From Astropecten irregularis (lineage: Eukaryota > Echinodermata > Asteroidea > Paxillosida > Astropectinidae), in the NCBI GenBank assembly GCA_963971285.1, contig OZ020255.1:5766001-5830000 (forward strand): a stretch of 64,000 bases of DNA, read 5' to 3'. Both the position numbers and the translations under genes were made by a program. The notes beneath the pieces are model-generated. The model searched no databases. It was not told where the DNA came from and was given only the letters and a program-made list of their open reading frames with translations. Of the stretch, positions 1 to 64,000 are shown one piece after another (position 1 is the stretch's first letter; each line of letters begins with the position of its first letter).

Positions 1-61
1 AGACTTTATGTACTGTATCTGTGTGCTATACATCAGGCCTTCATTTTAATAAAAATGAGGA

Positions 62-262
62 GAGCTGCAAATCGCTCTCCTTGAATCAACATGGAGAATT
101 TAGGAGAGTGATTTGATCTCGCTAACAAAAAACAAGTTTGAGCTGCAAATCCAACTCCTTAAATCAATGTGGAGAATTTAGGAGACTGATTTGCTCTCAC
201 TATTAACAAAAATCAAGTTTGAGCTGCAAATTCAACTCCTTAAATCAACATAGGGCCTACTC
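62..262. repeat. tandem repeat, about 80-bp unit, 2.5 copies
   Basis: GAGCTGCAAAT recurs at 62, 140 and 221. Each is followed by CAACTCCTTAAATCAA-type sequence and then GGAGAATTTAGGAGA. Confidence 0.85.
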
Positions 263-429
263 ATACTAATAAAGAGAGCAGTTTGCTCTTGCTAAACCAA
301 GTTTTTGCATGTGTCCGGTGTCAAAAAAGAGAGAATTTTACTTGTCCTGTTGAAAAATATTATCAAAAGATAATACTATTTTTGTATTTTCCATAAAGGG
401 TAAATGTCAGCTGGAAAAATGTATGTGAT

Positions 430-540
430 GTTTTGAAAAAATGCAGCTCTCCTTAAATTGTTAAGGAGCTCCTTTTTTTTGCTCTCCTTGGAAAACATTA
501 AGAGAGCGGAGGAGAGTGATCACTCTCACTCTCCTTAAAA
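430..540. repeat. CTCC/GGAG palindrome-rich tract
   Basis: Several short inverted repeats of the motif from the tandem repeat above: CTCCTTAAATTGTTAAGGAG and GAGAGTGATCACTCTC. Confidence 0.6.
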
Positions 541-633
541 ATCAAGGCTTGATACATGTATACTCTACAGGCAAACACAGCACAGGATTGGCAAATGCCT
601 TCTCATTAAAATGTTTGACTAGTGTTTGATCTA

Positions 634-755
634 GTCTTAGTTCCAAGACCTTCATGACAGTACAAAAGTCTGACAGAATTCTCTCCATATTCGCCGCGCG
701 GGGGCGCCCTATGGGCCGCGGGAAAGCAACAACGAAGGTCTTGGAACCAAGACTA
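634..755. mobile_element. short inverted-repeat element with GC-rich centre
   Basis: AGTCTTAGTTCCAAGACCTT on the left is mirrored by AAGGTCTTGGAACCAAGACT on the right. The centre is GC-rich (CCGCGCGGGGGCGCCC). Its ends resemble those at 22671/23016. Confidence 0.6.
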
Positions 756-1507
756 TGTTTGATCACATGGATGGTACGGTATTCATGTTGGTGTGTAGTG
801 GTCACTGGTCTGGCCGCAGTTAAGAGACCTTGGATTAAATGGATGAGTACTGTGTCAGCTGTTATACTGCCACCTGTTGGTATATACGTCTAAGCTGACA
901 GGAGGCCCTGACCCAGGGGCCATACAGGCAACGATCACAGGATGCAGGGTACCATTATACCAGTTTAAATGCTCCGGCACACAACCTGACAATGGCTGGA
1001 CATTCTATTCACCAAGTTCACATGCATCCGCAGGCTCTACATGCATTTCACTAATAGCTTTAGGATTCATCTTTTTGACGAGAATTCAAAATGTGTGTCA
1101 AAGTGAAGGATAATACATATTTTATGTACATATAATACATTTATCATGTTTATGAACATATGCATGTAGGGCCTGTTTGTTTAATGCACAGGATCCCAGA
1201 TCTGCGGATCCATGTCCTATGAAGGGTACGCTAAAATGGGATCCGGATCAGCAGGATTTGTGCGTTTAACAAAAAGGCCCATATACCTCTGAGCACAAAA
1301 TCCTGTCCAAATGGGCTAATATGGCAGGTTCGCCCATATCGTTTGTTTTTTAACCACAGATCTTTAGACACATTAATATATCCTACATAACATTGTTTTG
1401 AACTGCCAAACTTGTAATACCAGTAAACTGGTACTGGTATTACATGCGCATTACATGTATGATACATGTAGACTTAGGCGTGTTGCCAACATTTGGAATT
1501 CCAGTCC
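756..1507. other. no gene seen; one dispersed repeat inside
   Basis: Short open frames lack codon character. About 1168-1265 (GGGCCTGTTTGTTT, then GCTAAAATGGG.TCCGGA) is repeated at 27282-27385. Confidence 0.5.
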
Positions 1508-1661
1508 AGGGGTCGATTTCACCAACCTCATCGTAACTTACTATCGATCGTAGCACTTATGATGCATTGCAGTCCTACTCACATATAGGATAGGCCCAAT
1601 ATGATTACCCTTCGTAACTTGAGTTACGATCAATCGTAGGGCTTCGTGAAATCGAACCCTG
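1508..1661. mobile_element. family D inverted-repeat element, copy 1
   Basis: Starts GGGGTCGATTTCACCAA, ends TTCGTGAAATCGAACCC. The interior carries CGTAACTTAC and ATCGATCGTAG, shared with copies 2 and 3. Confidence 0.75.
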
Positions 1662-1772
1662 ACCTAACAAGTGATATCTTGACCTTAGTCTTCCAAGGTA
1701 CCATACCATGCATACAGGCCAACCGATCTCCATAATAACTGCACTGACCGTTCCGAGGCTGTAAAGGTATAC

Positions 1773-2101
1773 AGTAATCCGAACAAAACTTTTTTGAAGG
1801 GCGCCCTCTTTTGATTAAAAAGAAAACTGCGGTGGTGTCAGTATATTATTTTGTACACAGCCAATAATTTTTTTATTGAAATCTGGGAAGCTGGGAAGCT
1901 AATCATGAGCAAAAGACCAGTGGGGAAATCCAGGAGATGTTGTCCATGCCGAATATTCTTCTAACTCCGTGTTTCTTTCAAAAATAAATCGAACACAACG
2001 CACCAAGCCGGAGTTGTAGTGCATTTAGATTAATAAACACCACCGCAGTTTCTTGTTTTAATCAAAAGAGGGCGCCATTAAAAACCGTGTGCTCGAATTA
2101 C
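1773..2101. mobile_element. inverted-repeat element ending AGTAATCCGA/TCGAATTACT
   Basis: The arms include GGCGCCCTCTTTTGATTAAA and ACTGCGGTGGTG, mirrored at 2036-2076. The ends extend imperfectly to AGTAATCCGA on the left and TCGAATTACT on the right. No coding content. Confidence 0.75.
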
Positions 2102-2427
2102 TATAGACCTTTCTTTTGTTTACAAACATTGGCTGCTGGTTGGCATGGGCGGCCAAATGTTGCAAATAATTTTGTCTTCTCGAAAGACGGCGTGAGCAAA
2201 TTCAACATTTTTACAAATTTTCCTTAGCTGTACAAAATACATACCATCATTGCTCGTGTTGTTTTCTTTACATTCAGCAATATCTTTCAATGTTTATGAA
2301 ATTTTATATACGAATTGTGTTCAAATTGTGGTTATTTTGTATGGCCGGCTTTGATGGCTCTCCATAGTTTCCGCCATCTTGGTTGGCAAAAACTTGGGTT
2401 GTGACGTTGCAAAAGAAAGGTCTATAT
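2102..2427. mobile_element. inverted-repeat element abutting the previous one
   Basis: ATAGACCTTTCTTTTG on the left is mirrored by CAAAAGAAAGGTCTATA on the right, about 325 bp in all. It directly touches the element on its left. Confidence 0.7.
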
Positions 2428-2932
2428 AGTGTGGAAATGACAGAATCTTCTCAAATCAAAAGACACAAAGCCCATAGCCGGTTTCCCGCCAATGAGTAAT
2501 GAATACCAATGCAGTTATAGAGGAGACCAGTGATAAGGGCAAGCATAGGCATGCTATGCAAATAAAGGCTGCGAGTTTGTCTTCCATACCCCACTCACCA
2601 TCCTCCATTTCTGCCAGTTGTTCCGTGGGGAAATAGACCGAGTCGATGGGCAAATATCGCACAGCATCTGTGCAGTGCAGTGGTTAACACATGTACGTAT
2701 ATTCACCAAGGTTTTGGTATTCTCCAAACTTTCAAACTTGGTTTTTATCAAATGAAATGCAGATTAATTGGCAAAAATATAAAGAAGTTCTCCACAGGGG
2801 GACTGAATCATAAACCACGCAGGATACCACACTTACCACAAGAGAAAGTGTGGTAAATTGTGGTATATGGACATTTGGTTAGGGTTAATGCATGTACTGT
2901 ACATATGTACCAGTGTGTGTGGTACATGTACA
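2428..2932. other. no gene or clear repeat seen
   Basis: Short minus-strand frames only, without splice support. A local inverted repeat TACCACACTTACCACA / TGTGGTAAATTGTGGTA lies near 2825-2865. Confidence 0.4.
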
Positions 2933-3173
2933 GGGGCCAATTTCACGGCGCTGCTTAGCACAAAAGTCTGCTAAGCATGACATTTCTGTCTTAATAAAAA
3001 CAGGGTTAACAACCAAATTTCCATGTGTTGTGTATCACTTTTGATTGTTCTTTGGCTGTTGTTCACTGACCATGAACATCAAATGATATCTTTAACAGAG
3101 GTTTGTTTTATTGGCCAAGACATTTTTGTGCTAAGCAAATTTTTCTGCTTAGCAGCGCCATGTAATTGGCCCC
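2933..3173. mobile_element. family C inverted-repeat element, copy 1
   Basis: Begins GGGGCCAATTTCACGGCGCTGC and ends CGCCATGTAATTGGCCCC. The inner CTTAGCA and GCTAAGCATGACATT are shared with copies near 11.7, 43.6 and 44.8 kb. Confidence 0.8.
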
Positions 3174-3614
3174 AGGCAATGAGACAGTAATACCTAGGAC
3201 ATGTTTTCATCCATACATGTACTTACTTTGTCTATTTGCTGGGGATTTACTAGGATATGTCTTGTTGGTCCGTGTGAAGGGTAGCGGTTTGGGGAGCTCA
3301 TTTTCGGAACGGAACTTAAACCGGCTCTCAAAAGAATCATCTGCAGAATACGGGAGAGACAAGAAAAATCCTCAGTTATCAACTGTAAATGTAAATGTTA
3401 TTTATTTTAAATCTTTGGACATTTAAAAACTGTAAAAGAATAAAATATACATTGGCAGGTGCTGCCCAGGGAAGACAAAAGTTAAAAAAAACTGTCATCA
3501 GAAGATGTGCCTTCCCAGACACCTGCCAATTAAAAATGTAGTATATGTATATAGTATACAAATGTTATCAATACAACTCCATCAATAGTACAATGGAACA
3601 CTGAGCGCTATACA

Positions 3615-3882
3615 CTGATCCGACGGCGCAACCATGGAGGTAGCAAACACCTGCCATTAATGCAGTGTCCCCGCCCATATTTTGTCCAGCCCATATTTTG
3701 TCCAGCAACAAAAGAATTTTCCTCCGCCACACTCCATACTGCAGGGTGTACGTCACCTAATTATGGGACGTACACCCTGCAATTATAGAGTGCGGCAGAG
3801 CATACATTATTTTGTTGCCGGACAAAAGGCAGGCGGGGACACTGCAGTAATGGCGGACAGTATATCGTGCCGTCGGATCGGT
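3615..3882. mobile_element. long inverted repeat (foldback element)
   Basis: Left arm ATCCGACGGC, GCAGTGTCCCCGCC, GCAGGGTGTACGTC. Right arm GACGTACACCCTGC, GGCGGGGACACTGC, GCCGTCGGAT. The arms meet at about 3757, so nearly the whole element can fold. Confidence 0.8.
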
Positions 3883-4917
3883 CTATAACGAACACACTAG
3901 GATTCAAAGATATTGTCCAGATATTGGTTTTTCATAAGGTTTTTAACAACAACGTTCAGTATGGTTTGTACACAAAAACTGGGAGCCAAAGATGATGAAC
4001 AAAAGCGGCGTTCCACTGTAGCACTATTCAATTTTAAAATTGTACTCTACTTTTATGAAAATTGGGTTAGATTACTGTATCTATACTACCAATATGTTTA
4101 TGGTAAGGATCTTTCAGAAACCCAAGTTCAATGTTATCGTGTTTAATGAATATGTACTGCACATTGTACATACCCGTGTACAAAATGATGACAGTTTTAT
4201 GGTGTATGTATTTTGTAATGCAAAGACTGCTTTTGGAAAGAGCAGTGGTTTTGAAAGAACTGGAAGTTTTTTTAACAAGACTGCAAGCATCCACTGCCTG
4301 TGTTCATTCTCTTTTACAAATGGCTGCAGTTGGCTGCCCGGATTTTGAATGAATTTACATATCTGGTTCTCTCAGAGACACCTCTCTTCTCGCACGAATT
4401 GTGTTCAGTTTTTATCAGTTTATTAGTGAATAAATCTCCACCATAGGGGTAGATTCAAGCTCTTCTTTTGTAGAAGTTTCATGTTGAAAATTGGGTTACC
4501 CATTTTGAAAACAAGGAGGTGTTGGGTGGGTGGGGGACAGATGCAGAAATAGCATGACCATGAAGATCAATTAATATATTAAACTCCATGTAACACGTTT
4601 ACTAGAAAATTGGTGTGCTACATCCTGGTTAGAACTCAATAAAATGGAATAATTTTACAATGTGCCTTTCATATGGCGTTTACATGCCAAACTTGGGCAC
4701 AATTGGGGAAACTACCACAGCCCTTGGTTACATGTATAACTCTAAAAAACACAAAAGAATCATTCAACCATGGCATTTTCATTTCTGGTATATTTACAGT
4801 ACCTGGGCATTCCCCAAATCCAAGGCATTTGGAAACACACAGCAAAAAGCATTTGAACTAGTCCCATCTAGATGCTTAAGAATTAGGAGGGTCTGATGAT
4901 TTGTTCTTACCAGGTCA
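3883..4917. other. no gene seen
   Basis: Overlapping 70-100-residue frames at 3913-4352 have no domain and no splice context. No repeat recognised. Confidence 0.4.
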
Positions 4918-5464
4918 CAGGGTTTCCCCTTAAAATTTTTTTCACTGGCCATCCGGACCAGTAATGTAGACTTTTCACTAGCCCGCCAGTATTTTCACTG
5001 GTCCACACCCCCGCCCCATTTATAAGGTTATTTTTCCTTTCTCTTACAGGTATCCAAGCTAAATTTTGAGTTTAGTTTAAATTAAGAAAAGTGACAGGTG
5101 GAGGTTTTGAAGCTTAAGTAATTTGTAAATCAACTGAGAGAATGTTTACAATGTTTGCCCCAAAAACATAGGATGCTGGTTTGAAATTCTTTGATGAAAG
5201 TTGATTCTAAAACACAGCACTGTTAAAAATCTGACATCATTTCCTTGTGGACCTCTCCACCCCTCTCACTCCCACTATATTTAATATGATCAGCAAAAAT
5301 AAGTAAACCTCAAAATGTAAACGTGGCGGCATGTTTTTAAAGCGTGGTGCTGATTTTTTTGGTGGTTCACTTGACATTCGGGCCACCCAGCTGACTGGTT
5401 TGACTAGTCCGCCGCTGTTTTTACTAGAATTTGTCTAGCGGACCAGTGTTAAGTTTGAACCCTG
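4918..5464. mobile_element. inverted-repeat element with CAGGGTTT/GAACCCTG ends
   Basis: The left end CAGGGTTTCCCCTTAA with TCCGGACCAGT mirrors the right end GCGGACCAGTGTTAAG and TTTGAACCCTG. A hAT-like end style is possible, but no clean 8-bp duplication was found. Confidence 0.6.
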
Positions 5465-6360
5465 CAGGATCTTCTACACATGTCCAACAGGCTATTAGCC
5501 TTTAGTCTTTGAGAAAGAACACTGCTGAAAACATTTTATATATGTCAGGTAATTGTTTTGGTTCCACATATGCATACATCATTTTATACTCGTATGTAAA
5601 TTGTTATGTCCCAAATCTGTCAATATCTGAAATTTGTTTTATGATAAAAAAGTTTTTTATACGCTGTATGGTACATGTAGGTTTAAAGGTTTACTGTAAT
5701 CAAAACTCATATGACTAGTTAAATACATCTGTATTGTTATAAAACTCAACCTGTCTATCATTGTTTGTGCTAAAAGATATTGTATATAGAGAAACGAGGT
5801 ACTTTAGATCCATAATTTACAATGTAGCACCCACTTTTCGCGACGAAAAACCTTGCTTATGTCACATGCAGAACGCCACGCAGTATACTGTGGTGTGAGT
5901 CTATACTAGTTCTGTAGGTGTCGTCACAAGCTAAATTGTTGCGTGGATCGGTTCCAAGGGGGACTTTTTTAGGGGGCGGGGCATACATGTACTGATTTTG
6001 TAACATTTTGGTCAAAATTAAGCACTTACATAGAAATATAAATGAATTATGTATAAAGCAATAGTTTTAGAGCACTTTCACCCCATATTCAAATTTGATT
6101 ACAGTTAACCTTTAACAAAAACCAAACATGCATCACAGATCAACAGAATAGCATTCAATGCACAATCAATGTAGGATTTTGGATAAAATTTACATGAATA
6201 GGTGTAAAATCATACCCTATAAAACAATGTTCAAATTGGCGCATTTTCACTTCCTGGTTCGATAAGAATAAGGCACATAGTTATGTACACACACGATGGT
6301 GAAATTAGAGAAACACACTACATTGTATAAACCGTGTACGTATACATAGGCCTATATTAC
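5465..6360. other. no gene or clear repeat seen
   Basis: AT-rich sequence with only short frames. Confidence 0.4.
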
Positions 6361-6702
6361 TTAAAGGTAGTATCATACTTTGGCAAGAAGCCAAAACAGA
6401 AATATTCACAGATTTACATATAACTTACAGGGTATGAAGATGGTGCTGGTAGAAACCTACATGTGTACCGTAAAAATTTTTCCGCCTGAAATGGTGTATT
6501 TATCCAAAAATTTGTAAACGAACGATCAAAAATAAAAGAGAAAAGACTAAAGAAATACTGTGGCCGTATTTCACGATTTTCTCAAAAAGTGGGCACCGTA
6601 TTGGATTGAAATTTTCACAGAAGACTGACTGTATCTTCCTTGATATTTTTCCCCATGAATATGTACTTCTTTGACAAAAACCAAAGTATGATATTACCTT
6701 TA
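6361..6702 (-). mobile_element. family A TTAA MITE, copy 1
   Basis: TTAAAGGTAGTATCATACTT at the left, AAGTATGATATTACCTTTAA at the right. Complete length, but the central GATCTTTTAAAAGATC has been shortened. Confidence 0.88.
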
Positions 6703-7183
6703 ATGTAGCTTTGTTTTGCCTAGTGATGATTAAGAAAACAACCATTGTTGTTTTTTGGCCAGCCAGTGGCCATGAATGAGCAATTTCAGACGAGGAAATA
6801 ATCATTGTCATCCCAGTACAATGTACATGCAGGGATTAGATTTGCAATGGACATGTATTAGTGAAAGTGTACAGTGTAAGTTGGACTTCCTGAACTATCA
6901 TTTCTTGTCGTCTAGGATTGAATACAAACAATGAGACAAGGTGACAACATGTATGTAGAGGGGAACACAGCTGCAACGAACGCCGCTATACAGAACATTT
7001 GGCTATACGGAACATTATCCTTACTCACAATTTTTATGTACAATGCATACTGCATAGGCCTGCTGAACATATTGTTCACTCTAACAAACAATTTCTGTGT
7101 ATCCCGTGTTTATTATACATGTAGTGGCATTCCACTGTATAAAATTGATGCGATGTGGCGGACTTAGTCTCGCTGAGAACCCA

Positions 7184-7330
7184 GGGGTCAATTTCACAAA
7201 GCACAAATGATCGATCAAAACGAGTTACGAAGGATAACCCATCGCATCCCACGTAGGTCTGCAATGCATCATATGTCCTACGACTAATGTAGTTAGCAGG
7301 TTACCATGAAAGTCTGGTGAAATCGACCCC
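7184..7330. mobile_element. family D element, copy 2
   Basis: GGGGTCAATTTCACAAAGC to CTGGTGAAATCGACCCC, about 147 bp; the interior has GTTACGAAGGATAACCCATCG. Confidence 0.78.
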
Positions 7331-7704
7331 TGGCCAACATGAAGTTGGTCTAGTGTACCGATCTCAAAGATGTGACAATATCTGGATAATACCTGAAGCA
7401 CATGCATGAATACGTACACATACCGTAATTTGCACAAGTACATGTATCCTTGTGGAGACATGGCTTTGTTCTTGTGTACTAATGAACACTCTCCAAAGAG
7501 CAGAATTGAAATCGCTCCCATTTTGAACCAGAATCACTTTCCTGGGTTGAAATTTCTAGCAAATGTTCTTGAAATAAAACTTCTCTTAGACAAGTATACC
7601 TTGGAAATTCCTCCTTCTTGGGGAAGTTCCAAATACCAATTTCGTGAAAACCTTGTGGAGACCTATACACTTTAGAATTTCCCTGTGGAGACATATTCAA
7701 CCTA

Positions 7705-7926
7705 GGGGGTTTACGAAACGGAGGCTCTGGCTCAGGCTCCAGCTCTGTCATCCATATGCTGAAAATATAGGTTGTGGTTTTTCATTGAAGCTGGAGCTCT
7801 GTTTTCCTTTTCAAACCAGAGAATCCAAAGCAGCCAAAAGTCTCTATTTTGAAACCCGTTATTTTAGAATGCATTCACGTAATTGAGCCGAACCCTGAGC
7901 CTGAGCCCCCGTTTCCTAAACACGCC
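7705..7926 (+). mobile_element. family E inverted-repeat element, copy 1
   Basis: Opens GTTTACGAAACGGAGGCTC, ends GAGCCCCCGTTTCCTAAACA. The interior GGTTGTGGTTTTTCATTGAA is diagnostic of the family. Confidence 0.8.
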
Positions 7927-8103
7927 TAATATCCTTGGTCTCCACAAGGCACAAGATATGTGTTTATGTGAACAAAGCCATGTCTCCACAAGGATATAAG
8001 TTCCGGTATGTGTGTACATGTATGCATGCATGTTTGTAATAAGAGTCAGCGGCACTGTGACTGGGAGCAAACTTGCTCATTCAGGAAATGATTCAAACAT
8101 TCC

Positions 8104-8275
8104 TAGACACATGTACATGTACATGTGTATGTGTGCATGTACACATGTAAGTACAATATGTGTATGGATACACATGCACATGTGTATGCACATGCACATG
8201 TGTATGTAATTGCATTTATGACACAATGTATTGCTACATGTACATGTACATGTACATGTACATGTACATGTGCAA
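8104..8275. repeat. TACATG/CATGTA microsatellite
   Basis: ACATGT, TGCACA and TACATG units, including an almost pure (TACATG)n run at 8236-8272. It is self-complementary, so both strands read the same. Confidence 0.92.
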
Positions 8276-8483
8276 CCTTGCTGCCCTGTGCTACATGTAT
8301 GGTTATTAACTTATTATACTGCACCAATAAAGTGCAATGAGGTAGGGCCATGGCCTACATACGTGTACGTAGAATTGATATAAAGGGTGCACAAAAAGAA
8401 ACTTCCGTTGATTTTGACGCCCATACCCTTTGAATCTAATCGGTTTGGGGTGATATGAGTAGTCTGAGTGTCTAGGGCACATC

Positions 8484-8842
8484 TTAAAGGTAATATCATA
8501 CTTTGGGTTTTGTCAAAGAAATACAGATTCGTGGGCAGAAATATCAAGGAAGATACAGTAATAGTAATCTGCGAAAATTTCAGTCCTATACGTTGCCCAC
8601 TTTTTGAGAAAACAGCGAAAAACTTAATAAATGAAGTGTTTTCTCTTTTATTTTTTATCTTTTAAAAGATCAAAAAGATTTTCGGTCGTTGTTTTACTCA
8701 TTTCTGGATAAATACACCATTTCAGGCTTAAAAACTTTAACGCTATGTTTCTACCACCACCATCTTCATACCATGTAAGTTATACGTAAATCTGTGAACA
8801 TTTCTGTTTTGGTCTCTTACCAAAGTATGATACTACCTTTAA
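8484..8842 (+). mobile_element. family A TTAA MITE, copy 2
   Basis: TTAAAGGTAATATCATACTT to AAGTATGATACTACCTTTAA. The central motif is a variant, TATCTTTTAAAAGATC. Confidence 0.9.
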
Positions 8843-8869
8843 GCTGCAGATTGATACTGTATTGCAATG

Positions 8870-9040
8870 CAAGGACTCAACACTGTTCAATACACACACT
8901 ATTGTTTGTCATAACCAAAGGTAACGCACTACGCAATGTAGCGCATGGCAAGTTCATCCTGTATATGGTACCTAAGTACAACTTCTGGTTTTGTACCTTT
9001 TGACAAACAATGCTGTGTGTATTGAACAGTGTTGAGTCCT
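8870..9040. repeat. inverted repeat beside MITE copy 2
   Basis: ACTCAACACTGTTCAATACACAC is mirrored by GTGTATTGAACAGTGTTGAG at 9016-9040, and TTTGTCATAACC by GACAAACAATG. About 170-bp foldback. Confidence 0.6.
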
Positions 9041-9165
9041 TGGCATCAAGTAGGGCATCAAACTGCAGCTTAAGATGTGCTCTAAACACTCAGACTACTC
9101 ATTTTACCCCAACCCGATGAGATTCAAAGGGTTAGGTCGTCACCCTTTACCTGTCAAGAACTTAC

Positions 9166-10191
9166 CATAGCCATTATTGTTTGTGATGATCTGTGGTGCT
9201 GCTGATGGCCTCCCTCGACTTGGAGGAGGGGGAGGCGGGGCTCCCATGCCTGCACTATTGCTTCCAACAATCGAGGGCGGCCGGTCCCTTGAAGGGGGCG
9301 GTGGTGGAGGCGGGGCTCCACTCCCCCTTGAAGGCAGAGGTGGAGGCTTACTGGAGGGCGGGGCTGGGGGAAGCGGGCCGCTGGAGGGTGGCCGAGCAGT
9401 ATTCCTCGCTGGGGGCGGCGGAGGGGGAACGGCCGAGGGTCTTGGTCCGCTGTCTGGAGGCGGTGGCGGACGGGATCTGTTGTTACTAGGCCTCGACGGA
9501 GGGGGAGGGGGCGGGGCGCCACCGAACGTCGGTCCGTTCGTGTGCATCGCAGCACTTTGCATCGGATCCGGGATTAGGGGCGGAGCTTGCCGACTTGAAG
9601 GCGCATGCCTGGCGGGAGGGGGCGGCTGCGGTACTGGGGGTGGGGGTTCTCTTGCTGGGGGAGGGGGTGGTGGTGGCATCCGCCCTTGCGATACAGGCCT
9701 AGCGGGCGGCGGTGCGGGCGGCCGTGAGGATGTCGGCCTTGCTGGCGGCTGATCTCTCGGTTTACCATTTGGAACATTCCGGCCGGGGGGTGGTGGCGGA
9801 GGCAGGTTGCCTACCGAGGGTGGCCGTGGCTTATTCTGTTGAGGGGGAGGGGGTGGCGGACCGGCCGATGAACCGCCGACACCCGGTCTGGAACTGTTAT
9901 TCCCCCTTGAAGTATCGTTCATCCACGCCGGCCGGTTCAGTGTATCGTTCGAGCTCCGGGGGCCGGAGCTTGTGGGTTTGCTGGGCAACGGCCGGCCGGG
10001 AAGCTTGGGCGAGGGCGGCTCTTGCCGCCCGGCACTTTGCCATGGTTGGTTGGAAAGACGTGGAGAAGGAGGCTGGTTGGTGCCATTCCCTGATGGCCTG
10101 GGCGGTAGTGGCTGTGAACCAAATTTGTTTCCTAGCGTTGGACCACTATTACCTACATGGTTGGATGTGGGGCCATCTCTCCCTTGGTTAC
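9166..10191 (-). CDS. WIPF: WIP-family large proline-rich exon
   Basis: The acceptor tctctag lies just before 10191 and reading starts GNQGRDGPTSNH. About 340 residues are dominated by PPPPPP blocks alternating with SRPS, RPP and NGR segments, as in WIPF1. Two in-phase donors exist: gtaagt after 9166 (the stronger) and gtaaag after 9151, which adds five residues (about GKFLT). The plus strand has long open frames here that are only antisense shadows of the low-complexity code. Confidence 0.92.
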
Positions 10192-13100
10192 CTAGAGAGA
10201 AAAAAAAAACGAACAATGTATTGAGTCTCTTTAAAAACTGTCTTCTCATCCTTGAAACAGGCAAGCAACTCGGACTTAACAAAAAAGCACACAAGGAAAT
10301 TCCAATCTTTACAAGACTTTGTGCAGTGTTTTTCTATTTCAATGCCATGAGTTTGATGAGGAAAATGCAGAATTCAGTAGATCCGAGGAAAAGTTGCATG
10401 CACGTTTAAAGGGAAACGAAAGGACAATGAAGGATCATCAAAATCGTCCATACTTTATGTCAGAAAACCTACAGAACCAATTTTCCTCCCTGTAAAATAT
10501 TTTTAGACAAAATGCTCTCATCAGCAAGGGATGCCCACAATCAACTCCATTCACAGTGTAATCTAATTTCGCACTGCAAACGTATTACTACATTCAGTTC
10601 AGTTCAGTTCAGAATAGGAACTTTCAGATTGCAGCTTTTGCCTTGGTGATTTCAGATTTTGTTGTGTGTGTGGCCACTTACATCAAGCCTGGAAATAAGC
10701 GGAGGCTGCGAAGGCCATGGCCTTCGTTGACCTGGTTCTTGGCCTTCATGCCCCTTCAAATGTTTCCATAGACATTATGATTTTCCAATGGAAGTGCCCC
10801 TTGCAATGGAAAATTGGCCTTGCCCTCACCAAACCTTAATTCCAGCCCTGTTACATCCCTGATTTTAAACATCGACTCACCTGAGCCCGCCGGTAGTCTT
10901 CCAGTCTTCTTCAGCTGAGGGATGCCACCGCTGAACAGTCCTCCCATTCCACCTCCACCTCCTCCACCACCACCACCACCGCCACCACCACCGCCACCGC
11001 CTCCACCTCCCATACCCCCGCCCCCTCCTGGTCTCCCTCCTCCTCCTCCTCCTCCACCAGCTGGCTTCTTGTCAACTACAGGAAAAGAACAAAATTGCAC
11101 CATTAAGCAGACCATGAAGAGAAGAACTGACTAAAGGGGTTTACCAACGGCGACTCGGGGTCAGGCTCCAGCTCTGTCATCCTGGGATCGATTTCACGAA
11201 GCCTTGCGAGTGATCGTACATGTAACTCGAGTTATGAAGGATAAACCATCGTAGGGGGCCTATCCCACAAAATGCATCAAAAGTTCTTCGATTGATAGTA
11301 AGTTACGAAGGGTCTGGTAAAATCGACCTCATGGACCGATTTCATAGAGCTGCTTAAAGGGTGTGTACAACATCGGTAAAGGTGACAGAATAGCACTCAT
11401 ACTTTGTCTAATCCAGCATGAACATAAAATAATAATCCTATGAAAATTTGAGCTCAAGCGAACATCTGAGTGCCGAGAAAATAGCGAAAACGCATCTAAA
11501 TTTTTCTTATAAACATGAAGAAGGATTTTTGATTTTGCCAAGATCAAAAATGTTTTTGGTGTTTGGTTTTACTTTGTCTGGATAATTTTTGGCTGGCATA
11601 CTGATTTTATTAACAAGGGTTTTTTTAAACAAATTTCGGTGTTTAAGCAACTCTGTGAAATTGGTCCTGGAGTGGGATTCGGACCTCCATCCTACAGACT
11701 GCTGTACTAGCTCTCCACCCTGGGGCCAATTTCATAGAGCTGCTTAGCATAAAAATTCGCTAAGCATGACATTCCTTTTGATTACCAACCAAATGTCCAT
11801 GTCCAAATGACCAAATGTCCACCACTTGCAATTGTTAAGATTGCTGTTGTTCGCTGACCACGAATATCAAATCGAATTTTCAATGGTGGTTTGTTTTATT
11901 GGACAAGCCATTTTTATGCTAAGCAATTTTTGGTGCTAAGCAGCTCTATGAAATTGGCCCCTGAACAGCCCTATGTTGGGGGCATACCAAACTGTACAAC
12001 CACTTGAGTTCGGTTGTCAGTTAGAAGCCATGAAATACATGAATGCGCATGAATACAATGCTGCACCCCATGGAACAATGGGAGACTTCGGAGAAACGGT
12101 CTTCAAGTCAACAGCAAAACAGCAAAACAAAGTGCGCATGCTCACAATTGCGTGCCCGTGCGCTGTTGACTTGAAGACCGGTTCTCCAAAGTCTCCCATT
12201 AAAGATGCAGGAAATGTTGGCACACGCTGCAAACCCACAGAATGGTCCTATCGAAGATGACTCAAAGAGGATGCAGCTATTTCAATATGTCATCAAATAA
12301 ACCACAAGGGAAACTAGACCACATGTCTGAATCCTACTCCACCCAGTGGTCTTTTGTCAAGTTTGCTCTCTAAAACAAAACAATGAAACTACTCAGTCCG
12401 ATGTACAAGTGCATATAAGGAAAGAATGTGCATACTGTGTACTTGTGGTAGTGAACCAGTTCTCGATGAGCAAACATTGATAACAATGGCCTTCACATTT
12501 TTTACCTGTCAAACATTGAAAAAGTTTTACAGTGAATGTGGCTGCAAACTGAGCACAGACAGGTTGCATTTCTGAAACTTATCCGTGTTCTTGGTTATCA
12601 TACTTTGGTAAGAAACCAAACCAGAAATGTTCAAAGATTTACGTATAACTTACAGGGTATGAAGATGGTGCTGGTAGAAACATACCGTTAAAATGTTTCC
12701 GTCTGAAATGGTGTATTTATCCAGAAATGAGTAAAACAACGACCAAAAATCTTTTTGATCTTTTAAAAGATCAAGAATAAAAGAGAAAAGACTTAAGAAA
12801 TACTGTGGCCGTTTTTCACGATTTTCTCAAAAAGTGGGCACCGTATGGAACTGAAATTTTCACAGATGACTGTTACTGAATTTTCCTTGATTTTTTGCCT
12901 ATAAATCTATATTTCTTTGACAAAAACCAAAGTATGATATCACCTTTCCTCAGAACAAAATGATGGCCTTATGAAAAATAATCCCCTGTGAAACTCCACA
13001 ACAATACCCGGAAGGTTCATTCTAAAAAGTGTACAGGTTTCAGATATTCTTCTGTTTGCAAATTCATATAAAGAAAGAATTAATTTCCACCGTTCATCTT

Positions 13101-15758
13101 TCACAGTTGTTTTCTAGTTGAATTGGATTAGCATTCACATTGCTTTGATTTGATTAGTCCATTAAAGATGATTCAGTATTCAAATTCTGACTTCATATTA
13201 CATTTTAACCATGTGAGTCACGGCAAGCCGTCACATTATGCTGTTAAAGGTAATATCATACTTTGGTTTTTGTCAAAGCATTTTAAAGGTAGGTTTAAAC
13301 CAGCATCATATTCATACCTTGTAAGTTACATGTATATTACAGTGTATACATGTACGTAAATCTGTGAACATTTCTGTTTTTGTCTCTTACCAAAGTATGA
13401 TACTACCCTTAAGGAATATCATAACAAGCAATGTTTCTGAAACAGTTTCTGGAAAAGGGCAATCAAGCACGACATTTACCTGTCCAACAGCCTGGATAAT
13501 ACACAGGCCCAAGGCTTTGTGTCTTTGCAAAATTGATAACCTGCCAAATTATGCATTGCTGACGAAGCAAAAATGAAAGCTGAATGTTCAAAGCTTATTT
13601 TTCTTGGGTTTTGTTTTATATTCAAATAACTTTAAATAATGGTTATTTGGTTAAGAAATTGGTCGGAAATTCCCCCTTTTGTCCAATGAGGTCAACACAT
13701 GGAAACGTTTCTAGTAAAAAATTGCCAACAAATCCAAAACCTCTTAAATGATCCTTGGGATACTGCGCTACGAGAGTGTACGGTTTGCATGACCTCTGAC
13801 TGCCAAACAAACAAAAATAACTGAATATTAAGGACATAGAGTATGGGATGGCATTCGCCTGAAGACGGCCAGAGCATACTTTTAAATAATAATAATAATA
13901 ATTTATTGAATTTTTATCGCACCCTTCAGGCACAGCTTGCTCAAAACCGCAGTTTACCATGTAAACAGGCCGGAACGTCGAGTTAACCGGCTCTTTTCAG
14001 AGCCACCCCATACTCATAAAAGATACATGTCACATGGTGTTACCGCAAAACCTATTACTTTTAATATGTACTTCCACCATGCATTAACCTCAAATCTAAG
14101 TAATATTAGGGACACCGCCAATATAGGGCTTGATAGCTCAGTTGGTAGAGCGCTGGTACGTTATTCCGTGGGTCGCTGTTTCAAATTCCAGTCAATTTTC
14201 TCATGAAAATAAAATCAATGAAATAAAAAACATAATCATCAAATAACCACAAGGGAAACTGACTGAAGTTCGGTCAGTTTCCCTTGTGGTTATTTGATGA
14301 TTATATAAATTAAAAAGCCGTATCCTCTTTGAATGATCCCAATGTACTGTTCTCAGGTTGCAGCATTGCTGTGAGTATCAAAATTAATTATCCCTGGGAT
14401 ATAGCAGTATGTGCGTGCTTTCATGGCTTCTGACTATTAGGGACACCACCAACGTAGGGCTGGGTAGCTCAGTTGTAGAGCACTGGTATGGTATTCCTGA
14501 GGTCGCTGGTTCGAATCCCACTCCAGTAAACTTTTCTCTGTTCACTTTTCAATGAAATGAAAAAACCTAGTGACATGAGAATGCAGATCCTCTATGAATA
14601 TAATACACCGACCCAGTAGACCACACCCCTTGACAAATTAACCAATCACAACGCGTTATTTAAATTGCCGCCATTTTGTCCGACAAAATATTTTAAATTT
14701 TGTATTCTTTACTACACACTTTTCGTTGAGATTACCTTCGTTTCGTATGCACAAGGCAATTCTTTTACAAATCCGAGTTTTATTCTTAACCATGGTCAAG
14801 CGGTATTTATAATATTTTCATTATATTTCTGACTCTCGATGCTCTGGCTGAGAGGAAATGTACATTTTTTGGCCTTTTGCAAAACCAAAGTCTAACGGAG
14901 AGAAGTGTTTTCCATGGTTTAGTGTGTGCAATTCTTCGTGTGTGGGCAATTGTGACACATTGTGTGCATGCGTCTGCATTGTTGCCATAGACATAAATAA
15001 CCTACACGTATAGACCGACAGCAGAGGGCGTGAGCACGTAATTTTGGAAACGGACGCCATCTTAAAGAACTATATATGGGCAAAGTGCGCGTCACTCAGT
15101 GCACGAGGCGCACACGCCGCACGTAAACAATTGATTTTATTTCAAAATCTCGCAAAGATTCTATTTAAAGAGGCCAGTTGCGCACGTAATCTCGCGCTAG
15201 TTCCCTCTCATAAAATCAAGATGAAATTTCAAACACAAAAGTTTTCATTTAATCTTTCCATTATTTGAGAAAGTTATATTACTGTGCAATGGTACGTGAG
15301 GTATACTGAATGCACCAATGGGTTTATTAAGTGGATACCAATTCTAGAATTTCCCGTTTGAATCCGCTCTATTCAATCGTGCGTAAAAGTAACTTTTTTT
15401 GCCCATCGTTTGGCAATAGTCGGGTGCCGTCACGATTACGGTACCCCGCCAGGCATTTTGAATAGGGCGCTGTCGGTCTGTGGGTTATTTAATGTACATG
15501 TATGTCAGTGGTTGTTGTTGCTTGGACGTTGCTATGGTGGGCGTGGCCTAATGGATCGGTGTATTGGTAAGGTATCTTACTGACAGCTGGCGCACTCCTA
15601 TCATTGGTCACAGTCTTCTTGAGCCTGGCGCCTTTGTGAATGTCCGTCAGCAAAGCTCCTCTGCTCTTCTGCCCTTTCTTGTTCAGTGCTGGGGGTGCGC
15701 TAAAGTTTGCAGGGGGCGGGGGAGGGGGCGCCGGGGCGGGCGGCGGAGGGGGAGGCAT
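9166..15758 (-). CDS. WIPF: WAS/WASL-interacting protein (WIP/verprolin) family gene, three coding exons, C-terminus missing
   Basis: WIP-family proteins bind actin monomers through a WH2 motif and hold WASP/N-WASP through a C-terminal WH1-binding segment, controlling Arp2/3 actin assembly in the cytoplasm. Coding exons on the minus strand are 15758-15581, 11075-10881 and 10191-9166. They join in phase (1/1) through GT-AG sites and give about 466 residues. Seen in order: a proline-rich N-terminus, a WH2 motif with ALLTDIHKGARLKK followed by TVTNDRSAP, a long glycine-rich block ending in GGLFSGGIPQLKKTGRLP, and a long proline-rich, profilin/SH3-binding-like region. This order matches vertebrate WIPF1 (about 500 aa). 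The WASP-binding tail (family motif around ESRFYFHP) was not found between 1 and 9165, so the gene probably runs off the left edge. Introns carry several MITEs. Certain as to family; the one-to-one orthologue (WIPF1/2/3) is not resolved. Confidence 0.93.
10192..10880 (-). other. WIP-family intron with one dispersed element
   Basis: Intron between the glycine-rich and proline-rich exons. Holds an element at 10685-10851 (CCTGGAAATAA ... TTCCAGCCCTG) and a short CAGTT/TTCAG tandem near 10590. Confidence 0.75.
10685..10851 (+). mobile_element. family K element, copy 1
   Basis: About 165 bp, nearly identical in reverse complement to 27823-27983; contains GAAGGCCATGGCCTTCG and CCCCTTCAAATGTTTCC. 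Confidence 0.8.
10881..11075 (-). CDS. WIPF: WIP-family glycine-rich exon
   Basis: Acceptor cctgtag precedes 11075, and the donor is gtgagt (plus-strand actcac, 10875-10880). The 195-nt exon opens with DKKPAGGGG, runs through more than 40 mostly glycine residues, and closes with GGLFSGGIPQLKKTGRLPAG. This is the block that follows WH2 in WIPF1 (GGLFQAGMPKL in the human protein). The plus strand is a CCACCT/CCTCCA-rich tract, likely prone to length polymorphism. Confidence 0.92.
11138..11183 (+). mobile_element. family E fragment cut off by a family D element
   Basis: GTTTACCAACGGCGACTC and AGGCTCCAGCTCTGTCATCC match the start of family E. The match ends exactly where family D copy 3 begins. 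Confidence 0.65.
11184..11330. mobile_element. family D element, copy 3
   Basis: GGGATCGATTTCACGAAGCC to TCTGGTAAAATCGACCTC; interior CGAGTTATGAAGGATAAACC as in copy 2. Confidence 0.75.
11335..11674 (+). mobile_element. family B element (copy 4) inside a family C fragment
   Basis: The outer ends GATTTCATAGAGCTGCTTAA and AACTCTGTGAAATTGGTCC are family C. The body GACAGAATAGCACTCATACT and GAAAATAGCGAAAACGC is family B. Confidence 0.7.
11722..11961. mobile_element. family C element, copy 2
   Basis: GGGGCCAATTTCATAGAGCT to AGCTCTATGAAATTGGCCCC, perfect terminal inverted repeat, 240 bp. Confidence 0.88.
12080..12197. mobile_element. short inverted-repeat element ending GGGAGACTT, copy 1
   Basis: GGGAGACTTCGGAGAAACGG and CTTCAAGTCAACAGC are mirrored by GCTGTTGACTTGAAGACCGG and TTCTCCAAAGTCTCCC. 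A longer copy is at 54820-54958. Confidence 0.8.
12594..12948 (-). mobile_element. family A TTAA MITE, copy 3 (ends eroded)
   Basis: The body is full length with GATCTTTTAAAAGATC, but the left end reads GGTTATCATACTTTGG without TTAAAGG and the right end ATATCACCTTTCC. Confidence 0.85.
13244..13412 (+). mobile_element. family A TTAA MITE, copy 4, internally deleted
   Basis: Both TTAA ends are present but the element is only 169 bp. The middle, including the GATC palindrome, is missing. Confidence 0.85.
13413..14106. other. WIP-family intron, no exon seen
   Basis: Contains a short ATA/ATT run near 13888. The 105-residue minus-strand frame at 13643-13960 shows no domain, and splicing of the flanking exons does not need it. 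Confidence 0.45.
14107..14230 (+). repeat. tRNA-derived SINE (family J), copy 1
   Basis: A tRNA-like head GATAGCTCAGTTGGTAGAGC (A box) and TTTCAAATTCC (decayed B box), then TCAATTTTCTCATG. The ATTAGGGACACC leader is shared with copy 2. Confidence 0.7.
14232..14304. repeat. perfect 32-bp hairpin built from the SINE tail
   Basis: Left arm ATAATCATCAAATAACCACA and on to GAAACTGAC. Right arm is its exact complement, with a 9-nt loop. The arm sequence is the tail of family J SINEs. Confidence 0.92.
14437..14570 (+). repeat. tRNA-derived SINE (family J), copy 2
   Basis: GGGTAGCTCAGTTGTAGAGC and GGTTCGAATCCCACTCC, then TTCTCTGTTCACTTTTCAAT. The best-kept B box of the family. Confidence 0.78.
14603..15566. 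mobile_element. 964-bp inverted-repeat element ending beside a WIP splice donor
   Basis: ATACACCGACCCAGTAGACC at the left mirrors GGCCTAATGGATCGGTGTAT at the right. A one-ended copy of the same terminus is at 63074-63130. An inner inverted repeat (AGACCGACAGC) spans about 15012-15482. No transposase-like frame. Confidence 0.7.
15581..15758 (-). CDS. WIPF: WIP-family exon with start codon and WH2 actin-binding motif
   Basis: The ATG is at 15758 and begins MPPPPPPAPAPPPPPP; no in-frame upstream ATG is seen before the acceptor. The WH2 motif occupies about residues 34-58 (ALLTDI, then LKKTVTNDRSAP). The exon ends after the first base of a codon at a gtaaga donor (plus-strand tcttac, 15575-15580). 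An inverted-repeat element ends only about 9 bp beyond the donor. Confidence 0.93.
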
Positions 15759-15818
15759 GGTGGGGGATGGTTCCTCTCTGCGTACAGGTTGACCACTTGC
15801 CGCACCTACTGCTGAAAT
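15759..15818 (-). other. WIPF: 5'UTR part of the first coding exon of the WIP-family gene
   Basis: On the minus strand a pyrimidine tract ending cccccag gives an acceptor just before 15818. The stretch between it and the ATG has no other start. This implies at least one further non-coding 5' exon at higher coordinates. Confidence 0.55.
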
Positions 15819-15997
15819 CTGGGGGAAAGAGAAAAATCAACGAAAGAAATAAAGAAATAATATTATAACTTCTTTATGATTTTGCATTGTATAAAATGTA
15901 AAGCACAAAGTCTATGAAGTCTGATTGTACACGTAGGGCCACTGATTTTCCGTTTTAGAAAAGTGCAAATTCCATTTCCCAAATCCTTAGATTCTGT

Positions 15998-17444
15998 TTA
16001 AAGGTACATGTAGTATCTAAGGTTGTCGTCGGCACGATTTTTTCCTGTCGACAGGTCGGTACATTGGAGTTACCGACGTCGACATGTGTCGACAGAAAGC
16101 TGTATGAAAATTGGGTCCGAAAATGTTCGTCCAAAACGGAAAATAAGCTTATATAAAACTGATTAAACTCTTAATATAAAAACACATATCCAACTTACGT
16201 TATGCATCAAGTAACAGAGAGTGCGTTTATTGATATTTCTAATAAATCTTATTATCCAAAATGGAGCTATAGTGTCACTGTGTTCAATGTCATTGTCATT
16301 TCAACAACTTCCATGGCACGGCACTTTCAACCGCCGACGCCATATTGCCATTTGTTGTTATAACTTGTTTATCTGCGTGACTGCGGCCGCCATAGTGCGA
16401 TCACTTCCGGGTTCGGGGTTTCCCGATTTTGAAGCCGGGGAATTCCGCAAAGATTGGTCATTAATACTCATTATTTTCGCTTCGGGTAACCGGGTTAATT
16501 TATTTCCGATATTATTATATTTATATTAACTTTTTTTCAAGTTTACTCTGTCTTTACTAAGTATTTGTGATATTATTTTCACGCACGCACGCAAGCTTTT
16601 TCATTGGTTGTTGATGACATCATCGCCATGCGGTGAGTGTGCAGCATGTCAACCCAGGCACGTACGTGTGGACATAGCGCTACACGGGTCACGCACGGCC
16701 GGCCGGTACGGCTTGTTGTTGCAATGTTGTTGCATAGCGAACTGGCATTTCACGTGTACAAATGTCAAAACTTCGATACAATGTATGTAAACCACTTGAC
16801 TGCGGGACTTCCCGCTGGATTTATAATGCTTATATTGTTTTCAAACACATAAGGACTACTTTCTGGAATATATATTACGGCCATAAAACCGCATGGGGAA
16901 CTGAATATCTTTATAACTGGTAAGCTTTTGTAGGCTTTTGAAGGGGCTGCTGTGCCTTTTTTCTGCTTCGTATTTTTTTTTTCTCATTTCTGTCGCCATG
17001 ACGGCAGCTATGTCGACAAACTCGACAGGCTGAGAAATTCACTTTGTCGACAGAGCTGTCGACAGAAGCCCTGTCGACGACAACCTTAGTAGTATCATAC
17101 TTTGGTAATAAACCAAAACAGAAATGTTCACAGATTTACGTGTAATTTTCAGGGTATGAAGATGGTGCTAGTAGAAACATATACCGTTAACATTAACCTG
17201 AAATGGTGCATTTATCCACAAATAAGTCAAACAATGACCACAAATCTTTTTGATCTTTAAAAAGATAAAAAATAAAAGAGAAAAGACATAAGAAATACTA
17301 TGGCTGTTTTTCACGATTTTCTATAAGTTGGCACCGTATGGGACTGAAATTTTCACAGATGACTTTGACTGTATCTTCCTTCATATTTTTGCCCATGAAT
17401 CTGTATTTCTTAGACAAAAACCAAAGTATGATAACTACCTTTAA
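15998..17444 (-). mobile_element. family A TTAA MITE, copy 5, split by an insertion
   Basis: The left end TTAAAGGTACATGTAGTATC at 15998-16017 and the rest at 17089-17444 are parts of one MITE, separated by the element at 16018-17088. Confidence 0.8.
16018..17088. mobile_element. GTCGAC-rich element with 8-bp target duplication
   Basis: Ends TAAGGTTGTCGTCG and CGACGACAACCTTA. GTAGTATC flanks both sides (16010-16017, 17089-17096). Repeated TGTCGACA palindromes lie near both ends. An 8-bp duplication is typical of hAT-type transposition. The non-repetitive, GC-richer middle (16330-16480) holds ETS-like and YY1-like motifs but no domain-bearing frame. Confidence 0.85.
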
Positions 17445-18632
17445 GGCGGAAAAATTTGGTTTAAGACTGAACAAATCTGTTTCGTGCTATTCAGTTCCAA
17501 CAAGTTGTATAAAAACTAGTAAATTGCATACTGTACTGACTGTGTGGGCATGCACTGGAAAAGAGTCGTAACTTTTGCACAGTGAAGACTAACTTGTCAG
17601 ACTGTGTTTTGTCACAAAAACAGTCAACTTGTGCAAGACCAAACCATGATTCAGTTAGCCTAGGAAATGTACATGTATACATATGTACATATGTAGCAAT
17701 CAGTTAACATAAATGATGCATTTTGTGAATTTACTTATTCCGTTTTGAAAATGGAATTTTCCATTTTGAAAATGGAATTCCGTTTCAAGAAGCAGATTCC
17801 GTGAATTCCATCCGTTTTCCGTTTTTGCGGAAAATCAGTGGCCTTATTCTTGCATTATGGACGTACTGTAAGCCGCGGTATGTTGGCTGAACTCAGTGGA
17901 ATGTATAGCACATGTACATGCACATATTATGTGGAACTCGTTCATAGCTACGGTATAGGGTGATCTGAGTCAACTGCTCCAAATACCAGCTGGTTTTGAT
18001 GCCCGTAGGCTCAAGTGCTGATGTTAGTCACTGGAATATTTTTCTGGTACTGTATACACTGCATACTGTGTATCTTGCTCTACATTGTACTGAACACGGT
18101 AAACTATATACATGTAAAAGCACATTGAATGACATTGGCCTGCCCCTGCAAGAATGAAACCTACATGTATGACCTGTGTAGCCATTCTGTAAATGCTCAT
18201 GAATGCATTTTATTACATGTACAAACACATGCGTACATGGTTCAGCTTTATACACTGACTCCCATGCCGAAGCTTACATAATGTGTATGTATCACTTGAA
18301 CATTTTGAAAAAGGTTAAATGCATTTACATGTATGTAATGTACAGTGGTGTGTTCCACTCCAGTTAACTACGCGCACTGCGCACAATGTGTGACACCGTT
18401 TTCAAACTGGAATGCGCTGTTCGCCAAACACGCACACAATGTTCGCCTTACATAGCTATCGGTGCAGAGGAGGTGTTTGCTGAAGTTGGCTACATGTAAC
18501 TACATTGAATGAAAGATGGATGCAATACGCAACACGTTCGCCATTTGTTGCGTGTGCGTTCCACTTCAAAATCCAAGCGTAACACTAACGTCACAAACAT
18601 GTTTGCGCAAGCAAAACATACCGCATTATTTC
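17445..18632. other. no gene seen
   Basis: Includes AAATGGAATT-type short repeats at 17740-17790 and many TACATGTA motifs. Short frames lack domains. Confidence 0.4.
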
Positions 18633-18838
18633 GTATCTTTAAAAGATCAAAACTGTTTTTGATAAGTTTTTCTACGTTTTTCTGGATTAATAGACTACAG
18701 CATTTCGGGCAGAACAAAATTAGCGGTAAGATAGTATGTTTCTAAACAAGATCTTTATACTGTACCTTTCATTTAGTTATAAGGTAAATCTGCAAAGATT
18801 TCTGTTTCGGTATGCTAACAAAGTATGATACAAGTAGT
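18633..18838 (+). mobile_element. family A MITE, right-half fragment
   Basis: Starts at TCTTTAAAAGATCAAAA, then the CAGCATTTCGGGC and AGTATGATAC landmarks of family A in order; heavily diverged. Confidence 0.65.
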
Positions 18839-19203
18839 ACAATGTATTAAAATACCTTAGGCTGCGCACTGGTACATGTACATGTAAAGCACAGAAATTT
18901 ACCATAAACACGGCATGCTCCGGTGTACATGTACTGTACCTGTATTTGTACCAATAAACACAAGGATAAAGAGCGATAAAGGTTCGTCATAATCACACAA
19001 AAAACAACAAAGAAAATAAAACCAGAAAAGGAAATCCTGTGGCCGACCCTTGGAATAATAGACTTGACTCAGTCTCTCATTCGCAGCCACCATTAAATGT
19101 AGTGTGAATGACTGAATAGAAAAGAGAGAGTGAGAGATATTATACTGACCAGTCTAAAAAAAAAACATTACTTCATTCATGTAATTTCACCCATCCATTT
19201 ATC

Positions 19204-19573
19204 TTAAAGGTAATATCATACTTTGGTGTTTATCAAAGAAATACAGATTCATGGGCAAAAATTTAACTTTAGACAGATACAATAACAGTCATCTGTGAAA
19301 ATTTCAGTCCAATACCGTGCCCACTTTTTGAGAAAACATTGAAAGACAGCCGTGCAGCAGTTTTTTCTCTTTTATTTTTGATCGTTTAAAAGATCAAAAA
19401 GGTTTTCGGTCGTTGTTTTACTAATTTCTGGATAAATACACCACTTCAGGCGGAACAATTTTAGCGGTATTTTTCTACCACCACCATCTTCATACCCTGT
19501 AAGAATATACATGTAGGTAAATCTGTGAACATTTCTGTTTTGGTTTCTTACCAAAGTATGATACTACCTTTAA
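19204..19573 (+). mobile_element. family A TTAA MITE, copy 6
   Basis: Both TTAA ends, full body, GATCGTTTAAAAGATC centre (one mismatch). Confidence 0.92.
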
Positions 19574-20373
19574 TGTTCACTACGTCGTGAAAAATTTGCA
19601 TCACAGGCCTTATGTTTTTATTTACATAATATGTAAATTTAGTCTTCCCCTATGTATCAAATCTTGTGGATTGTTGCAAAGTATATTAGTATGCTTGAAG
19701 TTAGGGGGCCTTTGAGAAAGATCCTGCTAGGATCGAAACGGTCACGCCCTCCCAACTCCAAGCATTTTACAAAATTCAGGTCATCATTTTGTCTGATGAG
19801 CAGTTTGCAGCATATGTACAGTTTAAAACAAAAACCAGTGTTTTCACAATGGGACAGGACAGTCTATGCTAGAATCCCATTGTGTATTTGCAAACGGAAA
19901 CCCAGCGGCCATGAAGCAAGACTTTCACTTCCTAACAAACTAGCAACAAAATTCCATAGTGTAGCAAAGTGTCAAAGGTTATAAAATGCAAAGATATCGT
20001 CACTGCTAGTACAATCATCGCACATCCACAACCACTGCACACATTTATACACCCATGTAGTTTATGCTATTAAAGGACATGAACCTTTTCTTAAAAATAG
20101 AGGAAAGACGAATTCCCTTCTGAACTTCCCTTTTCATTGTTACATGTAAGTTTATTTATGTAAACAATGTAAAAACCAGGATGTACCCTGTATCAACTTT
20201 TGTGGCCAATTCTTCAGCATTTTCTAGGAAATACCCTTTCTCTTGTTACTGTAGGCCTATACAACACTTGAAATAATGATTGTATAGTGTATACACTTCA
20301 ATTTGTCTGCATTTTCTGTCTTAGGGAAAAAAGTAGCAATTTTATAGTACATGTACATTGCTTGATCCTTAAA
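19574..20373. other. no gene seen
   Basis: A 110-residue frame at 19652-19984 has no recognisable domain or splice context. Confidence 0.4.
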
Positions 20374-20763
20374 GGGTGGCCGCAATGGGTGTTTTTGATA
20401 TTGAGGGAATAAAGTCTTTAAAACGCAGTTGTGTGGCTGTCATAGTTTTAGCCTCCCTTGTGTTGGTGTTAAAATCATTTTATTAACTGGGAGGGTGGAA
20501 CGTCGTGACGTCATCTCGAGAACCCGGTAGCTGGTTCACAAGCCATCAAGTAATGCTAAGCTGGTTCCCGCGTCACTGACGGCAATCAAAATCCCGTACT
20601 AGAGGGGGGCGTGGACACAAAATGCTTATGGGGTGCGGTTTATTTCGAGAAAAAAAATACCAGATGTGGGGGAAAACAAAAAACAAACTTTGATCAAGTT
20701 TAATATATTTTTAAAAAGTTAAATTATTTCGGTGGATTTTATTAAATATCATTGCAGCCACCC
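20374..20763. mobile_element. inverted-repeat element, GGGTGGCCGCAATG ends
   Basis: GGGTGGCCGCAATG on the left is mirrored by CATTGCAGCCACCC on the right. The interior includes the palindrome TGACGTCA near 20507. About 390 bp. Confidence 0.65.
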
Positions 20764-21815
20764 ATGTACATGTACATTATGTACATAAATGTATGTCATC
20801 ATCCAGATACATGCTCAAGTCACAACTTCTTGTTGATCAATTGAAACTTGTGTGGCAACTACTTAACTGATCTATTTTTCCTGGTTTTGTCAAATGAAGC
20901 AATTAATCATGGCACATTCTAGTTTGTTTTTCTCTTTTTAATTCATTTAAATGTCTACCTCCAACTACTCTATCATGTATTACATACTTTCATTGCATCA
21001 TTCAGTTTCAAATTGCTGGGGTACGTAGACCTACACAAGTATATGTACCGAAGCTCTCATCACGGTCACCAACATTTGGTTTCGACTTGAGAGGCGTCTG
21101 GGTCTGGGATCTGGGCCTCTTTTGAGTATCCTGTTTCCTGTTTTGGACGTTTACTAACTGTACATTACCCAAATTTGTATCCTAGTGGAGACATGGCTTT
21201 GTTCTCGTGTACTTAAATGAACACTCTCCGAAGAGCAGTAACTAAAATTGCTTCTATTTTTTAACTTATATTTATAAGCCAGAGCCACACATTTATAGAG
21301 ATTGTCCCTAAGTTATACATACATGTATAATATTATATCTGTGCGATGGATAAACTGCCTTGAAATTTTCAACCCTGCATCAACCCCGAAATTTGTCTAG
21401 TGCGAAAACCCCTTGTGTACATGGAAAGGACTGAGCACTGTACAGTGCTTGCTGCCACACGTACAATACATGTATGCCCTGTACGCACTGGACTCTTTTT
21501 CCTGGGTGTTTCATCGAACCGATGGGTAAAAGAAAAATGGGCAAATATTACCTGTTATACCAGTGTCCGCACTTGGACTTTCAGCTCGGGTAACTAAACC
21601 GTGCACGCGCGAAAGAATTACCGAGCTGTCAATACTATTGTACATACATGTACATGTAGCTAGGCTCATGAGGGTACCAGACTCGCATTGTCCGCACTGG
21701 ACTTTTTGTCTCGGGAAAAGTGTCTCAGGAATTCTTCCTGGGCAGAAGTTGGCCAGTAGAAATACCAGCGAGGGTCGGGAAAAGTAACTGAGAGGAAGAC
21801 TTCCTGAGACATCCG
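20764..21815. other. no gene seen
   Basis: TCCGCACTGGACTTTTTGT-type segments recur around 21570-21720 and 21985, suggesting another dispersed repeat. Many CATGTAC motifs. Confidence 0.4.
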
Positions 21816-21970
21816 CATCATACTTTGGTAAGAAACCAAAACAGAAATGTTCACAGATTTACGGATAACTTACAGGGTATGAGGTTGGTGGTGGTAGAAA
21901 CATACCGTTAAAATCTTTCCGCTTGAAATGGTGTATTTATCCAGAAATGAGTCAATGACCGGAAATCTAA
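21816..21970 (-). mobile_element. family A MITE, half copy 7
   Basis: ATCATACTTTGGTAAGAAAC through GTGTATTTATCCAGAAATGA, then the match stops before the central palindrome. Confidence 0.8.
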
Positions 21971-22670
21971 CTTTTTGCCCCCAAAAAGTCCAGTGCGGAC
22001 AGGGCTTATGTGTTGCTCTTTACAGTCTCTCATTATTGTTATACTTTTCCTTAGCATTAGCAGTAGCAGCACTGATATTCAGAATCTACATAAATACCCT
22101 ATGATACACATACGTACTACAGGATACAGATTTCTGCAATCTGAACAGGGGCTTAATTGAAAAGTTCACTAACTATTGAGTTTGCATGGGAAGTATTAAT
22201 TAAATTATGCCCAATCTCGGCAAACCCTTTTGTTAGTCATGGAGCAATTTGGATAATGTGACACTTGATGCACCTGTTTGATTGTACTGTAAGTAACACA
22301 ATTTTTTTGCAGTGCATGCCCATTAAACAGCACTTAGTAAAACGTCAACCAGGTAGCATTTGCATACATGTACGTGCTCATACCCTGTACATGTGGCTGA
22401 ATACCGGTATACACTGTATGTACATGTACATGCATGACATGTATGACATTTGAAGCATGTGTAACATGTACTGAACATCTCAGCCTATACAGAACTTTTT
22501 ATCAACAATTTGAATCTTGAAGAACACAATATTTTATAACCTACTGTACATAACATGTACATTATAAAAATTACTAAGAAAGTATGTACATGTAACTATA
22601 CAGAAGGAACTAACATACACACACGTATGTGTATGTGCATGTACATGTACACATGTACATTGTATGACCC

Positions 22671-23016
22671 TAGTCTTGGTTCACGACTATGTTAAATATT
22701 ACTAGAACCGATCAAACGTACGTAAAAGCCTGAAACATAGTCTTGGGAATCCTGTACCTGGGCCATAAGTTGCGTGCGCACCTCGTTATGTAGCGCGCTA
22801 CATCGTCTCCATGACACACCTGCACTGGCCTACATGTGCGTGTATGTTAATAGGCTGCGCCTGATTCAAAAGTAACGCAAGTGCAGTGGGTTTTCACCCC
22901 GTTTTTGGGGGGAGATTTTACGGGATTCCCAAGACTATGTTTCAGAGAGGCCTTTAAGTACACGTGCGTGCGGGTAATCAGTTTGTATGTTCGAGTAATA
23001 GTCGTGAACCAAGACT
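22671..23016. mobile_element. nested inverted-repeat element
   Basis: Outer arms TAGTCTTGGTTCACGACTA and its complement at 22999-23016. Inner arms CTGAAACATAGTCTTGGGAA at 22730 with complement ending at 22945. Two arm pairs share the AGTCTTGG core. Confidence 0.75.
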
Positions 23017-23675
23017 TGTATGAGCATGAAACACAGCTTGTTAATAATGTACATAATGTATGCAATATTGCACTCAGTTTTAATCCTAGTTACATGCATT
23101 GTGTACAGAGTACATGTATTACAACCTAAAGCATGCAAGAATTTACTGCAAACACCTGTACACTGTACAAACCAGGGATAGTACTGTTTACATGTATGCA
23201 ACTGGTAAAGAATTGGGCTGTTTGAGTGCAAAGTCTACAAGTCATATTACAGTGAAACTATCAGATGAATTTACACACACCTATGGGCCACTAAATAGGT
23301 ACAAAGGGCGTAGCAATTGTTAGAACTTTGCATGATGGCATCTTCAGTACAGAGTGAACAAACATTAAAACTAGCTTGTTCAATAAATGACAGATATTGC
23401 TTGCATTAAGGCAAGTCAATGTGGACACACGTATAAACACATGCAAATTTACAAACTATGTAAATTGTATGTTACAAAATATGTTAACTTATAAATGTTC
23501 ACGGACAAACAAAGTTTTTTACGAGACAACACGGATGTGTCCTCAGTCATTTTTTTTTTTTTTTTGAATCGTCAAAAATAAACATATAATTTCCCATGCA
23601 GGCAATTTAATTTGAAAATGGCTTCAGTTTTTCTCCAAAAGTTTCCTTTTTGAAATTCCTTTGGTGAAATTAATC
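23017..23675. other. no gene seen
   Basis: AT-rich, with a poly-T run at 23550-23566 and short frames only. Confidence 0.4.
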
Positions 23676-24042
23676 TTAAAGGTAATTTATCATACTTTGG
23701 TTTTTGTCACAGAAATGCAGGTTCTTGGGTAAAAATACCAAGTTAGATACAGTAACAGTCATCTGTGAAAATTTCAGTCCAATACGGTGCCCACTTTTTG
23801 AGAAAACAGTGAAAAACAGCCACGGTATTTCTTAAGTCTTATCTCTTTTATTTTTGATCTCTAAAAGATCAAAAATAATTTTTGTCAGTGGTTGTACTCT
23901 TTTCTTGATAAATACAGCATTTCAGGCAGAATAATTTTAACAGTATGTTTCTACCATCACCATCTTTATACCCTGTAAGTTATAGATGAATCTGTGAACA
24001 TTTCTGTTTTGGTATGTTACCAAAGTATGATACAACCTTCAA
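23676..24042 (+). mobile_element. family A TTAA MITE, copy 8
   Basis: TTAAAGGTAATTTATCATAC to AAGTATGATACAACCTTCAA; both ends slightly mutated. Confidence 0.9.
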
Positions 24043-24146
24043 TTAGTGTACATTTATTACATTTTTCATTACGTTTTCAGAGAAAGGCTATCAGCTGGTA
24101 CATTCTTAAAATCTTATTAAAAATCTGGCATACTATATGTGACCAT

Positions 24147-24495
24147 TTAAAGGTACAGTACAGGATTGGTTACATACCACGACAGAAATGTTTACAGATT
24201 TACATGAAGATGGTCACATGCTGAGCAGCTGGTAAAAACGCACCACTAAAATATTTCTCCCTGAAATTTTAATAAGTAAAACAAAGATCGAAAACAGTTT
24301 TGATCTCTGGGTAAGATCAAAACCATTCTTCATGTTTTTTACAAAAAATTGAGCCGGGTTTTCGATATTTTCTCATGACTCAGATGTCCAATTGAGCTCA
24401 AATTTTCACAGGTTTATCATTTCATGTACATGTTACATCAGACAAAGTGTGAGTGCTGTTCTGTGACCTTTACCAATCATGTATTATACCTTTAA
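24147..24495 (-). mobile_element. family B TTAA element, copy 1
   Basis: TTAAAGGTACAGTACAGGAT to CATGTATTATACCTTTAA. One arm (GACAGAAATGTTTACAGATT, GAAGATGG) is that of family A; the other (CTGTGACCTTTACCAATC) is specific to B. Confidence 0.85.
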
Positions 24496-25243
24496 AAGTT
24501 AATACGCCCAGCATCTTCTGTACACATTGGCAACACAGCAACTGCTCCAATGTACTGTACTGTACAGTACAGTATGTATTATTATTAAAGGTGCAACAAC
24601 AAATGGACACTAAACCAAATGACCTCAGTCAAAGGACCAGACCAGACAAGGAAGCATGAAGCCCACTGGTTTATTGAATGGATGAAATGATGTGAACAAT
24701 AGACATACTACTTCCATGAATCACAATCCTGCTATGAATAAGTACAAGTACAGATACCATAAAGTACAGTTACATGTACATGTAGGAACAGAACAAGTCA
24801 TCTGTGTGTGTGAACTGTGAATCTGTACATTAGGTTTTTCAGTAGCCAGGATGTAAAGATCAATTTGCCAAATGGAAGCAGATCTATGCAAAAATCTGAC
24901 AAGTGGCAGATTTTGACTTTCATTGGTAAACCTTTAAAACCCAACTGAAAACCCAAATTGGAATTTTTGGTAAAGTTCGTAGGATTGTTGCTTCCAATAG
25001 ATGTAACGAATGCAAATATGATGAGAATTACTCTCCAAACGGAAGTTTTGCTGCAGAATAGAATTTAATTACTTTTGAAAGCTTTGACAAGTGTCCGGAC
25101 TGGATTTTTTGCCTTTTATTTGGGTGTGGGAGGGGGGTAGAGGAATGTGTCACTTTTCTACAGTGTAGTTCACGTTCATGGTACATACACGTGTATGCTA
25201 CATGCTTGAGTAACCCACAGCGCAGGGTCACCATTGATGCTAC
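24496..25243. other. no gene seen
   Basis: Short GTACTGTACTGTACAGTAC palindrome near 24555; no coding signal. Confidence 0.4.
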
Positions 25244-25605
25244 TTGTGAAAATCAAAACAGACAGAGCTCTGCCTTCTTGCTCGATGAAGACGTTTCCTT
25301 CACGACTTCATCACCAGAACTGCGACAGATAAAGCTTTCATGTCGCCCGACACCGTTTTCAGCTAGAGCTTGCTTGCTTACGTGTACGAACGACGTGACA
25401 GGCCAATATGTGCATTGCCAGACAAGCCAGCACGCTCTGAAAGTCCAGCTAGCTTGTAGTTAACCCGGGGCAGTGTTGGCCTGGGTTTAAATTAAAAAAA
25501 CTACGGGTTAACAGAATAAGTGGGAACAGAACTCAGGGTTAATGAACCCTGGGGTAAGACAAGTTTAACCCGGGGCAGCAAATCTCGGGGTGAAGCAATT
25601 TGAAG
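25244..25605 (+). repeat. dispersed repeat M, copy 1
   Basis: GACGTTTCCTT, CATGTCGCCCGACACCG, AACTCAGGGTTAATGAACCC and CAGCAAATCTCGGGGT match copy 2 in order. A foldback of AAAAGGG-type ends follows to about 25675. Confidence 0.75.
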
Positions 25606-25904
25606 TGTGAAAAGGGTTAAGAGGGCCAAGAATTCGGCTAAATACCCTTTTCACACTACAAAATCTCAGGGTTAAAGACAAATCTTAACCCCGAGATACC
25701 TGTTTAAGTGGCTGCTAAGGTGCATTCACACAAAGCTTTTTCCACCCAGGGTTAAGGAAAAAGAAATGGCCGTTACCCTGGGGTATGTAAACTTTGCTCA
25801 CAACCAGGGTTAAGGATGACAATCTCAGGATTAACAGTCTCACCCCGTGGTTAGTACTGTAGTATGAAGCCAAGCAGGGTTTACCATCCTGTAGACTATC
25901 TTCA

Positions 25905-26110
25905 TGAATATTAAATGATTTTGGTCGGGAAATAGATAATATGCAAATTAGGCTTGCCCTTCACCGACGTGGATGAGCACTCTATACTCAGTGCTTGTGA
26001 GAGCACGTGAAAATATCACATGCTGGCTCAGGTGGGATTCGAACCCACGACCTCCTGCTTACTAGTGCAGATGCCTTACCTGCTAGGGCACCGAGCTAGC
26101 TGGGGTCTGC
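25905..26110 (-). repeat. tRNA-derived SINE-like repeat (family H), copy 1
   Basis: Minus-strand tRNA-like part with A-box-like GCTCGGTGCCCTAGCAGG and B box GGGTTCGAATCCCACC. The AATTTGCATA / GCCTAATTTGC body is shared with copies at 38.2 and 46.8 kb. Confidence 0.75.
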
Positions 26111-26261
26111 AGGGTGAATCGAATCCAATACCGCTGCGGGTACCGCAGTAAATCAAGAATATATGACTCAAGACGCAGTACATAGACTATCTTGGGGTCA
26201 TGGCAGACAACATGTCACAAAATAAATATGAAATCAGATTTTACACAGAGAAATCTCATCC

Positions 26262-26580
26262 CTGTGAACATCAAGACAGACAGCAATTCCAAAGACGTTT
26301 CCTTTGCTACATTTTGTATCAAAAAATTGCGACCTACATCGCTTCCATGTCACCCGGCACCATTTTGAGCTACATGTACATGTATGATGTGACTGGCCGA
26401 TAGCCAATGGCATTGTGGAACCTTCCAGTTGGGCAACACTGCCCTGTGTTTATAATAACTCCGGGTTAACGAAACAAGTGGGAAAGGAACTCAGGGTTAA
26501 TGAACCCCAGGGTAAGACAAGTTTAAAACCAGGGCAGCAAATCTCGGGGTTAAGCAATTTGTAGTGTGAAAAGGGCATTA
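26262..26580 (+). repeat. dispersed repeat M, copy 2
   Basis: Same order of blocks as copy 1; ends TTTGTAGTGTGAAAAGGG. Confidence 0.75.
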
Positions 26581-26585
26581 GACTC

Positions 26586-26640
26586 AGATAAGGAATCCTA
26601 TAGCCCCTTGGACTCCAAGGGGCTATAGGATTCCTTATCT
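26586..26640. repeat. perfect 27-bp hairpin with 1-nt loop
   Basis: AGATAAGGAATCCTATAGCC and on to CCTTGGA, then one C, then its exact complement. A cloned transcript of this would be a simple stem, but no RNA gene family is recognised. Confidence 0.95.
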
Positions 26641-27281
26641 CCAAGGCTTGGAGTTTCCAAAATCATTCTGCAAACAGCCTGAACTTTGCTGGTCGTGTAC
26701 ACAGTTGTATGTCAATCCAATCCAAGTCCTGGATCTTGGACCTTGACACAGCTGAGTGAATCAGCCTTTGACCTTTGTCACTTTATATCAGCCACACAGT
26801 ATGCTTAAGAAGACCTGTGATATTTTAACAGAATATTGACTACTCGCACAGTGACAAATGCATAGAACACAACAGGGATCAAAACCATAATCCTAATATT
26901 TTAAAGCCAGAATGAGTAAGACTTACGGAGACACCATAACACTCTTTTTGGAAGGTACAGTATGTGGTCCTGAAAAAGACACATGAGAGGACCACACACC
27001 TTCCAAAATGAGTGTCTACACAAGAATACTCATTCTAGTCTCTCCACCATGCAAAACTTCAAATCCCATTTTAAAGCCAATTCGGAATCTCACTTGCACA
27101 AACTTGATGGGAATACAGTCAGGGGTCATTAAAGATTTAACCATGGAGGTAGGAAAACAATTTTAATGTTTACATTTGTGAGCCATTGCATGATTGTGTA
27201 TCTCAAGGCATAGGTCGCTAAGGTCAAGTGATGCATATGCAGTTTAAAACCTGAAGTGGCTTAGTTATCTAGGGTTTTACT
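26641..27281. other. no gene seen; one long inverted repeat
   Basis: TTTGGAAGGTACAGTATGTGG with GTCCTG near 26948 is mirrored by CCACACACCTTCCAAA near 26990, and GAGTAAGAC..ACACTC by GAGTGTCTACAC..ACTC. Confidence 0.45.
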
Positions 27282-27385
27282 AGGGCCTGTTTGTTTCGCC
27301 GCAGATCTTGGTTGCCATATTTGATCTTACAAATCCACGTCCCATGCAGGATATGCTAAAATGGGTTCCGGAGCAGCTTTTGTGC
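27282..27385. repeat. dispersed repeat L, copy 2
   Basis: GGGCCTGTTTGTTT and GCTAAAATGGGTTCCGGA match 1168-1265. Confidence 0.65.
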
Positions 27386-27822
27386 ACATAGTTAGTAGAA
27401 GACTGGTTCTCTTACCAACCTCCTTGTTTTGTGATAGCCTAACGTTAAATGTAGAAGACAGGCAGTGTTTCAGTCCAATTAACATGTCAAACAGCTACAA
27501 CTACTGACGCTGTACACAATCCTTTTGAGGAAAGGCTTTCTCTTTCACCATTCACCCGAACCCTCTGCACCAACTGCACAAAATAAGAGCTGCTTACTGC
27601 ACATTACCAGTGCCTCCAGACACATGCCAGAGGGGGACTGGATAATAAACCATGAATTACCACGTTACACGTAAACCACACCACAGCAGTGTATACTATT
27701 GCACACTTAGGCCTACCACAGGTGGAAAACTACTCGTGGAGACTGGTAATGTGTGGTAAGCAGCTCTTGTCTTGTGGAGTAGGTGCAGAGGACTTGACTA
27801 ACGCGTAACGTTCTAAGAGTTA

Positions 27823-27983
27823 CAGGGCTGGAAATAAGGTTTGGTGAGGGCAAGGCCAATTTTCCATTGCAAGGGGCACTTCCAAATTGGAAAATCATAA
27901 TGTCTATGGAAACATTTGAAGGGGCACCAAGGCCAAGAACCAGGGCAACGAAGGCCATGGCCTCCGTTTATTTCCAGGCTTGG
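27823..27983 (-). mobile_element. family K element, copy 2
   Basis: Reverse complement of 10685-10851 with few changes; AGGGCTGGAAATAAGG at one end, TTATTTCCAGGCTT at the other. Confidence 0.8.
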
Positions 27984-29329
27984 AGTTAAGTTTCTTTCTA
28001 ATTAAAACACACAAATAAAACACGACAACACAAAACGGCGCTTCACCATGATATTGACTGCGAATTATATTCAAGATAAACGTGCAACAAAATAACTATG
28101 ATTCAATTAGATTTTTTAATTAAACTTAAAAAAACATGTTTAGCATGCACTAAGGTTAGGTAGGCCATGGGTACAGGCCCATGACCTTGAAAGGGTCACA
28201 GCGAAAGAGAGGCGGTCACTTTTTAATATTTCGTCGACACCGCAAAACACAAAAACCAAAAAAACTCACCCGTATTTGATCAGGTCCCGGATATAAACGT
28301 GCTTTAAAATCTACTTTCCCGGTCGTATATTTGTCTCCGACATTTCGGGCATTTTCAGGCAATCATGGGTAGGACACAAGTTGAATTTTTGACATGGAGT
28401 GAGTTATCCACCTCTGTCCAAGTTTGAACCCGGAAATCGTCTGCCAGATCACGCATTGGTATTTGCACGCAAACTGGCTCAATGCGTTTGTACGTGTGCG
28501 TATACTGTACACGATGTGCATACACAGTGCATGCAACGTATTATCTTCCGTACTTCGTGAACTTCCTCATTCAAAATGGCCGTCGAGTGCCGAGAGGGGT
28601 ACCAACAATTGATCAATTAGCGACACCCTGTTAGTATCCAGTCTCTGGTCTATAATCCATGGGTTACAGGGAGAAATCAATCCCACAAATCTTAGCGCCG
28701 ACTAAAGTTTGTCCACAAAACATGCAAAAAAGTTTATGATTGTCGAAACTTCAGAGAAATAAGTATACATTCGAAGACAATAACAGCTGTCCAGAGTTAA
28801 AATTGATAGCAAGACCGGAAAATGGCAATGTTTTGAGTCACGTTTTCTTTGCTACTCTTTAATTTACAGTGAAATAAAAGTTTACAAAGCCTATAGCGCC
28901 TCTACGTTACAAAATGACAGAGGGCGCTATACCAAAATATTAAGCGAGCATCAAAACCGTACAGATAACATAATGCACACTCCCATTGACCTTAGTGTAA
29001 AAACCTTCAACTTTAAAGTTAAAAGAACCTCATTCAAAAGTCCATCAGTGTTCGGTGCAATCTGCAAATTGTAGTTTGAACCTTCATCTAACTACTTCTT
29101 TTCAATTTTTGGTGGGTCAACCGCTGAAATATTTTGCTATAGTTGCATGCCCAAGAAAAAAAAGGGCCCCATTTAAAGCAAAGATTTCTCAAGTCCCCAC
29201 ATTCGATGAACGCACTGAATAATTTGTCATTATCATACAATTATATTCATTGCATGACCCCCCCCCCAAAAAAAATGCAAATTTAAGGAATTATAAATAC
29301 ATGTAATAATCAATTATTATGCGCGACAT
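27984..29329. other. no gene seen
   Basis: Short inverted and A/C-homopolymer tracts (nine C then eight A near 29262-29278). No coding exon recognised. Confidence 0.4.
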
Positions 29330-29668
29330 ATCCACCCAGAGGATGCTCAAGGCGCTTACCATAATTATTATTATCCCTGGTCATCAGGCTCCACTAACAT
29401 TCCTGAAACAATCTCAACTCCCTGGGGAGTATACAGCCCCGGCTACTGTAAAGCGCACGTAGGCTAATTAAGCACACAAAGCCATCTCTACCCGGCCTCA
29501 CAGGTACCCATTTACACCTGGGTGAAGAGAAGCGACACGCCACAAAGCGTCTTGCCTAAGGACGCAAGCACTACTAGCCTATGGCTGGATCATCGAACCC
29601 ACAATCTGTAGATTGACCACAGGATCTTGAGTCCGACACGCCAGACCACTAGGCCACAGAACCTCGTT
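29330..29668 (-). repeat. tRNA-derived SINE (family G), copy 1
   Basis: Minus strand: GTGGCCTAGTGGTCTGGCG (A box), GTGGGTTCGATGATCC (decayed B box), then a body with CACCCAGGTGTAAATGGG and GACCAGGGATAATAAT. Confidence 0.82.
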
Positions 29669-30639
29669 ATTGATAGTATAATGATGATAATAAGCTCGGC
29701 GCATTGATTTTGGAGCTATTTTAATTAGTTTGGGGCACCTCAGACTGCTCAGAAGCCGAGTGTATGTGCTTTCCATATCAACATTTCACAATGATTAGGG
29801 CAACTAGCAAAAAAGAAAAGACAGAGCAGCTGACTCGCCACAAATTGAAAAGAATTAGGTAGACGAGGTTTCAAACTACCATTTGCATTGTTGCACCAAA
29901 AACTTAGAGACTCCTGGATGAGTTTTTTAGAACTATGATGTTGAGGAGTTGCCAATGTCAATGGGAATTTATTTAGTTTGGTCCACCCGTAAGGATGCAG
30001 ACCACGAAATAGGCTCAAATCGGTCTGCGGAGATACCCTCAAAATTGTTTTCTCTAAAAGCGTCTGGTGAGCCCTACGTGGGAACTCTTGTAGACAAAAT
30101 GGATGGAACCCGATCACCAGAGTTTGGACTTTCACCTTTGAGCTGTTGGATGAAATCAGGCCCTAAATTCCCTCTATTTTTGCCCTGTAGTGGAGAGGTA
30201 CTATCTTTAGTCTGGCACCGATCAATTCTGCCGTTTGGGGGTATTTTTCTTTGAATTGACTTTGAAGTAAAACGTCATTGGTTAACCTATAAAAAAAAAA
30301 TGAAAAGAAAATGAACATTTACGATTTCAGCTTTATTTTGCCGTATTGGTCGATTGCCTCATAAATTTGTTGGCATTTCCTTTTTAATTGGTCATTTTGC
30401 GTGTACCCGTAATGACATGGCTCCTGTATCAAGGGCGCCCTCTCTTGAGCCTCGAAATATCTCCGCCCCACCCCAAACGGTCTACGAAGAAGAGAAAATG
30501 CAACTGAAAAAAAAAATTTATGCTGAATAATACTGGATCTTTTCATTTATTACGCGCCGATTACATGAACAACGTATTGTATAGGTTACAAATGCATGCT
30601 TTTCTTCTTCTAATAAGACATAACAGAAGCGAATGTTAG
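29669..30639. other. no gene seen
   Basis: A 128-residue minus frame (29749-30135) overlaps a 101-residue plus frame; neither shows a known domain. Confidence 0.4.
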
Positions 30640-30998
30640 ATAATAATAATAATTCGGAATTTATTCCGCGCACACATCTGTCCAAGACACTCGTGGCGCA
30701 CATATTATTATCCCTGGTCATTGGGCCATAATTTACATTCCTGAAACCATCTCAACTCCCTGGATACATCCCCGGCTACTTTAAAGTGCACAGAGGCTAG
30801 TCAAACCACAAAGCCATCTCTACCCTCGCAGGTACCCATTTACACCTGGATGAAGAGGAGCAATATGTTATAAAGCGTCTTGCCCAAGGACACAAGCACC
30901 ATGGCATTAAACCATGGCTGGATTTGAACCCACGATCTGTATAGATTGACAACAAGACTTCGGAGTTCGACACGCCAGACCACTGGCCCACAGCACTC
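30640..30998 (-). repeat. tRNA-derived SINE (family G), copy 2
   Basis: Minus strand: GGCCAGTGGTCTGGCGTG, GTGGGTTCAAATCCAGCC, and the same body. The AATAATAATAATT tail follows. Confidence 0.85.
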
Positions 30999-31049
30999 CA
31001 CAAAGAAGAAGAGATAGATAGATAGATATAGAAGAAGGGTCTAGTCTAC

Positions 31050-31160
31050 TCCACCACGGTGGCTCTTGTAGGCCCCCCTCTCCAAAACAATTCATGGTTC
31101 TTCTAGCCCCCCCCAAAAAAAAACAACAAAAAATGGCTCTAGAACTGCCGGCTGCGCCTG
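31050..31160 (-). mobile_element. degenerate relative of the 57.4-kb hAT-like element
   Basis: On the minus strand: CAGGCGCAGCC, AGTTCTAGAGCC, and GGGGGGGGCTAGAAGAACC, matching the left half of 57438-57743. Confidence 0.6.
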
Positions 31161-31550
31161 ACGCAAAGACATTCCGAGTAGCGGGGCGCCTAGCTTCCAA
31201 TCGAGGGTTAGTCAAGTCCTCCAACGAGTGACCAGACCGGGATGGACTCTGATCGAGTGGACTCGAGATATCTATTGGTCCGGTTTGAGCCCCCACACTC
31301 TAGTATCTCCTCTTCAACTCTTCCGATCGACGGAAAAGCATTATTTGCGCACATCCTTCGCAAACTCCATCCCTTATCGGCCGCGAGCTCTGTCATTATA
31401 GTGGTCAAGTCTGACGGTCAGTTATTGCAGGTGGTGTGATTGATGACCTGTGGTGTGGACATTGGCCGCCGGATGCTTCTTTTTGGCGAGGTCGTAACGA
31501 ACTGATATGATCGCATTACACTCCACAGGGCAGAGTACAGAACAGGAAAA

Positions 31551-31794
31551 GGGCGTTTACGAAATGAAGGCTCAGGCTCAGGCTCCAGCTCTGACATCCA
31601 TAATTATGCTGAACTTAAAAGTTGTGGTGTTTCATTGAAGCTGACGCTCTGTCTTCCTTTTCAAACCAGAGAATCTACTTCGGAACCGCAGACAAAAGCC
31701 TATATTTTGATACCCGTTATTTTAAAATGGATTCACGAAATAGAGCCGGAGTCTGAAAGGGAGCCTAGGCTGAGCCTCCGTTTCGAAAACGCCC
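31551..31794 (+). mobile_element. family E element, copy 2
   Basis: GGGCGTTTACGAAATGAAGG to CCTCCGTTTCGAAAACGCCC; well-kept terminal inverted repeat and GGTGTTTCATTGAAGCTG interior. Confidence 0.88.
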
Positions 31795-33034
31795 TACGTC
31801 TCAGTTTTATCTGTTAAAATCTCGCCTTATCTTTACCATCCATTTTTTATTTGCTGATATTCGATTACTTGATGTCTTCTACCCCCAGAGCTGCTTTTTG
31901 GCATGATGACGTATTGAGAATTGGCCAATCAGACGAATGACGGTGCCGGCAAAATTATAAACATCTTTTATGAAAAGCACTTCTTGAGCGCTGCGTGGAA
32001 CGTCTTGTGCAGAAGAAAAGGTGATGCTATGTCTCAAGAGTTAGGTCTGTCGTCTGTGAGCCTTTGGATGAAATCAGACGTAAGGTCACTCCATTTTGTC
32101 ATTGTTGGATGCGTGACGTTTGTTAAGCCCGTTTCCTCCTGAAGGAAATTGGTGAACCTATTAAGAAATGAAAAAGAAAGCTCCAGCTTTAGCTTGATGA
32201 TAGCTCGATTGCCTTAGACCGTTGTAGGTTTTTGAAATTAAATTTTGAAGTTGGTTATTTTGAATTGATTATTTACTGGCCTCCTTGCAGGACTTATCCT
32301 AGCCCCACCCATAGGGCTGTAGTTGGCTCTCTTTTAAAATCTATCTCTCTCTGGTCGCCATTCACAGCCTATACTTCAAGACATGACTTAAACGCGCGAG
32401 ATCCAATGAGCAGAATTGTCACCAACTTTCGATTTCAATATCTTCTCAAATCAAGAAGACTGGACAATTTCACTTACCGGTATACTTTTTTTTCACACCA
32501 GCCCCTTAAAGTTTTCCAAAACCGTACAATTTCCCGTGTATTTCACCGTAAAAATCCCAGGTTGTGGAATTGATATGCAGACAGTGGACGTGAATGGCGA
32601 CCAGAGATGGGCATATTTTAAAAGAGAGCCTAAAATAGACTTCGGTGGGGCTAGACTTATCCTTTTTGAAACGATGCGTTTTGCCTACACAAAGCATATC
32701 GTTTGCATTTCTACAGCTTACTAAACATTCGTAACTACATGTATTATTTGCCAATGGGGAAAACAGTGTGTGACTTCGATAGGCTGATGAAACTACATAA
32801 GCCTACATTACATGTTCCACAAACTCATAACAAGCAGTAAAAAAGTCCGTAAACATCTTAATGACGCCCTCATGTTCAAAAGGGCGTGGTATAATGCATG
32901 AGATGTGAAGTGGAAGGCTATTTATTCTCCTCAGTACATAGAATCATTCATCACTGTCAGTTGGCAATGAGGAAACAATGCTGATCATATGAATCAGCAT
33001 GTTCATCTCTGTTTTATCAGACGTTTGTGCATCT
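31795..33034. other. no gene seen
   Basis: Frames of 100-113 residues at 32232-32724 overlap in different frames and have no domain or clear splice sites. Confidence 0.4.
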
Positions 33035-33491
33035 TTAAAGGTAGTATCATACTTTGGTAAGAAACCAAAATAGAAATGTTCACATATTTACGTATAACTT
33101 ATACAGGGTATGAAGATGGTGCTGGTAGAAACATACCGTCCACATTTTCTTTCCGCCTGAAATGGTGTGTTTATCCAGAAATTTATAAAACAACGACCGA
33201 AAATCTTTTTGATCTTTTAAATGATCAAAAATAAAAGAGAAAAGACTTAAGAAATACTGTGGCCGTTTTTCACTGTTTTCTTAAAAAGTGAGCACCGTGT
33301 GGGACTGAAATTTTTACAGATGACTGCGACAGTATCTTCCTTGGTATTTCTGCCCATGAATCTGTATTGTGGGCACCGTATGGGACTGAAATTTTCACAG
33401 ATGACTATTATTGTATCGCCCTCGATATTTTTGCCCATGAATCTGCATTTCGTTGAAAAAAAAAACCAATTAAAGTATGATATTATCTTAA
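33035..33491 (-). mobile_element. family A TTAA MITE, copy 9, with internal duplication
   Basis: TTAAAGGTAGTATCATACTT to TATGATATTATCTTAA. 457 bp because a segment of about 81 bp (GAGCACCGTGTGGGACTGAA onward to CATGAATCTG) is repeated in tandem at 33290-33450. Confidence 0.9.
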
Positions 33492-33607
33492 ATCAAATTT
33501 ATTGAACATTATTATCAAAGTTGCCAAATAAAGAATTGTTTTATGCAAAAAAGGAATCTTTCAACCATCCTCGCATGTAATTGTTCCTTTGGTACGGTGA
33601 GAGTATA

Positions 33608-34050
33608 CGGGGTGATCCAGAAAAAACGCAACACTGTGTTGGAACCCATTACGTTAAAATTAAACTGTTAATCACTTCAACATTCGAACATGTGATACAG
33701 CCATGTCTTCGCTATGACCATGTAGAATTTAAGCTTATTGGGGCTGAAATTGGCGAAAATATGACCAATTGAAAGAGTACTCCTTAAAAACAAATTTGCA
33801 AGGATAACACGCATATATTATAGTGGTTAATACAAACATAATGTGTATGAAATAAAGATGAAAATTGGGTTTTGAGGTTGGGTGATTCAATCTTAGTTTT
33901 TCCTCTCAATTTCAGTCCAATTTTGCTCAAATTCTACATGGTGATAACCAAGACATGGTTGTATCACATATCTGAATCCTGTAGTGATAAACAGTTTAAT
34001 TTTCATATAATAGTTCTCGACACAAAGTGTTGCGTTTTTGGGACATCCTG
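33608..34050. mobile_element. mariner-type MITE flanked by TA
   Basis: 443 bp. Left CGGGGTGATCCAGAAAAAAC and GCAACAC; right GTGTTGCGTTTTTGGGACAT and CCTG. TA on both sides (33606-33607, 34051-34052). No transposase frame. Confidence 0.75.
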
Positions 34051-34261
34051 TATGTTACCATGGTGTTCAATTTATGGTGGGGCTCTATTCGAAGGACTAA
34101 CACCAAGCCTGAAAAGAGTGTGACTCCGTGCCTGTTAAAATAATCCCGTGGGAATCGTATATGTATCTTAAATGGCACAAATCAAAGGTTGATCATTCCC
34201 TGTCGAGGCACCCCAGCCCACCGCTGCTCTCCGTCAGGAAATTATTCAAGTCAAAAGGTCT

Positions 34262-34618
34262 TTAAAGGTAATATCATACTTTGGTTGTTATCAAAGAAAT
34301 ATAGATTCATGGGCACAAATATCAAGACAGATACAGTAACAGTCATCTGTGAAAATTTCAGTCCCATACGGTGCCCACTTTTTTGAGAAAACAGTGAAAA
34401 CGGCCACAGTATTTCTTAAGTCTTTTCTCTTTTATGTTTGATCTTTTAAAAGATCAAAAAGATTTCCGGCCGTTGTTTTACAAATTTCTGGATAAATGCA
34501 CCATTTCAGGCGGAAAAATTTTAACAGTATGTTTCTACCACCACCATCTTCATATACCCTGTAAGTTATACGTAAATCTGTGTTTTGGTTTCTTACCAAA
34601 GTATGATACTACCTTTAA
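34262..34618 (+). mobile_element. family A TTAA MITE, copy 10
   Basis: Both TTAA ends; GATCTTTTAAAAGATC intact; a small deletion removes GAACATTTC near the right end. Confidence 0.92.
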
Positions 34619-35060
34619 TTGTCAATTAAGTTAAACTGTTTTTGTTGGAGACTTTGAGCGAGGATCAATGAATTTCGTATCTTCCTCAAACAAGAACACC
34701 CATGCCTCTCTCATAAATACCACTGTGTCACCCATGAAACCTTTCATCATGAACCTTTAGGCCTATTGTCACGTACATTCGTTTCACCTGTTCCAGCACC
34801 AATTTAAACTCTGTTGGATTCCCCGGTGGAAAACACGACTCGGTCATAAAAAAACTATCAAATCCATATTGTAATCTCATTTAGAAGAAATGTGAGAGCA
34901 CGGAACAACCCCCATAGTCTGTGAAAACTGCTAGCGTAGTCTGTACGGCCTTCAGACGGTGTTAACGCGTTGAACACAGGGGTCGGGGTCAGGCAACGAA
35001 CGGGTCTTGTGGTGTGTTTCGTGGGTAGTACTTGTAGGCTTACTTCTGGTTGCTTTCAAG
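34619..35060 (+). other. upstream region of the FReD gene
   Basis: No TATA box or other motif I would defend. The last 100 bp become GC-richer before the ATG at 35061. Confidence 0.4.
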
Positions 35061-35208
35061 ATGGAAGGCAAGACATACAGGACTAGACATTTTTCGGCCA
35101 TCTCCTGCCTCGTGGTGGTCTCTGTGCTCATCCTGAGCTGGCTCCAGATTTGCCACGCTCAGTGCGACACACCGTGCGAGGGACTCGGTAATTACGCTCT
35201 GTCACATG
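35061..35208 (+). CDS. FReD gene exon 1: signal peptide
   Basis: The ATG at 35061 gives MEGKTYRTRHFSAIS followed by the signal core, then a Cys-rich stub (CDTPCEGLGNYALSH). The donor after 35208 is gtgagt, phase 1. The frame is open upstream of the ATG, but no upstream ATG in that frame was noticed. Confidence 0.85.
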
Positions 35209-38200
35209 GTGAGTTTCAGTGTGAGTTTTGAGACAATGAGTAAAGACCGTAGTAGTCTGATTAAAATCCACATAGCGCTCAAACTATAGGCCTACTTCTT
35301 CTAACCGAACATGAAGCGTGCCTTCTCCCGTACGTACAGTGTATTTCCTACCTCCATGGTATATTCACGCACATAATTTTTTTCAAAATGCTGAAATTGT
35401 GTGGGTAAGACAAAGACCTATTTCAGAATTCGTTGATCAAATTATGCAAAATGACTAATCTCCCCTAATTTGTTAATTTTGATTACAATACAATTATACA
35501 ATTAATATCTATTCCTTCACGAATGTTTCACATAGTAAACCACGGCTGTAAATTGCATTCAAAATGCCTATAACAGCTTTATGTTTGCGTGTCTCTTTAT
35601 CGTATCTTATTATTTTTGTCTTCGAAAGGTGAACAAAGAAAAAATGACTTGAGCGGGATTGGAACCGGCGACCTCCTGAATACCGTACAGGCGCTCTGTT
35701 CGAATCCCACTCCAGTCAATTTTTTCTTTGTCCACCTTTCAATGACTTAAAAATTCAGTCAGTTTCCCGCGTGGTTATTTGATGATTATATTATATTTGT
35801 CAATTAGAATATGTATTTATCACTTAAAATGATAAAACCTCCAAAGTTAAATATTGCTTTGTCTACTTCTTCCATACCTTTATTGACGATTAAGATATTG
35901 TTACTTTGCGAAATGAAAATGTTATTGTTAGTCAATGCTAAAGAATAAAAAGACATTCCTGGCAGCGGTGGGATTCGAACCCACGCCATCGAAATGACTG
36001 GTGCCTAAAACCAGCGCCTTAGACCGCTCGGCCACGCTACCTGTGCGATAACTTGTTTCGTATGTCACTAATTTATCAGCACTACGGAATAACGAGAGTC
36101 ACAATCTTGACTCGATGTACAAAACAACTATGAAGTGTGCGGGAAGCGTGGCCGAGCGGTCTAAGGCGCTGGTTTAAGGCACCAGTCATTTCGATGGCGT
36201 GGGTTCGAATCCCACCGCTGCCACTTATCCTTTTTAGGCCTAGAGAATGTGACTAATATGATACCTTGATTAATGCTCTGCAGCTAAACTTTCTATCCTA
36301 ATCTTATGATACAAGTTGCCACTTCAGTCTTTTATTATTTTGTTTATTTATCAGAATAAACTACTTGTCACTTCAAAACATCCAAAAAATTCACAATATT
36401 ATTTGACTAATTTTACCATAATTGTTCTCAATAATAAAGATATTGTAACCTATTGAAATGACAATGTCATTGAATCAAAAATGTTGCTGGCAGCGGAGGG
36501 ATTCGAACCCACGCCATCGAAATGACTGTTGCCTAAAACCAGCGCCTTAGACCGCTCGGCCACGCTACCTGCATGCTTTATAGTTGTTTTGTGCATCGAC
36601 TCAAGAATGTGACTCTCGTAGTATTGTACTGTGAATGTAGTCAAATGTGATTCTCGTTATTCCCTGTACTGATAGATCACTGACATACGAATCTATTTAA
36701 TGTACAGGTAGCGTGGCCGAGCGGTCTAAGGCGCTGGTTTAAGGCACCAGTCATTTCGATGGCGTGGGATCGAATCCCACCGCTGCCACTACTTTTTTAT
36801 GCCCCAAGAATCTGACTCTAGTATAATATCTTAATATCTTAATTATTTCGTTTTTCTTGTACTTATCCATGACTGTTTCATAGCATTTGATGCAAACTTT
36901 ACGTGTCTATCATCGCCGTATGATACAAGTTGTCACTCTGCTAGTATTTCATCTACAGTATTTAATTTGTCACAATGATATAAATACACACCACGTAAAA
37001 ACCTAAAAAAATACCAACAATTATGTTGGCACATTCTCAATGGGTTCATTCATTTAGCTAACACGGGTCAGCCCTCACTGGGAATGGTCGTGTTTTACTG
37101 CACAAAACAAGCGAGAGAATGGGGACGAGGTTGACTGGTGTCGACCTGGGGGAGCTAAACGAATGCACCCAATGACTGGGCTCTTGCCATAAAAGAACAA
37201 TAATTATACGTAAGCGATGAGATTGAACCAATAACCATTTTGACTAATTATTGGTGCTATCATGTACAAATACAAAATGTAAGAAAGGTAGCACGGCCGA
37301 TTGGTATAAGGTGCTGGTTTTAATCACAGTCATTTCGATGGCGTGGGTTCGAATCCCACCGCTGACACTAATTTTATGCCTCGAGAATATGACTAAAAGT
37401 GTGATATTTCAGTTAATTGATCTCAGATAGTAAAATGACTATGACTATATTGTATTTCGTAAGTTTCTTTTTAATCTTTCGAACTAACAACAATGTTCGC
37501 CAATGGTGCCGAATCAAAAATAACTTTGGCAGCGGTGGGATTCGAACCCACGCCATCGAAATGACTGGTGCCTAAAACCAGCGCCCTAGACCGCTCGGCC
37601 ACGCTACCTTTACTTTTGAATAGTTTGTTAATCACTAATTTATGAGGAATACAAATAGGCCTATATATTTTTAAATATTGATTCGTGACTGGTGTAAACT
37701 TTCTATCATAGCCTTATGATATAAGTCAAAGTGACAATGTTAGTAAATGCTACCGATTCCAAAAAGTGAATTGGAAGCGGTGGGATTCGAACCCACGCCA
37801 TCGCAATGACTGGTGCCTTAAACCAGCGCCTTAGACCGCTCGGCCACGCTACCTACATAATCCCTCAATAATTGTACATGTATGTCAGTGATTTATCAGC
37901 ACGGAATAACGAGAAAAACATTTTGACTTTGCGTTATTATGTACAAAACACCAAACGAAGAGCAAGAATGGTAGCGTGGCCGAGGGGTCTAAGGCGCTGG
38001 TTTAAGGCACCAGTCATTTCGATGGCGTGGGTTCGAATCCCACCGCTGCCAAATGTTTTTGGATTCGGCAGCATAAGCGAACATTGTTGTTTCGAAAGAT
38101 TAAAACGATTTTTTACGAAATACAATATAGTCATAGTAGTCATTTTACTATCTGAGATCAATTAACTGAAAATCACGTTCTGGCTCATGTGAGATTCGAA

Positions 38201-38963
38201 CCCACGACCTCAGTTGCACAAGCACCGAGTATGCAGTGCTCATCCACGTCGATGAAGGGCAAGCCTAATTTGCATATTATCTATCACCTGACCAAAATAT
38301 TCATTGATAGGAAAGTTCTACAACCTTAAATGAAACACACCACGAAATAAGGGCGGGAAAAAATCAGGACAGGATTTTGAACCGTCTGTATTTTATGTCT
38401 TTTGTTGTACAGAACCACTTCCCAAGGACTGCAAGGATATTCAGGACCGTGGTATAACCAAGAGCGGGGTGTACACCGTATTTCCCCAAGATGTATACTT
38501 GTGTGTGTCATTCCGCGTTTACTGTGACATGGACACTGATGGTGGTGGCTGGACGGTAAAGTGTTGTCTTGGTGGTTGTTGTTGATGCTGCTGATGTTGC
38601 TGCTGCTGCTGATGTTGCTGCTGTTGCTGCCGCTGCTGTTGTTGTTGCTTATGTTGCTGATGTTGTTGTTGCTGTTGTTGCTGTTGCTGCTATTGCTGCC
38701 CCTGCTGTTGTTGTTGCTGCTGCTGCCGCTGCTGTTGTTGCTGTTGCGCCGCTGCTGTTGTTGTTGCTGTTGCTGTTGTTGCTGTTGCGGCCGCTGCTGT
38801 TGTTGTTGCTGCTGCTGCCGCTGTTGTTGTTGTTGTTGTTGCTGCTGCTGCTGTTGTTGTTCCTGCTGCTGCTGCTGTTGTTGTTGTTGCTGCTGCCGTT
38901 GTTGCCGTTGTTGCTGCTGCTGCTGATGTTGTTGTTGTTGCTGCTGTTGTTGCTGCTGCCGTC

Positions 38964-38994
<31 letters not shown>

Positions 38995-39120
38995 CTGATG
39001 TTGTTGCTGCTGCTGTTATTGTTGCTGTTGCTGTTGTTGTTGTTGTTGTTGCTGCTGTTGTTGTTTTTGCTGCTGCTGTTGCTGCTGCTGTTACTGTTGC
39101 TGCTGCTCTTGTTGCTGTTA

Positions 39121-39153
<33 letters not shown>

Positions 39154-40763
39154 CTGTTGCTGTTTTTGCTGTTGCAGCTGCTGTTCTTTTTGCTGTTGCT
39201 GCTGTTGTTGTTGTTGTTGTTGTTGTTGCGCAGTTTGCCGCAGTTTACTTGAAGTTATTTGAAAATATGCATAGTGGTGAAACACTGAAAATATAAATTT
39301 TCAGGAAATGTTTACGTGCATAATTCTTTCCTCCTTTTGAACCGACACAGGTTTTCCAAAGAAGATACAACAACCGTTTAGATTTTTATCTACGCTGGCT
39401 GGACTACCGTCTAGGTTTCGGCAGCTTAGGATCGGAGTTCTGGCTGGGAAATGAACACCTGAACCATCTGACCGGACAGGATGACTACCTCTTGCGGGTG
39501 GATCTGGAGGCGTTTGACGGCGAGAAAGCCTCGGCGACCTACGCTGATTTCCGTGTGGGAAGCGAGTCGGACAACTACCGGCTGTATCTAGGAAATTTTA
39601 CTGGTGGGAAGGCGGGTAAGAAAAACGTGGAAGAAATGCATTAAAAATCCAAAATGAATGTCTGAATACATATTCTGAAGGCTTACATGATTGAGCAAGG
39701 CTATCAATGTGTTCAGCCGACGAAGCACGATGTGCTAGATCTGAAAAGTTGAAAAGTAATATTTTTTAATAAGCGAAAAGGGGGCCGTTTTTTCTTTATC
39801 ATTAAAGGTAGTATCATACTTTGGATTTTGTCAAAGAAGTACAGATTCATGGGCAAAAATATGAAGGAAGATACAGTCACAGTCATCTGTGAAAATGTCA
39901 GTCCCATACGGTGCCCACTTTTTGAAAAAATCGTGAAAAACGGCAACAGTATTTCTTAAGTCTTTTCTCTTTTATTTTTGATCTTTTAAAAGATCAAAAA
40001 GATTTTCGGTCGTTGTTTGACAAATGTCTGGATAAATACACCATTTCAGGCGGAAACATTTTAACGGTATGTTTCAGAAACATTGTTTCTACATACCACC
40101 ATCTTCACACCCTGTAAGTAATACGTAAATCTGTGAACATTTCTGTTTAGGTCTCTTACCAAAGTATGATACTACCTTTAAGAAAAGAAAGATTTGCATA
40201 GGTTGGGTGCCATCAACGTGTATCATATCTTTGTACTGATATTCCGTTCAGGCGATTCCCTAAGCTCCCACCGCGGAAGTTCCTTTTCTACCAGTGACAG
40301 CGACCTCTCCGGCGGCCGGTGCTCGTCCTTCAGGCGCGGTGCCTGGTGGTACCCTCGTCTCTGCGGGGACAGCAACCTGAACGCCCGCTACTACGAGGCC
40401 GGAGTGAACACGGAGTTCGGCGAGGGGATCATGTGGCGTTCTTGGCGGGGGCTGACCTACTCCCTTCGCGGCACCGAGTTGAAGTTCCGGCCCATGGTGG
40501 AGGGTGATCGCACCAGGCCCGAGCCTCAGGAGACCGGTGAAGGTGCAGAAGAAGAAAACATCATGGAGGAGGAGGAAGAGGAGGCGGCCGAAGAAGAAGA
40601 ATCCAGCTCAATTTCCTCATCCTCGGCCGAATTCGAAGAGGAGCCTGAGAACGAACCAACCGAGGCGGCGCCCATTGATGAACCCCCACGAGGTAAAGTC
40701 AAGGGAAGCATCGTGCCAAGACAGGGCAAGAAGAACAAGAACAAGACCGATAAGCAGAATTAG
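35061..40763 (+). CDS. secreted fibrinogen-related domain (FReD) protein with acidic C-terminal tail, four exons
   Basis: Exons 35061-35208, 38413-38555, 39351-39615 and 40252-40763 join in phase (1, 0, 1) with GT-AG sites, giving 355 residues. Residues 1 to about 35 form a hydrophobic signal peptide (core SCLVVVSVLILSWLQICHA). Residues about 52-267 are a fibrinogen C-terminal domain: KDCKDIQDRG..SGVYTV, VYCDMDTDGGGWTVFQRR, EFWLGNEHLNHLT, YADFRVGSE, YRLYLGNFTGG, GAWWYPRLC..SNLN. The paired cysteines of the family are present, and a DSD calcium-site remnant lies in FSTSDSD. FReD proteins (ficolins, tenascin/angiopoietin-type, invertebrate FREPs) are secreted recognition or matrix molecules. 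Residues 268-355 are an unusual Glu/Ser-rich then Lys-rich tail. No coiled coil or collagen segment precedes the FReD. Exact subfamily unknown. Confidence 0.92.
35617..35791. repeat. foldback of two partial SINE (family J) copies
   Basis: AGGTGAACAAAGAAAAAATG and GCGGGATTGGAACCGGCGAC in minus orientation, then TTCGAATCCCACTCCAGTCA, TTTCTTTGTCCACCTTTCAA and GTGGTTATTTGATGATTATA in plus orientation. Confidence 0.75.
35960..36041 (-). tRNA. tRNA-Leu (TAG anticodon)
   Basis: 82 nt on the minus strand, starting GGTAGCGTGGCCGAGCGG and ending CGCTGCCA. The 7-bp acceptor stem has one G-U pair. The anticodon loop TTTAGGC gives TAG. Long variable arm as in class II tRNAs; T arm GTGGGTTCGAATCCCAC intact. 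Confidence 0.9.
36142..36223 (+). tRNA. tRNA-Leu (AAG anticodon)
   Basis: Same body as its neighbour, but the anticodon loop TTAAGGC gives AAG. It starts GGAAGCG instead of GGTAGCG, leaving an A-G mismatch at the third acceptor pair. It lies head-to-head with the minus-strand copy about 100 bp to its left. Confidence 0.82.
36488..36569 (-). tRNA. tRNA-Leu-like (TAG), decayed copy
   Basis: Anticodon loop TTTAGGC gives TAG, but the anticodon stem has a mismatch (AACAG instead of ACCAG) and the T stem has a T-T mismatch (CCCTC instead of CCCAC). It may be a pseudogene in progress. Confidence 0.6.
36707..36788 (+). tRNA. tRNA-Leu (AAG anticodon)
   Basis: All stems are intact and the loop TTAAGGC gives AAG. 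One change in the T loop, GGATCGAATCC for GGTTCGAATCC, hits the otherwise near-invariant first T of the B box and may weaken transcription. Confidence 0.78.
37287..37367 (+). pseudogene. tRNA-Leu pseudogene
   Basis: Recognisable by its GGTAGC start and intact T arm (GTGGGTTCGAATCCCAC). The D arm is altered (GATTGGTATAAGG), the anticodon stem has lost a base (ACAG for ACCAG), and the loop reads TTTAATC. The 81-nt length also fits a deletion. Confidence 0.75.
37527..37608 (-). tRNA. tRNA-Leu (TAG anticodon)
   Basis: 82 nt with intact acceptor, anticodon and T stems; loop TTTAGGC gives TAG. A single substitution lies in the D arm (CTAGGGC for CTAAGGC). Confidence 0.84.
37772..37853 (-). tRNA. 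tRNA-Leu (AAG anticodon)
   Basis: Minus-strand copy with loop TTAAGGC. The 3' half ends CGCTTCCA rather than CGCTGCCA, which pairs T with T near the acceptor end. It also has GCGATGG for TCGATGG in the variable arm. Confidence 0.78.
37970..38051 (+). tRNA. tRNA-Leu (AAG anticodon)
   Basis: 82 nt with all stems intact; loop TTAAGGC. One D-arm change (GAGGGGTC for GAGCGGTC). Head-to-head with the minus-strand copy about 115 bp to the left, and the last of the cluster. Confidence 0.84.
38165..38312 (-). repeat. family H SINE-like repeat, copy 2
   Basis: GAGATTCGAACCCACGACCT (B box on the minus strand) and GAAGGGCAAGCCTAATTTGC, shared with 25905-26110; in intron 1 of the FReD gene, after the tRNA cluster. 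Confidence 0.7.
38413..38555 (+). CDS. FReD gene exon 2: start of fibrinogen domain
   Basis: Acceptor ttgttgtacag precedes 38413. The exon codes PLPKDCKDIQDRG through VYCDMDTDGGGWT, the diagnostic FReD N-terminal block. The donor is gtaaag at 38556. A TTG/CTG trinucleotide tract begins within about ten bases of the donor. Confidence 0.9.
38560..39235 (+). repeat. TTG/CTG/GCTG trinucleotide tract filling intron 2 of the FReD gene
   Basis: About 670 bp made almost only of TTG and CTG triplets, with rare GAT, CCG, TTT and TAT interruptions, so all three frames read as Leu, Cys or Ala/Val runs. It begins straight after the exon-2 donor and stops about 115 bp before the exon-3 acceptor. The long poly-Leu open frame over it is a repeat artefact. 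Confidence 0.95.
39351..39615 (+). CDS. FReD gene exon 3: central fibrinogen domain
   Basis: Acceptor cgacacag precedes 39351. The exon codes VFQRRYNNRLDFYLRW through YRLYLGNFTGGKA, including the EFWLGNEHLNHLT motif. The donor is gtaag at 39616, phase 1. Confidence 0.92.
39802..40181 (+). mobile_element. family A TTAA MITE, copy 11, in FReD intron 3
   Basis: Both TTAA ends and GATCTTTTAAAAGATC. A short duplication (GTTTCAGAAACATTGTTTCT) lies in the right half. It ends about 70 bp before the exon-4 acceptor. Confidence 0.92.
40252..40763 (+). CDS. FReD gene exon 4: end of fibrinogen domain and acidic tail
   Basis: Acceptor ccgttcag precedes 40252. The exon codes GDSLSSHRGSSFSTSDSD, GAWWYPRLCGDSNLNARYY and the closing TELKFRPM of the FReD. 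A tail of about 88 residues follows, with an EEEEEE-rich stretch, a serine run (SSSISSSS) and a basic end (KKNKNKTDKQN). The stop is TAG at 40761-40763. GC content is clearly higher than in the surroundings. Confidence 0.92.
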
Positions 40764-40929
40764 ATTTGGCATTATAACAGAATGTCTATAATGCTTACAA
40801 ACGATAAATTTATGCAAAGCAGAAACCTTTAGATTGACTCAAACGTTTGAACAGACATTTTAGTCCTCAGCCAATGTATTTGATATCTAACAACAATGTT
40901 ATATTATTTTCAGCAGTGATACTAATGAT

Positions 40930-41291
40930 AATAATTTGGGCATTTATATAGCGTTCTTACACACAGGAAGGGTATCACAACGCTTTACACTGTTAATTAT
41001 TATCCCTGGTCATCGGGCCCATTTACATTCCTGAAACAACATCAGCTCCCTGGGGAGTGTACAGCCCACAGCTGCCTTCAAAGCCCACAAAGGCTAATCA
41101 AGCACACAAAGCCATTTCTATATCCTTACATGTACCCATTTACACCTGGGTGAAGAGGAGCAATGTGACAAAGCGCCTTGCCCAAGGACGCAAGCACCAC
41201 TAGCCCATGGCTGGATTCGAACCCATAATCTGTAGGTTAACAACAAGATCTTGAGTACGACACTCCAGACCACTAGGCCACAGCACTCCAC
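40930..41291 (-). repeat. tRNA-derived SINE (family G), copy 3
   Basis: Minus strand: GTGGCCTAGTGGTCTGGAG, ATGGGTTCGAATCCAGCC, CACCCAGGTGTAAATGGG, ending in the tail CGCTATATAAATGCCC. The fullest of the three copies. Confidence 0.88.
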
Positions 41292-41555
41292 AGTCAAATG
41301 TACAGTTTAATAAGTCCTGGAAATGGGTGCGTAATAACACTATGCTGTTAACCGGCCGGACGTAGGCTTACGTATCACACATTTTGTAAAATTACCTTGG
41401 TGCAAAATGTCACCCGTCAATTATTGTTCAGTCTGTTTGTTTATTTTTGGTATCTTTTATAGGTTTTCTCATCTTTTTTTGGTGCCTGACAATAACGTCC
41501 AAGTTACTCACACGTTGAAATAGTGAAATCAATTTGAAGAAATAGTGGAGTCGAT

Positions 41556-41780
41556 GGGCGTTTACGAAACGGAGGCTCAGGCTCCGTCTCAGGCTTCGGA
41601 ACCATTTCGTGAATCCATTCTGAAATAACGGGTATCCAATTAGAGGTTTTGGCCGCGGTTCTGATGTAGATTCTCTGGCTTGAAAAGGAAAACAGAGCTT
41701 CAGCTTCAATGAAAAAACACAACCTATAATGTTCAGTATGAGCTAAAGCCTCAGCCTCGGCCTGAGCCTCCGTTTCTTAA
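41556..41780 (-). mobile_element. family E element, copy 3
   Basis: GGGCGTTTACGAAACGGAGG to GAGCCTCCGTTTCTTAAAGG; interior in reverse orientation (GCTTCAATGAAAAAACACAA). Confidence 0.85.
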
Positions 41781-41799
41781 AGGTTTCACCCAGTAACAG

Positions 41800-41975
41800 T
41801 GATACATCCTAATACTTCAAAAAACATTAAGTCCAGGTATATCCAGTGCCATATTTCTTCAATTCCTCAGTTTCATAGCTATCAGAACTCTCTCATTTAT
41901 ACTAAATTGAGTGATTAACTTTTATTAATGAGCTCGGCGGACGGATTTTGGGACTATTTACTTAGATGCAACCTA
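41800..41975 (+). repeat. dispersed repeat I, copy 1
   Basis: CCAGTGCCATATTTCTTCAA, AATGAGCTCGGCGGACGG, TTTTGGGACTATTTACTT recur in copy 2. Confidence 0.75.
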
Positions 41976-42939
41976 AACACGCTATCAATGAACACGTATT
42001 GCTGTCTGCTGCCACCATGCGCCAAAACATTTAAAATACTTTCAGCTATTAACGGCATAAGACTCTGGCTACATCCGAATCTGTTGTCTAGAGCTAGGTC
42101 TAGGTCTTCGCTCCATTGGAAGTACGCGCAGAAACCTATACAATAGACCTAGCCGTAGCTCTGGAAGCCCGTTTCGGACACGGCCTCAGATGTTGCCAAA
42201 GAGCGAATTATCACAAGCACAAAACAAGAGTAAACTCCAGTTATAGTTATTATGTTTGAGGATGTTTAGTCAGTAGAGGGCGCTTCAAATCTTCAGTTTT
42301 TATTATAAGGCTTTATCTTAGAGAGCGAGCATTATTTTATACCGCACATCTATAAAATGGTTCAATTGAGTTTGCATATTGATCATTCCAAATAAATGAA
42401 GTGCACACACATTTCTACGGCTTGCTATATGGTGTCAGTAAATACCATAAAAATACTTAGTTAAGAAATCACACAATTAATAATAAGTATCTTTTATGGG
42501 TCGCTTATAATAAAATATGGCTCTGGTGTTCAAAGGCCGTTATTGTACGCAAAAATCACGTTGTTGTTTGAATTTAGAATGAGAAAGATGGCGATGCGTC
42601 TACAATTTAATATTAAAGATCGTTTCTCAAAATTATGAGCAAATTATTTTGCAAATGATTAACTTTCATTAATGTTGCGTTCGAGGAAAATTGCCCATTA
42701 ATTCTAATGGGCAATGTTGATATGCATGTTTATATTGTGTTCACCACTAATGGTGTGGCAAATACCCTTTACTTGTAATAGAATTAAAATAATGCAAGCT
42801 GTCCCATAATTCATTGCTTTGTATACCTTTACTGTACACTTCCGGACTCTCTGCCGGCCATAGAGCTAGGAAGAGTTCTTATGGGCCTTTATTCGCCTAT
42901 GGTTGCACCGAACTAAATAAACTACCATGCATATAGACA

Positions 42940-43390
42940 ACAGAGATAAATCCCAATACTTCAAAAATCATTTAAAAATACCCAGAACTCTCACAGGCGT
43001 TCAGATTGAACAGAAAAATGATGATGAACATGTCACCTTTCATTTTCTTTTCATTTTATGGTGGGTTGACCATTACATTTTTGAGATATACTCATTCTCA
43101 GCTGACCACCCGCAAAACAAGGTACGGATCACTCCAGTCAAAGAAGCCATTTTCCAAAAAACATCCCTCTGCAAAGCGGCTGAAACAGACCCACTTTCTC
43201 ACCCAATTGCATCATAAATGGTCACAAAGCCCAGAGTCCAGGCAGGAGGTCCAGTGCCATATTTCTTCAATCCCTCATTTTATTAGCTCTCAGAACTCTC
43301 TTATTTAAAATATATTGAGTGCTTAACTTTTATTAATGAGCTCGGCGGACGGATTTTGGGACTATTTACTTGGGTGCACCCTTATTCAGG
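42940..43390 (+). repeat. dispersed repeat I, copy 2 (longer)
   Basis: Starts with the AATACTTCAAAAA block, then about 300 bp missing from copy 1, then the shared blocks. The 96-100-residue frames inside are not gene-like. Confidence 0.65.
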
Positions 43391-43552
43391 GTGCATCCAT
43401 CTTGTCACCTTCCTTGTATACCTGTTGGAAAATATAAAACCAATTCTGAAATGAAAATGGGTACCAGACTATTTTGAATCCAAGCCTCGGTTTGATTGCA
43501 CTGCTTCGAATGTAAGTGAATACACCGTGAACTTAAGGTCTATACGAAACAA

Positions 43553-43790
43553 AGGGCAAATTTCATAGAGCTGCTTAGAACAAACACTATGCTAAGCATG
43601 ACATTTCTGTCTTAGTAAAAACAGGATTAACAACCAAATTTCCGTGTGTTGTGTATCACTTGCAATTGTTCTTTGGCTGTGTTATTCGCAGACCATGAAT
43701 ATCAAATGGAATTTGCAATGGTGGTATGTTTTATTGGGCAAGCTATTTTTGTGCTAAGCATTTTTTTCTGATAAGCAGCTCTATGAAAGG
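43553..43790. mobile_element. family C element, copy 3
   Basis: GGGCAAATTTCATAGAGCTG to AAGCAGCTCTATGAAA; interior GCTAAGCATGACATTTCTG. Confidence 0.82.
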
Positions 43791-44323
43791 CTTGAGGCTA
43801 GGCTTGGGACTTATTTCATTTCCGCCATTTGAGGCCCACAAAACGAAACGAACTGATTGGGCCACAATGACGAAGCCGAAGAAAGGCTCCAGCTTCGGCA
43901 TGTATCTCAAGCCCTTGCTTATCACGAATTATTGCACGTGCACTTTGTGCTGACATGCCCGCGTACATAATATAGTAGATTCGAAAAACAACAAATTAGT
44001 ATTAGTGCTTAAAAAAAACCTTCCGTTTATCATATCGCTATATTCCAAGTTTTATCTGTCTTTTTAATTAATTTGAGTGACTGTCCATCAAAGAAGACTG
44101 TAAACATTGACCGGGCAGAAATTTAATCAAATGAATATTTTGAGAGACTGCAATTTCCACATTTTAATAATGATGCGTAAAGACAACGTGCCCTTTTGAC
44201 CCCAACACGTTTCTAATGATGGACATCTAGTCCTATAAAGTACATTATGTCACATACACTTTGGACGATTGTATGATGTCAGAATCGCAAAATGGGAAAT
44301 GCAAATATGAAAATCAAAACTGC

Positions 44324-44684
44324 TTAAAGGTAATATCATACTTTGGTTTTTGTCAAAGAAATGCAGATTCGTGGGCAGAAATATAAAGGACGATACAGTA
44401 AAAGTAATCTGTGAAAATTGTCCCATATACGGTGCCCACTTTTTGAGAAAACAGTGAAAAACGGCCACAGTATTTCTTAAGTCTTTTCTCTTTTATTTTT
44501 GATCTTTTAAAAGATTAACAAGATTCTCGGTCGTCGTTTTACTAATTTCTGGATAAATACACAATTTCAGGCGGAAGAATTTGAACGGTATATGTTTCTA
44601 CCACCACCATCTTCACACCCTGTAAGTTATAGGTAAACTTCATTTCTGTTTTGGTGTCTTACCAAAGTATGATACTACCTTTAA
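44324..44684 (+). mobile_element. family A TTAA MITE, copy 12
   Basis: Both TTAA ends; centre GATCTTTTAAAAGATT. Confidence 0.92.
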
Positions 44685-44830
44685 GCCTACAGTCACATAG
44701 ATAATAATTTCTACCCTAATGCATAACATAAATAAACATGTTAAATATTTGTGAATAGAAATTTGATGCAAATGACGACTCGACTCATTCAGAGATACCG
44801 TAGTAGGATGAACTTTCTTCTCTGTTCAAT

Positions 44831-45053
44831 TCGGTGCAAAAATTTGCTAAGCATAACATTTCTGTCTTAATAAAAACAGGGTTAACAACAAAATGTACAT
44901 GTGTTGTGTATCACTTGCAATTGTTCTTTGGCTGTTGTTCGCTGACCATGAATATCAAATGGAATTTTCAATGGTAGTTTGTTTTATTGGGCGAGACATT
45001 ATTTTTTGTGCTAAGCAAATTTTTGTGCTTAACAGTTTTATGAAATTGGCCCC
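44831..45053. mobile_element. family C element, copy 4, left end lost
   Basis: Begins inside the element at TTTGCTAAGCATAACATTTC and runs to TTTTATGAAATTGGCCCC. Confidence 0.78.
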
Positions 45054-46699
45054 AGGACTTGGAGTAGGGACACGAATGCCACTCAACGTGTACTATAGGG
45101 GAGGTTGAAGTCCTTGCCAGGCAAAGTTACCAATCATGAGCCTCTACTGCTACCGTGCGCTCAGCCAACCAAAAGCTGATCCATTATATCACAAAATATC
45201 GTCTGGTGACGAAAACGGGTTTCTGTATCTGGAATAACGGGGCGCCAATGGTGGCATCGGCCCTGTTGCATCAAGATTTATTAAGTTGAATTCTTAAGTA
45301 CTCCACTTCAGTTCAGTTCTAATCAATTATTCTTATCTCAAGAATCATCTTATCTTATAACTCTACTTAGGATAAGAAGAGTTAGTTAAATTTCAATATT
45401 CTTGAAAGAGGCTGGTCTGACCTTTGACCGTGTTGATGCACAAACTTTTTGGCAAATGAAAAAAGTTGAATGGCTACCATTTGCATTGTGCACACATACA
45501 ATGGAGGAGAATCTGGTAAGTTGAACATTTCACACCAATTCTTTTTAAATAAACGGTACTACAACGGTCCATAGAATCATTTTGTCTGTGCCAGTTGTCC
45601 ACCAAAGACCATAATTTGACAGTGTTTACATGGTTTAAGTGGGCAAGAAAGAGATTTGTCCCAACGCAAAAATTCAACTGTGCAGGTAGGTGAACTACTT
45701 TCTAAGATAACGTTAGGCCTACTGCTTTACGGCACAACAGTATTTTACATTGCATTGTATTGCAATGCAACTTTGCAAGGGCCAGTATTATTCCTTGAAC
45801 TTGGATTTGTGCATAATTATTTCTTCAATTGCATTCGCTGGTATAACAACAGCTTTATATCATTATGTGCGTGTAAAACCCGGACAATCGAAAATAATAA
45901 CTAGACTATGTTCACGTACCGTAGGTAAAATGACCATCCGACATTTGCACCACAATTTGCATGCAGCAATTCATGCCTCATGATCGGTGTCGTGCGTGAT
46001 TGTAGCGTAAGCCAGTTCGGCTAGAGTAACCATGTTATGATATGGTACATAGGGGGCCTACATCATGCATTCTTCGCAACAAACAGGATCAAATCCTATG
46101 GTTATGATGGTACAGACGGTGTAGGCCCATGTTGATCGGTATACACTTTAGGCTTACTGGTGATTTGATTTGATATCGTTGTGTAATTTTTCATAGAAAT
46201 ATAAATGGAATTGTTCTTACTTTTGAAAGGAAGTATGAGATTATTCCTTTTGAATGTCGGTGACCTTTGTCTTGATAGGAAACTTGAAAACCAGCTTGCT
46301 ATCTAAAATAATAATAATAAAGGTAAATTTTACTTGGTCAAATTTGTATAATAATTATCCTAATTAAAAAATCATTTTATTTTCCCTGACTTAAGCTATA
46401 AAAATAACAAAAAGCCGTTGAAAATACTCCACAATGTACCTCAAGCAACTCAAGACCCCAAATTTCCAGGGCTATTAGGCCCAAATGCCATGGTTTTGCA
46501 AATTGTTGCTAAACAGTAAAAAAAAAATGGCCTAATTTTTGAAAAGAAAATAAAGAAATGCACAAATAAATAAATAATTTGTGATACTTACGCATTGTGT
46601 TTGAGTAGACTTAAAGTTAAGAAGAGTTGATCTACAACATAAGAAGGCTAGACTTCTTATTTTGTTTTATGCAACAGAAGATATTCCCAATTCTTTAAA
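45054..46699. other. no gene seen
   Basis: Short frames of 67-82 residues only; AT-rich from about 46190. Confidence 0.4.
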
Positions 46700-46850
46700 A
46701 TATCAAAAATCTTTTAAAAGGATTAAAAAAGATTTCCGGTCGTTGTTTTACTACTTTCTGGATAAATACACCATTTCAGGCGGAAATATTCTAACGGTAT
46801 GTTTCATCCACGTCGGTGAAGGGCAAGTCTAATTTGCATATTGACTAATA
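46700..46850 (+). mobile_element. fragment of a family A MITE joined to a family H fragment
   Basis: GGTCGTTGTTTTACTACTTT to GCGGAAATATTCTAACGG is family A. CATCCACGTCGGTGAAGGGC onward is family H. Confidence 0.7.
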
Positions 46851-47188
46851 TTGTTGGACAAAATTGTCTCGTAGCTTTTCTCGAAATTGTTTTGCAAATT
46901 AACTTGAGAACGAATGATCGAGTAGGTTACAAACAATCTGGGCACTAATGACTGATAATTGATGCTAATGGTCTACCGATTGGCTGTCATCTCCTAGCGG
47001 TGTCATGATCTGTCATCCCGTCATTGCCATCATAGCACCGGGAATTGTGACTCATTGATGCCGTGCGATTGACGAATCAGCCGGCGGACGCTGCAGCTCA
47101 GTGTATGCTGACGAAAGCCGTTCGGATTGGGTCCCATTGCTGCGGAGGGAATTATCTTTGCCATGTTCTTGCAATAATTACACTTGCA

Positions 47189-47531
47189 TTAAAGGTAGTA
47201 TCATACTTTGGTAAGAAACCAAAACAGAAATGTTCTCAGATTTACGTATAACTTACATGGTATGAAGATGGTGGTGGTAGAAACATAACATTTCCGCCTG
47301 AAACGGTGTATTTATCCAGAAATTAGTAAAACAACGACCGAAAATCTTTCTGATCTTTTAAAAGATCAAACATAAAAGAGAAAAGACTTAGGAAATACTG
47401 TGGCTGTTTTTCACCGTTTTCTCAAAAAATGGGCACCGTATATTTTGTTATTGTTATTGTATCTGTTTTGATATTTCTGCCAATGAATCTGTATTTCCTT
47501 GACAAAAACCAAAGTATGATATTACCTTTAA
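47189..47531 (-). mobile_element. family A TTAA MITE, copy 13
   Basis: TTAAAGGTAGTATCATACTT to AAGTATGATATTACCTTTAA; GATCTTTTAAAAGATC intact; part of the GGGACTGAAATTTTC block is replaced. Confidence 0.92.
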
Positions 47532-47736
47532 CTACGATCACGAGTGTGAATATCCCGGTTACGGTGGAATGCTAAGCGAAAAGCCTGTGTATCCTAACAC
47601 TAAGTGAAGTCAGGGCTGACCCCACCCTTCAAATTAAACCTGTCAAAGCATGTGTAATAGATGACCATGCATTAATGGTTGTGCGGAACATGACTAAATA
47701 GAGCTAAAGAATACAACATTAAGGTGAAATTATGAT

Positions 47737-48095
47737 AAGGGCGCCCCTTTTTATAACTGTGGTTCTCATTTCTTTTTCACCTTGAGGGAGGGTCGGTCGG
47801 TCGAAAAAAAAAAGTTTGGTGAAAAAAAGAAATCTGGCTGAATACACAAAAAATCCAAGAAAATGATGAGAAATGTTCATTGTATTCACTGTAATCTCGT
47901 TTGAATATTATTTTAATATTTCTGTAATAGAAAGTAAAAAAATTCAGGCAAATTTGTCGCCAGAAATTCTGGAATTTCCATTGCCATTCTGACAGGGTCG
48001 GCGGCAAAAATGAAGGTTTTTTTTTTTCTTCGGTCGGAGCCCAGAATATGGGTCGGTCGTGTAATGAGAACCATAGTAATAAAAAGGGGCGCCCT
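47737..48095. mobile_element. inverted-repeat element, AGGGCGCCCC ends
   Basis: AGGGCGCCCCTTTTTATAAC and TGGTTCTCATT mirror AATGAGAACCATAG and AAAAAGGGGCGCCCT. GGTCGGTCGG repeats lie inside both arms. Confidence 0.8.
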
Positions 48096-49213
48096 AATGG
48101 TCCCTACTTGAAAATAGAAAAAGCTCTCGAAAATTTGAGATTTGAATTGATGATTGATGTATATTGTTCGTGATCTTCAATTTTAGTATTCTCATAAGAA
48201 ACCCGAGTAGTTGTTGTTTTTGTTGTTGTTGTTGTCCCTTGCCATTATTGGCCTTTAGAAATTAAAGGTAACATTCGTCGAAACGGTATACAATTAAAAG
48301 ACCCATGCAATATGCATTTTGTGCACTTTAATGGCATTCGTCATATTCATTTCTTTTTAACATTTCAATCCCACAAAATAAATAACTAGCCCTATCTTTA
48401 AATCTAATTTTGAATTTCTGAGTTTTTCCGTCATCTTATTAGCAAAACCACTCAACAAAATAATGGTTGAAATATACAAATTAAGAAATGGTTTCCTCAC
48501 CGCGGTACTTCATAAACGCAAATACCATCACCTCGGTTAATTTTTCACAGTAGATCAAAGCTTGAAGCCCCTACATTATGGATTCCCACCGCTGTGCCCA
48601 ATTATCGGACAGGTCAGGGGTACCCTTCATTGTTGTTTGCTTTCAAGAGTTTTGGCATATCCCGGTGCGTTTATTATATACAGTTTCTGTGGCACCATCT
48701 TTGATGGTAGTTAAACAACTCCAGTTGAGCTATCCAAGACAAGATCAAACATCACTGACAGGCGGGGACAGCTCGTGGCTAATGTTTGCTCATCGTCAAC
48801 AGAATGATGGCACGGAGATTCTGTCAACTAGTCAGATAGTTTGTCGTGCATCCATCATCGATGGTCAGACGGACGGCATTAAAAAGAGAGGATTTAGGTC
48901 GCCTTTCGTAATAAAGCGTGTCTTTGTGGACGTGGACACCAAGCTGTCATTCTGGGTCTTTGTTGTTTGCCGCTGAAACAGTTATCAAAGAATTGTAGAC
49001 TGTCAACCTCGAGTCATATTAAGAAATGATGACAATGCGAAACACTCAACTGTTAATTGTGGGTCTTTGTCATTTGCCGCCAATAAAATTATCAAAGCAT
49101 ACATCATTGTTCACCACCATCCATCATTCATATCATTCATATCAAGAGTTAATGACAACAATACGGCACTTTATATCATAATGTCGGAACAATATTTATA
49201 TGTGTGGGGACAC
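48096..49213. other. no supported gene
   Basis: The 132-residue plus frame at 48578-48976 has no recognised domain and no clear splice context, so it is not called. Confidence 0.4.
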
Positions 49214-49308
49214 AAATAATCGCGACTATTAGTGCGATTTGGAGTGCACTCCAAATCGCACTAATAGTGCGTCTTTTTCCAAATAGTCGCGATTATTTGC
49301 TGTGTGAA
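49214..49308. repeat. nested palindrome
   Basis: Inner perfect 38-bp palindrome centred at 49246/49247 (GATTTGGAGTG/CACTCCAAATC). Outer arms AAATAATCGCGACTA and TAGTCGCGATTATTT. Confidence 0.92.
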
Positions 49309-49346
49309 CGGTACACCAAAAAATACCGGTTTTTTATATATAAAAT

Positions 49347-49590
49347 AGGTTTTACGGACGCCATTTTGGAAAATTCAAGATGGCCGCCATACAGACACTA
49401 ATTTTGTGTTTAAGTCCTTTTTTGTCAGACCTAGCTCATTTATTTTGGTGTCATTAGATTCCTTGCCCCCGAAAATGTAGATTTAGGTGTTAAAATCGGA
49501 GCCCTAGGTGATATAGAAGCTGAGAAATGACAACATTTAGGTTTTACGGACGCCATTTTGGAAAATTCAAGATGGCCGCCATACAGACAC
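49347..49590. repeat. 52-bp direct repeat, two copies
   Basis: 49347-49398 and 49539-49590 both read AGGTTTTACGGACGCCATTT and on to CATACAGACAC, with 140 bp between them. Each also holds the partial palindrome GCCATTTTGG...AAGATGGC. Confidence 0.93.
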
Positions 49591-50717
49591 CTGTGCAAAT
49601 GGAAACATTGTTTTTCTGATTGCCTATACAATCTAGTTTTCAAAAACGTATAGTTTTCCAACTGTCCCAAAAAATCCAGCGAAGGTTAAAATCCAAACAT
49701 AATGGACCTGACTATGATCCTTGGTGTTTTGTTAGTCTTCGCAGTGAATTTATACTATGTTTAATTCTTCTGAATATCTTTTTTAAATGCTCTAAAATGC
49801 GACGTTTCGACTCTGTTTTTATTAAAAAGTCCCTGGTTTGGGAGGGGGTATCCCACCTCCCACAGTCTCCCCCGCTCGGTCGCTTCGCTCCCTCGCATAG
49901 GACCCCAAATCACCAATCATCACCCCAATCGTGAAATGAAATCGACGCATATGATTACAAGTCATTATTATTATTATTATTATTCCATGATTTATTTCAT
50001 TCCGTAAATATGTGGGTTTCTTGGCCAAAAACGAACTTTCAAACGTCCAAATCAATTAATTTTCCCTCTACAAGACACGTACTGCATGTGTATTTAGCAC
50101 ATGGTGGTAATAAGGGCCACTGACGAGTACTTGTAAGTTAATAATTAACTCTCATGATTCCAATTCGTTTTCTGTTCAATCCTCAAACTACGATGCTTCA
50201 AAAATGAAAATGTAATGAATTTACCGAAAACAGTTCCAATTGTCACGAAAGCCCTTTTCTGCCACAAGCAATATTATGAAATAAAATTGATGACGCCAAT
50301 CTCAGCAATAATTTATCTTTTAGCTTTATAAGCATGTTTTATTGCAACTAATTTTGTTAATGTCAATATTTCTTTATGCCACTGGCATTTCTGAGTCAAA
50401 CAACTGATAAATCATCGGCAATTTCCTTATATTAAACATTAACAATACTTTTATCACTGGATTGTCGGACGAGCTGGCGGTGAAGAAATATCACGCCTAG
50501 ATTTCCTTTTGTTTGGGAAAATTGTGTTTTTCTTCCCAATTGTAAGTGATGTTGTTGGTAATGCCTTGCGGTTTTGGCGGCTCGTTTGAGTCCTGTAATT
50601 TTAATTGCCACCTCATTTGTCATCCAAGTTGTGAGTTATCAGTTTTTATAATACAAGCCATTCATCAATGTCAGACTACACGGCTACCGTTCACTCAATG
50701 CAAAACCTTTTCCAGAC

Positions 50718-50925
50718 CTCTGTTCTGGCTGAGGCTTCGGCTTCATTGCGTGTATCCATTCTATAATAACGGGTATCAAAATAGAGGCTTTTGGCTGCGG
50801 TTCGGAAGTAGATTCTCTGGGTTGAAAAAGAAAACAGAGCTTCAGCTTCAATGGAAACTACAACCTATGTTTTCAGCACATGGATGGCATGAGAGACGAA
50901 GCCGGAGCCTGAGCCGAAACCGAGG
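50718..50925 (-). mobile_element. family E element, copy 4
   Basis: GAGGCTTCGGCTTCATTGCG, AATAACGGGTATCAAAATAG and GCTTCAGCTTCAATGGAA in reverse orientation; ends eroded. Confidence 0.75.
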
Positions 50926-50957
50926 TTTGGACAAGGACCCTTGGGCCTTTCTCAAAG

Positions 50958-51150
50958 CTAGGCTCCGGCTCAGACTTCGGCTTCGTCTTATCTCTGTAAT
51001 ACACATTATTATATAGGTCTATGCTGAAAATCCAGGTTGTGTTTTTTTATTGGAACTGAAGCTATGTTTTATTTTTCAATCCAGAGAATCTACTACCGAA
51101 CTATAGGATTCACGAAATGGAGCCGGAGCCCGAGCCGAATTTGTTTTGAA
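50958..51150 (+). mobile_element. family E element, copy 5
   Basis: AGGCTCCGGCTCAGACTTCG, GAAAATCCAGGTTGTG, TTCACGAAATGGAGCCGGAG; partly deleted. Confidence 0.7.
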
Positions 51151-52404
51151 TTATTAATTCTCTCTTCGACCCAAATACTGTCCTCTATCGAGATCAAACG
51201 TCCATGTACGGTGCTCAAAATTGTCCACGATCGACCGCTGGCCAATAGCTAAATATTTGTAAACACTTATTCAGGACAAATTTAAGCATTAATCATTTCG
51301 GGAAGTGACATTGTTAACGAGGAAATGCAATAAATTTGGCGGCCAGTTCAAGTCCAAATTATTTATTATTTGTTCTTTTTTTAACGTTAATAATGGTGAT
51401 AGAAATGCCAGTATTAATAACACAAATCACAGCTATACAGAAATTTGGAATAGGGGTATGGAATTGTGACATTTTACTAAGCACGTCTCAAAATTGACAC
51501 ACATGACTAACCTGACCATAGAATGCTCTCTTGAGCAAATAAGGGCCATTGATACACTGTATAATATTTAGCAATTTATATAAAACTAGCCCAAAGTACT
51601 GTGCAGTATTGTACACTGCACGTGTCGTTTGTTGAACTGTGGCACAAAGGGTGAAATAAATAAATCGTTGCAAATTTGAACAAAATATTGACATTCGTGA
51701 TAATTAGGAAAGAGCTTGCGAACAGAATTTGACATCCGACTGAACTGACATTTCCATGTTATCAGCGGTATACTGTAACCCCATATAGGCCTACTAGTTT
51801 GGGAGGTTTGAAAATGGGATATTAAATATGACAAATGTCTACTTTTCAGACTACTGGCGCCCGGAAAATCAGGTCGTTTGACAAAGTTTGTCATTTATTT
51901 CACGCCGAGGTTCTAATTCCTTCTCACATTTGTTTTTCTTTACGGGACTGGGTTAAAGGGAGGGATAAATGTCGATACCGCGAATATATTGCATTTTCAA
52001 TTTTTCATAATTATATTCGCCAATTTCCGTTTGGTTATTTGAGCCTAATGTTTGTTTCAAACCAATATAATTGTGTATACCATAAAACTAACCTGTGAAA
52101 GTTTCAATTCAAAAGGTGGTAGCGTTTGTGAGATTTTGGCGACAAACTAGAGCGGTTATTTCACGCCAGAGAACAGTAAGTCAATAGCTGAGAAGCGTTA
52201 CGGCCATAACGCTTCTCAGATTCATAATTTTTGGAGATAAAAAGTGACATATTTTTCCATAACCGCGGTACTTCGAATTGAACGTTTCTCAATATGCATT
52301 ATACTATCCAAAGCAGCTGTACTTCTCACCAAGTAAGTTTTTATTGCCATAAATTTTCAGAGTCATTACCAAACGTATGCATGCAATGCCTTTAAATTCG
52401 ACAT
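51151..52404. other. no gene seen
   Basis: Contains a short inverted repeat at 52186-52219 (GAGAAGCGTTACGGCCATAACGCTTCTC region). No coding signal. Confidence 0.4.
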
Positions 52405-52502
52405 GGTTGTAGTATATAACTGAATCTTGAAGTGACAAACAGTTTCATTTTAACATTATAATGGTTCCAGACACAGTGTTTCGTTTTTTGTGGGACACCA
52501 TG
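52405..52502. mobile_element. fragment of the mariner-type MITE
   Basis: CTGAATCTTGAAGTGACAAA, CAGTTTCATTTTAACATTAT and CACAGTGTTTCGTTTTTTG match the right end of 33608-34050 and stop at the same terminus. Confidence 0.75.
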
Positions 52503-52859
52503 TATAATAATTCCATTTTCTTGTCAGCAATACGTGTTCACAATGTTATCTATTTCATCTCCCATGTAATAATCAGCATACTTTTAAACAAACTCCCAAA
52601 GTACACCCGTCACCGTTTTCACGAAGGGACAAAGTTGGTCAAAATCAATATCTTTTTTAAATTCTTTTTTTGGCCTAAATCGATTGAGGGTAATGCACGG
52701 GACATCTTGGCGAAATCATTTTTGTTAAAATCAAATCAAATTAAATCATAGAGATCATGGAAATCAATAACGGGCAAATTGCACCCAAATGGCATTGAAC
52801 ATTTTCACGATGCACGTTGTTCAACTACAGCACGTCGTTTTCACAAATAGACAAAGTGG

Positions 52860-52898
52860 AGCGCGCGCGCGTGCTGGCCAAACTATGCGCGCGCGATT
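52860..52898. repeat. alternating CG/GC tract
   Basis: GCGCGCGCGCGTG and ATGCGCGCGCGA within 40 bp: alternating purine-pyrimidine, Z-DNA-type sequence. Confidence 0.8.
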
Positions 52899-52931
52899 TT
52901 TTTCTTTTTACTCACTGGCATTTTGTGCAAG

Positions 52932-53120
52932 TTAAAGGGAGGGTACAGAATTGGTAAGACAAAATACATTTCATCATCACAGATTCACATAAAACTTACA
53001 CAGTATAATGGTGATGATAGGAGAAAACATCCCATGAAATGTTTTTGTCTGAAATGCCATATTCGTTGAGAAATAAATGACGGTTTTGTCGCAAACACTA
53101 GTTCTGTACCATCCCTTTAA
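52932..53120 (-). mobile_element. family B TTAA element, short copy 5
   Basis: TTAAAGGGAGGGTACAGAAT to GTTCTGTACCATCCCTTTAA, 189 bp; one arm keeps CACAGATTCACATAAAACTT as in families A and B. Confidence 0.78.
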
Positions 53121-53313
53121 CTTTGTATGGGGGGAGATTTTGCGTTTTCACGAAGAGACAAAGTGCAATCGGCCCTTTTAAAATATCTCGCTTTTGGAGT
53201 TTTGCGTCTATTTTGGTCTATTTACTTTTTATTAGCACCTCGTGTTAGTGTGAGTTTCGAGCTTCAAATTGGTATAAAAAATATTATAAACATGCCCTCT
53301 AAAAGTAGGGCAT

Positions 53314-53656
53314 TTAAAGGTAATATCATACTTTGGTTTAATATCATACTTTGGAATACAGATTCGTGGTCAAAAATATCAAGGAAGATACAGTACAAGT
53401 AATCTGTGAAAATTTCAGTCCCATACGTTGCCCGAGAAAACAGTGAAAAACGGCCACAGTATTTTTATTTTTTTATATTTGATCTTTTAAAAGATCAAAA
53501 AGATTTTCGGTCGCTGTTTTACTAATTTCTGGATAAATACATCATTTCAGGCGGAAAAAATGTAACGGTATGTTTCTACCGCCACCATCTTCATACCCTG
53601 TAAGTTATACGTAAATTTGTGAACATTTCTGTTTTGGATTCTAACCAAAGTACAAT
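53314..53656 (+). mobile_element. family A TTAA MITE, copy 14
   Basis: The left end has a duplicated AATATCATACTTTGG. The right end decays into AAAGTACAATACAAAGG, where a family B copy begins. Confidence 0.85.
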
Positions 53657-53957
53657 ACAAAGGTACAATACATGAGTGGTAAAGGTCACAGAACAGCACT
53701 CATACTTTGTCTGATCAAACATGTACATGAAATAATAAACATATGAAAAGTTGAGCTCAATCGGACATCTGAGTAACGAGAAAATAGCGAAAACCCGACT
53801 CAATTTTTCGTATAAAACATGAAGAATTCTTTTGATCTTACCCCGAGGTCAAAAGTGTTTTCGGTCTTTGTTTCATTAATTTCTGGATAAATACAGCATT
53901 TCAGGTGGAAATATGTGAACGCTATGTTTCTACCAGCACCATCTTCATACCTTGATT
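53657..53957 (+). mobile_element. family B element, copy 2
   Basis: AAAGGTACAATACATGAGTG and GGTCACAGAACAGCACTCAT, then the family A right half (TTTCTGGATAAATACAGCAT, CACCATCTTCATACC); the far end is missing. Confidence 0.82.
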
Positions 53958-54819
53958 AAAAGGGGATAACTAAAACAACTCAAGTGAGGATTTCCTTTTT
54001 GTTTGTTCCAAAAATCGTTCGGACGAACGATCTTTGGAAAAGACACTACATCTTGATTTTCTTCAAAAACCCAGCATTTGGTGAACCAAGATTTCCCATG
54101 GTGACTGTTTGCACTGTTTACAAACTGTTGAGTCCATTTTCTGTCTCAAACTCAACAATTTACCTTGCAAGGCCTTCCAAATCCTATATGCTCCCTTTAA
54201 AAAGGGTAAAACTTTTAAGTCGATTTTCTCAAAACTATAGTTTCAATGCGCCGTGGCCACTTTGTCTCTTCGTGAAAACGGTGATATCACCGGGTGTCTA
54301 TCGCATACAGTACACTATTCCATGTATATACATTCACCTCAACTTCAGAACTAATAGACCGGTTAACTTTTAATCCATTAAGCGTGTTACCAATTTTGCA
54401 GTGTTAGATGGTTTGAGAAGTTAACGGCAATTACCCAATCTCATGCTGATAAGCCTGATATACGAATTCGACAAACAACTTCATTAACAGCTCGTGTCTT
54501 TGCGAATCCATACACGCTATGCACTTAACTTGTGTTGTTACTTTTTCTTCGTGTATACCCAGACTAATTGAATCTTGGTTCGTGGGTTTGGGTTTGTAAT
54601 TTTTAGGGGGAATAACGATACGTGTTGTTACTATGGTTTGGACTAAGTAGCTGTATTTCAGATATACATAGCAGTGTATCCAAGTAATTTTCTAAAATCA
54701 TTCGTTGTGGGTTTGATATAAATGTAACTTTATCATACGTGTGACTTTGGTATTCAAACTACTTCAAAACGTGAGATAAATCTTGCAATATTCACATAGA
54801 AACTTCATAATACATTAAT

Positions 54820-54958
54820 GGGAGACTTTTGGAGAGTCGGTATTGAGTCAACAGCGCACGCGCAAACCATGCTTGCGCAATTGTGAGCATGCGTGCGGTG
54901 TATTGCGCGTGCGTGCGCGTGCGCTGTTGACTTGACGACCGGTTCTCCAAAGTCTCCC
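54820..54958. mobile_element. short inverted-repeat element ending GGGAGACTT, copy 2
   Basis: GGGAGACTTTTGGAGAGTCG to CCGGTTCTCCAAAGTCTCCC; the centre is rich in GCGTGCGCGTGCG. Confidence 0.82.
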
Positions 54959-55070
54959 TTTGTTAATCGATGACGATATGGCAAAAGTCATCAGAATTAA
55001 GAGTCATTAAAAAACCTATGTGCTAATGTCAGATAGTTTGTGTAACAAGTACTAACCGAGGATAGGACCT

Positions 55071-55123
55071 TAGGGAGACTTTCCCATAGGGTCGTGCACA
55101 AACTTTACTTACCTATTTCTAAA
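55071..55123 (+). repeat. 53-bp sequence repeated at the right edge
   Basis: Identical to 63906-63958, starting TAGGGAGACTTTCCCATAGG. Confidence 0.9.
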
Positions 55124-55223
55124 CACCTATTTTCAAATTTCCCAAAACATCTTTACATTGCACATTGTGTATGTTTATTGTACACCATTCCCTTAATATT
55201 GATTGGCCCTACATTATCGGGTG

Positions 55224-55597
55224 TTGAAGGTAGTATCATACTTTGGCTTTTGTCAAAGAAAAACAGATTCATTGGCAGAAACATCAAGGAAGATACAGTC
55301 ACAGTCATCTGTGAAAATTTCATTTCCATACGGTGCCCACTTTTTGAGAAAATCGTGTAAAACGGCCGCAGTATTTCTTAAGTTTTTTTCTCTTTGATTT
55401 TTGATCTTTTTAAAGATCGAAAATCAAAAAAGATTTTCGGTCGTTGTTTTACAAATTTTTGGATAAATACACCATTTCAGGGGGAAATATTTTAACGGTA
55501 GGTTTCTACCAGCACCATCTTCATACCCTGTAAGTTATACGTAAATCGGTGAAAATTTCTGTTTTGGTTTATTACTAAAGTATGATACGACCTTTAA
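55224..55597 (+). mobile_element. family A TTAA MITE, copy 15
   Basis: Left end mutated to TTGAAGGTAGTATCATAC; right end TATGATACGACCTTTAA; the central palindrome is expanded (GATCTTTTTAAAGATC). Confidence 0.9.
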
Positions 55598-55860
55598 ATA
55601 GAATATTGAACGTTTCTTTTAGTTTGATTGTCTTTGTTTAATAATAGGCTGCTTCGTGTTTCTAACCAATAATGAATACCCAGGGGCTCGTTCCGCTCAC
55701 GTAAGCAAATAGACTTCTACTGGGAACGGTCCAGAACTGTTTTCTCAGAACTTGCGCTAAATACTAAGAAGGGCTGGTATTATGATAAACTCTTTCTGAA
55801 AGGCCGTCTGAGACAGCAACATATACTAGCATAAAACGCACACACGGATGACGGAAAAGC

Positions 55861-56212
55861 TTAAGGATATAGTACATGATTGGTAATGGTCAAAGAACAG
55901 CACTCACAATTTGTCTGATCCGGCATGTACAAGTCATGTACATGAAATAATAAACCTGGAAAGATTTGAGCTCAATCGGACATTTGAGTCCCGAGAAAAT
56001 ATCGAAAAAAATACTAATAAAGCATAAAGAATGCATGGTTTTGATCTTGGCAAAACTTAAATTATTGTTTCACAATTTTCGAAACAAATATCGCATTTCA
56101 GGGAAAAATATTTTAGCAGGCGGGTATCTATCATACCCATCTTTAGACCTTGTATATCTATCCGTGAACATTTCTGTTTTGGCTTGTTACCAATTCTGTA
56201 CTGTACCTTTAA
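55861..56212 (+). mobile_element. family B element, copy 3
   Basis: TTAAGGATATAGTACATGAT to CTGTACTGTACCTTTAA. Its final TTAA is also the first TTAA of the family A copy that follows. Confidence 0.82.
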
Positions 56213-56600
56213 AGGAAATATCATACAATGTACTTTGGTTTTTGTCGAAGAAATACAGATTCATGGGCAGAAATATCGAGGAAGATACAGTAACAGTCAT
56301 CTGTGAAAATTTCAGTCCCATACGGTGCCCACTTTTTGAGAAAACAGTGAAAAACAGCCACAGCATTTCTTTTCTTATCTAATTTCTTTTCTTATCTTTT
56401 CTCTTTTATTTTTTATCTTTTAAAAGATCAAAAAGATTTTAGGTCGTTGTTTGACTAATTTCTGGATAAATACACCATTTCAGGCGGAAAAATGTTAACG
56501 GCATGCTTCTACCACCACCATCATCATACCCTGAAAGTAATACGTAAATCTGTGAACATTTCTGTTTTGGTGTCTTACCAAAGTATGATACTACCTTTAA
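56209..56600 (+). mobile_element. family A TTAA MITE, copy 16
   Basis: TTAAAGGAAATATCATAC to AAGTATGATACTACCTTTAA; a small tandem of TTTCTTTTCTTATCT lies left of the centre. Confidence 0.92.
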
Positions 56601-57437
56601 GTGTTTAGAAACTATATAGAAAAAACTATTAAATGGAACAATGGGAAAGATCTTGCATGAGCTAAATGCAAAGAATGTGGCTAAACAATCAATCCGAATA
56701 TCGTTTCTTTTACAATACACATAAACATAACATTTTCGTTTTCTAAATGAAATCGTACACTTTTTCCAAAAGCCAGGAGACATAAACCATTATAAACCAC
56801 ATTATAAAGAGTATAAACGACTTTTGATAGTTCTAACTTGGTGACCAAATATCGCATAGTCCTCGACAGTTTATAAATATTGCCCCATATATAGCTCTGT
56901 GTCTATTAAGATATACTTTCAGTCATCCAAGGGAGCTATACAATCATTATTTCCCTATGTTTAAACACATTTTGTGAACAGCTCTCTTAGCCAATCAGCA
57001 TGTCTGTTGCAATTTATGGCTACGATGATCGCAAAATATGCAGACGTTTATTAACGTACATGAAAGTTACACAGTTTATTGTGTTCATACTTTTAGTGAT
57101 AATTTTTGAACGTCTGCCTTGTCAAATTCAGGTCTTCGGCTTTCGAAAGTGACCAGAATGTGGTAGCTCTCTCTATTAATGCTGAAATGCTGTCCAAGGG
57201 GATTTAGTCATTCAAGACGACCGACCACGCAGAAGAGAAGGTTTGTAAATTTTTAGGAGAATGTGTGTTCTCCTCCAACAGTTGTGATAGGGTCGCATCA
57301 TATTGAATAAAACCATGGTACAAACCTATTGTTAAGATTGACGTTTGCATTATGATGAGCCAGTCTCTTGTCGGTGTGACGTGATGGGTTGTCCGCGGTC
57401 CGACTGCGTCTGGAGCCGGTCAAATACGTCACACCAT
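56601..57437. other. no gene seen
   Basis: A 114-residue frame here overlaps the MITE and is not coding. AT-rich spacer. Confidence 0.4.
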
Positions 57438-57743
57438 CAGGCGCGGTTCTAGAGTCAAAATTTTGGGGGGGCTAGAAGAGCCATTATTTTTTTTGGGGGC
57501 TAGAAGACCCAATATTTTAGGTTCTTCTACTACTCGCTTCTGCTATGTCTTATTAAGGGTCGAAAAACATGCACATTATAGCCCAAACAACGCGTTTTTT
57601 TATGTAATTGGCGCTTAATAACTGAAAAATCCAGTATTTTCAAGATTTTTTTTTGTTCACTTCCATTTTTTTTGGGGGGGCTAGACAAAATATTTGGGGG
57701 GCTACAGCCCCCCCTAGCCCCCCCCCCCGTAGAACCGCGCCTG
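57438..57743. mobile_element. hAT-like MITE with 8-bp target duplication
   Basis: CAGGCGCGGTTCTAG and TAGAACCGCGCCTG form the ends. CACACCAT flanks both sides (57430-57437 and 57744-57751). The interior is G/C-homopolymer rich (GGGGGGGCTAGA). 306 bp, no gene. Confidence 0.9.
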
Positions 57744-57998
57744 CACACCATGCAATGCGAAATCGGTCCACTGTCGTGCGGTATGCGTCACCCAGATACC
57801 TGATTTCGTTATCCGGACGGCCAGGCACGCCGGGCAATTGAGCTCGTTGCACAGGATAGATCAGTATACCGGACCACTGGCCAGGCAAAATGCGAGTATA
57901 CTTGCTGCAAAAAGGTCGCCCTTGTGCCGCATCCAAGTTTCTTCAGGGAAATATTTTGAACTAGGCACCGCTGAAATTCGTGCATTGGCTTTCTCTCA

Positions 57999-59048
57999 TT
58001 AGGGTACCATGGCCGTTGACGCTTTGGGGCGTGCTGCGTCTCCTGCCCGGGCATTGGCTTGACCATTGACTTGACCAGTATTCAGTTCCTCATCGACCAT
58101 GACTGAGTCACTCCCAACTCTGTTCCCCTTCCTCCTGATCATGTTCATGAAACCGTGTCTGAAATGTTTGTTCTTAAACGCGTAAATGATAGGATTGGCG
58201 CAGGAATTGGCGAAGGCCAGGAGCACCATGGACCTGTAGAATGGCTCGACGATGTAGGAGTCGGGAACCCCACCGAAGTGGTAGATGTAGAAGCCTATCT
58301 GGTCTGGCGTCCAGCAGATGATGAAGGTGATGATAACGATGAACAAGGTTTCGATGACTCTCCTCCGAGCCTCCAGGAGGGAGTAGGCCGGGCTGAATCG
58401 AGACTGGTCCCTCTGCAGGAGCGCCTTGGCCTGGGCCTTGAGCGTCCTTACGGTGAGGATGTTACTCACCAGCATGATGACCATGGGCACGAAGTACTCA
58501 ATGAAGAAAACCGCCGTGGCGATGAGGTAACGGAAGCCCAGACTCGGCCAGTCGTTGAAGCAGAAGCCGTCATCGTGCAGCTCCACCACGTAGAAATTGA
58601 AGGTGTTCAGGGCGAGCGAGAAGAGCCAAGCTAGAGCCATGATGGCTTGAGGTCGCCCTTTGCTGAAGAATCTCCGGTAGCGCATGGGGTACACCACGGC
58701 GTAGAACCGTTCCAGAGACACCAGCGTCAGGGTGAACACGGACGCCACGATGGACGTCCACATGAATACCACGTTGAAGATCAGCTTGCAGTACAGGCGC
58801 CCCGTCCACGTCAGAGGAATCTTGCTGAAGGTCGGGATGGGGACGATGAAGATGGAAGTGATCAGGTCTGCCACTGCCAGATTCACGATGAAGGCGTTGG
58901 TGGTATTCCGCATCCGTCGCCGGTGGACGTACACGATGATAACCAGCGTGTTCCCGACGATTCCCGTGATGGCAAATATCAGCTGAAGAATGTCAATCCA
59001 GTCCCAGTCCAGAGAAGGCACCCATGCCTGCGTCGTGTCGTTTTCCAT
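57999..59048 (-). CDS. rhodopsin-class (class A) G protein-coupled receptor, intronless, peptide-receptor-like
   Basis: A single 349-residue frame runs from the ATG at 59048 to the TAA at 57999. It is a seven-helix plasma-membrane receptor that would signal through heterotrimeric G proteins. Landmarks: N-glycosylation site NDT at residue 3, GN in TM1 (32), NLAVAD in TM2 (56-61), C87 at the start of TM3, ERFYAVVYP (113-121) in place of DRY, C163 in loop 2 as disulfide partner, FIICWTPDQ in TM6 (242-250), NPIIY (285-289) in TM7, then FKNKHFRHGF as helix 8. The layout resembles neuropeptide receptors (galanin/allatostatin/tachykinin-like), but the ligand cannot be read from sequence. GC content is well above the flanks, and antisense open frames here are shadows. 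Confidence 0.94.
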   Translation of the reverse strand: MENDTTQAWVPSLDWDWIDILQLIFAITGIVGNTLVIIVYVHRRRMRNTTNAFIVNLAVADLITSIFIVPIPTFSKIPLTWTGRLYCKLIFNVVFMWTSIVASVFTLTLVSLERFYAVVYPMRYRRFFSKGRPQAIMALAWLFSLALNTFNFYVVELHDDGFCFNDWPSLGFRYLIATAVFFIEYFVPMVIMLVSNILTVRTLKAQAKALLQRDQSRFSPAYSLLEARRRVIETLFIVIITFIICWTPDQIGFYIYHFGGVPDSYIVEPFYRSMVLLAFANSCANPIIYAFKNKHFRHGFMNMIRRKGNRVGSDSVMVDEELNTGQVNGQANARAGDAARPKASTAMVP

Positions 59049-61104
59049 GCTGCCTTAATCCTCGAACGACACTGACAACGACAATAAAAAACAACTCCTC
59101 TCCGAGTTGGCGCTGTAAAGAAGCCTTTGAATCGGTCGCCCCTGCTAAGCAGGAAACTTGAGGATAAGAAGAAGAAGCATTTGAATGTTCTGTCCTCAAT
59201 CCATAAACAGACTTGTCGTCCCCAATCCATAAACTGACCCGTGTATTGACAACAATCTCCAATCCTATACTGCAAATCAAAGAAACTCTAACTCTCAAAC
59301 CTTGCCTCAAAATCCGGCCTGCTGCTTAGACCAGGACAGCGGTACCTCATTCATTTTCTACACACCTGTAATGACACGCGCACCAAGTCAAATGAAGGAA
59401 GAATCCTGGCCAATTACAATCTTCTTGCAGTTCCCTGAACGTAGGCCTACGGTGCGGTTACAATATATTACCACTCTTGAAGATGGTCACCGCCAATGCA
59501 GGTTTATAAACACGGTTTTTATCAGCAATCTACGGTAAGATCATGACGTGTCGAATAGCGTGACCAATTGACTGTTAGATGGTGCATCACGTTACGTATG
59601 ACGTCTGCGTTCACGTGACTATGAGCGGTACTCTTTAAAGTCGTTCACGAACACAAGGTTTCGCAGAGAATCAAAACGTATACCTCACTTCCCAGAAGTC
59701 AACCGGCTGCTGATATTGTACATGCGTGACCCGTACAAGATTCGGTTGTGTACATAATACACTCTGCATTCTTCAAATATTTGATACATCATCTCAAATC
59801 AATTCATCCACTCAATATTGCGACTTGTTTCTTTTTTCCCCCGTTTTTCTTGTCAATAATTGACCAGGATCCCATTCACGTCTCGGGTCACCATACAGCG
59901 GAGAAAATATACACGAAACACAAGTCAATACAACACCATGACTCTGTACGCACGTAGATGCATTGTCTTGATTCTGTACGCTATAATTACCAAGCACAAT
60001 ATCAAGCTGGTGCCGGAGCTCGCTACGGGAATTTTGAATGAGTGTCGACAAACAAGAAGACACATCCACTTAATTACCCAAGGTAGAGAAGCGCTGGGAT
60101 TGTTGACATGCAGCAGCTAGGGTAATGATACGGAATCTTGAAAAATGTAGAGAGAATCAGCAAAAACTGCCTTTGGATACAAACAATTACAACTTATAGA
60201 TGACGAAAGGCAAATGGTAATTCATCACGTAGACCAAAGAGTGTTAGAATCCGCCTTGGCCTATAGCAAGAGCACACACTTTCGAAAGGTCACGTCATGC
60301 ATGTTGCGTGATGCGTGGGGGGATGGGGGTCAGTGATGATGTTTTGGTATCCACAGACCTCACGTATAGATCCGACGAACTCTCCCCCACGATTCCGGCT
60401 GAAAATAATCACAACTTCCAATTGCCTGGCAACGGAGAGGATCGAGTTTGAGACCGAAGACGTTAGGGCATGCCAGGGCAGGGGCACCGGGGGAAACTTG
60501 TGCATCGCGAGTTGTCCGGGATGTGAAATTGACGGGGTGTGACGCGTGGTACATTGACAGCCGGCCTTCGCGAACGACATCGCGTCCGCTCTGTTTGTTT
60601 TGCAAACGATGCCAACGGTTAAAGTCATTACACTCCGGTCTGTTCGGTATTTCGTGCGTCTCGTTATGTTCCAATCACTTCAAGTAAAATGACTCTATCA
60701 TGATTATTTATAGATTATAATGCAGTTCAGGAAGGATATATCATAATGATAGTGTAAACAGGCCGTACTCATTAACCGGGAATCATTAGTCGATAGCCCT
60801 AATGTCATGTGTGTAACCATCACCGGGAACGACTCTGGTATGAGGCAGCGAGCGAGGCTTGGTAACTTGACGCCGTGGAGTAGGTTGGTAAACACGGCCT
60901 GTGTCGCCGAGCTGGTCTTGGTGATGGTCGCACCTTGGTTGCCTACAATCTTTGGCACTCGAATCAACCATCGTATCCCACAATGTACCATAATACTTGA
61001 CCTTCAGCCTCCCGCCAACACCCTGTACAATCCATAGCTGCAGTTATTAGCGCAATTCCAAAGAATGACTAGAACCATGCCCATTAATCGCCCTAGTTCG
61101 CTTT
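59049..61104. other. region upstream of the GPCR; no second gene supported
   Basis: Overlapping frames of 78-112 residues at 60290-60690 in several frames lack domains. No promoter element that I would defend. Confidence 0.4.
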
Positions 61105-61457
61105 TTAAAGGTAATAGCATACTTTGGTTTTTATCAAATAAATACAGATTTATAGGCACAAATATCAAGACAGATACAATAACAGTCATCGGTAAAAATT
61201 TCCCTTACGGTGCCCACTTTTTGAGAAAACAGTGAAAAACAGCCACAGTATTTCTTAAGTCTTTTCACTTTTATTTTTGATCTTTTAAAAGATCAAAAAG
61301 ATTTTCGGTCGTTGTTTTACTAATTTCTGGATAAACACACCGTTTCAGGCGGACACATTTTAACGGTATGTTTCTATTACAACCACCTTCATACCTTGTA
61401 AGTTATACGCAAATCTGGGAACATTTCTGTTTTGGTGTCTTACCAAAGTACCTTTAA
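61105..61457 (+). mobile_element. family A TTAA MITE, copy 17
   Basis: TTAAAGGTAATAGCATACTT to TTACCAAAGTACCTTTAA; the TGATACTA near the right end is deleted but TTAA is kept. Confidence 0.9.
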
Positions 61458-61597
61458 AATCACGCAATTTCGTGTTGCTGGTAGCGACGTTTCTGCTGCT
61501 GGTACTGCTAGCCTTCATCATCAAGCAAATGAAAAAAAAATGGATGCTGCGGTGTCCAGGTTTGTGACGTGTTCTTAACAGTTTTATAATTATGTCA

Positions 61598-61745
61598 TCA
61601 AAGTAATTACATGGGAAACTGACTGAATTTTTTAAGTCATTGAAAAGTGAACAAAGAAAATTTGACTTGAGCGGGATTCGATCCGGCGACCTCTGGAATA
61701 CCGTATCCGGCGCTCTTAATACCAACTAAGCTACTATGTTGCTAC
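61598..61745 (-). repeat. tRNA-derived SINE (family J), copy 3
   Basis: Minus strand: TAGCTTAGTTGGTATTAAGA, GGATCGAATCCCGCTCAAGT, TTTTCTTTGTTCACTTTTCA, then CAGTCAGTTTCCC. The most complete J copy. Confidence 0.82.
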
Positions 61746-61909
61746 TAGGTCCTATGTTGTAGTGTTTTATTTACCAGATTATTTTCCAAATGAAAGTGTT
61801 ATAATGTCGATAGGAACCAGTCTATTTAAGATTATGACGCTAACTTATCCCATTATTCTCTCTCCAACCCTTTCTGCTAAATACGCATAGAACGGCTGCA
61901 TTTATAGTA

Positions 61910-62030
61910 CGCAGGACTTCGTGGGTTCGTATGGTCGTGCCGTGTGGTCTCGTATGATCTCGCGTGGCCTCGTGACATCTCGCATGTTCTCGTGATGTCT
62001 CGCCTTCTCTCGTCTCTTCGCATCCCTCAT
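61910..62030. repeat. degenerate TCTCGTG-type tandem
   Basis: CGTATGGTCGTG, GGTCTCGTATGATCTCG, GGCCTCGTGACATCTCG, TTCTCGTGATGTCTCG: roughly 10-bp spaced CTCGTG units. Confidence 0.7.
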
Positions 62031-62701
62031 CTAGTTCTATATCGGCATTTTGTGTTTCATTTTCTTTCCCCGTGAGTAAGGTGGTAAGGTCCATTCAAAG
62101 TCGAACACAGCATCAATTTTCCTGTATTCACGTCTTATTAGTTCCCTTGACAGTCATTACACAGATGTACGTGACATGTTATACCAATGTAGGTCTGTGA
62201 TGTGTCATCAGTGGTAATAAATAACAGCCAATGTTGATAATCTGCGCGCAGTGTTTGTGTGTTTTTTTACGAACGAAGAGGACATGATGGGCCTACTTTT
62301 AACGAGAGTCGTCTCTGCACCGTCAAACGAAGCAAGTCTGACGGGCAATTACGAAGCTCAAGCCGGCGCAGCTGACAGCTGTAGTCAGACCTTCGAACCT
62401 CGGTGTATGACAAGATTGGCTCTTCGGAAATCTTCCGTGTAAGCGTGTCCCACTTTTTGTCCTGATGTTGACAGCTTCGAGATCTTCAATCATGGTTTGT
62501 TTTTACTGTTTGTTTGGCACCGTGCCCCGAATTCATTCTCGGGCGAATAATAAACCGACATACAACCGATTTCAATCGAAAATTCTGACTTTTACTTTGT
62601 AAGAAAAGCTCCGTATAGCCAGTGGCACAGCGACTATAACTAGAGTCTTTTTAAAGGTAATACTGTAATCAAATTTGGCCTCTGAAAGGGATGAAGGACC
62701 T

Positions 62702-63067
62702 TTAAAGGTAATATCATACTTTGGTTTTTGTCAACGAAATACAGATTCGTGTGCAAAAATATCAAGACAGATACAGTAACAGTCATCTGTGAATCTTTCA
62801 GTCCCATACGGTGCCCACTTTTTGAGAAAACGGTGAAAAACGGCCACAGTATTTCTGAAGTCTTTTCTCTTTCATTTTTGATCTTTTAAAAGATCAAAAC
62901 GATTTTCGGTCGTTGTTTTACTAATTTCTGGATAAATACACCATTTCATGCGAAAAAATTGTAATGGTAATGTTTCTACAACCACCATCTTCATACCCTG
63001 TAAGTTATACGTAAATCTGTGAACATTTCTGTTTTGGATTCTTACCAAAGTATGATACTACCTTTAA
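62702..63067 (+). mobile_element. family A TTAA MITE, copy 18
   Basis: TTAAAGGTAATATCATACTT to AAGTATGATACTACCTTTAA with GATCTTTTAAAAGATC: close to an apparent consensus. Confidence 0.94.
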
Positions 63068-63073
63068 ATAAGG

Positions 63074-63130
63074 CGCGTTGTGGTTGGTCAATTTGTCAGG
63101 GGGCGTGGCCTACTGGATCGGTGTATTAGC
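63074..63130 (+). mobile_element. solitary terminus of the 14.6-kb inverted-repeat element
   Basis: GTTGTGGTTGGTCAATTTGT, then GGGCGTGGCCTACTGGATCG and GTGTATTA, matching the reverse complement of 14603-14660. Confidence 0.75.
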
Positions 63131-63302
63131 TGCACTGGATACAATGAAGTTGTCATTCGTGTGGAATGTTTTCTTTTCAAGATTGAGATTTAGGAGAGTG
63201 TACAAAAATTGTATAAAATTAGCACCTTCGCCGGTATGTATATACTGTATATAAATATATTGCTTTTGGAAAGATCTGCAAATTTCAGTCTTCGTTTCTT
63301 AG

Positions 63303-63546
63303 GGTATTTACGAAAAGGAGACCCAGGCTCGGGCTCCAGCTCTGACATCCATAAATTATGCTGAAAATATAGGTTGTGGTTTTTCATTGAAGCTGAAGCT
63401 CTGTTTTCCTTTTCATACTAGAGAATCTACTGCCGCGGCAGAACCGCAGCCAAAAGACTCTATTTTGATGCCCGTTGTTTTAGAATGGATTCACGAAATG
63501 GAGCCGGAGCCTGAAACGGAGCCCGAGCCTCCGTTTCGAAAACGCC
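63303..63546 (+). mobile_element. family E element, copy 6
   Basis: GTATTTACGAAAAGGAGACC to GAGCCTCCGTTTCGAAAACG; full interior. Confidence 0.85.
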
Positions 63547-63568
63547 TTTAGTGTAAAGCACTAAAGCC

Positions 63569-63670
63569 GTCACAACAAAGTACTGTGACAGTAGAAGCAA
63601 AGTACTATTACCTTTGCAACAGAGTACTATTCCCTTAGCAACAAAGTACTATTAGCATGGCAACCGCTTA
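63569..63670. repeat. AAAGTACTATT tandem, about four units
   Basis: Units of about 24 bp with GCAAC and AAGTACTATTACC- or AAGTACTATTAGC-type cores; AGTACT is itself a palindrome. Confidence 0.8.
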
Positions 63671-64000
63671 GTACTCAGAGACGTTGTTATTTTCAATACT
63701 GAAGCTATCAGGCTAATCTTGACGAAAAATCGCAAACTTGAATATTAGTAAACCCTAAGATAAGCAAAACTGTGCAGAATAATAAATGTCAGTTATTTTC
63801 AGCACTTTTGAATGATTTAGTGCCAGACGGCTGATTCATGATCCATGAAGCTCCACTTGTATGTAATAATGTACAGATGTACTTTTTTTACCTGGAATGG
63901 GTAATTAGGGAGACTTTCCCATAGGGTCGTGCACAAACTTTACTTACCTATTTCTAAATATCCTCCAAACCAATGAACTTGAAATTGACATATTATGTTC

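Follow-up and report, generated by a model that had tools for sequence, protein, structure and literature searches.

A TTAA-targeting MITE family in a 64-kb window of Astropecten irregularis, probably of Kolobok type

Introduction

A short repeat, called here family A, recurs throughout the stretch of Astropecten irregularis DNA that we analysed (64,000 nucleotides of contig OZ020255.1, referred to below as the window). Its copies tend to end in TTAA, a target used by more than one kind of DNA transposon. Which superfamily moved family A, and where does the target stop and the element begin?

Results

Copy number and structure of family A

The terminal arm TTAAAGGTARTATCATACTT had 28 matches in the 64-kb window at up to 3 mismatches, against 0.03 expected and at most 1 in any shuffled sequence. 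A profile built from 12 seed copies recovered 16 near-complete copies of 343 to 458 bp, in both orientations, and four partial ones (13244-13412, 18628-18832, 21815-21976, and 46709-46811). Family A thus amounts to 20 copies and 6,535 bp, or 10.2% of the window, which confirms the initial annotation's count of 18 copies, a half-copy, and a fragment and its estimate of about a tenth. Weaker matches of the profile at 2732-2785 (E 2e-5) and 11423-11585 (E 3e-4) were left out of the count. The stretches at 24147-24495, 53661-53958, 55861-56212, and 52932-53120 also matched the profile, yet they belong to other related families and were rejected as copies of A. The 20 copies are as follows.

6361-6703, plus strand: near-complete, TTAA at both ends (terminal-arm match, profile, alignment)
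8484-8842, minus strand: near-complete, filled member of the empty-site pair (joined-flank comparison, alignment)
12586-12949, plus strand: near-complete, TTAA eroded at both ends (alignment)
13244-13412, minus strand: internally deleted (169 bp), TTAA at both ends (profile)
17083-17444, plus strand: near-complete, left TTAA lost (alignment)
18628-18832, minus strand: left-arm partial copy, diverged (profile)
19204-19573, minus strand: near-complete, TTAA at both ends (terminal-arm match, alignment)
21815-21976, plus strand: left-arm half copy (profile)
23676-24042, minus strand: near-complete, one TTAA changed to TTGA (alignment)
33035-33492, plus strand: an internal tandem duplication of 81 bp lies close to the right end, where the TTAA is altered (alignment)
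34262-34618, minus strand: near-complete, TTAA at both ends (terminal-arm match, alignment)
39802-40181, minus strand: near-complete, TTAA at both ends (terminal-arm match, alignment)
44324-44684, minus strand: near-complete, TTAA at both ends (terminal-arm match, alignment)
46709-46811, minus strand: central fragment (profile)
47189-47531, plus strand: near-complete, TTAA at both ends (terminal-arm match, alignment)
53314-53660, minus strand: adjoins a BC element at a junction without TTAA, about 8 nt probably lost (alignment)
55224-55597, minus strand: near-complete, one TTAA changed (terminal-arm match, alignment)
56209-56600, minus strand: one TTAA (56209-56212) common to it and a BC element
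61105-61457, minus strand: a short deletion affects one of the terminal repeats, TTAA at both ends (alignment)
62702-63067, minus strand: nearest the consensus (4.7%), TTAA at 62702-62705 common to it and a small D-type element

The consensus is 365 bp long with both TTAAs included, and GATCTTTTAAAAGATC occupies its positions 172 to 187. The mobile unit measures about 357 bp and has terminal inverted repeats of about 20 bp, 5'-AGGTARTATCATACTTTGGT. Conservation is even from end to end (0.86 to 0.96 per 20-column block). The copy at 62702-63067, folded as single-stranded DNA, pairs its ends in a stem of 24 bp; none of 100 shuffles folded as well (z -4.68). Beyond the terminal repeat of about 24 nt, the likeness of the two arms of A to each other is marginal at most (score 26, reached by 2 of 200 shuffles). 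Weak matches of the profile to A copies also occurred on the opposite strand (best E 2e-12); these come in part from the terminal repeats and a central palindrome. Being short, multicopy, and bounded by terminal inverted repeats, and lacking coding capacity, family A is a MITE.

No transposase was found among the 30 of the window's 102 stop-to-stop frames of at least 85 aa that were scanned against Pfam, and within those frames the earlier statement that no transposase gene is present holds. The matches above the curated cut-offs were a WH2 motif, a fibrinogen C-terminal domain, and a rhodopsin-type GPCR (three 7TM models). In the same 30 frames, six further matches fell under the cut-offs and none was a transposase. 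Three minus-strand frames, 6503-6835, 8317-8661, and 61363-61725, overlap A copies in part, and none of them gave a match above a Pfam cut-off. As an exact pattern, the 23-base arm had 0 matches in bacterial, archaeal, and viral sequence collections, as expected for such collections. Rfam returned nine tRNA matches and one histone stem-loop in the window.

Target site and true ends

An exact TTAA is present at 25 of the 32 ends of the 16 near-complete copies and at both ends in 10 of the 16; the copy at 12586-12949 has it at neither end. The claim that every complete copy is TTAA-ended was therefore too strong. With 7.3% divergence per site, hand arithmetic predicts an intact TTAA at about 74% of ends. 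Since 25 of 32 is near this figure, the data fit a universal TTAA followed by decay.

To find unoccupied sites, we took 21 insertions (17 A copies and 4 elements of other families), joined the two flanks of each with the last four bases of one end between them, and compared each query with the window. The queries for 12586, 52932, and 53314 lacked a clean TTAA at the joined end, which makes these 3 of the 21 poor tests. Three queries were flagged as spanning, and a true empty site was found for 1 of the 21, the locus at 8484-8842:

8998-9142, minus strand: paralogous empty site, an inverted copy of the flanks 8415-8483 and 8839-8914 with a single TTAA and no insertion

The surrounding sequence is an inverted duplication, with the copy at 8484-8842 in one arm and no insertion in the other (8998-9142). 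The flanks of the copy are identical to 9142-8998 on the other strand at 127 of 147 positions, with 4 gap columns (E 3e-43). The empty arm reads CACATC-TTAA-GCTGCAG, and the filled arm reads CACATC-TTAA-AGGTAATATC...GATACTACCT-TTAA-GCTGCAG, the element having AGGTA at one tip and TACCT at the other. As the empty arm holds a single TTAA, the duplicated target is TTAA and the element ends in 5'-AGG...CCT-3'. At this one locus, in comparison with a paralogue and not an allele, family A inserts at TTAA, and the duplication covers these four bases and no more. Whether the empty arm was never occupied or has lost an element by precise excision, the ends come out the same. The initial annotation had proposed a MITE family with TTAA targeting, which the paralogous empty site bears out. 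It had also considered target site and terminus inseparable by eye, and the window's own empty site now separates them. Two other candidates, the joined queries J56209 and J62651, were rejected as trivial self-matches. The stretch at 14601-14664 was rejected as well: its repeat matches the right flank of 63067 from the TTAA outward, and the left flank is unmatched.

Neighbouring families with the same tip

At least three other families with TTAA-AGG ends (BC, D, and E) accompany family A in the window.

24147-24495, plus strand: BC, complete; left arm homologous to the left arm of A, its own right arm, TTAA-AGGTA ends
55861-56212, minus strand: BC, nearly complete; right end TTAAGG, left end TTAAAGG
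53661-53958, minus strand: BC, left end truncated
11354-11590, minus strand: BC-like, right-arm part with a TTAA-AGGGT end, far limit approximate
52932-53120, plus strand: E, 189 bp, TTAA-AGGGA ends, part of the left arm related to that of A
5683-6115, unstranded: D, 433 bp, terminal repeat TTAA-AGGTTWACTGTAATCAAA
62651-62705, unstranded: small element of D type (55 bp) with a single D-like end, TTAA-AGGT at both ends

The tips read AGGTA in A and BC, AGGTT in D, and AGGGA in E. Both ends of A, both ends of BC, and one of the two ends of E have an AGG tip with TTGGT about 15 nt inward. In comparisons of the arms, the left arm of BC was similar to that of A (interior score 69 against a shuffle mean of 17, reached by 0 of 200 shuffles), and so was part of the left arm of E (score 41, 0 of 200). 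The right arms of BC and A are marginally alike at most (score 25, reached by 1 of 200 shuffles). For the right arms of E and A, 30 of 200 shuffles reached the score, the E arm having been cut 3 bases too long. Compared directly, the left arms of BC and E gave no significant similarity (score 20, reached by 19 of 200 shuffles).

We also scanned the window for pairs of TTAAs with starts 41 to 599 bases apart and at least five matching terminal bases. Of 19 such pairs, 13 begin with AGG and none with CC. Because nine of the 13 AGG pairs are A copies, the scan contributes few independent families; the rest are D, BC, E, and the composite of D and A at 62651-63067. The six non-AGG pairs comprise a tRNA pair, the empty-site flanks, and four apparent chance pairs.

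Superfamily assignment

According to the matched passages of PMC9587614, Kolobok elements make TTAA duplications and have 5'-RR and YY-3' termini, unlike piggyBac. Family A has both the 4-bp TTAA duplication and termini of this form (AG...CT). The matched passages of PMC6004289 describe Xenopus T2-MITEs, with TTAA and terminal AGGRR, as presumed non-autonomous Kolobok elements, and report 16 major subfamilies, with young members in T2-A1 and T2-C. In the same passages, ten full-length Xenopus Kolobok copies have AG termini and TTAA flanks except on one side of one copy, and four of the six subfamilies A1 to A6 begin with AGG, the other two with AGC/AGT and AGA. Since the TTAA duplication and the AGG...CCT ends match the published Kolobok mark, family A is probably a non-autonomous (MITE) family of a Kolobok-superfamily DNA transposon, of the same kind as the T2-MITEs. 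With no transposase gene among the 30 frames scanned, the superfamily is read from the termini and the target.

The likeness to T2-MITEs, as far as the matched passages describe them, extends to the TTAA target, the AGG tip, the presence of several such families per genome, and the lack of coding capacity. The differences lie in age and tip: all near-complete A copies seen here are at least 4.7% from their consensus, in contrast to the young members of T2-A1 and T2-C, and the tips here are AGGTA, AGGTT, and AGGGA. AGGRR fits only E; it is absent from A (whose fourth base is T), BC, and D. Family A thus behaves in the manner of a T2-MITE without being classed among them. With autonomous Kolobok elements, as they appear in the matched passages of PMC6004289 and PMC9587614, family A shares the TTAA duplication, the RR...YY ends, and the AGG of four of the six Xenopus subfamilies A1 to A6; those elements are several kb long and carry a transposase, whereas A is about 357 bp without a transposase gene. 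KolobokP, a lineage of the Kolobok superfamily, is reported in PMC9587614 (matched passages) from echinoderms, lancelets, and other animals; it is described there as having long terminal direct repeats, none of which were seen here, and duplications that measure 3-4 or 4-5 bp according to family. The published repeat of Xenopus subfamily A5, AGGGGAACTATCATGA, has TATCAT near its tip as A does, at an offset different by two bases, and serves as a lead only. Among the literature matches listed, there were no papers on family A; most subscription papers and Repbase lie outside this scope, and we do not claim absence from print.

Other origins have to be weighed against Kolobok. Ends that begin with CC characterize piggyBac, and Sola3 is TTAA-specific. 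The initial annotation had favoured a piggyBac-type MITE, targeted to TTAA by a piggyBac transposase. The exact TTAA duplication at the empty-site locus is indeed what piggyBac and its MITEs make, and precise excision, named for piggyBac in the reference list of PMC8634313, could equally explain the empty arm. The termini differ, however: the element proper starts with 5'-AGG, an RR terminus of the kind that the matched passages of PMC9587614 use to tell Kolobok from piggyBac, and not with CC, which begins 0 of the 19 TTAA-bounded pairs in the window. We regard a piggyBac origin as quite improbable. Termini and target are no proof of a superfamily, and iMITEdb sorts MITE families by such features into 16 superfamilies, Kolobok, PiggyBac, and Sola3 among them (PMC5199201, matched passages). 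Family A could on this ground belong to another TTAA-duplicating superfamily, such as Sola3, or to an undescribed one. This is unlikely given that the AGG termini match the published Kolobok and T2 ends (PMC6004289, matched passages); Sola3 is a weakly tested rival, as the literature matched for Sola3 with TTAA held no statement on its termini.

Spread by segmental duplication or recombination, without transposition, would make family A a dispersed repeat, and some copies of the related families do adjoin one another. Against this, no sequence common to the listed flanks was apparent by eye, most copies end at TTAA, and the empty-site pair shows a clean insertion at TTAA, which refutes this origin unless a chance deletion happened to stop precisely at each of the two TTAAs. 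We therefore consider this origin extremely unlikely. Assignment to Kolobok replaces a by-eye piggyBac guess with a testable proposal, by way of an empty site within the same window, and the exact ends of family A can now be used to look for its autonomous partner. As a biological finding it is modest: family A is an ordinary but well-resolved case of a known kind.

Divergence and proposed history

Substitutions from the consensus average 7.3% (range, 4.7 to 11.8%), and 190 of 419 are transitions. Pairwise identity among the copies is 80.8 to 91.5%, with a median of 87% over 120 pairs. A derived base is common to at least three copies in 25 columns, against 3.9 (largest, 10) under random placement, a control that ignores mutation hot spots. 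Linked columns with shared derived bases point to several source elements and, on this alignment, family A comprises several subfamilies. The sample holds no sign of recent activity, with no near-complete copy less than 4.7% from the consensus. Recent amplification, as suggested initially, is not supported in view of the mean divergence, the absence of any pair above 91.5% among the 120, and the several subfamilies.

Under the Kolobok assignment, a transposase encoded elsewhere and acting in trans would bind the terminal repeats of A. The same enzyme would cut the unit out and insert it at a TTAA opened by staggered cuts 4 nt apart, and repair would then make the TTAA duplication. Several source elements would have amplified in the past, and the copies would since have decayed by substitution and small indels.

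Abutting elements and possible arm exchange

An exact TTAA is shared at two junctions, between BC and A at 56209-56212 and between D and A at 62702-62705. A and BC also adjoin at 53660, where about 8 nt have apparently been lost. One TTAA common to two elements is expected if an existing border TTAA is targeted. With 0.46 shared junctions expected, the two exact ones (P 0.08), or three with the eroded one (P 0.012), represent a weak enrichment, calculated from 12 boundary sites as counted by eye.

It is conceivable, if doubtful, that MITE families arise by arm exchange, with neighbours that share a TTAA (CCTTTAAAGG at junctions 56209 and 62702; eroded at 53660) moving or recombining as composites, and that A itself is such a composite. 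AGG-ended families side by side with differing arm combinations offer a system for asking how transposases sustain many MITE families. The left arm of A has homologues in the left arms of BC and E, and between its right arm and theirs no clear relationship is seen. A palindrome centred on TTAA, CTTTTAAAAG, marks the point where the two arms of A join.

Repeats associated with family A copies

The segment at 8415-9142 is an inverted duplication with arms of about 145 bp that are 86% identical to each other. One arm carries an insertion of family A, the TTAA-ended MITE family, and the duplication as a whole follows closely downstream of a minus-strand frame rich in proline. Another member of the family, the near-complete plus-strand copy at 33035-33492, contains an internal tandem duplication at 33288-33462 with a spacing of 81 bp. 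An exact 50-bp repeat is found at 55074-55123 and again at 63909-63958, and the first of these falls within the left flank of the family A copy that begins at 55224.

Other repeats

We also observed a separate dispersed repeat family with four copies in the window. Three of them (31605-31684, 51020-51099 and 63357-63436) share 79-91% identity with the copy at 7755-7834. A long simple repeat of the trinucleotide type spans 38488-39250, where several frames contain runs of Leu, Gln or Ala.

Protein-coding frames and RNA genes

Proline-rich frames and a WH2 motif lie on the minus strand at 9140-15836, and together they resemble a WIP/WIPF gene. The plus-strand frame at 40182-40763, which begins immediately after the family A copy at 39802-40181, encodes a fibrinogen C-terminal domain. 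An unbroken frame at 57999-59048 encodes a rhodopsin-type GPCR of 349 amino acids.

Seven leucine tRNA genes, with anticodons TAG and AAG, were detected at 35960-38052; they lie in both orientations, and some are arranged as repeated units. A match to the histone 3' UTR stem-loop was found on the plus strand at 13984-14030.
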